Source: Parcubacteria group bacterium GW2011_GWA2_40_23 (GTDB lineage: Bacteria; Patescibacteriota; Patescibacteriia; UBA11705; JABHMO01). From it: a stretch of DNA of 43,665 bases. The notes below the pieces were generated by a model. The model was given only the letters and a program-made list of their open reading frames with translations, was not told where the DNA came from and ran no database searches. The stretch lies in contig LBYP01000008.1 of assembly GCA_000996245.1 (NCBI GenBank), positions 1 through 43,665 on the forward strand, given 5' to 3'. How positions within the stretch are numbered: the stretch's first letter is position 1; each line of letters begins with the position of its first letter. Shown one piece after another: positions 1 to 43,665 of the stretch. The translations under genes were made by a program, and so were the position numbers.

Positions 1-206
1 AACAACGACTAAAATTTACTTAAAAAGCCAGTAATGTGGCGGAATATTAAGAGTTAAAATGAGATTTTGTATCATTGTTGTGGTTTTTCAACGCTCTCTA
101 ATAATGAACTTATTATACTAGATCACTTGCTTAAATTGCTAATTTATCTAAACGAAAACCACTCACCTTTATAAAATATGGCTTGCCATGAACCCGAATT
201 AAAACA
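1..206. other. AT-rich spacer, no gene seen
   Basis: I see no supported gene here. The stretch from about 178 to 196 (tggcttgcca, then tgaacccgaa) resembles the left part of the palindrome at 15088-15110 next to tRNA-Ser, so it may be a decayed copy of the same small hairpin family. Confidence 0.4.
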
Positions 207-246
207 AAAAAAGTACGGAACAAAAATTTTTGTTCCGTACTTTTTT
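207..246 (-). terminator. Perfect 40-bp palindrome, terminator of tRNA-Asn
   Basis: A perfect inverted repeat centred between 226 and 227. Its inner 20 bp are ggaacaaaaatttttgttcc, flanked by A and T runs, which fits a bidirectional intrinsic terminator. It begins at the encoded CCA end of the tRNA. The same 20-bp core recurs in the terminator of secF (33853-33914). Confidence 0.8.
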
Positions 247-286
247 GGCTCCGCGAGTCGGACTCGGACCGACGACCCACTGGTTA

Positions 287-821
287 CACTTATCCATAGA
301 TTTCTCTACAGCGTGGACTATATCATCACCATAGCATAATGCTTTAGGTGCGAGGCGCTTCCACCGCATAATGCGGCGTACTTCCTTGCGGAATAGTCTC
401 TGAACCTTATCCGCCAAAGGCGGATCTTGGCTGCGGATTAGCATGTCCCAAAAGGGATTTAGCCTTCCCGCAATTCACCTCGTTCTTCACTCCAAAGTTT
501 CTTTTGGAGGCTGCGTAATTTTGGCATGAATTTCTTTATGGCAGTTCGAACACACAAGAAGGCACTTGTCAGCTTCTTTTTTTATCAAGAGCCAAGACCT
601 TGTTAATCCTCTGGAGGATAAACCAAAATCTTTTTTTTGACTATCAAGATGATGACATTCAAGCGCTCCAGGATACTTTCGATATCCACAGAGGCAGCAT
701 TTGCCGCCTTTGTAGTTAATAAGTTTTTCTCGAAGCTCTTTTCGTCTTTTTTGTACCGCCTGTTTTAAATAGGCTGCACGATCCTTGTAGGTTCGTTTGT
801 CCGCCATAAAATTTTGTGTTC
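287..821 (-). other. Group I self-splicing intron in tRNA-Asn
   Basis: Canonical core elements are readable on the minus strand downstream of the ORF: a P/P4 strand AATTGCGGGAA, the Q element AATCCGCAGCC, the R element GTTCAGAGACTA and the S element ATATAGTCC. R and S can form P7. An internal guide GCAGCC (514-509) pairs with the exon end GGCUGU to give a 6-bp P1 with the expected terminal U-G wobble. The UUA just before the guide can pair with the 3' exon UAA as P10. Guide and core lie 3' to most of the ORF, so the endonuclease gene occupies the P1 loop. The intron is 535 nt long. Splice sites are inferred from the tRNA fold and these pairings. Confidence 0.9.
487..807 (-). CDS. Intron-encoded HNH endonuclease
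   Basis: A 106-aa protein that fits a small HNH homing endonuclease. Two zinc pairs, C37-x2-C40 and C86-x2-C89, bracket the nuclease core. The core has H52-H53 (ECHHLDS) and a C-terminal CSNCHKEIH with H90 and H94. The N-terminus is strongly basic (about residues 4-35), as expected for DNA contact. The reading frame starts 15 nt inside the intron and its 3' end overlaps the internal guide sequence, so coding and ribozyme constraints overlap at 509-514. No Shine-Dalgarno sequence precedes the ATG. By analogy it would cut intron-less tRNA-Asn genes to spread the intron; that is inference from position. Small HNH proteins also occur outside introns. Confidence 0.85.
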   Translation of the reverse strand: MADKRTYKDRAAYLKQAVQKRRKELREKLINYKGGKCCLCGYRKYPGALECHHLDSQKKDFGLSSRGLTRSWLLIKKEADKCLLVCSNCHKEIHAKITQPPKETLE

Positions 822-868
822 ACAGCCAGTTGCTCTACCGACTGAGCTATCGCGGAATAACTGTTACT

Positions 869-897
869 ATACTATCATAAATATTCTCTTGTGGCAA
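869..897 (-). promoter_or_regulatory. Promoter of tRNA-Asn
   Basis: On the minus strand TTGCCA (897-892), a 17-bp spacer and TAGTAT (874-869) preceded by TGA (an extended -10). The spacing to the tRNA 5' end at 856 fits a start a few bases upstream. Confidence 0.7.
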
Positions 898-913
898 TAC
901 TAATGGTCTATCT

Positions 914-1603
914 TTATTTTTTACGTTTTGCAAAAACAAACCCCATCATTCTATCAAACTGGGATGGAAAAACCTGCACCCCGAAACCATTTATTCGCAA
1001 AATTTCAACAAGACGTTTATGCTCATTCCCAAAAACATTGTGATACTCAAGTAAAATTGATTCAAATAAATTAAAATCATCTTTAGCCCAACTTTCTATC
1101 AGCTCAAATTCCCCACCCTCAATATCTAGTTTGATTAAAGCAATTTTTTTGATCTGATTCTTTTTACAATAATCGGCAAGAGAAGTTGTTTTAACTTTCT
1201 CAACTTTTTGACCACTGACATTCTCCGACGCAAAAGACAAACGATGATTTTGTGAATCGTTCGAAACGATTAAATTTCCTTGACCGCTTTTCGACGAAAG
1301 AGCTAAACATTCCAGCTGAATATTTTCAATTTGATTTTCTGCGATTGTTTTTTCGAGACGCTTAAAATTGTTTACTTCTGGTTCGAGCGCTATAATCGGA
1401 ACAGTCGGATTTAAAGCACGGACATACAGAGAGAACAAACCAATGTGTGCACCGACATCGAGGATTGGTAACTTGGCTGACTCAATAGCGCTTTCGGCTG
1501 AACGATATTCACGAAATTTAAAAATTTCATTGGCCACGCTACGGTCAACTTCGTCTCTTAATTCGACATCAATTTTTTTGTCTTTGAATTTGATAATTGC
1601 CAT
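914..1603 (-). CDS. FkbM-family methyltransferase
   Basis: A 229-aa class I SAM-dependent methyltransferase of the FkbM type. The SAM-binding motif I is DVGAHIG (residues 49-55), followed by an acidic ALEPE (ribose contact) and the family's IKLDIEGGEFE block near residue 157. FkbM enzymes usually O-methylate sugars or small molecules, often in glycan or polyketide pathways; the substrate cannot be read here. It stands alone, divergent from xthA. The predicted promoter at 1612-1640 would place the transcript start within a few bases of the ATG, so the mRNA may be leaderless. No signal peptide is visible, so it is probably cytosolic. Confidence 0.85.
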   Translation of the reverse strand: MAIIKFKDKKIDVELRDEVDRSVANEIFKFREYRSAESAIESAKLPILDVGAHIGLFSLYVRALNPTVPIIALEPEVNNFKRLEKTIAENQIENIQLECLALSSKSGQGNLIVSNDSQNHRLSFASENVSGQKVEKVKTTSLADYCKKNQIKKIALIKLDIEGGEFELIESWAKDDFNLFESILLEYHNVFGNEHKRLVEILRINGFGVQVFPSQFDRMMGFVFAKRKK

Positions 1604-1611
1604 ACAGGGAT

Positions 1612-1640
1612 ATCATAGTGCATAACAACTTAGACAGCAA
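1612..1640 (-). promoter_or_regulatory. Promoter of the FkbM gene, probably leaderless
   Basis: TTGCTG (1640-1635), 17-bp spacer, TATGAT (1617-1612). The start codon begins at 1603, about 9 nt after the -10 box, leaving almost no 5' leader. Confidence 0.55.
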
Positions 1641-1728
1641 GCCCAATATATTATAAAATAGAAACAAGTAAGGATTCATAAACTTAAGAACCCTTACCCC
1701 ATAACCCATACCCCTTAATACTAATTGT

Positions 1729-2502
1729 ATGAAACTTAGCTCCTGGAACGTCAATGGTATGCGTGCTGTTATCAAAAACGGTTTTACCGACTACTTAGAC
1801 AAACACAATCCAGACATCATCTGTTTGCAAGAAATTAAAATCGACAACGAAGCCCGCGCCAAAGAAAGCTTTGACTTCACCAAGTACGAAGAATTTTGGA
1901 ACCCAGCGCAAAAGAAAGGCTATAGCGGCACCGCAGTTTTAGTCAAGAATAAATTGACAGCAGAGATAATCCGTTACACCGAGGGAATCGGAGAGGCAAA
2001 GTTTGATTCAGAAGGACGCGTACAAACGCTCGAATTTAAAAAGTTCTTTTTAGTCAATGTCTATTTCCCAAACTCTCGACACGATCTTTCTCGATTAAAA
2101 TACAAAGTGGAATTCAATAACCTTCTTTGGGCTCATCTGATTAAACTAGAAAAGAAAAAGCCGATTGTAATCACCGGTGATTTTAATGTCGCGCACAAGG
2201 AAATTGATTTAAAAAATCCAAAAGAGAATATTCACAATGCTGGCTTTACGATTGAAGAGCGAGATAGTTTTGATGAGCTTATAAAGAAAGGCTTTATCGA
2301 TAGCTTCCGTTATAAATATCCAGACAAAGTTCAATACTCTTGGTGGTCATATCGTTCCGGTGCTAGAAGAAGAAATATCGGTTGGAGAATTGATTACTTT
2401 TGTATCAGTCCAAAGCTTAAAGATAAAATTAAAAAAGCAGCTATTCTTGATGATGTTGTTGGCTCAGATCACTGCCCCGTTATCTTGGATCTGGAGATAT
2501 AA
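1729..2502 (+). CDS. xthA: Exodeoxyribonuclease III / AP endonuclease
   Basis: A 257-aa endonuclease/exonuclease/phosphatase-fold enzyme that incises DNA 5' to abasic sites and trims 3' blocked ends in base excision repair. Family motifs are in order: MKLSSWNVNGMRA at the N-terminus, LQEIK near residue 35 (metal-binding Glu), the GDFNVAH block near 146, and the C-terminal WRIDYFCIS and GSDHCPV that carry the catalytic Asp-His pair. The length is normal for ExoA/XthA. No GGAGG precedes the ATG, as for other native genes here. Its 3' side abuts the terminator of the small GC-rich gene on the opposite strand. Confidence 0.95.
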   Translation: MKLSSWNVNGMRAVIKNGFTDYLDKHNPDIICLQEIKIDNEARAKESFDFTKYEEFWNPAQKKGYSGTAVLVKNKLTAEIIRYTEGIGEAKFDSEGRVQTLEFKKFFLVNVYFPNSRHDLSRLKYKVEFNNLLWAHLIKLEKKKPIVITGDFNVAHKEIDLKNPKENIHNAGFTIEERDSFDELIKKGFIDSFRYKYPDKVQYSWWSYRSGARRRNIGWRIDYFCISPKLKDKIKKAAILDDVVGSDHCPVILDLEI

Positions 2503-2507
2503 AGAAA

Positions 2508-2539
2508 ACACGTCACCACTCTGAGGAGTAGCGACGTGT
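2508..2539 (-). terminator. Terminator of the 73-aa GC-rich gene
   Basis: Stem acacgtc (2508-2514) with gacgtgt (2533-2539), plus an inner stem actc/gagt (2518-2521 with 2526-2529). On the minus strand it is followed by a U-rich tract (TTTTCTTT). A second small perfect hairpin lies at 2541-2555 (gtgcgt/acgcac). Confidence 0.65.
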
Positions 2540-2558
2540 CGTGCGTATGACGCACAGA

Positions 2559-2780
2559 TCAAGACGAGGGCCAGACCCACTCTTTCGTGAGTCCGAGGAC
2601 AGTGGGCTGGTTGGAGGGCCAACGACCGCCCAGAGCGACGTCGTACGTGCCGACCAAGAACGTGAGGACAGGGGAAAGGAAGTAGACGACAGGCACCATG
2701 ACAGGAGCCGACATGACCTTCGTGGGGAGCAAACTGAGGTTCCTCACGACCCGACAGACTTCAGACTTTTTGACCGGCAT
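2559..2780 (-). CDS. Small hydrophobic protein, unknown, GC-rich cassette
   Basis: A predicted 73-aa protein that I do not recognise. I chose the ATG at 2780 because GGAGG lies 7 nt upstream; an in-frame ATG at 2786 is too close to that site. The N-terminus is basic (MPVKKSEVCRVVRN), residues 22-43 are hydrophobic and could span the membrane once, and the tail is polar with several Trp. Base composition is unlike the neighbours: by my count 2641-2700 is 57% GC. The gene has its own promoter (2835-2863) and terminator (2508-2539), and lies between the rpoD terminator and the end of xthA. An antisense 128-aa frame on the plus strand overlaps it, but has no comparable start signals. Confidence 0.55.
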   Translation of the reverse strand: MPVKKSEVCRVVRNLSLLPTKVMSAPVMVPVVYFLSPVLTFLVGTYDVALGGRWPSNQPTVLGLTKEWVWPSS

Positions 2781-2834
2781 GATCATTCCTCCAAGTTGTG
2801 GACGAGCCCCAAAACACATCAACAGATTATGATG

Positions 2835-2863
2835 AATTTATCATATTTATCAAGGAACGTCAA
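2835..2863 (-). promoter_or_regulatory. Promoter of the 73-aa GC-rich gene
   Basis: TTGACG (2863-2858), 17-bp spacer, TAAATT (2840-2835) preceded by TGA. It lies just after the rpoD terminator and reads toward the small gene. Confidence 0.65.
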
Positions 2864-2867
2864 CAAA

Positions 2868-2894
2868 AAAATCGACCCATATGGGGTCGATTTT
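2868..2894 (-). terminator. Terminator of dnaG-rpoD
   Basis: An 11-bp perfect stem (2868-2878 with 2884-2894, core atcgaccc/gggtcgat) with a 5-nt loop. On the minus strand it is followed by a T run. It sits 17 nt past the rpoD stop. Confidence 0.85.
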
Positions 2895-2910
2895 ATATTG
2901 AACGATCTTA

Positions 2911-4224
2911 TTAGTAGTAATCTCTAAGTTTTTCAATACCAGGAAATTGCTTAACCTTCTCAAGTGACTTAGCTTCAATTTGACGTATACGTTCACGTGT
3001 CACGTCAAATTCTTGGCCTACTTCTTCCAAGGTATGAGAAACACCATCAATCAAGCCAAAACGCATTTCCAAAATCTTTTGTTCACGTGGAGAAAGATCT
3101 TTGATAACTTCCTTGACATAATCCTTTAACAAACGGAGCGCTGCTGAACGATCTGGACCAACATTTTTTACATCTTCGATAAAATCCTCGAGGGTACTAT
3201 CTTCATCATCATCACCCACTGAAGTTTCAAGAGAAACAGTCTCTTGAGAAATTTTCATGATGTATTTAACCTTGGTCACATCTTCTTCCATTTCAGCCGC
3301 AATTTCTTCTGGCAATGGTTCACGTCCTAAATCTTGTATAAGTCGGCGTTCTATTTGATGAAACTTATTAATGGTTTCCACCATGTGCACTGGAATACGA
3401 ATTGTACGCGATTGATCGGCCAGCGCGCGAGTAATCGCTTGTCGTATCCACCAAGTCGCATAAGTCGAAAACTTGTAACCTTTTTTATAATCAAATTTTT
3501 CCACTGCACGGAACAAGCCGATATTGCCTTCTTGAATTAAATCAAGCAGTGAGAGGCTTTTACCAACGAATTTCTTGGCAATCGAAACAACCAAACGCAA
3601 ATTAGCTTCAATTATTTTTTTCTCAGCATCTCTATCTCCATGTTCTTTTCTTTTGGCGAGAGATAATTCTTCTTCTTGTTTCAAAAGAGCAACCTTGCCA
3701 ATCTCACGTAAATACATCTGGATTGAATCAGCTGACAATTCTGGCAATTCAAGCTTTTGTTTTTTACCGGTGTCGCTGCGGGTTGTTGCGCCAACTTCGG
3801 ACAACAACTTTTCGCGTTCTTTACGACGACCGAGCATAGCACCGCGAACTTCGATAACTTTAATTCCCAAACCTTCCAAATCATCTAAAAAATCCTCATA
3901 CACATCCAAATAATCTTCTAAATAAACAAAAACTTGCATTACTTCTTCTTCGGTAATGAAATTTCTAGATCGACCCTTCCCAATTAATTTTTTAATTAAT
4001 TCTGGGACCGGTGGCTCGGCTTTTGGTTGACGCACGAGTGGGACCTTCTTGATTTTGGTTGTAGGACGTTTACCAGAACTCTGTCTGGTTGGTTTTTTAG
4101 CACTTTTTTTTGTGCCGGAAGATGTTTTTTTGTAAACAGCTTTATTGGCTGTTCTTTTTTTAGCAAGAAATTTTGCTAGCTTTTTAATTGTCTTGGAAGC
4201 TGTTGCTCCCTTGGTTCTCGCCAT
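2911..4224 (-). CDS. rpoD: Primary sigma factor RpoD (sigma-70)
   Basis: A 437-aa sigma-70 group 1-type factor. The first ~75 residues are Lys/Thr/Ser-rich and low complexity, replacing an ordinary region 1.1. Region 1.2 begins near [11 protein letters not shown]. Region 2 has the [12 protein letters not shown] and [15 protein letters not shown] blocks (core binding, -10 recognition and melting). Region 3 starts at [12 protein letters not shown]. Region 4 has the [19 protein letters not shown] helix-turn-helix for the -35 element. It follows dnaG by 2 nt, the classic macromolecular-synthesis pairing. The many TTGACA/TATAAT-like promoters in the window are the sites it would read. No Shine-Dalgarno sequence precedes the ATG. 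Confidence 0.97.
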
Positions 4225-4226
4225 AG

Positions 4227-6002
4227 CTATTTTAATTTGGATAATTCCTCTGACTTTGTTTGCATTTCGCGCATAAGCATCTGAATTTGTTCTTTATCAT
4301 TTCTTTTTTCAGCCGCTTCTAATTCTTTAGTAAGCATCTTGATAGTTGCTTCCAGGTGATGCTTGGTGAGGGTTTTGATTAAACCAATCAGTTCATTATT
4401 GATATCATCGATCCTAAAGCCCTCATAGACTTCATCAATATAAATAATCAGACTATCGAGATAGCTGGTTGGTAAATCGTGATTATTGGCTAACCACTCC
4501 ACAAGCTGTTTGCGGGTTAGCTCACAACTAGCCTCATTATAGTGTATTAATAAGTTTTTGTAAAAGGTAGCCATTTCCGTTGACTGAATATAATCGATTG
4601 GCAAAAACTCTTCGGCATAGGAAATCAACTGCGGGTGATTGATTAAAATAGTAAAAACTTTTTCCAAATACTTCATATCCTGTGTTTTTTCTACCTTGGG
4701 CTCAACAACAAAAGTCTTTTGTGGGTTCAGTGACGTCATTGATGGATTTGGGATTGATTCTCGTAAAATAGCTTCAGAAAGATCAAGCTTATTAGCTAAT
4801 TCTTTTAACCAATGAGCTTGTTCGATCTTATTTTTTATCTTAGCTAATTCCTGTAAAACAATTTTTGTTGCTGGTTTTTTAGTATTGATATTCGAAAGTG
4901 CTTCTTCAGTCAAATATTTATCTATGTAAAATTGCATGACCAATTTAGCACTACGCAAAGACTGTTCCCAAAGTTTAATGTCATGCTTAATACATTCGTC
5001 AGGATCTTTACCGTAAGCAAGTTGCACAATTTTAATATTCATTTCTGCGTCCCAAAGTAAATCGACTGAACGTTGTGCCGCGCGTTGTCCAGCTTCATCT
5101 TGATCAAAACAGAGAGCGATATTTTCTGTATATCTTTTCAATATTTTTATTTGCTCTACCGTCAACGCTGTCCCTGAGCAAGCAATCACATTTTTAAACC
5201 CGGCCTGATGACAAGCCACCACATCCATATTCCCTTCTACGATAATGGCATAACCATTGTCGCGAATCGCCTGTTTGGCTTTGTCCAATCCATACAGTGT
5301 TCGTCCTTTATGATAGATTGGATTCTCGGGAGAATTAATATATTTCGCAGCTTCATCTTTATTTAATGTGCGAGCGCTAAAACCAATCACATTACTATGG
5401 ATATCGAAAACAGGGAAAGTTACTCGATCGCGAAAACGGTCATAGTAGCCTCGGCCACCTGATTTTTCGACAGTCAGTCCTGCGAGAAAAATTTCTGCTT
5501 CCGTGAAATCTTTACTTTTTAAATATTTCAATAAATCATCCCAAGATTCTAAAGCATAACCAAATTTGAAAGATTTGATTGTTAATTCACTTAATCCACG
5601 TTTTTGTAAATATTCTAAAGCCTTTTTTCCTTGAGCCAAATAAAGAATTTCGTGCCAGTGATTGGTGGCAGCACTACAAATGTCGAGCAATCGATTTTTT
5701 TGGCTAGAAATTCTGGGATCGTATTGTTCCAGTTGAACACCGGCCTTGCCAGCTAAAAGACGTAAAGCCTCAGGAAAATCAATGCCCTCGATCTTTTGAA
5801 CGAAACTATAAATATCACCACCTTCGTTGCAACCAAAACAATGGTAAATTCCCTTATCTGGATTAACCATAAAAGAAGGGGTTTTTTCATTATGAAAAGG
5901 ACAGCGGCCTTTCCAGTTAACCCCTGCCTTCTTTAGTTGGACATATTCTCCTACGACTTGAATAATATCCAATTTTTGTTTGATTTCGTCTACTTGATCC
6001 AT
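4227..6002 (-). CDS. dnaG: DNA primase DnaG
   Basis: A 591-aa primase that makes RNA primers at the replication fork. The N-terminal CHC2 zinc domain has C34, H37, C55 and C58 (CPFH and CFGC). The catalytic TOPRIM region (about 250-310) shows [11 protein letters not shown] with its Glu and [11 protein letters not shown] with the metal-binding Asp residues. The C-terminal half carries the helicase-interaction region and is divergent, as usual. I took the ATG at 6002 because [13 protein letters not shown] matches the family start; a TTG nine codons upstream is possible but has no ribosome site. Cotranscribed with rpoD. Confidence 0.95.
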
Positions 6003-6070
6003 ATATTCCAATCTTAACTGAGAGAACAAAGTTTGGCAATTCCAGCAAACCCTCTAATGTAATAATTCGA

Positions 6071-7420
6071 TTATTTTTGAAGGCTCTTAATAATACTATT
6101 AAAATCTTTTGCTGATAACAAAGAACTTCGGGTTGCGGCAATTAAGGTCCCACCAGCGACAAGAACCGTTGGATCCTTAGTTAGAATCTGCTCCGGCCCA
6201 GACATGCCCAGTCTATCCGGTTGAGATTCTAAAGCTGTTCGAATCGGATCATCTACGGCTAATTGGTCTCGTTTTTCTTTTTCAGCACGATTTAAGGCTA
6301 CGCACAATTCCCCTATATCTAGTAAAGCCGCTGATTCCTGTTTAATTCCAATATCATACATATCGCCGCCTTTTCTATTTGCCCCGCCATAAACAGCCAC
6401 AATAGTATCTGGCGTTATTCTTTGATAGGCAATATTCGTAAAAGCAGTCGGTACTGTTTTGGGTTCCAACGCAATAATTACAGGAACCTCTATAGTTTCA
6501 CCTGTTTTCGGAACTTTAATTTTTATAGTAGTTCGTTCTGCCTGTTCAAAATCTTGATTAAAAACTTCCAGTTCTTTCCTGGTCAAAACTTTTCCTCGTT
6601 CAATTGATTCCTGAACTTCTGGAGCTAGGTTAATTACATGCGCATCCATGTCTTTTTCTGGGTCAAATTCAGAATTTGCAACAGCTGCATTTTCCGTTTC
6701 ATTCAAAACCTGAAACATTCTTTCAGCCAAAAGATTTTCGTATTTTGTTTTTATTTCATTTAATCTTTGCACACCCGCATCGTTCAATCGTCCATTGGGA
6801 GCCTTCATTTCTGGGTTTCCAAATACTTCCTTCCCTAGTTCTCCATCTCGTGCACTCGCCAAGTCAGATTTAATAGCTGAAAAAATTCCAGATAAACTAG
6901 CTAAATACTTTTCAATATCTGCCTCACGATACATCCCATAGTCTACCTTATTTACATGTTCCGCTAATTTCATTGCTCCAACTGGAAGTTCTTTTCTTTG
7001 AATTAAAGATTGTATTAAATAGCTCGAAACAATTGAGTCCAAGTCACCATCAGCGTGTGCCAAGGTTGTGTGGACACCTCTAGCCTCAATCATTCGAGAG
7101 ACATCATCAACATAGGTAACTATAATCTTAGCAGAACATCTGGGGTCTAATACTTGTCCTCGAACCCGGAACATATTATCTAGACGATGATGGTCTACAA
7201 CTCCCGTCTTAATCGTTTCAACATAACAATCACCAGTGCCTGTGACTTCAAAATCACCTGTATCAAGAACCATCTCACCGTCTTTGGGTTGTAATTTTTG
7301 CGCTTTGCCTAAATTGCACTTGCACTTTTCTGGGTCGAAATTAACAACTTTTAATAGACCTTTTTCACGTACGCCAGTTGTACCTTCTGGTTGTATTGTT
7401 GGGACTTGTTCGATAGTCAT
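6071..7420 (-). CDS. DHH-superfamily-like phosphoesterase with permuted motif order
   Basis: A 449-aa protein. HADGDLDSIVSS (122-133) closely resembles DHH motif I, the metal-binding DxDS stretch of family II pyrophosphatases and exopolyphosphatases. VVDHHRLDN (74-82) resembles the DHH motif. In that family DxDS comes first and DHH later; here DHH precedes it, after D53 and D56. HVNKVDYG (155-162) may supply another ligand, and YGGANRKGG near residue 355 recalls the glycine-rich DHHA substrate loop. Hydrolysis of a phosphoester, nucleotide or polyphosphate is therefore plausible but inferred. There is no signal peptide. It lies between dnaG and a small hypothetical gene. An unrelated fold with chance motifs is the alternative. 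Confidence 0.5.
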   Translation of the reverse strand: MTIEQVPTIQPEGTTGVREKGLLKVVNFDPEKCKCNLGKAQKLQPKDGEMVLDTGDFEVTGTGDCYVETIKTGVVDHHRLDNMFRVRGQVLDPRCSAKIIVTYVDDVSRMIEARGVHTTLAHADGDLDSIVSSYLIQSLIQRKELPVGAMKLAEHVNKVDYGMYREADIEKYLASLSGIFSAIKSDLASARDGELGKEVFGNPEMKAPNGRLNDAGVQRLNEIKTKYENLLAERMFQVLNETENAAVANSEFDPEKDMDAHVINLAPEVQESIERGKVLTRKELEVFNQDFEQAERTTIKIKVPKTGETIEVPVIIALEPKTVPTAFTNIAYQRITPDTIVAVYGGANRKGGDMYDIGIKQESAALLDIGELCVALNRAEKEKRDQLAVDDPIRTALESQPDRLGMSGPEQILTKDPTVLVAGGTLIAATRSSLLSAKDFNSIIKSLQK

Positions 7421-7463
7421 AAATTTATATTTTAAAAATTCTATTATCTCATTATTCTAAAAA

Positions 7464-7772
7464 TCACTTTGTGTTGTAAATATCAGCAATGATTCCTGTA
7501 ATTCGACGAGCTTCATTTTCAACAGCTACTCCTTCATGCTCACCACCATGCGCCCTGGAACCTTCGTATGAAGCTTGTTTTTGGTCTAAGTGCATATCTA
7601 ACTCAAAATAAGTGTCATATTCTGTCAGATAGATATGAAAACGTGGATATAGCCCAGAACTTAAACGACGCGCAAAGCTTGGTTTTTCTTCATGACCTTG
7701 CCATGTCGCGTAGCTGCAACGTTTAATCAACTCATCTGGCTTGATGTTGCGGAGTGGAAATTTAAATTTCAT
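7464..7772 (-). CDS. Conserved small hypothetical protein
   Basis: A 102-aa protein beginning MKFKFPLRNIKPDE; I took the ATG at 7772 over an in-frame TTG at 7784. Its composition and its HIYLTEYDTYFELDMHLDQK segment suggest a compact alpha/beta domain. It contains several His (HGGEHEG) but no motif I can tie to a reaction. There is no signal peptide or membrane segment. It lies 19 nt downstream of alkD on the same strand and probably shares its transcript. I have an impression that such proteins recur in CPR genomes, but cannot verify it here. Confidence 0.6.
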   Translation of the reverse strand: MKFKFPLRNIKPDELIKRCSYATWQGHEEKPSFARRLSSGLYPRFHIYLTEYDTYFELDMHLDQKQASYEGSRAHGGEHEGVAVENEARRITGIIADIYNTK

Positions 7773-7791
7773 ACTGTTAGTCAAGTAATAA

Positions 7792-8580
7792 TTAAACTAT
7801 AATCAAGAAAACAAGAAAGCAACGAAGCAAAAAGCATAGCGACCTGTTTGTTTTCTTGCTTTCTTGCTTTTTTGCTGAGATCTCACCTATTCCACCATTC
7901 AGATACTGCTGACGTTTAGCTTCAGGGAACTTTTCAATTGAATAACGCAGCATAGTCCTTGGCATCATTTTATACCATTTTCGCAAAAATGTCTCTTCTA
8001 CGGGCAAATCTCTCTTACCAACTTCGCGTAACATCCAACCGACGGCTTTGTGAATCAAATCATGTTTGTCTCTGATCAAAATTTCTGCAATCAACAAAAA
8101 ATCCTCAAACTGGTGCTGTTTAATAAAACTAAATGTTGTCAATACAGCAATTCTTTTTTTCCAAAGATTATTTGAACGAGCAAATTCATAAATGATTTTT
8201 TTATCCTTGTCGACAAGATATTCGCCAACTATCTTCGGAGTGGTGGTATCAATAATGTCCCAATTATTAAGTGCACGCCAATTTTTAAGATAAAATTTGT
8301 AGATCTGTGCTCTTGTTTTTTCGTCAGCTCGTTGAAACTTATAAACGAGTATAAAAGCACCAAGGAGTCGTTCCTCATGATAAACGCTTTTGAGTAATAT
8401 TTGCACTTCGGGAAAACTTGATTCGACAAACTGCTTGGCCAACGCGCGAAGAACTGGAACTTTAATTCCCAAAAATTTATCACCAGCGCCGTATTCACCA
8501 ACTCCTGTTTTAAAAAAACGAGACAAATTTTTCGCTTGTATTTTGTTTTGTCGTTTAATCAATTCTCTGTGGATGTCCAT
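7792..8580 (-). CDS. DNA alkylation repair protein AlkD-like
   Basis: A 262-aa HEAT-repeat DNA glycosylase of the AlkD family, which removes cationic alkylated purines such as 7-methylguanine without base flipping. The family core is clear: an N-terminal GVGEYGAGDKFLGIKVP, repeated HEAT helices, NNWDIIDTTTP with the presumed catalytic Asp, and the C-terminal MMPRTMLRYSIEKFPEAKR. AlkD normally ends near here (about residue 228). The last ~33 residues, Cys/Leu/Phe-rich, are encoded by an imperfect inverted repeat at about 7801-7875, so the original stop may have been lost by repeat insertion. It starts 7 nt after the AlgJ-like gene. Confidence 0.88.
   Translation of the reverse strand: MDIHRELIKRQNKIQAKNLSRFFKTGVGEYGAGDKFLGIKVPVLRALAKQFVESSFPEVQILLKSVYHEERLLGAFILVYKFQRADEKTRAQIYKFYLKNWRALNNWDIIDTTTPKIVGEYLVDKDKKIIYEFARSNNLWKKRIAVLTTFSFIKQHQFEDFLLIAEILIRDKHDLIHKAVGWMLREVGKRDLPVEETFLRKWYKMMPRTMLRYSIEKFPEAKRQQYLNGGIGEISAKKQESKKTNRSLCFLLRCFLVFLIIV
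7801..7875. repeat. Imperfect inverted repeat at the 3' end of alkD
   Basis: A-rich words aagaaaacaagaaagca on the left and complementary tttgttttcttgctttcttgc on the right, separated by a short loop. It encodes the unusual AlkD tail and could also act as a transcription pause or terminator. Confidence 0.45.
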
Positions 8581-8587
8581 ATCTTTA

Positions 8588-10081
8588 TTAATTAACAGTT
8601 ACAATTTTGTCCGTATATTGTAAAGCTATAATCCCCTTCTTATTTATGTAAACAGCTATGCTATAAATACCTTTTTGTAAGTTCTTTTTCTTGAGATTAA
8701 TCGAAAATCCCGAATCATCAAAATTCAAACTACTAAAATGAGTTGTGACATCTGTACGTCTAATCGGCATCGTTGGTATTAAATAATTTGTGGTATCAGA
8801 CGATAACACCACTGATATCAACGATTTTTCGGAACTCTTTTTATTAATATGCGCCCACCCATTAATCTTAAGGACATCATCATCTTCGACAAATTCATCA
8901 AAGCGCCAACTGACATTATTTGTTTCCCTTACACCAATTACCATTGAAGGCACTGTTTCTGTGTTTTTAGCTATAGAATCTATCAATGCCGAAACCTTAC
9001 CTTCCGCAAATTCTAATACAACAAAATCAGGATTAGAACTCTTGACTAAATCATAATTAACATCATAGGCCCATTCGAATCGTACTTCCCTAAATGATTC
9101 TGCCATTAATGATGTAAGTACACGTGAGAATGAATCTCCAAAGACAAATACATTTTTCTTATATGGTGCGTTTATGTTTTCTGCAGAAAAACCATTGTCC
9201 GCTTGTGGATCCGGATCGACAATCACGGCTGAGCTAAATCCTAAAGTTTCCCAGTTCTCCCTGATATCATCACGACCAAGCATCTTTGAAGCTAAATCGC
9301 CTGAAACCTGCTCTGGCAAATTATGTATTTTAAAATATTCTGCTGGTTGTGCCAATAAACCTAAATCTTTCATAACACTGGAATACTGAATGTATCCACC
9401 GTGCTGATTCCAGTGTGTGTCTGTTTTGTAATATAATTGTTGTTCTTTTTTTCCAGCAATTAACTGCGGTCTCAAATCCGTAAATAAAATTTTCTTGTCT
9501 TTGAGAATTGATACCACTTGATCCATTTTCGTTTTTGAACCACGGCTATATCCATCTGGTAGATATTCCGGATATATTGTTTCTTTCTTTGGTGCGATAG
9601 AGACAACAAAGCTCCTTCCTTGGGCACGTAACATTTCATTTACATCAATTAAATACGTTTCTAGTAACTCTATTTGTTTCTTAGTCAAAATATCTTTTCC
9701 CAAATATTCATCAAACGACTTACCATCATTACCATTAAAATATAGCCAGCCTTGTTCCCCTAACAACACTTTGTCGCTGCCTGAAATCTTAAAAATATTC
9801 ATCAAGCTTTTATTGTAAAAAGCCGTAATTTGGTTTCTATATGGGACATGATCATCGAAGTAGGCAGTATACTCTTTGGTGTATTTTTGCAATTGCAAAA
9901 AACTTCTAGGTAACACAGGCAAAGATTTTAAATTTCTATTTTCTGTTGTGGCGTTTAAAACACCAATGTCAAAGATAAAAAACACAAAAACACCACAAAC
10001 GAAGACAACAAAACTTGTCACAACCAAATAATCGACAAGACCGGTTAGAAATTCCTTTATTTTCAATAAGCTTGTCTTCAT
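8588..10081 (-). CDS. AlgJ/AlgX-like O-acetyltransferase (SGNH-type)
   Basis: A 497-aa membrane-anchored protein with one N-terminal transmembrane segment (about 17-40). The extracytoplasmic domain follows the AlgX/AlgJ pattern: DTHW (221-224) supplies the catalytic Asp-His, and GDSFS (315-319) the nucleophile Ser317. The region after about residue 400 is a beta-rich tail absent from short AlgJ forms and could bind the polymer. It is 3 nt downstream of an AlgI-type MBOAT protein, its expected partner: MBOAT passes acetyl groups across the membrane and this enzyme places them on an exported glycan. The polysaccharide itself is not identified in the window. Confidence 0.85.
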   Translation of the reverse strand: MKTSLLKIKEFLTGLVDYLVVTSFVVFVCGVFVFFIFDIGVLNATTENRNLKSLPVLPRSFLQLQKYTKEYTAYFDDHVPYRNQITAFYNKSLMNIFKISGSDKVLLGEQGWLYFNGNDGKSFDEYLGKDILTKKQIELLETYLIDVNEMLRAQGRSFVVSIAPKKETIYPEYLPDGYSRGSKTKMDQVVSILKDKKILFTDLRPQLIAGKKEQQLYYKTDTHWNQHGGYIQYSSVMKDLGLLAQPAEYFKIHNLPEQVSGDLASKMLGRDDIRENWETLGFSSAVIVDPDPQADNGFSAENINAPYKKNVFVFGDSFSRVLTSLMAESFREVRFEWAYDVNYDLVKSSNPDFVVLEFAEGKVSALIDSIAKNTETVPSMVIGVRETNNVSWRFDEFVEDDDVLKINGWAHINKKSSEKSLISVVLSSDTTNYLIPTMPIRRTDVTTHFSSLNFDDSGFSINLKKKNLQKGIYSIAVYINKKGIIALQYTDKIVTVN

Positions 10082-10084
10082 ATA

Positions 10085-11467
10085 TTAAAATCTAAAATAG
10101 ATAAAGGGATTATATGACGATGAAATTAAAACCATCAAATCAATTGCCAAAAGTATAAAGGCAAAAACACTGGAATACTTTTTAATTACCATAAACCAAT
10201 TGAAACGTGATAAATACGGGATCACTGGAAGCGCAAAAAGAGCACCGGCCAATAATATTGTGATATCTAATGATGTCAGTATATACTTTTCTGCCCCTGT
10301 TCCAAAACCAAGAAAAGATTTGAAATAATCTGTGCTAGAAACACTATCGGCCTTAAATATTATCCAGCCAATCATAACCAAAATGAATGTTATGATAGTA
10401 TTTAAAAATCGAGGAATATGTTTCCTGGCTTTTGCGACAAAACTTATTTTTTCAATAGTCAAAAGAGCTCCATGATACAAGCCCCAAATTAGAAATGACC
10501 ATAAAGCACCGTGCCACAATCCACATAAGCCGAAAACAATAAACTGATTTATGGTAGTTCGAGTTGCACCAGATCTATTACCACCTAGAGGGATATAAAC
10601 ATAGTCACGAAACCAAGTTGAGAGCGAAATATGCCATCGACGCCAAAACTCAGTAATCGTATGTGAAATATAGGGGTAATTAAAGTTTTCCAAAAATTCA
10701 AAACCAAACATTCTACCCAACCCAATAGCCATACTTGAATAACCGGCAAAATCAAAATATATTTGCAATGAATACGCAAAAATACCAATCCAGGCTGTTG
10801 TCCATTTCAAATCACCTTCGGGTAAAGCAAAAATAGAGTCCGCTATTTTCCCCGCAAAATTAGCTAAGATTACTTTGTGAGTAAGCCCAATGATAAACCG
10901 TTGAACACCAGACGAAAACTTGCCAACTGTTTCTTTGCGCGATAAAAGTTGATCATCAATGTCTTTATACCGAACAATAGGACCAGCAATTAACTGCGGA
11001 AAGAACGAAATATAGAGTGCCAAATTAAATAAGCTTTTTGATGCTGCAACTTCTTTTCGATAAACATCAATTACATAAGACAATGCCTGAAATGTAAAAA
11101 ATGAAATACCGATAGGTAACCCCACAGGACCAAAGGGGATGTTGATATGTAATAACCCCGAAAATGTATCGACCAAAAGATTACTATACTTAAAGAAAAC
11201 TAGAGCGCCGATATGTAAAACCACCGAGAGTATCAATAAACCTTTTCTTTTTTTCACGTCTGCTTGCTTTTCTATTAAAAGAGCTAGGACATAAGAAACT
11301 GTAATCGAGGCAATCATTAACAATACGTATATTGGTTCACCCCAAGCATAAAAAAGTAAACTAAAAATCAACAAAATTATATTTTTAAACTTCCTATCAG
11401 CTAAAAAGTATATCCCAAAAAGGACTGGCAGAAAAAGAAAAAGAAAAATTGGTGAAGAAAAAAGCAT
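10085..11467 (-). CDS. AlgI-type MBOAT acyltransferase
   Basis: A 460-aa polytopic membrane protein of the MBOAT family. It starts MLFSSPIFLFLFLPVLF and has about ten hydrophobic segments. GLPIGISFFTFQALSYVIDV (116-135) and PQLIAGPIVRY are typical of AlgI. The conserved RRWHISLSTWFRDYVYIPLG block carries H279, and GLWHGALW contains the invariant His319. It would move acetyl groups from a cytoplasmic donor to the outside for AlgJ-like transfer to an envelope polymer. It has the family's normal length, lies 25 nt after cfa and 3 nt before the AlgJ-like gene. No ribosome site is evident. Confidence 0.93.
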   Translation of the reverse strand: MLFSSPIFLFLFLPVLFGIYFLADRKFKNIILLIFSLLFYAWGEPIYVLLMIASITVSYVLALLIEKQADVKKRKGLLILSVVLHIGALVFFKYSNLLVDTFSGLLHINIPFGPVGLPIGISFFTFQALSYVIDVYRKEVAASKSLFNLALYISFFPQLIAGPIVRYKDIDDQLLSRKETVGKFSSGVQRFIIGLTHKVILANFAGKIADSIFALPEGDLKWTTAWIGIFAYSLQIYFDFAGYSSMAIGLGRMFGFEFLENFNYPYISHTITEFWRRWHISLSTWFRDYVYIPLGGNRSGATRTTINQFIVFGLCGLWHGALWSFLIWGLYHGALLTIEKISFVAKARKHIPRFLNTIITFILVMIGWIIFKADSVSSTDYFKSFLGFGTGAEKYILTSLDITILLAGALFALPVIPYLSRFNWFMVIKKYSSVFAFILLAIDLMVLISSSYNPFIYFRF

Positions 11468-11492
11468 GACAAATTATTACTGATTACATTTT

Positions 11493-12602
11493 TTATCTAA
11501 TTGATTCGTAACCACCCTTAACACCATTCGGCGATAAAACTATCTGCCAAAGCTGATTTTTACGACAACGGAATGATCCAGCACAGCTGAGCAAATAAAA
11601 CTTCCACATGCGATAGAATTTTTCTGAGTACTTGTCTTTGATTTCCGACCATGTTTTATCAAAATTTTGGAACCAAGCCATCAAAGTTTCATCATAGTGC
11701 GCACCGAAACTATGCCAATCCTCCATAACAAACAAACTTTCAAACGCAGAAGTTAATTGTTTGGCACTGGGCAACATGGAATCTGGAAAAATATATCTAT
11801 CAATCCAAGCATTCGTTCCAGTGCTTGACTCATTTCCTGCGATGGTATGCAGTAAAAACAAACCACCACCCTTTAAATTTTTTCGAACAACCTTCATGTA
11901 TGTTCGATAATTCTTATGACCGACATGTTCGATCATTCCGAGCGAAACAATATGGTCAAATTTTTCATTCACATCTCGATAATCTTGCAGGCGCAATTCA
12001 ATTGGCAAGCCTTCGCACATTTTTTTAGCCAAAGCTAATTGTTCTTTTGAAACTGTGATACCGACAACAGAAGCGCCATATTTTTCTGCAGCAAATTTGG
12101 CAAAACTTCCCCAGCCGCAGCCGATGTCGAGTACTCGATCGCCAGCTTTTAATCCAATTTTTTTGCAAACAAGATCAAGTTTAGCGTCTTGAGCGTCATC
12201 GAGATTTGCAACTTCTTTCCAGTAGCCACAAGTATAAACCATGCGCTTACCCAGCATCCGACTATATAAATCATTACCAATGTCATAATGCTTTTCTCCG
12301 ATATTAAAAGCACGCTTACCTTTTTGCAAATTGACTAACTTCGATTTCATATAGGGGAAAACAAACTGCCATGGTTGAACTTTTTTATCCAAATCAGCCG
12401 CTAAAAGTTTATTAATCATTTCATCAAGTTGTTCTGACTCCCACCAAGCATCCATATAGGCTTCACCAAACCCCAAAGAACCCTGAGCGAGTACTCGATC
12501 AAATAACTTTTCGTTTTTGACTTGAATGTCCCAAGGACGCTCGCCGTTGATTTTAACATCAGCGAGACTTAGAAGTTTTTCAATTTTTTGGTTTGTTTGC
12601 AT
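11493..12602 (-). CDS. cfa: Cyclopropane-fatty-acyl-phospholipid synthase
   Basis: A 369-aa SAM-dependent enzyme that converts cis double bonds of membrane phospholipid acyl chains to cyclopropanes. The N-terminal domain carries GSLGFGEAYMDAWWE; HYDIGNDLYSRML (105-117) is the family's lipid/active-site segment. VLDIGCGWGSF (157-167) is SAM motif I; IVSLGMIEHVGHKNY and the C-terminal RMWKFYLLSCAGSFR match Cfa. The length fits. It is embedded in an envelope gene block, so regulation with surface acetylation is likely. It could instead use another unsaturated lipid, since many CPR cells are thought to take lipids from hosts. Confidence 0.93.
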   Translation of the reverse strand: MQTNQKIEKLLSLADVKINGERPWDIQVKNEKLFDRVLAQGSLGFGEAYMDAWWESEQLDEMINKLLAADLDKKVQPWQFVFPYMKSKLVNLQKGKRAFNIGEKHYDIGNDLYSRMLGKRMVYTCGYWKEVANLDDAQDAKLDLVCKKIGLKAGDRVLDIGCGWGSFAKFAAEKYGASVVGITVSKEQLALAKKMCEGLPIELRLQDYRDVNEKFDHIVSLGMIEHVGHKNYRTYMKVVRKNLKGGGLFLLHTIAGNESSTGTNAWIDRYIFPDSMLPSAKQLTSAFESLFVMEDWHSFGAHYDETLMAWFQNFDKTWSEIKDKYSEKFYRMWKFYLLSCAGSFRCRKNQLWQIVLSPNGVKGGYESIR

Positions 12603-12625
12603 ATCATTAATGTTTTACAAAAAAC

Positions 12626-13078
12626 TTATTTTTGTCCCCAATCAATTAACTCAGTAAATCTCAAATAAAATCCGAACGGATCCACCATTCGGAAGTCTTT
12701 CCAGACATGCTCGTGATCATTTAATTCTTTTAACTCACGTGCAATATTTTCTTTTAAATTAACAGAAGCCAATTCATACAACTGCTCGATATTACCAGTT
12801 GGTATCGTCACCTCAATTGCATAGCCTCTTTTGGTGTCTTTGGGAAACTGTTTAAAATAAGACTGACCATAGACCCTTTCGTCACCGCCATAAAAATTTA
12901 ACATGGTCAAACCCAATTTATCTTCACGGATCATTGTCATGTAGCCGAGTTCTTGATCGTTTAATTTGTCATCCAGGCCAACAGTAAAACCGAGTTTTGA
13001 ATAAAAATCTTTTGCTACATTCAAATCAGGAACATGCAATTCAATGATTAAGTTGTTTTTTATTGGATTCTTCATCAT
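12626..13078 (-). CDS. VOC (glyoxalase/bleomycin-resistance fold) protein
   Basis: A 150-aa VOC-superfamily protein: IIELHVPDLNVAKDFYSKLGF at the N-terminus is the first beta-alpha-beta module, and FRMVDPFGFYLRFTE near the C-terminus is the second. Candidate metal ligands include H15 and a Glu near the end, but the substrate is not predictable (glyoxalase, dioxygenase or drug-binding relatives share this fold). Its ATG overlaps the stop of the acyltransferase in a TAATG arrangement, so translation is probably coupled. A second in-frame ATG at 13075 is equally possible. Confidence 0.8.
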   Translation of the reverse strand: MMKNPIKNNLIIELHVPDLNVAKDFYSKLGFTVGLDDKLNDQELGYMTMIREDKLGLTMLNFYGGDERVYGQSYFKQFPKDTKRGYAIEVTIPTGNIEQLYELASVNLKENIARELKELNDHEHVWKDFRMVDPFGFYLRFTELIDWGQK

Positions 13079-14220
13079 TATTTCTTCGAAGAGGCACTTC
13101 GGCTAATTAAAGATTCTAAATATTTTAATACCCAAGCAAAGAATAAGAAAATACCTAAGTAGAGAATCACTGCCAACCAGCCAGGAAGCCATTTGAAGAA
13201 TATATCATAACGAGACATTAGTGGCCAATGAATAAGGTAAATTTCAAAAGAATAAAAACCGAAGAGATAAAAGAATTTTATTTCAAATCTTTTCATGATA
13301 AAGAAAAGTATTAACGCAAACATGGTCAACAAACTAATGATCTGTTCCTTATTAACACTCGCACCAACACCGGAGTGATAAGCCGTGAACGCGATTACCC
13401 CCAGCAAAACAAGCAAGATTGTATAATAACCAACCCGCTTTAATACTTTATATTTATTCGCGCCTTTTTTCATCCAAGCAACTTGTTCGAGGTTACGCCA
13501 TAAGGATTGCGCAGCACTTGAGGCAAACCAATGAATCAATGAAGCAAAAGCGATACCCAAAGGAAACGCCCATGAATGCAATTGATATAAATGCGACACA
13601 CCGCTGGTAACTGGTAGTTTGAATTGCAAAACAATATATGAGACTAAGAAAACAACAATCGCTGTCAACCAGGGACGTTTTTTGGAAAAAACAAATGGGA
13701 AAATGATGTAATAAAACAAAATTGGAGTTATAAACCAGAATGGTGAATTAATGTCGTGGAATAAATCTGCACTTGGGAAAAGTCCAAATACAGATCGGAT
13801 ATTATAGGGCCACGAATAAGTAATATGCAAAAGAAAAAAATCAAGCAAAAAAAGAATAACGATAACTATCCAAAACGGTGTAAATAATTTCAATAAACGT
13901 TTTTGATAAAACTTGGCGATAGATAATTTCGCTTTAAGTGCACGCTGTGTTAATCCATAACCCGACAAGAAAAAAAATAAATTCACTCCAACCCCGGCCA
14001 AGATTGAAAGTGGGAATAAAAATCCGTGATCAGTTGAAAGAAAATAACCAACATGAGAAAAAATAACTGCAAAAATCGCAATTCCCTTAAGTTCTTGCGT
14101 TACAGTCAATGGAAATGTTTCAGCTTTTTCTTTCCTACGAATCGAAACAAGTAAAGCGATAACAAAAATCGCAATAAATATTTGGGTCGACAAGACTACA
14201 TTAATTATTGAAATTGGCAT
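13078..14220 (-). CDS. Acyltransferase 3 family membrane protein
   Basis: A 380-aa polytopic protein of the acyltransferase-3 (OafA-like) family, about ten membrane segments. The family's catalytic His is in IFSHVGYF (H56), after TQELKGIAIFAVI, and FFFLSGYGLTQ follows. These enzymes acylate sugars of exported glycans from a cytosolic acyl donor. It lacks a fused SGNH domain; instead a separate SGNH esterase is encoded directly upstream and overlaps it by 20 nt, suggesting the two act as a split version of the common AT3-SGNH arrangement. Confidence 0.9.
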   Translation of the reverse strand: MPISIINVVLSTQIFIAIFVIALLVSIRRKEKAETFPLTVTQELKGIAIFAVIFSHVGYFLSTDHGFLFPLSILAGVGVNLFFFLSGYGLTQRALKAKLSIAKFYQKRLLKLFTPFWIVIVILFLLDFFLLHITYSWPYNIRSVFGLFPSADLFHDINSPFWFITPILFYYIIFPFVFSKKRPWLTAIVVFLVSYIVLQFKLPVTSGVSHLYQLHSWAFPLGIAFASLIHWFASSAAQSLWRNLEQVAWMKKGANKYKVLKRVGYYTILLVLLGVIAFTAYHSGVGASVNKEQIISLLTMFALILFFIMKRFEIKFFYLFGFYSFEIYLIHWPLMSRYDIFFKWLPGWLAVILYLGIFLFFAWVLKYLESLISRSASSKK

Positions 14221-14947
14221 AAATTATTTTTGCCCAAAGTTCGTACCCCTTGGCTGACGGATGAAATAAGTCCCTCGAGAAGAATTCCTCGTTATCAAAC
14301 ATGTTTTCAGTCTGCGTGTACAAATCAACATATTCGACATCATTAGCTACCGCGAGCTCTTTAATTATTTTATTATATTCTACTATTTCATGTCTAAAAT
14401 ATGAGTTATAAGGAGGGAGTAAAAGCGCCTTTGTACCGATATATGGAATACTAATAGCCAAAATTCTAGCCTTGGTTTCAGTTTTAAGTCGCTTTAAAAT
14501 CTCGGCATAATTTTCGGCAAAGCTTGTCTTTGGTACATTACCCATAACATCATTAATACCAATAAGCATTGTAACAACATCCGGCTTGTCATTAATCGCT
14601 GACGTTAATAGATTTTCAATTAAATCACTCGTTCTCGCACCAGAATACGCACGGTCGCGCAATGTCACACTAGTACTTCCCTTTGATATTTTCTGGGCCA
14701 GCAGATACGGATATGATTCTTCATATATTGAAGCTCCAATTCCAGCGGTTAAACTATCTCCTAGTGCTGTATATGCCAAATTCAATGCTTTATCATCGCT
14801 AATCTTGATAATATACTCAGTCTTTGTATCTACCACGCTCAAAGCACCAGCTTCAATTTTTTGATACATATAATGATAGGCAATGAACAAATAGGCAACG
14901 ACAGGAAGAAGCAATCCGATGATTATAATTACTATTTTCTTTTTCAT
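14201..14947 (-). CDS. SGNH/GDSL-family esterase, membrane-anchored
   Basis: A 248-aa SGNH hydrolase. A hydrophobic N-terminal segment (about 4-24) is a signal anchor. Block I is ALGDSLTAG with nucleophile Ser65, block III is GIND with Asn132, and block V is DLFHP with Asp226 and His229. Block II Gly is in YSGARTSD. All four catalytic residues are present. As the first gene of the envelope block and overlapping the acyltransferase-3 gene, it probably adds or removes an acyl group on a surface glycan. A stand-alone lysophospholipase/thioesterase is the alternative. Confidence 0.88.
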   Translation of the reverse strand: MKKKIVIIIIGLLLPVVAYLFIAYHYMYQKIEAGALSVVDTKTEYIIKISDDKALNLAYTALGDSLTAGIGASIYEESYPYLLAQKISKGSTSVTLRDRAYSGARTSDLIENLLTSAINDKPDVVTMLIGINDVMGNVPKTSFAENYAEILKRLKTETKARILAISIPYIGTKALLLPPYNSYFRHEIVEYNKIIKELAVANDVEYVDLYTQTENMFDNEEFFSRDLFHPSAKGYELWAKIIYANFNN

Positions 14948-14972
14948 AATTTTTCTTGAAATTCATCGGCCT

Positions 14973-15075
14973 GGTTTACCACGAACCTGAACGCTAGTGA
15001 ATAGTGGTTTACCCCAGAACTACTCGTTCTTCTCGAGTTCTGGGTAAACAAGTACCTGAGCGTAGCGAATGGTAC
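14973..15075. repeat. Cluster of small palindromes with a GAACGTAGTGA-like loop
   Basis: Three neighbouring hairpins. The first is decayed (ccac...gtgg around tgaacgctagtgaat). The second has stem cccagaact/agttctggg (15013-15021 with 15036-15044). The third is gtacc/ggtac (15052-15056 with 15071-15075) around tgagcgtagcgaat. The loops are related while the stem sequences differ. Confidence 0.6.
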
Positions 15076-15095
15076 CTAACTTAGCGATTGGCTTG

Positions 15096-15127
15096 CCACG
15101 AACCTGAACGTAGTGAATGGTTCGTGG
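15096..15127. repeat. Palindrome abutting tRNA-Ser
   Basis: Perfect 9-bp stem ccacgaacc/ggttcgtgg (15096-15104, 15119-15127) with loop tgaacgtagtgaat. Its right arm overlaps the CCA-encoding end of tRNA-Ser, so it would fold at the 3' end of the primary transcript. Confidence 0.75.
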
Positions 15128-15213
15128 CGGAGAGAGAGGGATTCGAACCCTCGATACCTTGCGGTATACACGCTTTCCAAGCGTGCGCACTAGACCAACT
15201 ATGCGATCTCTCC
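15125..15213 (-). tRNA. tRNA-Ser(GGA)
   Basis: A complete class II tRNA: acceptor GGAGAGA/TCTCTCC, anticodon stem CACGC/GCGTG with loop TTGGAAA (anticodon GGA), a long variable arm (TATACCGCAAGGTATC) and T-arm GAGGG/CCCTC with TTCGAAT. The discriminator is G and CCA is encoded at 15127-15125. It starts 3 nt after the GIY-YIG gene. Confidence 0.95.
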
Positions 15214-15216
15214 AAA

Positions 15217-15477
15217 TTATTTATCATCATCCTTAAACAATCCCAGTAGTTTTTTGAACTTTATGCCTCCCTTATAAGCCTTGATTTCCCTTTCTCGACG
15301 ACATGCTTCAGCCCTTGTTTGAAACTCCTCCGTGTAAACAGTCTCCCAAGGGATGCCATATTTTGTTGATTTGACTTCACCCCTATTATGCAGATTTAAT
15401 CTATTTTCTAAATCTTCAGCATGACCAATGTAATACCTATTCTTTACTATACTTCTATTTATATAAACTTTATACAT
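15217..15477 (-). CDS. GIY-YIG domain protein (UPF0213/YhbQ-like)
   Basis: An 86-aa single-domain GIY-YIG nuclease-fold protein. It starts MYKVYINRS, has YYIGHAEDLENRL with the second half of the motif, and continues HNRGEVKSTKYGIPWETVYTEEF and REREIKAYKG, the order seen in UPF0213 proteins. I chose the ATG at 15477; the longer open frame reads through a tRNA-Ser fragment and is not credible. It is sandwiched between tRNA-Ser pieces and palindromes. Such proteins are scattered through bacterial genomes, and cleavage of branched or damaged DNA is assumed rather than shown. It might be mobile, but I see no intron core here. Confidence 0.85.
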   Translation of the reverse strand: MYKVYINRSIVKNRYYIGHAEDLENRLNLHNRGEVKSTKYGIPWETVYTEEFQTRAEACRREREIKAYKGGIKFKKLLGLFKDDDK

Positions 15478-15481
15478 AACA

Positions 15482-15557
15482 ATTACGCTTTCTGCCGCGT
15501 AGCGGCATCCCGCTTCGCGGGACAAGGCGGTGCACTCGACCACTATGCGACCTCTCC
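15482..15557 (-). pseudogene. tRNA-Ser 5' fragment followed by two hairpins
   Basis: Reading from 15557, GGAGAGGTCGCATAGTGG and onward gives a convincing tRNA-Ser 5' half (acceptor strand, D-arm, anticodon stem CCGCC, loop TTG up to about 15523). It then runs into two GC-rich palindromes, cccgc-gaa-gcggg and gccgc-tac-gcggc (15494-15520). No matching 3' half (CCTCTCC) is seen nearby, so the gene is broken. Confidence 0.7.
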
Positions 15558-15589
15558 ATATTATAATAATCAATGACCAACTCTGTTTA

Positions 15590-15671
15590 CCCAGTACCGG
15601 AACGATAGTGACTGATATCGGGTTTACCCAGTACCGGAACGATAGTGACTGGTACTGGGCGACCTCTCCAT
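15590..15671. repeat. Two palindromes joined to a second tRNA-Ser 5' scrap
   Basis: Perfect stem cccagtacc/ggtactggg (15627-15635, 15651-15659) with loop ggaacgatagtgact, preceded by a decayed copy at 15590-15623. On the minus strand GGAGAGGTCGC (about 15669-15659) precedes the palindrome. This is again the first bases of a tRNA-Ser, interrupted at the D-arm. Confidence 0.7.
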
Positions 15672-15681
15672 GTATTTTTCT

Positions 15682-16251
15682 CTAAACTGTCTTATAAAAC
15701 TCTTTGAACAGTTTATATTTTTTCTCTAATTTCTTTTTTGCAAATTCAAAAAATATTCTTTTATTAAAGTCCAATTCTATTTTTTCGACCAAATCTTTCT
15801 TAGCTTGTTTCATCGAAAATTTCTTTCTTTGTAACCAAGAACTTATCAACCAAACATAAAAACTATTATCAAAGTGCGACATAGCATCAGCACAAACTAA
15901 TATTTTGGCTTCTAAACTTTTAGGGGCCCTTGCATCAAAATCATGCAAAGCCACAATATCAGCGACTTTTTTGATTATTTCTTTTGAAACACCAAATTGA
16001 GGTAAAAATCTCTTTGTTTCTTCTGCACCAGCTTTTTGATGATCTCCTGGTAAGCCATGGATACGTTGCAAGTCATGACACCAAACAGCTAAAAGAATAA
16101 CTAAAGAGTCCGCATCTGGCATTTTCTTTAATAGATATTTAGCATTTTTTTCGACTGCAAGTAGATGAACTGGATAAAACCAAGGCTCGAAATGACCAAG
16201 TTCCAGGCAATCTCTTTTGATAGCATTTTTGACTCGACTAACAATATCCAT
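15682..16251 (-). CDS. HD-domain phosphohydrolase
   Basis: A 189-aa HD-superfamily protein. Metal ligands appear in order: H29 (PVHLLAVEKN), H59-D60 (VWCHDLQR), a His in DHQKAGAEE, and the distal Asp in CADAMSHFD. The acidic/His spacing resembles the YfbR/uncharacterised HD hydrolases that act on nucleotides, but the substrate cannot be named. There is no membrane segment. It is divergent from the phosphatidyltransferase cassette at 16363 and followed by the tRNA-Ser fragment region. Confidence 0.8.
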   Translation of the reverse strand: MDIVSRVKNAIKRDCLELGHFEPWFYPVHLLAVEKNAKYLLKKMPDADSLVILLAVWCHDLQRIHGLPGDHQKAGAEETKRFLPQFGVSKEIIKKVADIVALHDFDARAPKSLEAKILVCADAMSHFDNSFYVWLISSWLQRKKFSMKQAKKDLVEKIELDFNKRIFFEFAKKKLEKKYKLFKEFYKTV

Positions 16252-16302
16252 AAATAAAAGTTTAACAATGTAATTTTAGCAAATTTTTTAAGGATGATCA
16301 AC

Positions 16303-16331
16303 TTGACTTTTAGCCAAATTTATATGAAAAT
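16303..16331 (+). promoter_or_regulatory. Promoter of the phosphatidyltransferase cassette
   Basis: TTGACT (16303-16308), 17-bp spacer, GAAAAT (16326-16331). The -10 box is weak (4 of 6). It predicts a ~25-nt leader before the GGAGG/GTG start. Confidence 0.45.
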
Positions 16332-16362
16332 GAGCAAGTGCGTAAGTAACCGGAGGTTCATC

Positions 16363-16962
16363 GTGTACAATTTCAAGGCTGACTTCAAGAAGGGGCTACT
16401 CCCCAACTGCATCACTTTCGTCGGCGTCTTGATGATCCTGCCCATCATTCTGGCTCGCAGAGCAGGAATGTTTGGGTCATCGCTCTTCTACTTCGTGGTC
16501 GCCTGGTTCTGCGACTGGGCCGATGGTCACTTTGCCCGCAAATTCGTTATGACAAGCAAGATCGGCACCTTCCTTGATCCACTGACAGACAAAGCCTTCA
16601 CCTGGTCAATTCTCATTGACAACTGGCATCGAGTTCCAAAAGAAGCTGCAGTCATCATCATGATAACTGGGTTGCTAGCAACGATTGGCAGAATCATAAT
16701 TCTGATTGCCAACCGCAATCCCGCCGTCAACATCGACATCATGGCTGGAATGGCTGGCAAGTACAAAACCAACTTCGAGAAGAGCGGTCTCGTCGCTCTG
16801 TTACTAGCAGATATCTGCGGCAAGTACATCCACTACGAATGGCTCGTAGACCTGTTCATGTTCATCTCTAAGCTTGGCATTTGGCTCAGCATCCCGCTGG
16901 CCATCATCAGCTTCCTGTCCATCGTCATGAAGCTATACAAAATCTACCACGAACCAGCCTAA
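16363..16962 (+). CDS. CDP-alcohol phosphatidyltransferase (GC-rich cassette)
   Basis: A 199-aa membrane enzyme that joins a CDP-activated lipid to an alcohol, as in phosphatidylglycerophosphate synthase. The full family motif is present: D51-x2-D54-G55-x2-A58-R59-x8-G68-x3-D72-x3-D76. About five or six hydrophobic segments surround it. I chose the GTG at 16363 because GGAGG (16352-16356) lies 6 nt before it; upstream ATGs have no such site and lie before the predicted transcript start. The base composition is foreign to the region (57% GC over 16501-16560 by count). The gene is single, with its own promoter and terminator, and its alcohol substrate is not certain. Confidence 0.85.
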   Translation: MYNFKADFKKGLLPNCITFVGVLMILPIILARRAGMFGSSLFYFVVAWFCDWADGHFARKFVMTSKIGTFLDPLTDKAFTWSILIDNWHRVPKEAAVIIMITGLLATIGRIIILIANRNPAVNIDIMAGMAGKYKTNFEKSGLVALLLADICGKYIHYEWLVDLFMFISKLGIWLSIPLAIISFLSIVMKLYKIYHEPA

Positions 16963-16968
16963 CGAAAA

Positions 16969-17003
16969 CCCCGACGTTTCTAATAACGCCGGGGCATTTT
17001 TTT
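16969..17003 (+). terminator. Terminator of the phosphatidyltransferase gene
   Basis: A 10-bp stem with one mismatch (16969-16978, ccccgacgtt; 16985-16994, aacgccgggg), then a T run to 17003. The opposite strand also shows a short T run, so it may stop transcription both ways; the DsbA-like gene ends 15 nt beyond the stem. Confidence 0.88.
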
Positions 17004-17008
17004 CTAAA

Positions 17009-17707
17009 TTACTTTAATAAGGCATCGATTGTTTGTTGGAAATTTTCAAATGGTAGCGCCCCGCTAACCAGTTGGCCATTAACGAAAGTCGCTGGAGTTC
17101 CAGTGACACCAGAGGCACCACCTTCAGCCGCGTCAGCTGCTACTTTGTCAGCGTACTTACCAGTATCTAAACAATCATTAAACTCAGTTGTATTCAAGCC
17201 AAAGCCTTTGGCTAGTGATTTCCATTTATCCACACTCATATTCCCCGCCTCATTAGCTTGGAACATAGCATCGGACATTTCAAAAGACTTGCCTTGTTCT
17301 AAGGCACATTCAAATGATTCCGCTGCTTTTTGAGCCTCAGGATGAAAACCTAGAGGGAAATTTCTTAACACATACTTAATCTTATTCCCATAAGTGCTGA
17401 TAATTTGCTTAATAGTATCATGATGCTTTAAGCAATAAGGACATTCAAAATCTGTATATTCGATAATTGTAACTTTAGCGTCTTTTCCTCCCTTGAAAGG
17501 TTCATTCTCTTTAACTCCTACTACTGGCACATAAGTCGGTTCTGCAGCTGGTTGGGTGGTATCAATAGTTGGATTTACTGCTAAATTGGCTTGAGCTGGT
17601 TGATTAAAGACAACAATTAACAATGTGAAAAATGCTACTGTTGATAAGATAGCCATGCCCACAAAGAAACCGAGCAGAAAATTAGTCTTTGGTGTTTGTT
17701 CACTCAT
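17009..17707 (-). CDS. DsbA-like thiol-disulfide oxidoreductase
   Basis: A 232-aa protein with an N-terminal membrane anchor (about 10-34), a Pro/Thr-rich linker, and an extracytoplasmic thioredoxin-fold domain. The redox motif is C89-P-Y-C92 within EYTDFECPYCLKHH, and the cis-Pro loop is GVTGTP (P205). An alpha-helical insert between them is typical of DsbA/DsbG-like proteins of the 'Na+/H+ antiporter-DsbA' type. It would oxidise or isomerise disulfides of exported proteins. No DsbB/VKOR partner is present in the window. It is convergent with the phosphatidyltransferase cassette. Confidence 0.92.
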   Translation of the reverse strand: MSEQTPKTNFLLGFFVGMAILSTVAFFTLLIVVFNQPAQANLAVNPTIDTTQPAAEPTYVPVVGVKENEPFKGGKDAKVTIIEYTDFECPYCLKHHDTIKQIISTYGNKIKYVLRNFPLGFHPEAQKAAESFECALEQGKSFEMSDAMFQANEAGNMSVDKWKSLAKGFGLNTTEFNDCLDTGKYADKVAADAAEGGASGVTGTPATFVNGQLVSGALPFENFQQTIDALLK

Positions 17708-17737
17708 AGAAAAAAGTTATTAATATTTTTATGCTTG

Positions 17738-17772
17738 CCCAGCATTTAAAGGGAACACTTTATAGTGCTGGG
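17738..17772. repeat. Palindrome downstream of the RuBisCO-pathway cluster
   Basis: Outer stem cccagca/tgctggg (17738-17744, 17766-17772) with an inner taaag/cttta stem. The preceding word tgcttgcccagca is shared with the palindrome at 26571-26608. It may help end the AMP phosphorylase transcript, but no T run follows on the minus strand. Confidence 0.55.
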
Positions 17773-17805
17773 CTTAATTTTAACACAGTCAAAAGAGACA
17801 AGCAA

Positions 17806-19302
17806 TTAGCCTATGTGGAAAATTATATTCCTGCCTGCTCCGAGAATACCAAGTTTCAAGCGTTCTTCTGAACTAGCATACATAGTAAAGAGTTTATCAC
17901 CCTTTTTCACTTTTGTCCCATAACGCGCATGGATGTGCATCCCTGCATATTTATCGATTGGTGCGCCTAAATTCATACAAACTTCATTAATAGCTTTATT
18001 ATCAATGAACTTAACTCGGCCACTTTTTTTAGCATGAATTTCATAACGTTGATATTCCTGCATTACTTCCTCTGAGTTCCAATCTTTTTTTCCGCCTTGA
18101 GCAATAATTATCTCATTTAGTTTTTTCCAGGCAGCACCAGAAATAATTTGTTTTTTAGCTATTTCAAATCCCTTGCCCTTTTTGCAATAACCCTTCATCT
18201 CTAAAAGACGTCCAGCTAACTTGCAACCTTTATTCTCAAGATCAATGGGACGGAACTTGTGTTGTTGTACAACCCGGAGAAGATCGCGAGCCTCCAGCGC
18301 CGGCCCCACGCCTTCGCCCACTGGCTCAGTGGCTTTGATAGCCATAATTTCGACTTTCATGCCGAAACGCCTCCCTAAACGTTTGAATTTTTCTTCAATG
18401 ATCTTAGCATCTTTCATTGTTGGAACTTTACAAGAAAGACCAACTGGTACATCAACAATTAAACAATCAACACCCATGGCGACTTTCTTAGCCATGATAC
18501 TGACTATCATTTTATCATAAGATTCTAATGCTAGGGGACGAGAAACTTTAATAATGTGATCATCAGCCGGAGCCATCTTCACGCCACCGCCCCAAACTAA
18601 ACAGGCCTTAGTTTTTTTGACAATCTGTTTAATCGCATCCATCTCAAACGAAACTGGACAAAGCACTTCCATAGTATCAGCTGTACCGGCCGGAGAAGTA
18701 ATAGCGCGCGAAGATGTTTTTGGGATATAAATTCCCAGCGAGGCAATAATCGAAACAATAATTGGTGTAATCCTATTTCCGGCAAGACCTCCAACCGAGT
18801 GTTTATCGACAACTTTTGTCGTTAAATTGAATTGCTCACCAGTTTCTGCCATGGCTTTAGCCACATAATACAGTTCTTGCTCAGAAAATTCTTTTACAAA
18901 ACCACTAGCCGCATAATATGTTGTCATGACTTCACTCAAGCGATTTTCGGAAATATCTTCAATTAAAGCGTAAATTTCTGCATAAGTCGCTGGTTTGCCT
19001 AGCATTTTTTTCTTGATTGTTTCGACAGAAAGCGGACGCGACTCCAAGGAAACCTCAACAATGTCTCCTAATTCGACTTTATGCTTTTGCCAAATCTCTT
19101 CGAATAAACCAATCTCGCCCGATTTAACATGCTTATTGGACACATCAACTGAAGCGATTATTTTTTTTGATTTACTCCAAAGCAAAGAGACGCGGTCGCC
19201 TGGGTGAATTCCGTAATTGTCCGCTTCTTCTTCATTAAACATGGCAACTGGTTGATTCCCTGTTGAAAAATCTAAATTTTTACAGCGTAAAAAATAGGCC
19301 AT
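17806..19302 (-). CDS. deoA: AMP phosphorylase (archaeal-type, DeoA family)
   Basis: A 498-aa nucleoside phosphorylase homologue of the long archaeal type. It is predicted to convert AMP plus phosphate to adenine and ribose-1,5-bisphosphate, the first step of the nucleotide-to-RuBisCO route. The extra N-terminal ~100-residue domain distinguishes AMP phosphorylase from bacterial thymidine phosphorylase. The phosphate/nucleoside site shows KHSVGG (167-172) and SSRAITSPAGTAD (197-209). It is 5 nt downstream of the RuBisCO gene, so the functional link is strong. Activity on CMP or UMP is also known for archaeal members. There is no signal peptide, so it is cytosolic. Confidence 0.93.
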   Translation of the reverse strand: MAYFLRCKNLDFSTGNQPVAMFNEEEADNYGIHPGDRVSLLWSKSKKIIASVDVSNKHVKSGEIGLFEEIWQKHKVELGDIVEVSLESRPLSVETIKKKMLGKPATYAEIYALIEDISENRLSEVMTTYYAASGFVKEFSEQELYYVAKAMAETGEQFNLTTKVVDKHSVGGLAGNRITPIIVSIIASLGIYIPKTSSRAITSPAGTADTMEVLCPVSFEMDAIKQIVKKTKACLVWGGGVKMAPADDHIIKVSRPLALESYDKMIVSIMAKKVAMGVDCLIVDVPVGLSCKVPTMKDAKIIEEKFKRLGRRFGMKVEIMAIKATEPVGEGVGPALEARDLLRVVQQHKFRPIDLENKGCKLAGRLLEMKGYCKKGKGFEIAKKQIISGAAWKKLNEIIIAQGGKKDWNSEEVMQEYQRYEIHAKKSGRVKFIDNKAINEVCMNLGAPIDKYAGMHIHARYGTKVKKGDKLFTMYASSEERLKLGILGAGRNIIFHIG

Positions 19303-19307
19303 ATTAA

Positions 19308-20597
19308 TTATCTTTTATATTTATATTTTACATTATTCCATTGGATAAGCGCTTTGCGTAATTCATCATGATCTTTAGCATAAACAGCCAGCGGAATACC
19401 TTTTTCAACTGCTTCGGCCGCCTGGAAACAACCACGTGCGCCCGCAGCAGAGCCATCCACATGGCCATGAATACCACCGCCAAAGTTGGCAATTAAATCA
19501 GATCCCAACGATTCGACTAACTTCGGCAACAATCCAGGATGCATTCCACCCGAAGCAATGGGCATGGTTGGTTTTATACTTGACCAATCTTCCCTTAAGG
19601 CATGATAATCTCGCCAATCTTCTTGCAAAAGTTGATTGATAGTTAGAACTTCTTCGCGTGTGCCATCCATTTTGCCGACGACTGTGCCGGTATGTAATTG
19701 GTCGACGCCAGCCAGACGTGCAAGCTTGGCTAAGACTAACATGGTGATACCGTGTTTCTCGTATCGTGTAAAAGTACTATGCCCAGCACGATGGCCATGG
19801 ATAATTAAACCTAAATTTTGTTTGCGTAAATATTGGACTGAGTCTAATCCCGTTGAAACAATATCTACCATAACAACTTTTCCGCCTTGCGATTTAACGA
19901 ACTTCGCTCTCTCGAGCATTATGTCTGGTGGAGCAGTAATGTTTGCAGAATATAATTTTACAAGACCGGTTTCTTGTTCAACTTTTTTCAAAGCTTTTAA
20001 AACTTTGCGAACACGTTCTTCAAAATTATTAAAGCTCATGTTGGTTAAATTCTCATCATCCTTAATGAGATCGATTCCATTCCTCCAGACTGCATATGAA
20101 AGTTCTGCTTGTTCGTCAGGATTTAAACCTACTTTTGGTTTAATAATACTACCAAGGATTAAACGCTTTTTTATGCCCGTAATTTTTCTGATTCCCGCTA
20201 AACCGAATGCAGGACCTTGAAAACTATCAATATATTTCTTGGGGAATTCAACATCTAGTAAACGTAAGTGTTTAACAGCCTTCATGGAAAAAATGTTTCC
20301 TCCGACACTAGAAAGAAACTGAGGAATACTGCCCAACTCAAAAAGTGCGAGTGGATAAGCAATTTTCATTATTTTCTTTTTGACATCAATATAAAAAACT
20401 CGAGCCTGAATTTTTTCGGCTACACTTTTTTTCAAAGTCCCCAAATCAGTCCACGAACCGATGGAACTTTCGCCCGCCACAGCATCGGCGACTTCATTAA
20501 AAGCCACGCCAGCGCTTGGTTCAACGTAAAAGGTCGTAATTATTTCTCGATCATATTTCGGTTTATAACCGATTTGTACGAAGCCAATGTGAGCCAT
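19308..20597 (-). CDS. rbcL: RuBisCO large subunit, form III or II/III-like
   Basis: A 429-aa RuBisCO that carboxylates ribulose-1,5-bisphosphate to two 3-phosphoglycerates. Every catalytic element is visible: ESSIGSWT (43-50), N101, K153/K155 in IIKPK, the carbamylated Lys179 with D181 and E182 in IDLIKDDE, H269-R270, H302, loop-6 Lys309 (VVGKMDG), S349-GG and the FGGGIHGH phosphate loop (372-379). It should therefore be a true carboxylase rather than a form IV homologue. Length and context (AMP phosphorylase, R15P isomerase) match the archaeal/CPR AMP pathway. Form III versus II/III needs a tree. No small-subunit gene, phosphoribulokinase or carboxysome gene is present. Confidence 0.95.
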   Translation of the reverse strand: MAHIGFVQIGYKPKYDREIITTFYVEPSAGVAFNEVADAVAGESSIGSWTDLGTLKKSVAEKIQARVFYIDVKKKIMKIAYPLALFELGSIPQFLSSVGGNIFSMKAVKHLRLLDVEFPKKYIDSFQGPAFGLAGIRKITGIKKRLILGSIIKPKVGLNPDEQAELSYAVWRNGIDLIKDDENLTNMSFNNFEERVRKVLKALKKVEQETGLVKLYSANITAPPDIMLERAKFVKSQGGKVVMVDIVSTGLDSVQYLRKQNLGLIIHGHRAGHSTFTRYEKHGITMLVLAKLARLAGVDQLHTGTVVGKMDGTREEVLTINQLLQEDWRDYHALREDWSSIKPTMPIASGGMHPGLLPKLVESLGSDLIANFGGGIHGHVDGSAAGARGCFQAAEAVEKGIPLAVYAKDHDELRKALIQWNNVKYKYKR

Positions 20598-20707
20598 ATT
20601 TTTTCTAATTATTTAATTGTTCAAATTGTTCTAATTGTTGTATCGCTTCGCTTGTTCACTTGATACATGATCCATGATCTATGACAAACCCCAAAGCATA
20701 AGTTATT

Positions 20708-21646
20708 TTACCACAACCACGGATAGTTCGCCTTGACCTTATCCACCATGTCTTTTGGCTTAATTAAGCCAAATTCAGTGATATAACCTGTGATTAATTC
20801 GACAGGGACTTTATCAAAAGCAGGATTGTAGATTTTTAGGCCCTTGGGAGCCTTTTCCCAAACTTCTCGCGCTTCGCGTTGTTCAATTTTTATCGCCTTC
20901 AAATTTTTAGCATCTTCATTCAACTTTAATGTTTGAGTTGCTATATAAACTGGTATTTTATTGAGACAGGCAGTCAAAGCTAAGGAAAAACTCCCCACTT
21001 TATTTACGCAAGAACCGTCACGCGAGATGGCGTCACAACCGAGTATAAGTTTGTCGACATTAAACTTGGAACCACTGATTTTACTAATCAAAAACGGCGC
21101 AGCGGAATCGATCACCAAAGTATCTTTGATACTCGCTCGACGCAAATCGTTCGCTGTACTATGCCCCTGATAAAGTGGACGAGTTTCAGTTTGAAACACT
21201 TCAAAATTCTTTTTATTATTCTTCGCAGCTAATAAAATGTTTATGACTGTCGAAGAATGGCAATGCGTAAAAACTTTATCACCAAATTTTATTAGCTTCT
21301 CCCCTGTTTGAATTATTCTCTTTTCATTTTGTGCCACTAAAACGAAAAAATAATCAATTGCATCTTGCATGATCTTTTTTAACTCAGGGACTTCGTTGTC
21401 TTTATTCTTTTTTAGATAATGCAGAATAAATTCAACCACATTATCGGCCATGGGTTCAGTAATTCTGGAGCTAACTAAGTATTTACCAGCAAAACTAATG
21501 TCACGAATAAAATCTGAGCTCTTTTTACTGTCTAGTTTTTTGGCATATTCACGCAAAGCTTTCGCTATAGCTTTAGCAACGTTAGTTGCGCCTTGGATTT
21601 TGATAGCTTGGATATCACGATAGACTGCTTCGATGTTTTTATCCAT
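20708..21646 (-). CDS. Ribose-1,5-bisphosphate isomerase
   Basis: A 312-aa eIF2B-alpha/MtnA-superfamily isomerase that turns ribose-1,5-bisphosphate into ribulose-1,5-bisphosphate for RuBisCO. The catalytic Cys is C129 (FTHCHSSTV) and the Asp is D205 (ILGCDAIS); RPLYQGH (156-162) matches the phosphate-binding loop. The helical N-terminal domain (1-115) is normal for the archaeal e2b2 group. It is the first gene of the AMP pathway set and is followed by rbcL after 110 nt. A generic translation factor-like eIF2B homologue or MtnA is less likely, given the neighbours and motifs. Confidence 0.92.
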   Translation of the reverse strand: MDKNIEAVYRDIQAIKIQGATNVAKAIAKALREYAKKLDSKKSSDFIRDISFAGKYLVSSRITEPMADNVVEFILHYLKKNKDNEVPELKKIMQDAIDYFFVLVAQNEKRIIQTGEKLIKFGDKVFTHCHSSTVINILLAAKNNKKNFEVFQTETRPLYQGHSTANDLRRASIKDTLVIDSAAPFLISKISGSKFNVDKLILGCDAISRDGSCVNKVGSFSLALTACLNKIPVYIATQTLKLNEDAKNLKAIKIEQREAREVWEKAPKGLKIYNPAFDKVPVELITGYITEFGLIKPKDMVDKVKANYPWLW

Positions 21647-21710
21647 ATGTGTTTGGGTTAAGTATTATGGGGTAAGGGGTAAGCGTAATTTATTAACCTT
21701 AATACAATTA

Positions 21711-23192
21711 TCATAAAAGTTTTTGCTCTTTTTTCAATAAATCCATCTTTTTAACATAATCCTGACGCCTTGCACCGAGTTTACTCTCGACTCCAGCAGG
21801 AGTGATGTCAAACTCCTCGCCGAGATCAACTACATCAACTTTGCATTTTAACTTCAAAATATTATAAATATTGTCACGGAGCACAGCGCATTCATTTTCT
21901 TCACCATGAACGATAAAAATTTGTTCAAGATCTTTTATGTTTCGGATGTAGTCGAGCAACTCAAGTTTATCAGCATGACCAGAGAAAGCATTAAAAACAA
22001 CGACCTCAGCACGCAGCGGAACATCTACTCCAAAAATATTAATTTTATTCTTACCTTCAACAATGTCACGTCCACGAGTACCTTGTGCCATAAAACCAAC
22101 GACCAAAACTAAATTCTTTGGATCGCTAATATTATTCTTTAAATGATGCTTAATGCGCCCGGCATCGCACATGCCAGAAGCGGAAACAATGAAGCAAGGT
22201 CCTTTAAAATTATTGATGGCCTTAGATTCTTCGACGGTTTGAGTATATTTAATTTCTGTGAAATAGAGAGGATTTTCTTTTTTAGATACAAAATCACGAA
22301 AAGTTTCCTTATCATATTGTGCACTGTATTTGTCGAAAACTTTTGAGATGGCAATTGACATAGGACTATCCACGAAAATTGGAATGCGAGGAAGTCTGCC
22401 TTGATTATAAAGCTGATGCAAAATATAGACAATTTCCTGTGTACGTTCAAACGAAAATCCCGGAACAATAATCTTGCCACCACGCTTAACAACATCATTC
22501 ACGGCCGTGCACAGTTCATCAGTAATACTATCAATGGTATCGTGCAAATGGCTGGCATAGGTACTTTCGATAATTAACGTTTGTGCATGGTCAACTTGAT
22601 AAGGATCATTTAAAAGAGGCATGTACTTACGACCCAAATCTCCAGTAAAAACTAAACGACGTTGCTCTTGATCTTTTTCCGTATAATCAATAACTGTTAT
22701 GGCTGACCCTAAAACATGACCTGCATCATAAAAAGTAATCCAAACTCCTTCGGCCAAACGAAATTTCTGCCTATATTCATATGTTTCAATCAGCTGAACT
22801 GCAGCTAGCACATCTTCTTCTGAGTACAAGGGTTCTGGTTTTTTTCCCTTATGTTTTTGGTCATATTCAAAATCTTGCATTTGGATATGGGCTGAATCAC
22901 GCAATAAAACGTCAGCTATCTCCTTTGTCACTGTGGTGCAATAAATCTTACCTTTGAAGCCTTGTTTGACCAAGCGTGGCAACATGCCGACGTGATCGAT
23001 ATGTGCGTGAGAAAGAATAACAATGTCGACTTCTTTTGGATCAAATAAAAAAGTCTCGTTTTGTTTTCGAGCTTCTTCTCTAGACCCACCCTGAACCATA
23101 CCACAATCTAAAAGTATTCTAACGCCGTTTATTTCAACTAAATGTCTGGAACCGGTCACGTTTTGTGTGGCTCCGCAAAATTTTAATTTCAT
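21711..23192 (-). CDS. Beta-CASP metallo-beta-lactamase RNase
   Basis: A 493-aa beta-CASP-family nuclease like archaeal/bacterial CPSF-type RNases. Metal motif 2 is SHAHIDH (61-67), followed by motif 3 in DAGHVLGS and motif 4 GDLGRK. The beta-CASP insert includes SASGMCDAGR (motif B region) and the terminal FSGHADK is motif C. The ~60 C-terminal residues are basic. It should process or degrade RNA. It lies 64 nt upstream of the RuBisCO-pathway genes; cotranscription is possible, without an evident metabolic link. Its upstream region holds repeated GTTACGAAT words and an extended -10 promoter. Confidence 0.9.
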   Translation of the reverse strand: MKLKFCGATQNVTGSRHLVEINGVRILLDCGMVQGGSREEARKQNETFLFDPKEVDIVILSHAHIDHVGMLPRLVKQGFKGKIYCTTVTKEIADVLLRDSAHIQMQDFEYDQKHKGKKPEPLYSEEDVLAAVQLIETYEYRQKFRLAEGVWITFYDAGHVLGSAITVIDYTEKDQEQRRLVFTGDLGRKYMPLLNDPYQVDHAQTLIIESTYASHLHDTIDSITDELCTAVNDVVKRGGKIIVPGFSFERTQEIVYILHQLYNQGRLPRIPIFVDSPMSIAISKVFDKYSAQYDKETFRDFVSKKENPLYFTEIKYTQTVEESKAINNFKGPCFIVSASGMCDAGRIKHHLKNNISDPKNLVLVVGFMAQGTRGRDIVEGKNKINIFGVDVPLRAEVVVFNAFSGHADKLELLDYIRNIKDLEQIFIVHGEENECAVLRDNIYNILKLKCKVDVVDLGEEFDITPAGVESKLGARRQDYVKKMDLLKKEQKLL

Positions 23193-23193
23193 A

Positions 23194-23389
23194 GTTACGA
23201 ATAAAGCTTTTTATTAGGAAGTTATGAATTATCGTTTGGCTGTAATTTGTAACAACAATCGAATGAGACTATACGTAATCATTATAGCAAATTTAGTTAC
23301 GAATAACACCCTTTTGTCACGAATCAGACCATTTATAATGAGGTTACGAATTACCGCTAAGATTTATTTGCTATACAATAATTCGTAAC
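23194..23389. promoter_or_regulatory. Array of GTTACGAAT boxes with an extended -10 promoter
   Basis: GTTACGAAT occurs at 23194, 23296 and 23343, and inverted at 23381-23389. Near copies are GTTATGAAT (23221) and GTCACGAAT (23316). The pair 23343/23389 forms an 11-bp perfect inverted repeat (gttacgaatta...taattcgtaac). On the minus strand TGC-TATAAT (TATAAT 23286-23281) reads toward the beta-CASP RNase; its -35 is poor. The boxes look like operator sites. Confidence 0.5.
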
Positions 23390-23424
23390 TTCACTTGTAT
23401 ATAGCTATTCGCAACAAAAAAAGC

Positions 23425-23451
23425 GCCCCTTCTGTCTGAGAACAGAGGGGC
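23425..23451 (-). terminator. Terminator of the 302-aa GC-rich gene
   Basis: Stem gccccttctgt against acagaggggc (23425-23435 with 23442-23451, one bulged T at 23431). On the minus strand it is followed by a run of seven T. Confidence 0.85.
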
Positions 23452-23460
23452 ACTGAAGGA

Positions 23461-24369
23461 CTAGTTGAACTCGACGATGGGCAGTAGGTAGCTGTCGCTA
23501 CCGCGGTACCCAGGGTAGAGCTGCGACCATTCGACAACGATCGGAGTGTGAAGAAGCTCCTCACTTCCGCTCAGAGGGAAACCAGCCCAATGAACCAGCG
23601 TCCCAGTTCCAATTTCTTTATCAGGAACGACAAGAGAAGCTGGAGTCAACATCTTTCCTGTGAGGAAAAGATGCATAACACTAAAATACACACATTCCTG
23701 GACGGAGGCGAAGCGAACCACGAGGCTTTTACTTCTGAACGAAGTACGCATCTGCTGTTGCAACGATTCGAGGCTCGGCCGCCTGTTATGGGCATAGGGT
23801 GCCAATGAACCTGTGTAGTACAACCGCAAGCCGGTTTGCATTTCGCTCTTTTCGCCATAGAGAGAGCTCAGGTTAGAGCCCCGCATTACGACCGACCTCG
23901 ATTGGCCATCGCCGGCAATCCCTGAAAACGGACTGAACCAGTTCCAATGGAATCCAGCGATCGTGATGCTCGGAAACCATTCACCAGGATCAGTGGCAAG
24001 AAACGTAGACAACCCTCTCTCCTGGTCACCACTCAATTGCAGAAGTGGTGATTTTCTACTAAGTTGCGGGATCCCGTCGAACGTCTGATCGTTCATAACC
24101 GAGGAATCCACTAACTTCAAGAACGTGCGAGCAAAGTTGCGAAACGCGAGAGGCAGGGCGTTGAGGTCGAACTGCGTGCGGTTTCCACCACAGGATGCCA
24201 GGAGTCCAGCCAAGTCATGCGCGGACAAGTGCCGATTCGCCAACATCTGACCCAAGTCCGCAAAGAGCTTGGCGTTGCGCGTAAGCTGGTCGAACGAGGC
24301 AGGTGTGAACGCTGCTTCTTGTTGGAGTAGCTGAACCGCTTGCTGCCAACTGAGCTTAGGTTTGGGCAT
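23461..24369 (-). CDS. Hypothetical 302-aa protein, GC-rich cassette
   Basis: I do not recognise this protein. The start is ATG 24369, with GGAGGG 4-5 nt upstream. Residues 1-100 look helical and Gln/Leu-rich (KLSWQQAVQLLQQEAAF, then a hydrophobic helix with ASCGGN). The remainder is richer in beta-prone segments, Trp, Ser and Gly, including WFPSITIAGFHWNWFSPFSG, and ends LLPIVEFN. No signal peptide, Walker motif, metal cluster or known catalytic triad is evident. It differs from its neighbours in base use (62% GC over 24121-24180 by count), has its own promoter 120 nt upstream and a strong terminator, and separates the AMP pathway from an ABC exporter. Confidence 0.7.
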   Translation of the reverse strand: MPKPKLSWQQAVQLLQQEAAFTPASFDQLTRNAKLFADLGQMLANRHLSAHDLAGLLASCGGNRTQFDLNALPLAFRNFARTFLKLVDSSVMNDQTFDGIPQLSRKSPLLQLSGDQERGLSTFLATDPGEWFPSITIAGFHWNWFSPFSGIAGDGQSRSVVMRGSNLSSLYGEKSEMQTGLRLYYTGSLAPYAHNRRPSLESLQQQMRTSFRSKSLVVRFASVQECVYFSVMHLFLTGKMLTPASLVVPDKEIGTGTLVHWAGFPLSGSEELLHTPIVVEWSQLYPGYRGSDSYLLPIVEFN

Positions 24370-24495
24370 TTTGCCCTCCATGTTAGCCATAACCAGACCA
24401 TAAGCATACGTCGACCAGAATGGCCAAAATACGCCCGTCAGTCCAGCGACGGCAGGTACTAAGACACAGCTGAAAACGCTCCAGCTGATCAAAAG
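24370..24495 (-). promoter_or_regulatory. GC-rich 5' leader of the 302-aa gene
   Basis: If transcription starts about 7 nt after the -10 box at 24496, the leader is about 120 nt, long for this genome and GC-rich. It is open in frame with the gene and hydrophobic if translated, but has no ribosome site before its upstream ATGs. I see no recognised riboswitch. Confidence 0.35.
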
Positions 24496-24524
24496 AGATT
24501 AGCATTTACCTAACAATTCGTCAA
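24496..24524 (-). promoter_or_regulatory. Promoter of the 302-aa gene
   Basis: TTGACG (24524-24519), 17-bp spacer, TAATCT (24501-24496) with an extended TGC. It closely resembles the promoter of the 73-aa cassette (TTGACG-17-TAAATT). Confidence 0.65.
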
Positions 24525-24625
24525 TTAACAAAAAACGACTCCGAAGAGGCGCCATAGACAGAGATCATTAAACAACAAACTCCTTTAATTTGCGAGCAGA
24601 GATGACATTTACCATGAATCCAAAG

Positions 24626-24768
24626 GTCATTGCGAGGGCACTCTGAGTAGCCCGAAGCAATCTCCGAAATCTTAATGATCGTTAACTTATTAATAGATAT
24701 TCAGTAGCAACACAAAACCGTTGAGATATCGGGGATTGCTTCGACCTGTTTCACGGTCTCGCAATGAC
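24626..24768. mobile_element. MITE-like inverted-repeat element
   Basis: A 143-bp non-coding element bounded by gtcattgcgag (24626-24636) and ctcgcaatgac (24758-24768), a perfect 11-bp terminal inverted repeat. Second arms cgaagcaatctc and ggattgcttcg lie inside. Repeats beginning GTCATTGCGAG are widespread as dispersed palindromes in bacterial genomes. No transposase lies within, so it would be non-autonomous. Confidence 0.65.
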
Positions 24769-24792
24769 GATAGACTCGAAACTCGCAAATCG

Positions 24793-26559
24793 CTATGACA
24801 AATACCCACTAATCTGCAAATTAACCAACTTGGCATAAGCACCCCGCTTTCTGATAAGCTGTGCATGGGTACCCACTTCTATAATTCTACCTTTGTCGAG
24901 AACAATAATGCGATCCGCGTTTTTAACAGTAGAAAGTCTATGCGCAATAATAATCGTTGTACGATTTCGAATAACTTGCTTAATGGCATGTTGAATCAAT
25001 TTCTCGGATTCAGCATCGAGAGAACTAGTCGCTTCATCAAGAACCAATATTTTAGGTTCAATTAAAATTGCTCGAGCAATGCCAACGCGCTGTCTTTGGC
25101 CACCAGAAAGCTTAACTCCGCGTTCACCAACTACTGTATCATATTTCTTTTTTAGATTCTGAATAAATTCATGTGCATTGGCAACTTTTGATGCTTCTAT
25201 AATCTTTTTTAAACTTGTATGTGGCTTCCCGTATGCGATGTTTGACTTAACAGTATCATTAAAAATATCAATATCCTGACTTACAATGCCAAGCTGAGAA
25301 CGATATTTATTGAGATCAAGCTCTCGTAAATCTATTCCATCGATCAAAATTTGTCCTTTCTTCACATCAAAATAACGATATAAAAGTTTCGCCAAAGTTG
25401 TTTTTCCACCACCTGAATGTCCGACGATAGCCACTACCTCTCCGGGTTTTATTTTAAAGTTAATTCCATGCAATACTTTTTCACCATCATAATCAAAATA
25501 CACATTTTTGAATTCAATAAAACCTTTTATGTCTATCTTTTTAGCATTTTCGCTATCGCCTATTTCTGCGTCACTATTTAATATCTTAAGAATTCGCTCC
25601 ACACCGACTTTAGCTTCCATGATATCGTCAAAAATACGAGTTAAAGCATAAAGCTGGAAATAGGTTGAGAATGAAATATTAATAAACAGAACTAATTCAC
25701 CTGGGGTAATCTCCTTCAAAGAAGCCAAGTAAAGACCTAGACCAATGACTAGAGCCATACCGACACCGACGATATTATAACGCCAAAAATTATAGGAAAA
25801 AAGTATTTTGATATAACGGAATTGAGTTCGGATTAAAGACCAGAAACCTTTCTTAGATTCATTCATCTCGCGTTCTTCTTGAACGTAGGCCTGAACAGTT
25901 TTCACATTATAAATCGCCTGACCAAACTTGCCGTAAACCTTTTCATTTTTGCTACGAATAGTACGTCTTAAGCCATAAACCGAAGCGTTCATTTTTAAAG
26001 TTAACCAAAAAAAGACTGGAATAATTATCAGGAACGTAAAAGCCACGCGCCAATCGATAAACATTAAAAAAACAAAAGAAAAAATAACTTTCAAAACCGT
26101 TGGGCCAAAATCCCAAAGGATGCGATCGATGATTCTTCGAACGCTTTCACATCCATTATCGATTTTGGTGAGTTTAGCCCCAGTATTTTCTTTTTCATGA
26201 TAGCCAAGCGAAAGACCAATGAGTTTTTGGTAAACTCTAAGAGCTAAATAATAACCAATTTTAATTTCAACTTTTACTATCCAGCGCGAATTGAAATACT
26301 CCAAACCACTGATAGCGAAATAACACAAAGCCCACAAACCACCCCATTCAAACACTTGCTTGATGACCTGCCCCGGCTGGCTAATGAGTGCATCAATGAT
26401 TTCTTTAAAAGTATAATTAGCAGCCAAATCAATTAGTTGTTGAAGAATAATAACTGCAAAAGCCACAATAAAATAGCGACGATATTGTTTTATCAAATCG
26501 TAAATGCTCGAGAATACGAGCTTAAGACTAACCCAAGATAATTTTTGTTTGCTATGCAT
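24793..26559 (-). CDS. ABC exporter, MsbA-like half-transporter
   Basis: A 588-aa fused membrane-ATPase half-transporter working as a homodimer. The N-terminal ~320 residues form six transmembrane helices (first near 30-48). The nucleotide-binding domain has Walker A GHSGGGKTT (380-388), the signature LSGGQRQ (484-490) and Walker B ILVLDEA (504-510) with the catalytic Glu, then an H-loop in IIIAHRLSTVKN. It exports lipids, drugs or peptides; the substrate is not evident. It lies 69 nt downstream of the UvrA-like gene with a palindrome between them, at the end of a possible long transcript from 32395. Confidence 0.92.
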   Translation of the reverse strand: MHSKQKLSWVSLKLVFSSIYDLIKQYRRYFIVAFAVIILQQLIDLAANYTFKEIIDALISQPGQVIKQVFEWGGLWALCYFAISGLEYFNSRWIVKVEIKIGYYLALRVYQKLIGLSLGYHEKENTGAKLTKIDNGCESVRRIIDRILWDFGPTVLKVIFSFVFLMFIDWRVAFTFLIIIPVFFWLTLKMNASVYGLRRTIRSKNEKVYGKFGQAIYNVKTVQAYVQEEREMNESKKGFWSLIRTQFRYIKILFSYNFWRYNIVGVGMALVIGLGLYLASLKEITPGELVLFINISFSTYFQLYALTRIFDDIMEAKVGVERILKILNSDAEIGDSENAKKIDIKGFIEFKNVYFDYDGEKVLHGINFKIKPGEVVAIVGHSGGGKTTLAKLLYRYFDVKKGQILIDGIDLRELDLNKYRSQLGIVSQDIDIFNDTVKSNIAYGKPHTSLKKIIEASKVANAHEFIQNLKKKYDTVVGERGVKLSGGQRQRVGIARAILIEPKILVLDEATSSLDAESEKLIQHAIKQVIRNRTTIIIAHRLSTVKNADRIIVLDKGRIIEVGTHAQLIRKRGAYAKLVNLQISGYLS

Positions 26560-26570
26560 CTTTTTGTTTT

Positions 26571-26608
26571 TGCTTGCCCAGCATCCGAACGTAGTGAGTG
26601 GTGCTGGG
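26571..26608. repeat. Palindrome with GAACGTAGTGAGT loop
   Basis: Stem cccagca-tcc against ggtgctggg (26577-26586, 26600-26608) with loop gaacgtagtgagt. It is the same loop family as at 15052-15127 and 15627-15659, but with a different stem. It lies between the UvrA-like gene and the ABC exporter gene. Confidence 0.7.
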
Positions 26609-26628
26609 TTTTTGTTTCTCAGACATTT

Positions 26629-28017
26629 TTAGAGATCTATTTTATAATCACAATAGTCAAAAAGTTCTTCTCTATTATCGGCTATTAATATAGTGTTATT
26701 TTTATCAACAATTTTCCTAAAAACATTTACTAAAACCGGGATGTCTTTGAGATGCAGGCCTCTTGATGGTGTGTCAAAAATGTAAACCGACCTATCACCC
26801 AATTTTTTAGAAAGAATTTTGGCCACGCGCACTCGCTGAGCTTCGCCACCACTTAAGGAATTTGATTTTTGCCCTAAAGTTAAATAACCCAAACCCACTT
26901 CCTGTAAGAATTTTAATTTCCTCACAATTAAAGAATCTGTTTTAAATATTTCCAGAGCCTCATCAATTGTTAAGTTCATGACATCCTTAATGTTTTTGTC
27001 TTGAAAACAAACCTTTAAAACATCTTTAGAAAAACCACCTGCTCCTTCTAATATCTTTTTAGAAATAATGAAATCAGCTTTCGTCAATTTTAGTTTCTTG
27101 GATAATTTATGGTTCGAGAAAATTGTTCTAATATTGTCCCAAACTTGCGTGTAGGTAGCGAGTGTACTTGATGGATGATCCCCAATTGGTGATTGCGGTA
27201 CAAAGAATGAGCGGCGCACGTTAGTTTTGCCATCCACTTTAACGCTTTTAAGCCTGATCTTCCAAGCATTTTTACCTTTATACAATGCGCGATAAGCCAC
27301 GTCGAGTAAAGTTGACTTCCCTGTTCCCGAACAACCTGTTAAACACACAATATCTTTAAGAGGAAAACAAAATGAATAATTTTTAAAACAACCAACATTT
27401 ATTTTTGAAATCGTTATTTTTTTATAACCACGAAGATCTTTCTGGACTAGTTTCTTCCCTGCTTTTGCAAAAACATGATTCGCAGTGATGGTCTTCGACT
27501 TCTTAAATTGAGCATTGGTGCCTTCAAAAATAAGTTTGCCACCATAACGCCCAGCACCTGGGCCAAGTTCTATAATATAGTCAGCGTCTTTGATTATTTC
27601 CTTATTATGTTCGACTGCAATTATAGAATATCCTGCCGTCACTTTCTGACGCAACATTTTTGAGATTTGTTCTCGTTCTTTTTTGCAAAAACCAGCGCAA
27701 GGTTCATCCACAATCAATAAATCTTTCTTTCCTATAACTGCTAACTTCTTTTTTAATTTATCGAGATTGAATTCGCCTAAACTAAGCTTGGAATTTACTG
27801 GCAAAATAACTTTTTGTTCGAGGATCTCAATTTTCGATGGCAGGTTTTGTATCTTCCACTCATTTTTAATCAAGCTTTTATATAACACCTCGCAAACCAG
27901 AGTTGACTTACCACTTCCACTCGGACCGACAATTGCAACTAATTTCTTCAAAGGTATTTTTACAGAAAAGTTTTTCAAATTATTCTTAGTAACATTTTTG
28001 ACGATGATGTACTTCAT
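26629..28017 (-). CDS. Reduced UvrA-like tandem ATPase
   Basis: A 462-aa tandem ABC ATPase, half the size of UvrA (~940 aa). Domain 1 has Walker A GPSGSGKST (31-39), a spoiled signature LSLGE (78-82), Walker B LLIVDEP with catalytic Glu105 and H-loop VEHN (135-138). Domain 2 has Walker A GCSGTGKST (228-236), UvrA-type NLTIDEALEIF (348-358), intact signature LSGGEAQR (387-394), but FDTP instead of DEP and no H-loop His (ADNRE). UvrA's zinc and UvrB-binding insertions are absent. Only the composite site made by domain 1 and signature 2 can be active. It overlaps rluB by 4 nt. A role in repair is doubtful; a resistance-type or regulatory ATPase is possible. Confidence 0.8.
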   Translation of the reverse strand: MKYIIVKNVTKNNLKNFSVKIPLKKLVAIVGPSGSGKSTLVCEVLYKSLIKNEWKIQNLPSKIEILEQKVILPVNSKLSLGEFNLDKLKKKLAVIGKKDLLIVDEPCAGFCKKEREQISKMLRQKVTAGYSIIAVEHNKEIIKDADYIIELGPGAGRYGGKLIFEGTNAQFKKSKTITANHVFAKAGKKLVQKDLRGYKKITISKINVGCFKNYSFCFPLKDIVCLTGCSGTGKSTLLDVAYRALYKGKNAWKIRLKSVKVDGKTNVRRSFFVPQSPIGDHPSSTLATYTQVWDNIRTIFSNHKLSKKLKLTKADFIISKKILEGAGGFSKDVLKVCFQDKNIKDVMNLTIDEALEIFKTDSLIVRKLKFLQEVGLGYLTLGQKSNSLSGGEAQRVRVAKILSKKLGDRSVYIFDTPSRGLHLKDIPVLVNVFRKIVDKNNTILIADNREELFDYCDYKIDL

Positions 28018-28709
28018 TTCAATAATTTATTTATTTCATTTGGTGTTAACACTTTGCAATCGCCTTGCGCCAACCCACCCAGTTCTAAATGATTTATTCT
28101 AACTCTTTTTAATGATGTGACTCTTAACCCAAACTGATGGCACATCAATCGAATTTGTCGTTTCATGCCTTGTTTTAAAACGATATAAAAACTTTTTTCA
28201 GTTTCTTGTTCAAAAAGTGCTGGCAAAGTCATACCATCTTCCAATCTAATACCGGTTTTCACAGCAGCTTCAAAATCAGACGGGATTTCGCGATTAACTG
28301 TAACATAATATTCTTTTTCTTTGTGATAACGTGGATGCATCAATTTATCAGCAAGCTCACCATCATTCGTTAAAATTAAAAGACCGGAAGAATCTTTGTC
28401 TAAACGACCAACCGGATAAACTCGCGCACCGGCCTTAACAAGAGACATGACATTTTTTTCTTCTTTAAAATGTCTGGTTGTACAAACATAGCCCGGTGGT
28501 TTATTCAACATTAAAACAATTTTTTCGTTGGTACTATTAACCGGCTTTTTATCAAACAAAATTTTATCCTCATCAGGATCAACCTTAGTGCCTAATTCTG
28601 TGACAACTTTCCCGTTAACAGAAACATACCCATCTAAAATAAACTGCTCCGCACGTCTTCGCGAAGCAATCCCAGCATTAGCCAAAAGTTTTTGTAAACG
28701 CATTAACAT
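28014..28709 (-). CDS. RluB/RsuA-family pseudouridine synthase
   Basis: A 231-aa pseudouridine synthase that modifies rRNA. An N-terminal S4 RNA-binding domain (about 4-60, MRLQKLLANAGIASRRRAEQ) is followed by the catalytic domain with YPVGRLDKDSSGLLILTNDG; the catalytic Asp is D104. The length fits RluB, RluE or RsuA, and I cannot choose the target (23S versus 16S). The stop overlaps the UvrA-like start by 4 nt (ATGA), and its start follows the VirD4-like gene by 8 nt, so these genes appear cotranscribed. A second ATG at 28703 is possible. Confidence 0.92.
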   Translation of the reverse strand: MLMRLQKLLANAGIASRRRAEQFILDGYVSVNGKVVTELGTKVDPDEDKILFDKKPVNSTNEKIVLMLNKPPGYVCTTRHFKEEKNVMSLVKAGARVYPVGRLDKDSSGLLILTNDGELADKLMHPRYHKEKEYYVTVNREIPSDFEAAVKTGIRLEDGMTLPALFEQETEKSFYIVLKQGMKRQIRLMCHQFGLRVTSLKRVRINHLELGGLAQGDCKVLTPNEINKLLK

Positions 28710-28717
28710 AAATATAA

Positions 28718-30466
28718 TTATCCTTTTCTCCCTCCACTGCTCGAGCTACTCCCACCCGTTTTATTATTTTCCAGTAATGCCTGTTCACGACGGAACTCTT
28801 TTAAACATTCTTTGCAAAATAAAGGTTTATTAGGATTGGGATTAAAATTAATTCTAGTTTTTTGTTTGCAACGATCGCAAACCACAATATTAACGATTTC
28901 ATCTTTCTTTTCTCCGCTCTCTTCTACTTTTTCTTCTCTTTTCTTTCGCGGAGCCTCTACAATTACTGGTTTCGGTACTTCTGGATTAACAACTGGAGTT
29001 GTTTTTACGTCTTCACTAATTACACTTGTTGCCGCTGTCTTTATTGTTCCAGCCAAAACAACAGCATCCGCTGGTACTTCTGCGGCCAGACTACCAATAG
29101 GCATTAAAAAATCTACTTTTCTATCAACTATAGTTTGTAATTGTTTGATAATCAAATCGCGTTCTATTTTTTCTACCATGGCTTCTGTTTCTACTCCACT
29201 CCAGCGGGCGATTTTATCTTCTACTTCATCGACTGATTGAGAATAACGCTCACGCGAAACTCGTATAACTTTTTCAGTGGACCCTGTAACGCGCGTAATT
29301 GGTGGCAAAGTAGTGGCGCTAAAAGGTTCCGAAGCAACACCATCGATCATCAATTTTAAATAAATATTATATTTTGGTAAATTCACCAAATCATCAATAA
29401 TAAACGTTGGGATAAATTCTTTTTCTAAAAATTCAGCATCTTCGGCACCAACACGAAAACAAATAATAGTACCAACGTTACCAAAAACAGCTGGTTTAAC
29501 AACTTCGCCCAATTGTTCGATATATTGGTGTGCAATAGTTAAACATAAGCGGTATTTTCTGGCCTCAGACAAAATATTGGCGAATGATTCTGTAGCAAAG
29601 TTTTGGAATTCGTCAACGTAAAGATAAAAATCATTACGTTCGTCTTCTGGTATTTCAACGCGACTCATGGCAGCCAATTGAATTTTGGTAATAATCATAG
29701 CACCAAGCAAACTGGAAGCATCTTCACCAATACGGCCTTTAGATAGATTTAAAATAACAATTTTCTTTTGATCCATTAACTCACGTAAATTGATACTGGA
29801 ATTAACTTGACCCACAATATTACGAATCAAAGAGGTCGATAAAAATTGACCGACTTTATTTTGAATAGGCGCAATCGCTTCCACCAAGAAGGCTTGATTA
29901 TATTTAGAGAATTCATCAACCCAGAAAGCTTTAACAACTGGATCTTGAACCTTGGCCACAACTTTTTTGCGATAATCATTATCAACGAGCATGCGGTTAA
30001 CTCCAAGCAGAGTACTTTCAGGATAATCGAGCAAAGCCAAAATCGCATTACGCAATAAATACTCCAAACGTGGCCCCCAACTTTCAGCCCAAATCTTTTT
30101 AAATACACCGACCAAACCAGAAGCAACCAAATGGCGGTAGCGCGGCTGAACTTTTTCCAGAACGTTAAAAGCAACCGGATATTCCATGTCTGCTGGATTA
30201 ATATAAACCACATCGTTAATGCGATTGCTTGGGATACAATCAATTAACTTTTCAGCTGTATCTCCGTGAGGATCGATGTAACAAACACCGTGGCCAGCAA
30301 TAATATCAGCATAAACTAAATTTTCTAATAAAACAGATTTGCCCATACCGGTTTTTCCGATAATGTACATGTGGCGACGGCGGTCATCTTGCTTTATACC
30401 AAAACGTTTCTGTTCGTTTCGATAATTTGTGGCCGCGAAAAGCGCGACTTCATTAAGTTCTGGCAT
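28718..30466 (-). CDS. VirD4/TraG-like ATPase with C-terminal zinc ribbon
   Basis: A 582-aa FtsK/VirD4-like P-loop motor of the DUF87/TraG type. Walker A is GKTGMGKS (37-44) within YIIGKTGMGKSVLLENL, YIDPHGD (63-69) follows, and Walker B is YLYVDE (281-286) with FQNFATESFANIL. A low-complexity Val/Pro/Lys linker leads to a four-Cys zinc ribbon (C530, C533, C551, C554) and a Ser/Gly tail. No transmembrane segment is present; the membrane anchor may be the partner encoded 3 nt upstream. Such pairs recur in CPR genomes without a full type IV system, and may move DNA or protein across the envelope. The substrate is unknown. Confidence 0.8.
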   Translation of the reverse strand: MPELNEVALFAATNYRNEQKRFGIKQDDRRRHMYIIGKTGMGKSVLLENLVYADIIAGHGVCYIDPHGDTAEKLIDCIPSNRINDVVYINPADMEYPVAFNVLEKVQPRYRHLVASGLVGVFKKIWAESWGPRLEYLLRNAILALLDYPESTLLGVNRMLVDNDYRKKVVAKVQDPVVKAFWVDEFSKYNQAFLVEAIAPIQNKVGQFLSTSLIRNIVGQVNSSINLRELMDQKKIVILNLSKGRIGEDASSLLGAMIITKIQLAAMSRVEIPEDERNDFYLYVDEFQNFATESFANILSEARKYRLCLTIAHQYIEQLGEVVKPAVFGNVGTIICFRVGAEDAEFLEKEFIPTFIIDDLVNLPKYNIYLKLMIDGVASEPFSATTLPPITRVTGSTEKVIRVSRERYSQSVDEVEDKIARWSGVETEAMVEKIERDLIIKQLQTIVDRKVDFLMPIGSLAAEVPADAVVLAGTIKTAATSVISEDVKTTPVVNPEVPKPVIVEAPRKKREEKVEESGEKKDEIVNIVVCDRCKQKTRINFNPNPNKPLFCKECLKEFRREQALLENNKTGGSSSSSGGRKG

Positions 30467-30469
30467 ATA

Positions 30470-32395
30470 TTAGACAATTGGTAAATTAGGCGGAGGTGTG
30501 GCACTTCGACGTGGATTAGCAGGCCGTTCTTGTTGTTCTAGTTGTTGTAAATGTTGAACTTGTTTACTGCTAAGTTCATCAGTGCTTTCGTTGGTGCTCT
30601 TGTCCGGCACCTTAACCTCATCTGTGGTACTAGGACTTGCTGTCTTTTGTTTTAATTGAGCAACATATTTGGCTATCTGTTCATCTCTTTTAGCTACCTC
30701 CAAGGTTCCTTGTGCAGAAGCAGCTTCTTCTGCTGTTGTTGCTTCTTCAACAATCTCTGTGGGCGCTGCTACTGCTTCATTGTTTTCTTTAGACCAGGTC
30801 GAGGCCTGTGCTGTCGGCTCTATTTTTTTATTTGATTGCATCAATAATGTTTCTGGAATGACGATGCTATCCTCTTCATAATCAGCCTTAAAACTAATTT
30901 TTCTGTCTGCTAAATCTTCAATGACTTCTTCTTTGCGCTCTTTATCTTTTTTGCCAGTTTTGTCGATGGCAAAACGAGCTTCGAAATAATCATTATCATA
31001 ATCGATTACAGGCACAGCTGTTTCTGTTTCTACTGGCAATTCAACAACATCATCAGCCGCCGGCTTGAGATTATCAAGCGGCAAACCGATAGGAGCTGAA
31101 CCACGCTTAGCTTCGATTTTCTTAACGAGCGGAGCTTTAACTGAAATATATGGGAAATGCCACAGAGTCGCTAGTTCTTCTGTGCTTAAAATATATGTTC
31201 CAATAGTTGTATCAGGGTTTCTTCCCTTGTAAGCCTCTAAGATCTGATTTTGTAAACGGGCTAATTTATATTTCGCAAAAAGTAATCGTGCTTGCGTTTT
31301 ATTACTGCCTGGTTTTAGAGCATTTAACCCTGTACTCGTGAATTGTTTAATCGCACCCATAATACCAGAAACCGCCAATCCCTTCTTAAAGACTTCTTTC
31401 TTACCAAAGTAGAGATAACGTGCTTTACAATTAAAACAAACTCGATCGATTTTACGCGCAATCGCTTCAACCTCATTTTTCTCGATTGGAGTTAAACGGT
31501 TGATATCAAACTTTTCAGGTTTAAGGGCAGATTCATCTATGGGGCTTCCTAATAATTGTTCTGACACCATCGTCAACCCCTGCAACGGCACATTTAATAT
31601 TTTATCAAAAACAGTTGAAGTTGATTTTTCAGGGATGCTCATTATTTTACCAATGGCTCTTTTCCCCTCATGCATCCAATCGTTATCCGCAGGGACAACT
31701 ATAATTTGAAACCAAATTTGTTCACCCGGACCGATCTTATTCATAATTTCCAAAAAAGCGGCCATAGGATCTTTAAATTTCACTTCAGGGTCAAACTCTT
31801 CTTGGAATTCAATGTATGAACGAATTGGATAATAATCCTTATTAACAGGAACTAAATCAGCTCCCCAAAGATCATATTCATCATTTGGGAAAGTGGCGGT
31901 TACAGCCTTAGTATAATCTTCTACTTCAGAAATTTCTGCATCGGGATATTGCGAATATATACTGGCTTCTACTAAATTTCTAAATCCCGTCGGCGTCATG
32001 ATGACAAATTGAACAAAACCATCAATACTTACTATTTCAAAACTGAAACCTAATTGAAACTTACCTTCAAACTTCTTTTCGCCCCACTCCAATGGAGAGT
32101 GGGCGCCGGCAATTATAGAAAAAATATTTTCCACTGCGCGTGGTGTTTGCAAAATGTTTTTAGGAATATCAATAGCCAAAAAAACAAATGTTTGTTTGGC
32201 CGCATATTTTTGCTGCTGTGTATAAACAAATAATTTCCAACCACCATATAAAAATGTAAAAAGAAACAAAACCCAACCACCGTTAACAACAAAAAACCAC
32301 ATGGTAGCAAAAATATTTCCCTCTGCCAAGGTATCAACCCAACTCCAATCAATGGAAATTTCTAAATTTGCGAGAGTATCAAGCATATTTAACAA
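30470..32395 (-). CDS. Membrane partner of the VirD4-like ATPase
   Basis: A 641-aa protein with one or two N-terminal membrane segments (about 28-55), then a large cytoplasmic part. About residues 70-260 form a conserved-looking alpha/beta domain (FVFLAIDIPKN, FVQFVIMTPTGFRNLVEASI, DYYPIRSYIEFQEE) with a GEQIWFQIIVVP strand. A CFNCKARYLYF segment and a segment near GTYILSTEELATLWHFP follow. The last ~170 residues are Glu/Thr/Ala/Gln-rich and disordered, ending in a Pro-rich tail. I do not know a named family for certain. Position and domain order suggest it anchors the ATPase 3 nt downstream, as VirB-like or TraG N-terminal parts do. Confidence 0.75.
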   Translation of the reverse strand: MLNMLDTLANLEISIDWSWVDTLAEGNIFATMWFFVVNGGWVLFLFTFLYGGWKLFVYTQQQKYAAKQTFVFLAIDIPKNILQTPRAVENIFSIIAGAHSPLEWGEKKFEGKFQLGFSFEIVSIDGFVQFVIMTPTGFRNLVEASIYSQYPDAEISEVEDYTKAVTATFPNDEYDLWGADLVPVNKDYYPIRSYIEFQEEFDPEVKFKDPMAAFLEIMNKIGPGEQIWFQIIVVPADNDWMHEGKRAIGKIMSIPEKSTSTVFDKILNVPLQGLTMVSEQLLGSPIDESALKPEKFDINRLTPIEKNEVEAIARKIDRVCFNCKARYLYFGKKEVFKKGLAVSGIMGAIKQFTSTGLNALKPGSNKTQARLLFAKYKLARLQNQILEAYKGRNPDTTIGTYILSTEELATLWHFPYISVKAPLVKKIEAKRGSAPIGLPLDNLKPAADDVVELPVETETAVPVIDYDNDYFEARFAIDKTGKKDKERKEEVIEDLADRKISFKADYEEDSIVIPETLLMQSNKKIEPTAQASTWSKENNEAVAAPTEIVEEATTAEEAASAQGTLEVAKRDEQIAKYVAQLKQKTASPSTTDEVKVPDKSTNESTDELSSKQVQHLQQLEQQERPANPRRSATPPPNLPIV

Positions 32396-32465
32396 CCTGC
32401 AGACAATTTAGCTGCAAGATAAAATTAACTTTTTTATATTGTACCATATTTTCCATCAAACAAAA

Positions 32466-32495
32466 AGAAAAACCAGACACTTGCCTGGTTTTTCT
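32466..32495 (-). terminator. Terminator of the sigma/HARE-HTH gene
   Basis: A perfect 11-bp stem agaaaaaccag/ctggtttttct (32466-32476, 32485-32495) with an 8-nt loop. Symmetric A/T runs mean it could act on both strands. Confidence 0.85.
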
Positions 32496-32507
32496 TGTAT
32501 TTGTCTA

Positions 32508-33632
32508 TTATGAACGAATGTTGAATAAGTTAGAACCAATTTTATCGAACTTATCTTTATTAATCAGTGTTAAATAAATGGTTGATTTATTGACTTGGCG
32601 TTGTTTCAAAACTTCTTCATACACTTCATCCTTAGTCATAGGGCGATTAGCCTCTTTCAAAATAGAAGTGATAATATCAGCAACTGTACCAGATTGAAAA
32701 CCCCAGTCTTTTAAGGCATAAATACCACGTCCGACCAGGACATAATTCTCGTTAGCGATAAGTTCATTGTGAACTGTAGCTGCACAAATCTTTTTATGAT
32801 CAAACTTAGCGTCATTAATAAGATTAGCAATATCACGGAAATGTAAAGGTTGATTATCTTTTTGGAAAATTAAATGGATTTTATCGCCCAACTTCTTAGG
32901 ACCGACATTCTCCCAATGAGACAAGCCCCATTGGCCCAAAATATTTTTTTCAATTCCAGTACTAACAGCCAAATATGATTCTAACACTTGTCGTAATTCA
33001 ACTTCAGAATGTTTGCTTAAAAAGTTATCAACAGCTGCTTTTAAGTCAACTGGCATCATGCGCTCTGCAAGCTCTATGATTTCTTCTTGAGTATGTAATG
33101 TTTTATTTACTTCAATTTGCTTTTTAACATCGTCTAAATAATCCACAACCTTATCTAATTCGAAATCTTTAAGATGCCAAACTGGATAAAGGGCTTCATT
33201 CTCATATTCTTTATCAACTGATTCAATTAATTTATCAAAAACGAAAAGAAATGAATTTGTATGGAAATAATCAAAATTATGGTTTTTTAAAGCATGTTCA
33301 TCCAAAAGATAATCCTCTCGCGCTAAACCACCATTTTGTTCTAAATAAGATACGAACTTATCTTCGATAATCCTTAAAGTATCAGCATATTCCTTGCCCA
33401 ATCCAACCAATTTACGAATAGCTTCCTTCTCAATCTGACGAACGCGTTCGCGAGTAATATTATAATAGTCACCAATCTGTTTAAGAGTGGCGCGCTTTTC
33501 TAAATCATTAGTTAAATAATAGCGCTTACGTAAAACCTCTTGCTCTCGTTCAGAAAGGTTGCCAAGAAGGTTAACTAAGAGCTCTTGAAAATTGACTTCG
33601 CTCTTAGGCGCATTAGTTGTGACAAATTGCAT
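32508..33632 (-). CDS. Sigma region 4 and HARE-HTH fusion protein
   Basis: A 374-aa protein. I took the ATG at 33632; an in-frame TTG at 33662 lies in a poor context. Residues 20-80 are a sigma-70 region 4: LSEREQEVLRKRYYL, then ATLKQIGDYYNITRERVRQI, a -35-type helix-turn-helix. No region 2 exists, so it cannot melt promoters alone. The centre (80-245) is helical. Residues ~247-312 are a HARE-HTH domain (PLHFRDIANLIND, TVHNELIANENYVLVGRGIYAL), as in RNA polymerase delta. A second winged-helix-like unit (RPMTKDEVYEEVL...) ends the protein. It probably acts as an RNA polymerase-associated regulator. Two consensus promoters and an ATGATTA array precede it. Confidence 0.8.
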   Translation of the reverse strand: MQFVTTNAPKSEVNFQELLVNLLGNLSEREQEVLRKRYYLTNDLEKRATLKQIGDYYNITRERVRQIEKEAIRKLVGLGKEYADTLRIIEDKFVSYLEQNGGLAREDYLLDEHALKNHNFDYFHTNSFLFVFDKLIESVDKEYENEALYPVWHLKDFELDKVVDYLDDVKKQIEVNKTLHTQEEIIELAERMMPVDLKAAVDNFLSKHSEVELRQVLESYLAVSTGIEKNILGQWGLSHWENVGPKKLGDKIHLIFQKDNQPLHFRDIANLINDAKFDHKKICAATVHNELIANENYVLVGRGIYALKDWGFQSGTVADIITSILKEANRPMTKDEVYEEVLKQRQVNKSTIYLTLINKDKFDKIGSNLFNIRS

Positions 33633-33682
33633 ATGAAAGTGTGAAGTGACAAGCAGATTCAAATTATATTATTAACGTATAA

Positions 33683-33711
33683 AGTATAACATTATTATGT
33701 TACCGTGTCAA
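33683..33711 (-). promoter_or_regulatory. Proximal promoter of the sigma/HARE-HTH gene
   Basis: Consensus-like TTGACA (33711-33706), 17-bp spacer, TATACT (33688-33683). One of the best promoters in the window; it predicts a leader of about 45 nt. Confidence 0.85.
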
Positions 33712-33721
33712 GCAGCAGACT

Positions 33722-33818
33722 ATGATTAACATGATTGGGCCATGATTATCATGATTATTTATCTAAAATTAGACAAATTAGAGGAAAGAATAATCATATT
33801 AATCATAATAGATTAATC
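33722..33818. promoter_or_regulatory. Helically phased ATGATT/AATCAT array
   Basis: ATGATT occurs at 33722, 33731, 33742 and 33751 (steps 9, 11, 9 bp). Inverted AATCAT occurs at 33792 and 33801 (step 9), and the palindrome gattaatc at 33811. The sites lie between the two tandem promoters and are about one helical turn apart, as expected for cooperative binding of a regulator on one DNA face. The binder is unknown; autoregulation by the downstream HTH protein is one option. Confidence 0.5.
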
Positions 33819-33838
33819 TATTATTTACTTTCTGTCAA
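33810..33838 (-). promoter_or_regulatory. Distal promoter of the sigma/HARE-HTH gene
   Basis: TTGACA (33838-33833), 17-bp spacer, TAATCT (33815-33810), upstream of the ATGATTA array. Its -10 box overlaps the gattaatc palindrome, so a protein bound there would block it. Confidence 0.65.
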
Positions 33839-33852
33839 GAATTTTGTGTAAT

Positions 33853-33914
33853 AAAAAAAGTAGGGTTGTTCGTAAGGAACAAAAATTTTTGTTCCTTACG
33901 GCCCTACTTTTTTT
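33853..33914 (-). terminator. Terminator of secDF
   Basis: A long hairpin: outer arm aaaaaaagtaggg (33853-33865) with ccctacttttttt (33902-33914), and inner perfect 15-bp arm (33871-33885 with 33886-33900). It overlaps the secF stop codon. The core ggaacaaaaatttttgttcc is shared with the tRNA-Asn terminator. Confidence 0.88.
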
Positions 33915-34803
33915 ATTGTTTTTTTCTATGAGCCAAGATAAGTAAAGGACAAGCGATGAAGATAGAGCTATAAGCTCCGGAGAAAATACCGATAATTAAA
34001 GCTAAAGCAAAGAACTTGATGGTGACACCACCCCAGAAGAAGATAGCGATTAAGGCCAATAAAGTAGTTAAAGTGGTATTTATAGAGCGAGCCAGCGTTT
34101 CGTTTACACTTCTATTAACCAAGTCTGTGAAGCTGATCTTTGAAATACGACCTAAATTTTCTCTGACACGATCAAACACTACGATTGTATCATTAACAGA
34201 ATAACCTAAAACTGTCAGTAAGGCCGCCACAAAAGGTAGACCAACGTCAATACCCATAAATTTGCCCAGAACTGCAAAAACGCCTACTACCAACAAGACA
34301 TCGTGAATCAAGGCTAAAATGGCAAATAGACCGTATTTCCAAGAAGCAACCGGATAAGAAACTTTGCGGAAGGCATAAGCGATATACAGAACAATAGCAA
34401 TCATCGCTAAAATGATTGAATAAAAGGCCTTGGTCTTCAACTCTTTACCAACAGAAGGACCAACTGATTCAAAGCGCTCTTCTTGAAATTTATCTGTATA
34501 CTTGTTTCTTAACTCAGTCACAACATTTTGGTGCATAGCTTCGTCAGCTTTTTGGAAGCGAAAAATAACATTATTGTCTCCAGAATCTTGGACACTAATA
34601 CTATTGTCAATCGACGTAACTACGCTACGAACCTCTTCAATGTTTGGTCGTTCTTGAATAAACTTAATTTCCAATAATCCCCCGCCTGTGAAATCAATAT
34701 TATACTTTAAACCCCAAACAGCAAAGAAAACCAACGCTAAAACTGTAACCACCACTGAAAGTGAAAGCCAGAGCGTTCGGTATTTCATGAAATTAATCGT
34801 CAT
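33913..34803 (-). CDS. secF: Protein translocase subunit SecF
   Basis: A 296-aa membrane subunit of SecDF, which uses the proton gradient to help pull secreted proteins across the membrane. It has a first transmembrane segment (about 9-30), the NIDFTGGGLLEIKF motif at the start of the short periplasmic domain, and a five-helix C-terminal block with VLGYSVNDTIVVFDRVRENL, the SecF signature. Length is normal. It is 25 nt downstream of secD and ends inside the terminator hairpin. Unlike SecD, it carries no inserted domain. Confidence 0.96.
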   Translation of the reverse strand: MTINFMKYRTLWLSLSVVVTVLALVFFAVWGLKYNIDFTGGGLLEIKFIQERPNIEEVRSVVTSIDNSISVQDSGDNNVIFRFQKADEAMHQNVVTELRNKYTDKFQEERFESVGPSVGKELKTKAFYSIILAMIAIVLYIAYAFRKVSYPVASWKYGLFAILALIHDVLLVVGVFAVLGKFMGIDVGLPFVAALLTVLGYSVNDTIVVFDRVRENLGRISKISFTDLVNRSVNETLARSINTTLTTLLALIAIFFWGGVTIKFFALALIIGIFSGAYSSIFIACPLLILAHRKKQ

Positions 34804-34828
34804 ATGTGCTTATTATGTTAATTATTCT

Positions 34829-36856
34829 TTATTCTTTTGTTTCTTTCTTTTTGCCTACACCAAAAAGCCAATGATTTGATTCTGTACTTTTATTTCTAAG
34901 AGTCAAAAGCATAAATTGTTTAGCAATAACAATGGCCGAGAACATACTGATTAAGACACCAATAGTCAAAGTTAGAGCAAAACCTTTAATGGTGCTAGAA
35001 CCAAACCAGAAAAGAATAATACAAGTAATAATAGTTGTGGTATTACCATCACGAATTGATGGCCAAGCTCGTTTGAAACCTTCCTCGATTGAAGTACCGA
35101 GAGGTTTGCCAAGCTTCAATTCTTCTTTCATACGTTCAAAAATAAGGACATTCGCATCCACCGCCATACCAACGGATAGAATAAACCCAGCAATACCGGC
35201 CAAAGTCATAGTAACTGGAACAGCTTTAAATATGAATAGAACTATAATAGCGTAAATCGACAAAGTGATGACTGATAAAACACCGGGTAAACGATAGTAT
35301 AAAATCATCAACAAGATGACTAACAAGAAACCGATTAGACCAGCCTTCATACTTAAGGCAACAGATTCGCCACCCAAACTCGCACCAATAGTTTGTTGAG
35401 AAATCAACTCAATTGGTACTGGTAGAGCACCAGCATTTAATCTTTGTGACAATGTTTTGGCTTCTGTAACAGTAAAATCACCCTCAATGACAGCTTCACC
35501 GTCTTTAATAGCTTCATTAACACGCGGAGCGCTAATCACTTCACCATCAAGGAATATGGCTACTTGCTTATTGACATTACGTTCTGTGATTTCACCAAAA
35601 AGTTTTTTACCTTCATCATTAAATTTTAAAGCGACTAAAGGTAAACTTGTTTGTTGACTAAATTGAATACTCGATGATGACAATTGTTTCCCCGTCAAAC
35701 CGGTAGACTTCCAGTCTTCTTGTGGAGGTAAAACTTCAGCTTCGGTTTTTTTATCGATATAAACTTGTGAAATTCGATATTCAACTACAGGACGTTCATC
35801 CTGTTTTAATATTAAATGATAGCCAAATTCTGTTTCAATCACATCTGAAATTGTTTCTTTGGGCATGCTAAAAACAACATCTTCAAATTCTTTTACCATT
35901 TGGCCTTTAGCAAACCAACCTAAATCACCACCAGAAGTGTCCGCTCCTGGTTCAGTAGAATTTTTCTTAGCCAGGCTAATAAAATTTTCAACAGTCGCCT
36001 TGGTTTTTAAATCTTGAATTTGTTTTAATGCGTCTTCCTTAGTAGTTTCTTTGTCACAACGTGTAGCACCTTTATAGCAGATCAAGATATGATTAGCCTT
36101 AACTTCTGTGCCATCTTCACGTTTATCAGTAACCATGATGACATTATAACTACCTGGTAATTCGATAACTTTGGAATAAACATCGCCCTTACCAATTTCT
36201 TTGGCTTTTGCATACAAAGCCGCATATGCTCCCTTTTCTTTGATCCAACCTATATCGCCGTTAGAAGATTTTTGATCTGTATTTTCTGTATATTCTTGAA
36301 CTAAAGAATTAAAATCTTGACCCTTTTTAGAAGCAGACAAAGCCTTTTCAGCTTTAGCTTTAGCAGCTTTGTTATAAGCTTCCATATCTTTCTTTTCAAC
36401 AGCTGTCATTTCTCGTTTTGGATCTAAGTTCATTTCCTTAAATTCCAAAAGTGGAGTTTCGCCAATCATTTTAATAGCTTCTTTAACATCCTTAACACCC
36501 GCTAATTCGACAATAATACGCCAGTTGCCTTGTGCCTTGTTAATTTGGACTATTGGTTCAGCGACGCCAAAGGCATTAACACGACGTTCAATTACATCGC
36601 GCACACCTTCCATGGCATCAGATTTTTCAGCATCCTTGATTTGTTTAAGGTCAGCTTCGTAAGTAAGTTGAGTGCCTCCCTGTAAATCTAAACCTAATTT
36701 AAAGGGAATTTTATTAAAAAAGGTAACTTCCAGGCCTGTCTTTTGGTTAAACCAATTGACGACTTGAGGAAAATCGAACAGACCTAAAAAAATAGCTAGA
36801 ACCAAGATTAAGACTACTGTGAGTCTTACCTTAGTTGTACGTTTCATTGATGACAT
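34829..36856 (-). CDS. secD: SecD with inserted parvulin (PpiC) domains
   Basis: A 675-aa SecD. The N-terminal transmembrane segment (about 10-27), GLDLQGGTQLTYEA (55-68) and the C-terminal six-helix block are ordinary. Between LLEFKE (about 136-141) and WKSTGLTGK (382-390) lies an insert of some 230 residues. Residues ~252-352 are a complete parvulin-type prolyl isomerase: VKANHILI, SGGDLGWFAKGQMVKEFE and the terminal FGYHLIL. Residues ~165-250 look like a second, partial copy (NGDIGWIKEKGAY, SYNVIMVTDKRE). This would put a foldase at the exit face of the Sec channel. The promoter at 36890 lies back-to-back with that of the zinc-protein genes. Confidence 0.93.
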   Translation of the reverse strand: MSSMKRTTKVRLTVVLILVLAIFLGLFDFPQVVNWFNQKTGLEVTFFNKIPFKLGLDLQGGTQLTYEADLKQIKDAEKSDAMEGVRDVIERRVNAFGVAEPIVQINKAQGNWRIIVELAGVKDVKEAIKMIGETPLLEFKEMNLDPKREMTAVEKKDMEAYNKAAKAKAEKALSASKKGQDFNSLVQEYTENTDQKSSNGDIGWIKEKGAYAALYAKAKEIGKGDVYSKVIELPGSYNVIMVTDKREDGTEVKANHILICYKGATRCDKETTKEDALKQIQDLKTKATVENFISLAKKNSTEPGADTSGGDLGWFAKGQMVKEFEDVVFSMPKETISDVIETEFGYHLILKQDERPVVEYRISQVYIDKKTEAEVLPPQEDWKSTGLTGKQLSSSSIQFSQQTSLPLVALKFNDEGKKLFGEITERNVNKQVAIFLDGEVISAPRVNEAIKDGEAVIEGDFTVTEAKTLSQRLNAGALPVPIELISQQTIGASLGGESVALSMKAGLIGFLLVILLMILYYRLPGVLSVITLSIYAIIVLFIFKAVPVTMTLAGIAGFILSVGMAVDANVLIFERMKEELKLGKPLGTSIEEGFKRAWPSIRDGNTTTIITCIILFWFGSSTIKGFALTLTIGVLISMFSAIVIAKQFMLLTLRNKSTESNHWLFGVGKKKETKE

Positions 36857-36889
36857 AAGAAAGTGTTTCCTTATAGTTAATATGCCATT

Positions 36890-36918
36890 ATTCTACCCTA
36901 AGATTACAGGAATTGCAA
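36890..36918 (-). promoter_or_regulatory. Promoter of secDF
   Basis: TTGCAA (36918-36913), 17-bp spacer, TAGAAT (36895-36890). AAGGA about 10 nt before the secD ATG is a possible weak ribosome site. Confidence 0.7.
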
Positions 36919-36925
36919 TCCACTG

Positions 36926-36954
36926 TTGACAAAAACTAGATTCTATGCTATACT
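36926..36954 (+). promoter_or_regulatory. Strong promoter of the first zinc-protein pair
   Basis: TTGACA (36926-36931), 17-bp spacer, TATACT (36949-36954) with extended TGC. Only 7 bp separate its -35 box from that of the divergent secD promoter. Confidence 0.9.
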
Positions 36955-36996
36955 AAGATGGTAACTTTGTGTACTGAAACCACCCTGGAGGATGAA

Positions 36997-37248
36997 ATGG
37001 CAAGTCTGTTCGACGATCCTGGGCGCATGCCCCCAGACGCACAGCCGTGCGAGTTCCACCCGTGGAGCTCCTCGACAACGCGTCGCGTGTCAGTCAACGG
37101 AGTCATCTGCTACGCAAACGTCTGCGACGAGTGCCACCTGCACGGGGCTCCGGTGGAGTCTCGGATCGACAACGCCGACGAGGCCTACGACGAGGACGGC
37201 TTCGACCCCCGAGACCAAGAAGAATACGCGGCGGAGCGCCGTCTCTAG
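36997..37248 (+). CDS. Small CxxH/CxxC zinc-motif protein 1
   Basis: A predicted 83-aa acidic protein that I cannot assign. The start ATG 36997 has GGAGG (36987-36991) before it; the upstream ATG at 36958 sits at the predicted transcription start and is excluded. C18-x2-H21 and C43-x2-C46 (CEFH...CDECH), 22 residues apart, would bind one zinc. The C-terminal third is Asp/Glu-rich (NADEAYDEDGFDPRDQEEY). It shares its ligand pattern with the next two genes and the first of them is 28 nt downstream in the same transcript. The composition is GC-rich, unlike flanking secD. There is no membrane segment, so it is likely cytosolic. Confidence 0.7.
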   Translation: MASLFDDPGRMPPDAQPCEFHPWSSSTTRRVSVNGVICYANVCDECHLHGAPVESRIDNADEAYDEDGFDPRDQEEYAAERRL

Positions 37249-37276
37249 ATCAACAACACCACCTCGGAGGAACCCC

Positions 37277-37561
37277 ATGTCCGCTCAAACCCACGGCCAC
37301 CCCGAAGTCGCCCCTCGCATGCCGAAGGGCCAGCGTTGCGACCACCACAGCGATCGCCCCGCGGTCGCGCGAGTCCTGAAGGCGTCGGACGGCGACAGCC
37401 GTACCTACGCCGACCTGTGCGAGGAGTGCTACGGCCTGTACCAGGACGACCAGCACCTCGACGAGCTGGCGCGCCTGGTCCAGCCGATCAACGAAGAAGC
37501 GGTCGTGCGCAAGCTCGACGACGCCGCCATCGACCAGTGGTTCGATAGCGTCCCGCACTAG
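37277..37561 (+). CDS. Small CxxH/CxxC zinc-motif protein 2
   Basis: A 94-aa protein, second gene of the cassette. ATG 37277 follows GGAGG by 6 nt. The zinc-type core is C21-x2-H24 (CDHHSDRPAVAR) and C48-x2-C51 (YADLCEECY). HSDRP[AS]VAR recurs in protein 3, and the CEEC half in all three. The tail is acidic, helical and Leu/Asp-rich (QHLDELARLV... AIDQWFDSVPH), possibly a partner-binding helix. GC is 68% over 37381-37440 by count, against about 25% in the spacer 37621-37680. Not a known family to me; a nucleic-acid or protein-binding knuckle is conceivable. Confidence 0.7.
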   Translation: MSAQTHGHPEVAPRMPKGQRCDHHSDRPAVARVLKASDGDSRTYADLCEECYGLYQDDQHLDELARLVQPINEEAVVRKLDDAAIDQWFDSVPH

Positions 37562-37578
37562 ACCGACGCGCAACAACG

Positions 37579-37610
37579 ACGCCCTCCTGCCTCAACAAGC
37601 AGGAGGGCGT
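37579..37610 (+). terminator. Terminator of the zinc-protein pair
   Basis: A perfect 12-bp stem acgccctcctgc/gcaggagggcgt (37579-37590, 37599-37610) with an 8-nt loop; the following T tract is short and broken (tcaattt). It resembles the next terminator (38067-38100) in core sequence. Confidence 0.8.
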
Positions 37611-37640
37611 TCAATTTACAAAAAATATCAATCTAAATCA

Positions 37641-37669
37641 TTGACAACTACTTATAAAAGGTCTGTACT
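37641..37669 (+). promoter_or_regulatory. Promoter of the membrane zinc-motif gene
   Basis: TTGACA (37641-37646), 17-bp spacer, TGTACT (37664-37669). It starts 31 bp after the preceding terminator stem, so this gene is a separate unit. Confidence 0.7.
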
Positions 37670-37722
37670 TAGAGTGTATTGAGGCAGACAATCAACCACA
37701 ACGACCTTGAAAGGAACACATC

Positions 37723-38064
37723 ATGGAACTCTTACTTTACTTTTTCTTTGGCTGGAAGATCACTCTTGCCATATTGTTTAGCCTCTTTCTGCTGTTTATC
37801 CTTTGTGGGTGTTTTATTAAAGACACACGAACAGCAAAAGAAAGAGCATCTTGTACAAGTATCCCCGGGGGGCTGCCGCCTGCTGGCATGGGCTCGCCCA
37901 CAACCTGCGATTTCCACTCAGATCGCCCCAGTGTCGCCCGTATCTGCTGCCAAATAGGCAAGCATCGCTACCGTTGGTACGACATGTGTGAGGAATGTCA
38001 TGAGGGACATCTCAAAAGAAGGTACAGAGAAATGGAAAAGCTCGACATCGATAACGCCAATTGA
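37723..38064 (+). CDS. Membrane-anchored CxxH/CxxC zinc-motif protein 3
   Basis: A 113-aa protein with the same core as proteins 1 and 2: C62-x2-H65 (CDFHSDRPSVAR) and C89-x2-C92 (YDMCEECH). A hydrophobic N-terminal segment (residues 2-32, LLLYFFFGWKITLAILFSLF) should anchor it in the membrane. A Pro/Gly linker with extra Cys (RASCTSIPGGLPPAG) separates anchor and core, and the tail is basic-helical (HLKRRYREMEKL). ATG 37723 follows AAGGA by 7 nt. The 5' part is less GC-rich than the core (68% GC over 37861-37920), as if a membrane anchor had been joined to a family core. The topology is not settled. Confidence 0.7.
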   Translation: MELLLYFFFGWKITLAILFSLFLLFILCGCFIKDTRTAKERASCTSIPGGLPPAGMGSPTTCDFHSDRPSVARICCQIGKHRYRWYDMCEECHEGHLKRRYREMEKLDIDNAN

Positions 38065-38066
38065 AA

Positions 38067-38100
38067 AGCGCCCTCCTACTTCTACAAGTTGGGGGGCGTT
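38067..38100 (+). terminator. Terminator of the membrane zinc-motif gene
   Basis: Stem 38067-38080 with 38087-38100 (left agcgccctcctact) with one mismatch and two G-U pairs, followed by aaattttg. It shares the gccctcct core with the terminator at 37579-37610. Confidence 0.75.
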
Positions 38101-38115
38101 AAATTTTGTTGAAGA

Positions 38116-39108
38116 TTACTTTATCTCATTCCCAACTGGGAATCTTTCTAAATATTTTTCACTAACATTAATTACTGCAGACCATTTCCAACCACGGTCG
38201 TCGAAAGCACCAAGACTGGTAATATATTGTTTTTGTTTATTTTTAATCAGATACACTCGGTTAGTGGAATTGGAACGCACTAAAATATTATCTTTAAGTT
38301 TGCCTTCATTTATAAGTGGCGAATATCCAGACGCAACTTCTTCTCCATCAAGGTAACTGTCTTTGTCTGTGTCCGGAGAAAAAAGCAAAGTTCTGCTTGC
38401 GATTTCATCACTCTTTTTTAATTGATCCTTATCTGCATCGATATCTTTGGAATTAACAATTTCCTTTTGTGTAAAAACTGCCACACGATATTCATCTTTT
38501 TCTTCGTTCATTTTTTTGGGTGCCCAATCGTGCATGGCCTTCATGATAGTATCAAATGAATATTCATAATTGAGGCCATACTTTGTTCCTGGATCTTGTG
38601 ATATAAAAACACTTCTATAATTATCATATCCAGAAAGTACAATGACATGGTAATCTGGTCCACCATTTAAAAAATTGGGATTATTAAGCCAGGTACCACT
38701 TGTGGGGAGGATGATAGGCCGACCGGCATCCAATTCCTTTTTAAATTCATCAATGGTCGGCCGCAAAGCAACATGCGCTTCCCAATTGAAAAAGTTATTA
38801 ATGATGCTAACAATTTCTTCCGCATTTTCATCATAACTGGCACCAAAACTTTTTTCTTTAATTTCTAATGTTAATTTGATGGCATTGCGCGCTGAGTCGG
38901 CAGTTAGTTGTTTATTGTTATAAAATGCATCGACCATAACGATCGATGATTCTTCGCAAGCATCTTGCCAGGGTTGGCTCCAATTACCAAATGGCGCCTG
39001 TGAAGTAAAACTGATTACCAACTTACCTGCGACCACGGGAAAAACAAGCAAGGCCATTAAACCCAAGACAATAAATAATAAATAATTTTTAAGTCGATGT
39101 TTGGTCAT
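38116..39108 (-). CDS. C39-like papain-fold peptidase with a calcium-binding segment
   Basis: A 330-aa secreted or membrane-anchored protein. Residues ~8-32 form a signal anchor. The peptidase_C39-type core has Cys51 (QPWQDACEESS), His154 (PDYHVIVLSGYD) and Asp172 (SQDPGT). A DTDKDSYLDGEE motif near residue 265 resembles EF-hand/thrombospondin-type-3 calcium loops, and a C-terminal ~65-residue beta domain (VRSNSTNRVYLIKN) follows. ATG 39108 is chosen: TGC-TACAAT ends 7 nt before it, so the transcript would begin at the ATG. The longer GTG frame starts before the promoter. The gene overlaps the 3' end of the transposase by 20 nt. Confidence 0.8.
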   Translation of the reverse strand: MTKHRLKNYLLFIVLGLMALLVFPVVAGKLVISFTSQAPFGNWSQPWQDACEESSIVMVDAFYNNKQLTADSARNAIKLTLEIKEKSFGASYDENAEEIVSIINNFFNWEAHVALRPTIDEFKKELDAGRPIILPTSGTWLNNPNFLNGGPDYHVIVLSGYDNYRSVFISQDPGTKYGLNYEYSFDTIMKAMHDWAPKKMNEEKDEYRVAVFTQKEIVNSKDIDADKDQLKKSDEIASRTLLFSPDTDKDSYLDGEEVASGYSPLINEGKLKDNILVRSNSTNRVYLIKNKQKQYITSLGAFDDRGWKWSAVINVSEKYLERFPVGNEIK

Positions 39109-39643
39109 GAGGATATTGTAGCAAATTTCGAGGGTTATCACGAATGTACTTTCTGATATTTATTAATTCTTGTGTTGTTTTAATAATATGATCATGGAAA
39201 GAACGCTTCCAAACAAAAACATTATTATCAGATTCTTTATGTATAATTTTTGAGGAAGTCGTTTTAAAAGCTCCGATTAGATCAGACAACGATTTTTTTG
39301 GGTCGGTACGTGTAAGTCGCGACTTACACGTACGTAAACAATTCATATCCGTACGTGCAGGTCGCGACCTGCACGTACCAATGTCTTCAATGCTGATTAT
39401 CCCATGGAAATGATCTGGCATAACAACAAATTCGTCTAAGCGAACATAATGATATTGTTTTCCCAACCACAACCATTGTTTCTCAACTATCTTTCCGTTC
39501 ATGTTTAAAACTATCTCAGCATTTAATAATTCACCCAATGTTTCAAATTTATTTTTAATACAAATTGTCACAAAATATAAACCAGGAGCAGAATAATCGT
39601 GCCCTAATTGACGCGTTCTTTTATTTTCATTAAAATAAAACAT
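39089..39643 (-). CDS. REP-associated tyrosine transposase (RAYT, HUH family)
   Basis: A 184-aa Y1-HUH transposase related to IS200/TnpA. The HUH motif is MPDHFHGII (H78, H80) and the predicted catalytic Tyr is Y166 in IRKYIRDNP. RAYTs cut and join single-stranded DNA at REP palindromes. Residues ~89-113 (a Cys/Arg/Thr-rich stretch) are encoded by a 73-bp pair of REP palindromes lying in frame inside the gene. The linker between HUH and the following helix (KKSLSDLIGAFK) is variable in this family, so the insert may be tolerated. No second ORF or terminal inverted repeats are apparent. Confidence 0.9.
   Translation of the reverse strand: MFYFNENKRTRQLGHDYSAPGLYFVTICIKNKFETLGELLNAEIVLNMNGKIVEKQWLWLGKQYHYVRLDEFVVMPDHFHGIISIEDIGTCRSRPARTDMNCLRTCKSRLTRTDPKKSLSDLIGAFKTTSSKIIHKESDNNVFVWKRSFHDHIIKTTQELINIRKYIRDNPRNLLQYPHDQTST
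39115..39143 (-). promoter_or_regulatory. Promoter of the C39-like gene inside the transposase
   Basis: Extended -10 TGC-TACAAT (39120-39115), with only a weak -35 (TCGTGA, 39143-39138). It predicts a start at about 39108, on the ATG, so the transcript would be leaderless. Confidence 0.5.
39306..39378. repeat. REP palindrome pair inside the transposase gene
   Basis: Two perfect 28-bp palindromes, 39306-39333 (core gtaagtcgcgacttac) and 39351-39378 (core gcaggtcgcgacctgc), separated by exactly 17 bp. They differ only by compensating changes near the middle. They are part of the transposase coding sequence. Confidence 0.9.
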
Positions 39644-39695
39644 CTATTAACTGCACCAAACAAAACTCCTTAACATCGGTACTAGAACCAGCTAC

Positions 39696-39725
39696 GACCA
39701 TTTTCGTGATGTCACGAAAATGGTC
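39696..39725. repeat. Perfect inverted repeat
   Basis: A 14-bp stem gaccattttcgtga/tcacgaaaatggtc with a 2-bp loop, between the DinD-like gene and the transposase. No T run follows, so a terminator is unlikely; it may be a cruciform or binding site. Confidence 0.7.
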
Positions 39726-39784
39726 TAAAATATTTCTAATTTTTATTGCTTTTATATTTTCACTTCAAAATTTACATCCAGCCC

Positions 39785-39857
39785 GTACGTGTAAGTCGCG
39801 ACTTACACGTACGCGATTGAACCATATCCGTACGTGCAGGTCGCGACCTGCACGTAC
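39785..39857. repeat. REP palindrome pair at the end of the DinD-like gene
   Basis: The same 73-bp unit as at 39306-39378: palindromes at 39785-39812 and 39830-39857 in the same order, with a 17-bp spacer that is only partly conserved (the catatcc part is kept). Confidence 0.92.
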
Positions 39858-40264
39858 CATTGGTTAATATTCACTAACTTTGTAGTTTTAATTTCTTGAC
39901 GCCTTGTCTGAATTGCAAAATAGGTTTGCGCTAAAGCAATTTCTTCTTTTCTAGGGTCACCGTTTTGAGCGATTAAATAGCATGCATAACGCGAAAGAGT
40001 AAAATCTTCCAATATCTGACCTAGGATTTCTCCATACTGATTGTTTGACTTTTGGGGTTCGCTCACATGAGCGAAGTGCAGATTTATTTTTTGCCCACTA
40101 TTAGAACAAGCCTTTTGTGCTCGTTCTATAGCCGGCAAAAATTTACTGTATTCAGTGTAGCCCAAAAGTTTATACAAATCACGCGCACTCCAAAACTCTT
40201 GCCCATAAGCATTAACTTTCTTGATCTGCTCGAAAACATTAACAGGAGATCTTTTCATTTTCAT
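39803..40264 (-). pseudogene. DinD-like/BRO-type gene truncated by a REP pair
   Basis: A 153-aa frame. Residues ~11-127 match the DinD/BRO-N family: FEQIKKVNAYGQEFWSARDLYKLLGY, then DFTLSRYACYLIAQNGDPRKEEIALAQTYFAIQTRRQE. DinD proteins are about twice as long; the match stops right after QTRRQE, and from about residue 136 the frame runs into the REP pair and encodes low-complexity residues. The C-terminal half is missing from the window. DinD modulates RecA filaments in E. coli, but BRO-like proteins have other roles. A shortened functional protein cannot be excluded. ATG at 40264 or 40258. Confidence 0.8.
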
Positions 40265-40368
40265 ATTTTTTTGTCATATTTATATTTTTAATTATTACCA
40301 TTCAATCATTTCAGATGTTTTGAATATATACAAATCTAGGTGAAGAACAATTTAGATAATAAAACAAA

Positions 40369-40393
40369 AATCCCCCAAGGTTATTGGGAGATT
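40369..40393 (-). terminator. Terminator of the secA transcript
   Basis: A 10-bp stem aatcccccaa/ttgggagatt (40369-40378, 40384-40393) with one G-U pair and a 5-nt loop. On the minus strand it is followed by TTTTTGTTTT. It lies 12 nt past the deoxyribosyltransferase-like stop. Confidence 0.9.
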
Positions 40394-40404
40394 AATACTG
40401 CTAT

Positions 40405-40791
40405 TTATTCCGCTAATCTTCTCAAGCCCGCACCAATGTCCTCCAATTCATCATACTCGACTACTAAATCTGCAATGCCTCTCGTCGTATCTTTAATTTG
40501 CGTACCTCTTTTCATAACAACAATAACTTTTTTCCCCAAAGCATAAGCTATACCAGCCTCAATCGAACGTCCGGTTGGTTTATCGGTCGTGTCGATGAGT
40601 AACGCATCACATTTTTGTATTTCTTCTTTGGCCAGTTGCATCAATTCTTTGGGATCATTAAAAATCTTTTGATAATTTTCTATATCGCGAATAAAACTAA
40701 AGTCTTCAAATCCAGCGGAACGAACAATCGCACATAATCGTTCTATTGTTTCTGGGCTATCGCCGAATGAGGAGGTGATGTAAATTTTCAT
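40405..40791 (-). CDS. Nucleoside 2-deoxyribosyltransferase-like protein
   Basis: A 128-aa single-domain protein of the nucleoside 2-deoxyribosyltransferase superfamily. The start is MKIYITSSFGD, a typical first beta strand. LLIDTTDKPTGRSIEAGIAYALGKKV carries D67 and the catalytic-type Glu78 followed by the AGIAYALGK helix. It could exchange or hydrolyse deoxyribonucleosides or related N-glycosides, but small members also include cytokinin-type and signalling enzymes, so the substrate is open. It is 4 nt downstream of secA and shares its terminator. Confidence 0.75.
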   Translation of the reverse strand: MKIYITSSFGDSPETIERLCAIVRSAGFEDFSFIRDIENYQKIFNDPKELMQLAKEEIQKCDALLIDTTDKPTGRSIEAGIAYALGKKVIVVMKRGTQIKDTTRGIADLVVEYDELEDIGAGLRRLAE

Positions 40792-40795
40792 ATTA

Positions 40796-43510
40796 TTATT
40801 CCCCACAACACTTTTTGTACTTCTTCCCACTTCCACAAGGGCAAGGATCATTCCGCCCGACTTTGTGACCGACGTCATCACGTTGTTTTTTAACAATATC
40901 ACCAGAATTATTAGCTGATTTTACTTGTTTATATGGATCTGCTTGAAATTGGCTGACAGCTGCCACATCATTAACCATTATTTTATCGTTTTCCAAAATT
41001 GATTTGGCCTGACGATGCGCAAAACCAATCTTATAAATTGTATAAACTATTTGATGTTTAATAAAATTCTGTAATTGCATGAACATGCCATAGGTTTCGC
41101 GCTGATACTCAATGAGCGGATCGCGTTGGCCGTAACCACGTAAACCAATACCAGTACGGAGTAAGGCCACGGCATCCAAATGATCAACCCACAAATTATC
41201 AGTACTACGTAAGACAACTTCCCGTTCCACAAAACGCATATAACCCGGTGAGCCAGACTGGCTATCAACATCTTTTTCTAAATCCTCATAACGTGCTTTA
41301 GCCAAAGTCATTAAAAATTCCACAATTTTATTACGAGCAGCCGCATCTTCTTCGCGGTCACCAGCTAATTTCTCTATACTAGCTAAAGTACTAATGTCCG
41401 CATCACTTAATGGGAAAATAGTTTTAACCACTTCAGCAATTTCTTTCATGTCCCAACTAGATTGATCGTGACTATTGGTATGAAAAAAAACAACTTGCTC
41501 AATTTCATCTTCAACCATTTCTAAAATTTGTTTTTTGACATGTTCCGGATTGGCTTTAATTGACTCTAGAACTTCGCGACGACGACGGTAAATAATTTCT
41601 CGTTGCTTATTAATCACGTCATCATAGTCAACTAAGTGTTTACGAATATCAAAGTTATTACCTTCAACTTTCTTTTGCGCTTTTTCGATAGAGTTGGCAA
41701 TCATTTTATTTTCAATAGCCTGATCTTCTGGCAAGCCCATGCGTATCATTAAATTTTTCACGCGATCAGAACCAAAAATGCGCATCAGCTCATCTTCCAT
41801 AGAGACATAGAACTGCGAAACACCTGGGTCACCTTGTCGACCGGCACGACCGCGTAACTGATTGTCGATACGACGAGATTCATGTCTTTCTGTTCCCAAA
41901 ACGAACAAACCACCTAACTCTTTTACCTTTTCGTAATCAGCTTGATTAAACGGCGTTCCACCAAGAATTATATCCACACCACGACCAGCCATGTTCGTTG
42001 CGACTGTCACCGCGCCCGCACGCCCTGCTTGGGCAATAATCGAAGCTTCTTTTTCGTGTTGTTTAGCATTTAAAATCTGATGTGGTACTCCAGCCTCATT
42101 CAACAAACGAGAAAGCAATTCATTTTTTTCAATAGCAATAGTACCGACAAGAACTGGTTGTCCTGTTGCATGAAGTCGTTTGATTTCACTCACAACTGCA
42201 TGTAACTTCCCAATTTCCGTCGCATAAATACGATCAGTTAAATCTATACGAGAAACCGGTTTATTCGTAGGAATAATTGTTAAATCTAAATGATAAATCT
42301 TATTAAATTCTTCCGCTTCCGTGGCCGCCGTACCAGTCATGCCGGCTAATTTTTTATAAGCACGAAAATAATTTTGAATAGTAATTGTCGCGAGTGTTCG
42401 ACTTTCCTTTTGGACAGAAACTCCTTCTTTAGCTTCAATCGCTTGGTGCAAACCTTCAGAATAACGACGGCCTTCCATTAATCGGCCAGTGAATTCATCA
42501 ATGATAATAACTTCATCATCTTTAACAACATAATCTTTATCGCGTTTAAAAAGAACTTGCGCGCGCAAGGCTTGTTCTAAATGATGCACCATTTCCATGC
42601 CTCCTTCATCATAAATATTGCCCATGTTCAAAATCTTTTCTATTTTTTCGATGCCCGCATCAGTTAAAGTAACAGCGCGCATTTTTTCATCTATATTATA
42701 ATCATCATTTTCTTTTAAGCGTGGAACAATTTGGGCAAACTTTTGATAGAGCTGAGCAGATTCTTCGGCTGGAGCAGAAATAATCAAAGGAGTTCGTGCT
42801 TCATCAATTAAAATCGAGTCCACTTCATCGACTATCGCGTAATGCAATTCACGCTGGACTGTCTGAGTTAAATCTGACGCCATGTTATCGCGTAAATAAT
42901 CAAAACCGAATTCGCTGTTCGTTCCGTAAGTAATATCTGCTTGATAGGCTTCAGCGCGTGAACAGGGTTTCAACTTTTTTACTTTTTCATCATTAACATC
43001 TGGGTTTTCATAATCAGGATCATAAATATAAGCCTGATCGTGAACAATACAAGCGGTTTTCATTCCCAGCACGTGATTAGCTCGGCCATTCCAGCCAGCA
43101 TCACGTTTGGCCAAATAATCATTCACAGTGATCAAATGAGAACCTTTGCCTTCTAACGCATTTAAATATAAAGCTAAAGCAGCCACGTGAGTTTTACCTT
43201 CGCCTGTTTTCATTTCAGCTATTTCTCCACGGTGCAAAACAACACCACCAATAATTTGCACGTCAAAATGACGCACTATATTGACACGACGATTCGCCTC
43301 ACGAATAGCGGCAAAAGCACGTGGTAAAATTTCGTCCAAAGTTTTTCCTTCTTTTAGTTCGTTTTTGAGCTCTTCTGTTGTCGCTTTTAGTTCTGAATCT
43401 GACAATTTCTCGAACTGATCTGAAAAACTATTTACTAGCTCAACAGTTGGCTGAATAGCATTAATAACCTTAGCGTTGGCGTCTCCAAAAAATTTTGAAA
43501 ATATGCTCAT
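40796..43510 (-). CDS. secA: Preprotein translocase ATPase SecA
   Basis: A 904-aa SecA that drives secretion through SecYEG. Walker A is MKTGEGKTH (100-108), the DEAD-type box is VDEVDSILIDEA, and the second helicase domain has TNMAGRGVDI and QLRGRAGRQGD. The preprotein cross-linking and scaffold regions follow. The C-terminal zinc motif RNDPCPCGSGKKYKKCC (last 20 residues) normally binds SecB or ribosomes. The length is normal. It begins just inside the right edge, with promoter 43534-43562. The first gene of a two-gene unit with the deoxyribosyltransferase-like gene. Confidence 0.98.
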   Translation of the reverse strand: MSIFSKFFGDANAKVINAIQPTVELVNSFSDQFEKLSDSELKATTEELKNELKEGKTLDEILPRAFAAIREANRRVNIVRHFDVQIIGGVVLHRGEIAEMKTGEGKTHVAALALYLNALEGKGSHLITVNDYLAKRDAGWNGRANHVLGMKTACIVHDQAYIYDPDYENPDVNDEKVKKLKPCSRAEAYQADITYGTNSEFGFDYLRDNMASDLTQTVQRELHYAIVDEVDSILIDEARTPLIISAPAEESAQLYQKFAQIVPRLKENDDYNIDEKMRAVTLTDAGIEKIEKILNMGNIYDEGGMEMVHHLEQALRAQVLFKRDKDYVVKDDEVIIIDEFTGRLMEGRRYSEGLHQAIEAKEGVSVQKESRTLATITIQNYFRAYKKLAGMTGTAATEAEEFNKIYHLDLTIIPTNKPVSRIDLTDRIYATEIGKLHAVVSEIKRLHATGQPVLVGTIAIEKNELLSRLLNEAGVPHQILNAKQHEKEASIIAQAGRAGAVTVATNMAGRGVDIILGGTPFNQADYEKVKELGGLFVLGTERHESRRIDNQLRGRAGRQGDPGVSQFYVSMEDELMRIFGSDRVKNLMIRMGLPEDQAIENKMIANSIEKAQKKVEGNNFDIRKHLVDYDDVINKQREIIYRRRREVLESIKANPEHVKKQILEMVEDEIEQVVFFHTNSHDQSSWDMKEIAEVVKTIFPLSDADISTLASIEKLAGDREEDAAARNKIVEFLMTLAKARYEDLEKDVDSQSGSPGYMRFVEREVVLRSTDNLWVDHLDAVALLRTGIGLRGYGQRDPLIEYQRETYGMFMQLQNFIKHQIVYTIYKIGFAHRQAKSILENDKIMVNDVAAVSQFQADPYKQVKSANNSGDIVKKQRDDVGHKVGRNDPCPCGSGKKYKKCCGE

Positions 43511-43533
43511 ATAATTGTTTATTATTTAGTAGA

Positions 43534-43562
43534 ATTCTAGCATCTTTTGCGACAAAAAACAA
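43534..43562 (-). promoter_or_regulatory. Promoter of secA
   Basis: TTGTTT (43562-43557), 17-bp spacer, TAGAAT (43539-43534) with extended TGC. Leader about 18-20 nt, AT-rich and without GGAGG. Confidence 0.65.
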
Positions 43563-43571
43563 CCCCGCGAT

Positions 43572-43628
43572 ATAGATAATAAATAATGTTACCGAAGACC
43601 TACCGAATAGATAATAAATAGGTTACCG
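43572..43628. repeat. Two direct repeats upstream of secA
   Basis: atagataataaata at 43572 and 43607 (35-bp period), each followed closely by gttaccg. Just two copies are visible before the window ends; a regulatory role is possible. Confidence 0.5.
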
Positions 43629-43665
43629 TAGTCTTCTATGACTATGGCAACAATTTTAGAGGTTT

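Follow-up and report, generated by a model that had tools for sequence, protein, structure and literature searches.

The sampled genes of this bacterium fall into two classes, which differ in base composition, in how translation is started and in the ends of their transcription units. Five GC-rich cassettes in the window (the whole 43,665-nucleotide stretch of DNA analysed) had led a first-pass annotation to propose a distinct class of genes, and this two-class pattern was confirmed as real and genome-wide in a sample of 443,665 of the 1,222,335 bases (36%) of the chromosome. An even chance is given to the explanation that the GC-rich genes are resident accessory genes which evolve fast and are kept GC-rich in their transcripts in this lineage. 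Two discrete classes coexist: AT-rich native genes poor in ribosome (SD) sites, and self-contained accessory cassettes set among native operons, each made up of a sigma-70-type promoter, a short leader, GGAGG or GAGG, one or a few genes and a terminator.

Third-position GC (GC3) was bimodal in the sampled genes, with means of ~0.31 and ~0.71. The size of the GC-rich class (class 1) depends on its definition, being 81 of 403 called genes (about one-fifth) by the codon model of the gene caller and 82 by a GC3 of at least 0.5; alignment A1 has 82 rows, the 81 codon-model genes and the hand-added gene of the fifth cassette. A continuous range of GC, which would have spoken against a distinct class, was looked for, and two modes stayed: GC3 was between 0.45 and 0.55 in only 3 of the 403 called genes, and in 10 of 329 ORFs of a model-free set, where the valley was shallower. 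The compositional split was seen without any gene model, and the GC3 of long ORFs was fitted best by two Gaussians (BIC −418, against −220 for one and −409 for three). Codon use, amino-acid composition and first- and second-position GC were also shifted in class 1. The spread of GC3 in class 1 was over-dispersed (sd 0.092 vs 0.033 binomial; native genes, 0.042 vs 0.029), and within the class neither promoter score nor the length of the SD or of the gene correlated with GC3.

Class 1 formed 48 separate runs, mainly single genes or short runs among native operons, and 37 of these had native neighbours at both ends inside the sampled stretch. This interspersion, the visibility of the pattern without a gene model and the syntenic counterparts held by independent assemblies make it very improbable that an assembly chimera or contamination, both raised by the first-pass annotation, or a gene-calling artefact produced the pattern, even though the assembly is in 37 contigs (99.76% completeness, 1.49% contamination) and false ORFs occur among the short class-1 calls, one of them over a tRNA. 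A class-1 gene lay within 2 kb of 11 of 12 tRNA genes, compared with 62% of 173 gaps (P = 0.025), a weak enrichment as the tRNA genes are partly clustered.

Ribosome sites were divided along the same two modes. GGAGG was present at 32 of 80 class-1 starts and at 2 of 321 native starts. The gene caller favours SD sites by a bonus; with this bonus removed, an SD of at least 5 nt was found at 30 of 79 GC-rich genes and 7 of 310 near-median genes, and SD and high GC thus coincide irrespective of the bonus. Among model-free ORFs of at least 150 aa, ribosome sites preceded 23 of 42 GC-rich ORFs and 15 of 287 others (P = 2e-14). Native genes have A/T-rich leaders with T directly before the ATG and mostly no SD, whereas C precedes the start codon in 62% of class 1. 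Genes were mostly without an SD in most of the Patescibacteria samples examined.

The cassettes of the window are listed in Table 1. Composition jumped at all five places, the fifth less strongly than first described; GC in 400-bp windows was 0.52 (2401–2800), 0.51 (16401–16800), 0.51–0.54 (23401–24400) and 0.66 (37001–37600), and 0.45–0.47 in windows of 37601–38200. When read by eye, the ribosome sites and the five terminators agreed with the initial description, and TTGAC(A/G/T) with a 17-bp spacer was found in all five promoters, although several −10 boxes are poor (c2, c3 and c5). In a promoter scan covering c1–c4 only c4 scored high with the pair first assigned; other pairs in c1, c2 and c3 scored 10, 9.5 and 8.5 respectively. 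The cassettes were refined in that c1 lies on the minus strand and c4 contains two genes.

Table 1. Cassettes of the window and adjoining native genes
Feature	Position	Strand	Description
c1	2505–2863	−	−35 TTGACG 2858–2863; −10 TAAATT 2835–2840; promoter by eye, scan favoured another pair
c1 SD and ORF	2788–2792; 2559–2780	−	GGAGG; 73 aa; GC3 0.77
c1 terminator	~2505–2537	−	hairpin and T run, by eye
c2	16303–17003	+	−35 TTGACT 16303–16308; weak −10 GAAAAT 16326–16331
c2 SD and ORF	16352–16357; 16363–16962	+	GGAGGT; GTG start; 199 aa; GC3 0.69
c2 terminator	~16969–17003	+	hairpin then T run, by eye
Three native genes adjoining c2	17009–20597	−	GC3 0.30–0.34; first-pass names dsbA-like, deoA, rbcL
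c3	23420–24524	−	−35 TTGACG 24519–24524; poor −10 TAATCT 24496–24501, 3/6 matches
c3 SD and ORF	24375–24379; 23461–24369	−	GGAGG; 302 aa
c3 terminator	~23420–23453	−	hairpin then T run, by eye
c4	36926–37617	+	−35 TTGACA 36926–36931; −10 TATACT 36949–36954; promoter score 11.5
c4 gene 1 SD and ORF	36987–36991; 36997–37248	+	GGAGG; 83 aa; GC3 0.78
c4 gene 2 SD and ORF	37266–37270; 37277–37561	+	GGAGG; 94 aa; GC3 0.88
c4 terminator	~37581–37617	+	hairpin then T run, by eye
c5	37641–38105	+	−35 TTGACA 37641–37646; −10 TGTACT 37664–37669
c5 SD and ORF	37711–37715; 37723–38064	+	AAGGA; 113 aa; GC3 0.52
c5 terminator	~38068–38105	+	hairpin then T run, by eye

The c1 protein appears membrane-like by eye. 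The c2 product is a CDP-alcohol phosphatidyltransferase (Pfam PF01066, E 1.8e-18), scoring under the cut-off of NCBIfam pgsA. The gene caller started c3 at 24390, without an SD; the start is most likely at 24369, behind GGAGG. GC3 measured over 23461–24390 was 0.61, and this longer frame gave no Pfam domain; c3 had no PDB sequence match, and its structure prediction (pLDDT 34) was too poor for use. No Pfam match was obtained for the c4 proteins; the model of the second is partial (pLDDT 60), with a beta-hairpin and helix near Cys/His pairs and a best PDB fold match of E 0.38. The c5 gene was missed by the gene caller and encodes a hydrophobic N-terminal segment and the CxxH...CxxC domain of c4, matching both c4 proteins; its GC3 rises by thirds (0.46, 0.54 and 0.57).

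A promoter score of at least 10.5 was reached by 37% of 60 GC-rich first genes (shuffles 1%) and 10% of 162 native ones (shuffles 2%), and terminator-like ends were found at 45 of 80 GC-rich and 59 of 320 native genes. A promoter and terminator of their own are thus enriched in class 1 over shuffles and native genes, though missing for some genes. GC at these ends was compared in 24 GC-rich and 32 native promoter units and at 45 and 64 terminators respectively. In class 1 and native units it was 0.353 and 0.357 upstream of the −35, 0.464 and 0.292 in the 5′ leader (purine runs left out), 0.475 and 0.281 from stop to hairpin, and 0.354 and 0.359 past the terminator. GC is raised within the transcribed interval and the boundary lies at the transcription-unit ends; foreign composition was not found in the outer flanks, which match native spacers. 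A broader profile showed somewhat raised GC (0.39–0.47) at distances of 60–200 nt from the starts and stops of class 1, presumably because of adjacent class-1 genes.

Of 190 genomes examined from the taxonomic class, 173 had the promoter-plus-GGAGG plan, with a reversed-pattern control near zero; the plan extends to GC-rich genomes, where ORFs behind it have a GC3 of 0.75–0.88 (L199, L202 and L204). In the pooled named loci the link of SD to GC was driven by outliers (medians 0.009 vs 0.000, P = 0.004); the outliers of L095 resemble wrong-frame ORFs. At first the GC-rich DNA was supposed to have come in recently, or in one event, from beyond the phylum. That idea was weakened by this distribution and by the synteny of c2 in two sister genera, and is now considered improbable. 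Such an import would suit a composition, codon use and C before the start unlike those of native genes, and a canonical GGAGG that matches the cell's own 16S tail imperfectly, but the composition boundaries at transcription-unit ends, the syntenic counterparts and the best matches of c2, which lie in its own family in a search of proteomes of the class, also stand against it.

Sister genera were partly sampled for reciprocal best hits, and in the sampled relatives these were obtained for 6 of 82 GC-rich genes; import is possible for most of class 1 because the remaining 76 had none, compared with 170 of 321 native genes. Five of the six were syntenic (6 of 9 pairs, the same G000 loci being reused against several relatives), and the ribosome site was retained in 7 of 9 counterparts. 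The counterparts were mostly near host GC at 28–44% identity, which suggests that GC-richness is produced or maintained in place and is not a fading trace of import. In G002 two counterparts stood high in that genome's own GC range (89th and 91st percentiles). The synteny of L013, DksA/TraR-like by eye and one of the five, was seen in one of three relatives, with alignments of only 47–60 residues.

The c2 gene is syntenic in G002 and G003, where the order of its three native neighbours is kept at 57–73% identity (blastp). Its best matches among 285 genomes were the syntenic gene of G003 (44%), a gene of G273 (37%), which belongs to another family, and the syntenic gene of G002 (35%); no GC-rich close relative was found among these genomes. 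In the weakly supported c2 tree G273 nests with G002. G004 has a further CDP-alcohol transferase match, a weaker one (25%, E 1e-7), which lacks a good SD or cassette and may be a paralogue. As the positional counterparts of a few cassette genes in sister genera are not GC-rich, these comparisons suggest that simple recent import would not suffice for all of class 1. Recent acquisition from an organism with another translation style, one of two origins first suggested, is consequently disfavoured for the few testable genes; a native set under selection for strong autonomous expression, the other, would appear the better fit.

The same slots are occupied by cassettes repeatedly (12 of 20 vs 6 of 45 for non-operon slots, P = 2e-4, and 11 of 13 vs 6 of 33 for distinct slots; loci are again reused among relatives). 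Some slots in relatives are empty or hold unrelated SD genes, and for two slots a relative has no gene called between the anchors. The main rival explanation, same-slot horizontal replacement, is that cassettes are swapped among Patescibacteria and that this lineage recently took nearly all of its own from GC-rich members with the same plan. This is a serious contender at somewhat less than an even chance, and would agree with the hotspot character of the slots, the class-wide plan and its presence in GC-rich genomes, the paucity of reciprocal hits, the low number of Pfam families (19; a native set matched for length had 97), the over-dispersed GC3 and the SD-led relatives of c4 proteins in other families (G091 and G007). 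It is opposed by the c2 matches, the best at 44%, and by the native composition immediately beyond promoter and terminator; independent same-slot replacement of five of the six testable genes would also be less parsimonious.

Cassettes turn over fast but return to the same slots, on a plan common to the taxonomic class. If the class is resident, their GC-richness would be made or maintained in place in this lineage, most likely by selection on the transcripts. SD-led initiation may then give GC-rich messages access to a ribosome whose usual starts are on AT-rich leaders. Several observations sit poorly with maintenance in place: the over-dispersion of GC3, as with several sources; the amino-acid and first- and second-position shifts, as in DNA of GC-rich genomes; the independence of GC3 from promoter score, SD and gene length; the placement of G273 in the c2 tree; the two GC-high G002 genes; the short L013 alignments; the lack of a reciprocal hit for 76 of the 82 GC-rich genes; and the somewhat raised GC in the broader profile.

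The 16S tail of the family reads ACUCC, not CCUCC, and the last G of GGAGG opposes an A. The class-1 GGAG core pairs with CUCC, through which the SD would probably function, and the base facing the A is G in 32 of 37 sites (P = 2.5e-14). GGAGT, a full match to ACUCC, occurred 15 times against 222 for GGAGG in the family, and 168 against 977 in canonical genomes; the proposition that SD sites follow their own 16S tail found no support, as genomes with an ACUCC tail showed no enrichment of GGAGT. Median cassette counts were 23.5 in six ACUCC genomes, 44 in seven UCUCC genomes and 7 in 120 canonical genomes (P = 0.001). High counts with an altered tail were confined to families f1 and f12, and no causal effect of the tail on cassette number is claimed because altered-tail genomes of f27, f17 and f40 have only 2–9.

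Class-1 proteins matched 21 PHROG families, most of them unnamed and none structural by name among those listed. A defence role was considered and rejected; four PADLOC models (two viperin, one ZorA and one BilD) each matched 1 of 82 proteins. Phage morons are autonomous cargo genes with their own promoter and terminator and a deviating composition. Class 1 resembles them as self-contained transcription units of accessory cargo differing in composition from their flanks, but differs in its 48 runs over 36% of the chromosome, in the sister-genus counterparts of several members and in a GC boundary that follows the transcription unit. With genomic islands and other horizontally acquired genes it shares deviating composition, accessory content and the weak tRNA-gene enrichment; unlike them it consists mostly of single genes or short runs, with flanks that are not foreign-looking, a class-wide plan and near-host GC in most syntenic counterparts. 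Integron gene cassettes are promoterless units, whereas promoters are enriched in class 1. SD-poor genomes such as Bacteroidetes are described as having most genes without SD and A/T-biased, relaxed start regions (PMC5397173), as here, where the SD minority is in addition a compositionally separate accessory class. Grass genes are similarly described as bimodal in GC within one genome (PMC4684703); the two modes here are bacterial and track translation-start style and transcription-unit ends.

GC deviation is a usual mark of imported genes, and here it can mislead, because some genes of the GC-deviant fifth of the sample have syntenic counterparts that are mostly normal in GC. A further reading, put forward tentatively, is that the genome runs under two regimes of expression. 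Accessory genes, kept vertically, would have transcripts that are actively held GC-rich from start to terminator within an AT-rich chromosome and are read by SD-led initiation, and the core genome would use SD-less initiation on a ribosome with a drifted anti-SD. If true, the accessory genome would be one translation-style regulon. The altered 16S tail of the family permits a direct test of SD sites under a changed anti-SD core, and the split in translation start is a point from which the retention and expression of accessory genes in Patescibacteria can be studied.

All five jumps in composition described by the first-pass annotation were present in the window, and each cassette carried a ribosome site on reading of the sequence and a hairpin terminator judged by eye. 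The proposal that they mark a distinct gene class held genome-wide in a sample of 443,665 bases (the window, which is contig C8, and twenty 20-kb stretches) of the source genome, G000 (1,222,335 bases, 37 contigs), where third-position GC (GC3) had two modes with few genes between. A second GC mode lay near 0.54 in 200-bp windows of this sample. The GC3 of open reading frames (ORFs) of at least 300 amino acids, taken without a gene model, peaked near 0.30 and 0.60 with the 0.50-0.55 bin empty, and two Gaussians described long ORFs better than one or three (BIC -418, -220 and -409 respectively). Of 403 genes predicted by a two-model caller, 81 fell into the GC-rich class (class 1) and only three had a GC3 of 0.45-0.55. 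In the model-free set of ORFs of at least 150 amino acids the valley was shallower (10 of 329 at 0.45-0.55, 38 above), and the split in Shine-Dalgarno (SD) sites was unchanged, these preceding 23 of 42 ORFs with a GC3 of at least 0.5 vs 15 of the remaining 287. The class is real, and its description as a second set of accessory cassettes, sharply bounded and compositionally extreme in the G000 lineage, is solid.

Coordinates of the cassettes and other features
Feature	Position	Strand	Remark
Cassette 1	window 2505-2863	-	
Cassette 2	window 16303-17003	+	
Cassette 3	window 23420-24524	-	
Cassette 4	window 36926-37617	+	
Cassette 5	window 37641-38105	+	
16S rRNA tail	G000:C5:66899-66951	-	anti-SD core
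Group I intron	window 294-538	-	full-length Rfam match, 80 bits
Repeats around cassette 3	window 23190-23420 and 24600-24790		by eye; several GTTACGAAT-like copies one side, CATTGCGAGG/CGAAGCAATCTC-type repeat other side
Array of small GC-rich genes, some mutually related	L008:5273-8649		tRNA-Trp gene one side, tRNA-Gly/tRNA-Leu genes other
tRNA-Trp (CCA)	L008:5073-5148		
tRNA-Trp (CCA)	L020:12445-12518		

Promoter scores of at least 10.5 were obtained for 37% of 60 unit-opening GC-rich genes (shuffles 1%) vs 10% of 162 native, AT-rich genes (shuffles 2%), and terminator-like structures followed 45 of 80 GC-rich vs 59 of 320 native genes (shuffles 10% and 7%). Boundary GC was measured where a promoter had been recognised (24 GC-rich and 32 native units) or a terminator (45 and 64 respectively). 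Within GC-rich units the leader (0.464 vs 0.292 native) and the stretch from stop codon to hairpin (0.475 vs 0.281) were raised, while outside them GC was at the level of native spacers, both upstream of the -35 element (0.353 vs 0.357) and past the terminator (0.354 vs 0.359). Farther flanks averaged across all class-1 genes were somewhat higher (0.39-0.47), probably owing to adjoining class-1 genes. GC at the three codon positions was 0.577/0.403/0.708 in the GC-rich class vs 0.485/0.339/0.309 in native genes, with a preference for codons ending in C or G (TTC, 0.83 vs 0.24), more arginine and less lysine and isoleucine.

GGAGG was found in the SD region of 32 of 80 GC-rich vs 2 of 321 native starts, and GAGG in 49 vs 8; with a gene caller lacking an SD bonus, sites of at least 5 nt preceded 30 of 79 GC-rich vs 7 of 310 near-median genes. 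Immediately before the start codon, GC-rich genes mostly had C (62%) and native genes mostly T (69%). Across eight genome samples (G000-G005, G008 and G009), 59-81% of genes lacking an SD site also had T here.

The lone 16S gene found in G000 ends ...GGAAACAACTCCTTTCT. Tails were readable in 138 of 190 genomes of the taxonomic class (120 CCTCC, 6 ACTCC, 7 TCTCC, 5 other), the ACTCC tails coming from four genomes of the window's family, which are all those readable among its five, and two of family f27. A UCUCC core was present in all five readable genomes of family f12 (eight in total), one of which additionally had a canonical tail; one assembly, G131, held two tails with differing cores (contigs C7 and C32), reflecting contamination or two rRNA types. 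An ACUCC tail places the last G of GGAGG opposite A; this G was present in 32 of 37 class-1 GGAG sites (p=2.5e-14), and the fully matching GGAGT was rarer relative to GGAGG in the window's family (15 vs 222) than in canonical genomes (168 vs 977). Either the GGAG core is enough by itself or the sites were shaped elsewhere. Era is reported to recognise GAUCA and CCUCC of the 16S tail and to be lost in most CPR (PMC10582724), and such a loss, if it extends to G000, is a possible explanation of the anti-SD drift. Among the matches listed in the open-access literature, seen as titles and abstract starts with few subscription-journal papers or preprints, neither such a gene class nor an ACUCC-type anti-SD change was reported in Patescibacteria.

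Pfam matches were obtained for at most 20 of 82 class-1 proteins (19 families); 81 native proteins of similar length gave 97 families. Pfam and NCBIfam matches, listed for the class-1 set as a whole and in the case of NCBIfam without cut-offs, included orotidylate decarboxylase, orotate phosphoribosyltransferase, PRPP synthetase, methionine adenosyltransferase (PF01941 family), tryptophan-tRNA ligase and nicotinamidase. Two tRNA-Trp genes fall within the third of the genome that was sampled, and GC-rich genes adjoin both. One viperin-like radical SAM match was also seen among the GC-rich genes (PADLOC pVip, E 2.5e-8). Cassettes 4 and 5 encode three related small proteins sharing a CxxH...CxxC motif, which are probably zinc-binding; weak matches occurred in 5 other genomes of 285, and in two of these were readable as SD-led ORFs with Cys pairs.

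Samples from four sister genera were called identically (G001, 59 kb; G002, 519 kb; G003, 364 kb; G004, 351 kb). Median GC3 was slightly higher in SD genes than in the rest in G002 (0.347/0.279), G003 (0.539/0.501) and G004 (0.496/0.450), and did not differ significantly among the 49 genes of G001. Only 6 of the 82 GC-rich genes had a reciprocal best hit, forming 9 pairs, whereas 151 of the 321 native genes had one, forming 246. The relative's copy had an SD site in 7 of 9 vs 20 of 246 pairs, and 6 of 9 vs 74% were syntenic. These copies of GC-rich genes averaged 0.03 above their own genome's median GC3, two in G002 being GC-high there (89th and 91st percentile). The same trio of native genes adjoins cassette 2, a CDP-alcohol phosphatidyltransferase, on one side in each of G000, G002 and G003; the neighbours on the opposite side differ, and the GC3 of the cassette gene is 0.69, 0.31 and 0.53 respectively. 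Cassette 2 was matched in 10 of 285 genomes of the class (E 1e-10 or better), the best besides its own being G003 (44% identity), G002 (35%) and G273 (37%); in a weak tree G273, from another family, grouped with G002. Synteny was likewise seen at sampled loci L012 (with G002) and L019 (with G004), and at the latter a second GC-rich gene was matched in position by an SD gene to which it had no detectable similarity. Non-operon slots with a conserved native gene on either side contained an SD gene in the relative in 12 of 20 cases when G000 had a GC-rich cassette there vs 6 of 45 when it had none, or 11 of 13 vs 6 of 33 distinct slots.

The pattern TTGAC-N18-TANNNT-leader-GGAGG-ATG, which covers promoter and ribosome site and says nothing on terminators or GC, was carried by 173 of the 190 class genomes (median 7 occurrences, vs 0 or 1 for the reversed-pattern control). 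G000 had 26, the four other members of its family 21-77 each, and G008 had 121. The named collection contributed 58 loci no shorter than 10 kb, with 822 genes in total, and here SD sites of at least 5 nt preceded about half of the 32 GC3 outliers (+0.15 or more) vs 7% of near-median genes. SD-led outliers also occurred outside the window's family, and none of the partial samples of other genomes was as strongly bimodal as G000. The best named matches of the putative native RpoD (675 amino acids) adjoining cassette 4 included Buchananbacteria, Uhrbacteria, Magasanikbacteria and Falkowbacteria, its own genome possibly being excluded there.

Synonymous sites are expected to be saturated between genes whose proteins are 28-44% identical, and a GC3 of 0.6-0.9 would therefore not be a passive trace of an import preceding the split of the genera. 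It would have to be maintained, or the copies replaced. Maintenance in place is preferred, with roughly an even chance of being correct, and horizontal replacement of the copies is a tentative, less probable reading of how this second gene class has kept its composition in the G000 lineage.

Follow-up and report, generated by a model that had tools for sequence, protein, structure and literature searches.

Three tandem genes between secD and secA

The window, a stretch of 43,665 nucleotides (contig C8), belongs to a genome of 1.22 Mb that is 99.8% complete (G000). Between secD and secA it carries three small genes together with candidate transcription signals:

36926..36954, forward strand: promoter serving genes 1 and 2 as a unit, TTGACA-17-TATACT, in AT-rich sequence; TG precedes the -10 element, and 11 of 12 positions match the consensus
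36997..37248, forward strand: gene 1, 83 amino acids, with a CEFH-x22-CDECH core and an acidic tail; a probable divergent family member, marginal in a leave-one-out test
37277..37561, forward strand: gene 2, 94 amino acids, with a CDHH-x23-CEECY finger and a predicted helical acidic tail; a clear single-finger homologue of PHROG 15864
37578..37611, forward strand: GC-rich hairpin, probably a terminator, its T tract being weak; 13 pairs, 8-nt loop, -26.9 kcal/mol, z = -7.7
37641..37669, forward strand: possible promoter of gene 3, TTGACA-17-TGTACT with a weak -10 element, found by eye and absent from the promoter scan output
37723..38064, forward strand: gene 3, 113 amino acids, with an N-terminal hydrophobic segment (approximately residues 13-32), then the finger, CDFH-x23-CEECH, and after it a short charged tail
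38067..38100, forward strand: the hairpin repeated downstream of gene 3; 82% identity to the first over 38 nt, -21.4 kcal/mol, z = -4.3

The first-pass annotation of this DNA had proposed a small family of tandem genes sharing one zinc-binding core. The three open reading frames lie where it had placed them and have the translations it described, with the motifs CEFH, CDHH and CDFH, and CDECH, CEECY and CEECH, in genes 1, 2 and 3, respectively. The distance from the last His to the first Cys is 22 residues in gene 1, as had been given, but 23 in both genes 2 and 3, where 24 had been reported. HSDRP[AS]VAR is indeed shared exactly by genes 2 and 3, and the extra membrane segment ascribed to gene 3 corresponds to a single hydrophobic segment, in which the highest-scoring run of 19 residues (mean 2.76) begins at residue 14. 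The net charges of the three proteins are -11, -8 and +2.

The genes apparently form one two-gene and one one-gene transcription unit, and a search of the genome for the hairpin pattern returned only the copies after genes 2 and 3. In relatives with a readable region, the order secF, secD, secA is kept and the secD-secA gap is variable. The gap in the window also holds a C39-like peptidase, a nucleoside deoxyribosyltransferase-like protein just under the Pfam cut-off, a Y1 transposase and a Bro-N protein. Within 39089-39867, the Y1/REP-type transposase gene contains repeated RTCRSRPART / RTCKSRLTRT-like peptides, which recur in an open reading frame at 39706-39867 and suggest a REP-like repeat at the DNA level.

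Genes 2 and 3 are the closest pair, with 15 of 32 residues identical (BLASTP E = 1e-8); the matches of gene 1 to the other two are weaker (E = 8e-4 and 6e-4). When gene 1 was left out of the profile, it scored ~6.5 (E ~4) and did not stand out from the other frames of the window genome; of 2000 shuffles with Cys and His fixed, 36-56 scored as well. Its membership therefore relies on adjacency, co-orientation and an identical layout, namely a P-rich lead, CxxH, a spacer of hairpin length and CDECH, and on these grounds gene 1 probably belongs with genes 2 and 3. The proposal of one core reused with different ends is supported for genes 2 and 3, whose ligand positions are kept across 76 non-redundant homologues, and is marginal for gene 1. 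A profile that includes all three genes matched just these three in the genome, where further copies had been sought.

Relation to a phage protein family

The pattern had been thought to match no named family. This stands insofar as Pfam, NCBIfam and PADLOC offer no matching family of known function, and searches of these collections with the fingers returned nothing meaningful; PHROG 15864, however, does match, with E-values of 6.6e-8 for gene 2 and 1.5e-5 for gene 3, and a 39-member phage profile gave 39.9 and 28.9 bits, respectively. Gene 1 has no match to the PHROG 15864 profile. PHROG 15864 is a recorded family of proteins of ~120 amino acids, annotated as function unknown, whose full-length members contain two fingers and the sequence GETDS, within QGETDSFGxE, in the first hairpin. 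GETDS is invariant (76 of 76 non-redundant homologues). The ligand columns of finger 1 hold C in 75, H in 70 (C in 2, Y in 2), C in 76 and C in 74 of these sequences, and the CxxC...CxxC ligands of finger 2 are kept in 74-75. All three window genes possess the finger-1 ligands CxxH...CxxC, whereas the QGETDSFGxE motif and the second finger, CxWC...VCxxC, are absent from each, and their place is the secD-secA gap rather than a phage or prophage, none of the annotated neighbours being recognised as a phage structural gene. Genes 2 and 3 are almost certainly relatives of the PHROG 15864 family. Since the motif and finger 2 are missing, we class the window genes as divergent partial homologues and not as full members, and the function of the phage family may not carry over to them.

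No collection searched yielded a close relative of genes 1-3. A single-protein scan with gene 2 gave no relatives on the genome contigs and, on the viral contigs, two false matches, in which 15 residues aligned antisense to phage head genes. Searching 142 relatives with gene 3 produced weak matches only, many in frames with stops, and a profile built from just genes 2 and 3 (two rows) matched nothing viral. Outside the window genome, matches to PHROG 15864 across the phylum covered only profile positions 58-117, the finger-2 half, and were excluded as members. Similarity of the locus to GC-rich phages at the DNA level was short (2-5% of the query) and was read as compositional.

The phage family itself is found in at least 95 viral contigs, and also in prophages of rhizobia, Rhodobacterales and enterobacteria (named genomes), in phage-plasmids and in jumbo phages. 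Examples include Klebsiella phage vB_KvM-Eowyn (CAD5236251.1; Eowynvirus) and its relatives, as well as plasmid records of 41-47 kb from Enterobacter (WP_063861751.1) and Phaeobacter, the former bearing phage-type regulators. Tandem copies occur in viral or prophage DNA as well (L081, L202, L201). On viral contig L201 two members, at 6001-6381 and 7750-8142, differ in finger 1, one having CxxH and the other CxxC, which constitutes a natural ligand swap between paralogues. Literature searches gave no match for GETDSFG and nothing useful on function.

Recurrent neighbours of the phage members are a phage integrase, an exonuclease-like protein, DUF2303, DUF5131 and HNH proteins. They place the family in an accessory region of phages, which does not in itself reveal the function. 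The window genes might be a defence or toxin-antitoxin module of paralogous small proteins, as their small size, tandem arrangement and own promoter, in a variable gap with a Y1 transposase and a Bro-N gene, would allow. We regard such a module as very unlikely: PADLOC matched none of the three proteins, which are three copies of one fold with no toxin-like partner, and the phage homologues lie near integrase and exonuclease genes, a setting that would also suit a counter-defence gene.

Among the 381 genomes searched in the class, three carry the family: the window genome, G009 and G095. The copies in G009 (L132:1441-1818) and G095 (L133:1444-1809) are full-length, mutually 67% identical, and have CxxC in place of CxxH in finger 1. 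Such natural swaps between CxxH and CxxC support a role of these positions as metal ligands. The G009 copy, which has a Shine-Dalgarno sequence and a terminator-like hairpin, has a GC content of ~53% in surroundings of 34-40%; the excess is less marked in G095.

Predicted fold of the fingers

AlphaFold2 modelled the full-length member L076 with a mean pLDDT of 85.5. In this model, finger 1 comprises strands 34-41 and 44-50 and helix 52-64, finger 2 comprises strands 82-85 and 95-98 and helix 100-119, and QGETDSFG occupies the turn of the first hairpin. The gene 2 model contains the same first unit, with a core pLDDT of ~90-96, while two less certain helices replace finger 2. Both models, in which no zinc was included, follow the order knuckle, two-strand hairpin, and helix starting from the second Cys pair. 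In a treble clef the second Cys pair starts a helix, and the fingers are thus predicted with good support to adopt this fold. A zinc ribbon, with two knuckles on β-hairpins, was rejected as the helix begins at the second Cys pair in both models.

The PDB holds no solved relative by sequence and none that is convincing by fold. The viral library returned the Eowyn protein (E = 2e-13) and, more weakly, jumbo-phage proteins from Noxifer, PaBG and RSL2.

McsA/ClpE-type proteins have fingers of comparable CxxC/H spacing, and the window genes could on that account represent a home-grown cellular zinc-finger family unrelated to phages. This reading is hardly tenable: the proteins match no Pfam or NCBIfam zinc-finger family, as McsA/ClpE-type members would, the closest relatives carry no copies, the GC content is foreign, and the significant match to the PHROG profile largely refutes it.

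Base composition and probable horizontal transfer

Genes 1 and 2 form an island of 65-69% GC, gene 3 has ~46-54%, and the genome as a whole 39.7%. The idea that the genes arose by duplication is in keeping with the 38-nt hairpin, 82% identical, that genes 2 and 3 share, but given the strong difference in GC a simple local duplication is unproven; copying may have preceded transfer, or the genes may have arrived separately.

An abrupt change in GC, together with the lack of a counterpart in the corresponding gap of relatives, could also betray contamination or a chimeric contig. This we consider highly improbable, because the block is flanked by secD and genes of native GC, an AT-rich promoter immediately precedes it, the GC content of gene 3 is intermediate, many similar islands exist in the same genome, and G009 repeats the pattern with another family member.

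Across the genome, 74 of 1192 open reading frames of at least 80 amino acids have a third-position GC of at least 0.68, the native mode being 0.25-0.40; in stretches from three relatives (G001, G005, G006) only 3 of 385 frames are equally GC-rich. The window genome therefore stands out by its number of GC-rich units, examples of which are C12:39551-46401, C2:50501-52251, C21:12851-15401 and C19:24101-31851. Ten were scanned; TelA, flotillin, MFS and FdtA-like proteins are among them, and six had no Pfam match. Their upstream flanks are AT-rich (37% GC). Promoters of the form TTGACA-17-TATAAT with at least 10 of 12 consensus positions precede 29 of the 74, compared with 19 of 150 native genes, and a GC-rich hairpin follows 44 of the 74. 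A short interspersed repeat, TACTAATTACGAATCnnCTACTAATCTACGAATA, has 32 matches in this genome, whereas 400 kb of sequence from three relatives contains none; at several sites it lies just 3' of the terminator of a GC-rich gene (e.g. L261:18279, L259:3367).

These units may be viewed as a lineage-wide mode of gene capture, in which single GC-rich foreign frames that end in strong hairpins enter AT-rich slots supplying a near-consensus promoter, and the interspersed repeat lies close to several of these frames; at this locus, a phage finger would have been captured, then shortened and duplicated, and in one case redirected to the membrane. We put this forward as a rather doubtful conjecture. 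Transfer itself would be ordinary, given the gene gain documented in groundwater Patescibacteria: one study (PMC12455944) describes acquisition through islands, single genes and prophages, amounting to up to 13% of genome length.

The genes might instead be decaying remnants of phage genes with no present function. Finger 2 and the invariant QGETDSFGxE have been lost, gene 1 is strongly diverged, four other genomes of the taxonomic family gave no copy by single-protein or profile search, and a truncated single-finger copy also occurs in Paracoccus genome L073. However, the three frames are intact with all four ligands in each, and they come with a near-consensus promoter, strong hairpins and a third-position GC of 0.79 in gene 1 and 0.88 in gene 2. 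Decay is thus unlikely.

Proposed action and comparison with known systems

We favour the reading that genes 1-3 are horizontally acquired, phage-derived single-finger paralogues that probably serve as zinc-dependent protein or nucleic-acid adaptors. Its parts differ in strength. Horizontal origin is very probable, and a phage origin is well supported; the molecular function we infer. The putative fingers very likely bind zinc, and the chances that the proteins are adaptors or regulators rather than enzymes are roughly even.

The gene would have come from a mobile element or foreign donor, finger 2 and the hairpin motif QGETDSFGxE would have been lost, and the copies would have diverged in their tails. 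Each finger would hold one zinc via CxxH...CxxC and form a compact cytoplasmic adaptor gripping a protein or nucleic-acid partner, with gene 3 keeping an equivalent finger at the membrane. Basic residues follow the hydrophobic segment of gene 3, and fingers with free Cys need a reducing compartment, so that this finger probably faces the cytoplasm; its N-terminus could alternatively be a lipoprotein signal (LCGC) instead of a cytoplasm-facing anchor. The window proteins have lost the invariant motif, which speaks against their performing the role of the phage protein; perhaps only the scaffold is retained.

A phage protein that is widespread, carries an invariant motif and has no assigned function appears to have entered bacterial genomes that are small and streamlined. 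In the cut-down copies the zinc-finger scaffold occurs apart from the hairpin motif, and comparing both forms could therefore show which part bears the phage function.

With treble-clef fingers in general, the window fingers have in common the predicted knuckle, hairpin and helix with the second ligand pair at its start. The N-terminal dimerisation domain of Lsr2 (PDB code 4e1p) likewise has a hairpin followed by a helix, and Foldseek aligned it to the gene 2 model with a TM-score by target of 0.63 and a probability of 0.69; the E-value of 0.74 and the lack of a sequence match, however, make this a resemblance of shape only. The G009 and G095 copies are lone genes of the same family in small genomes and, like the window genes, are more GC-rich than their surroundings; they have two fingers, QGETDSFGAE and CxxC in finger 1, and are not close to the window genes. 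Compared with PHROG 15864, the window copies lack both QGETDSFGxE and the second finger, a membrane segment is present in gene 3, and the setting is a tandem array in a cellular genome, whereas finger 1 (CD.H..RPAVAR...D[LM]C.EC) with equal spacing, the P/G-rich lead and the acidic tails are shared.
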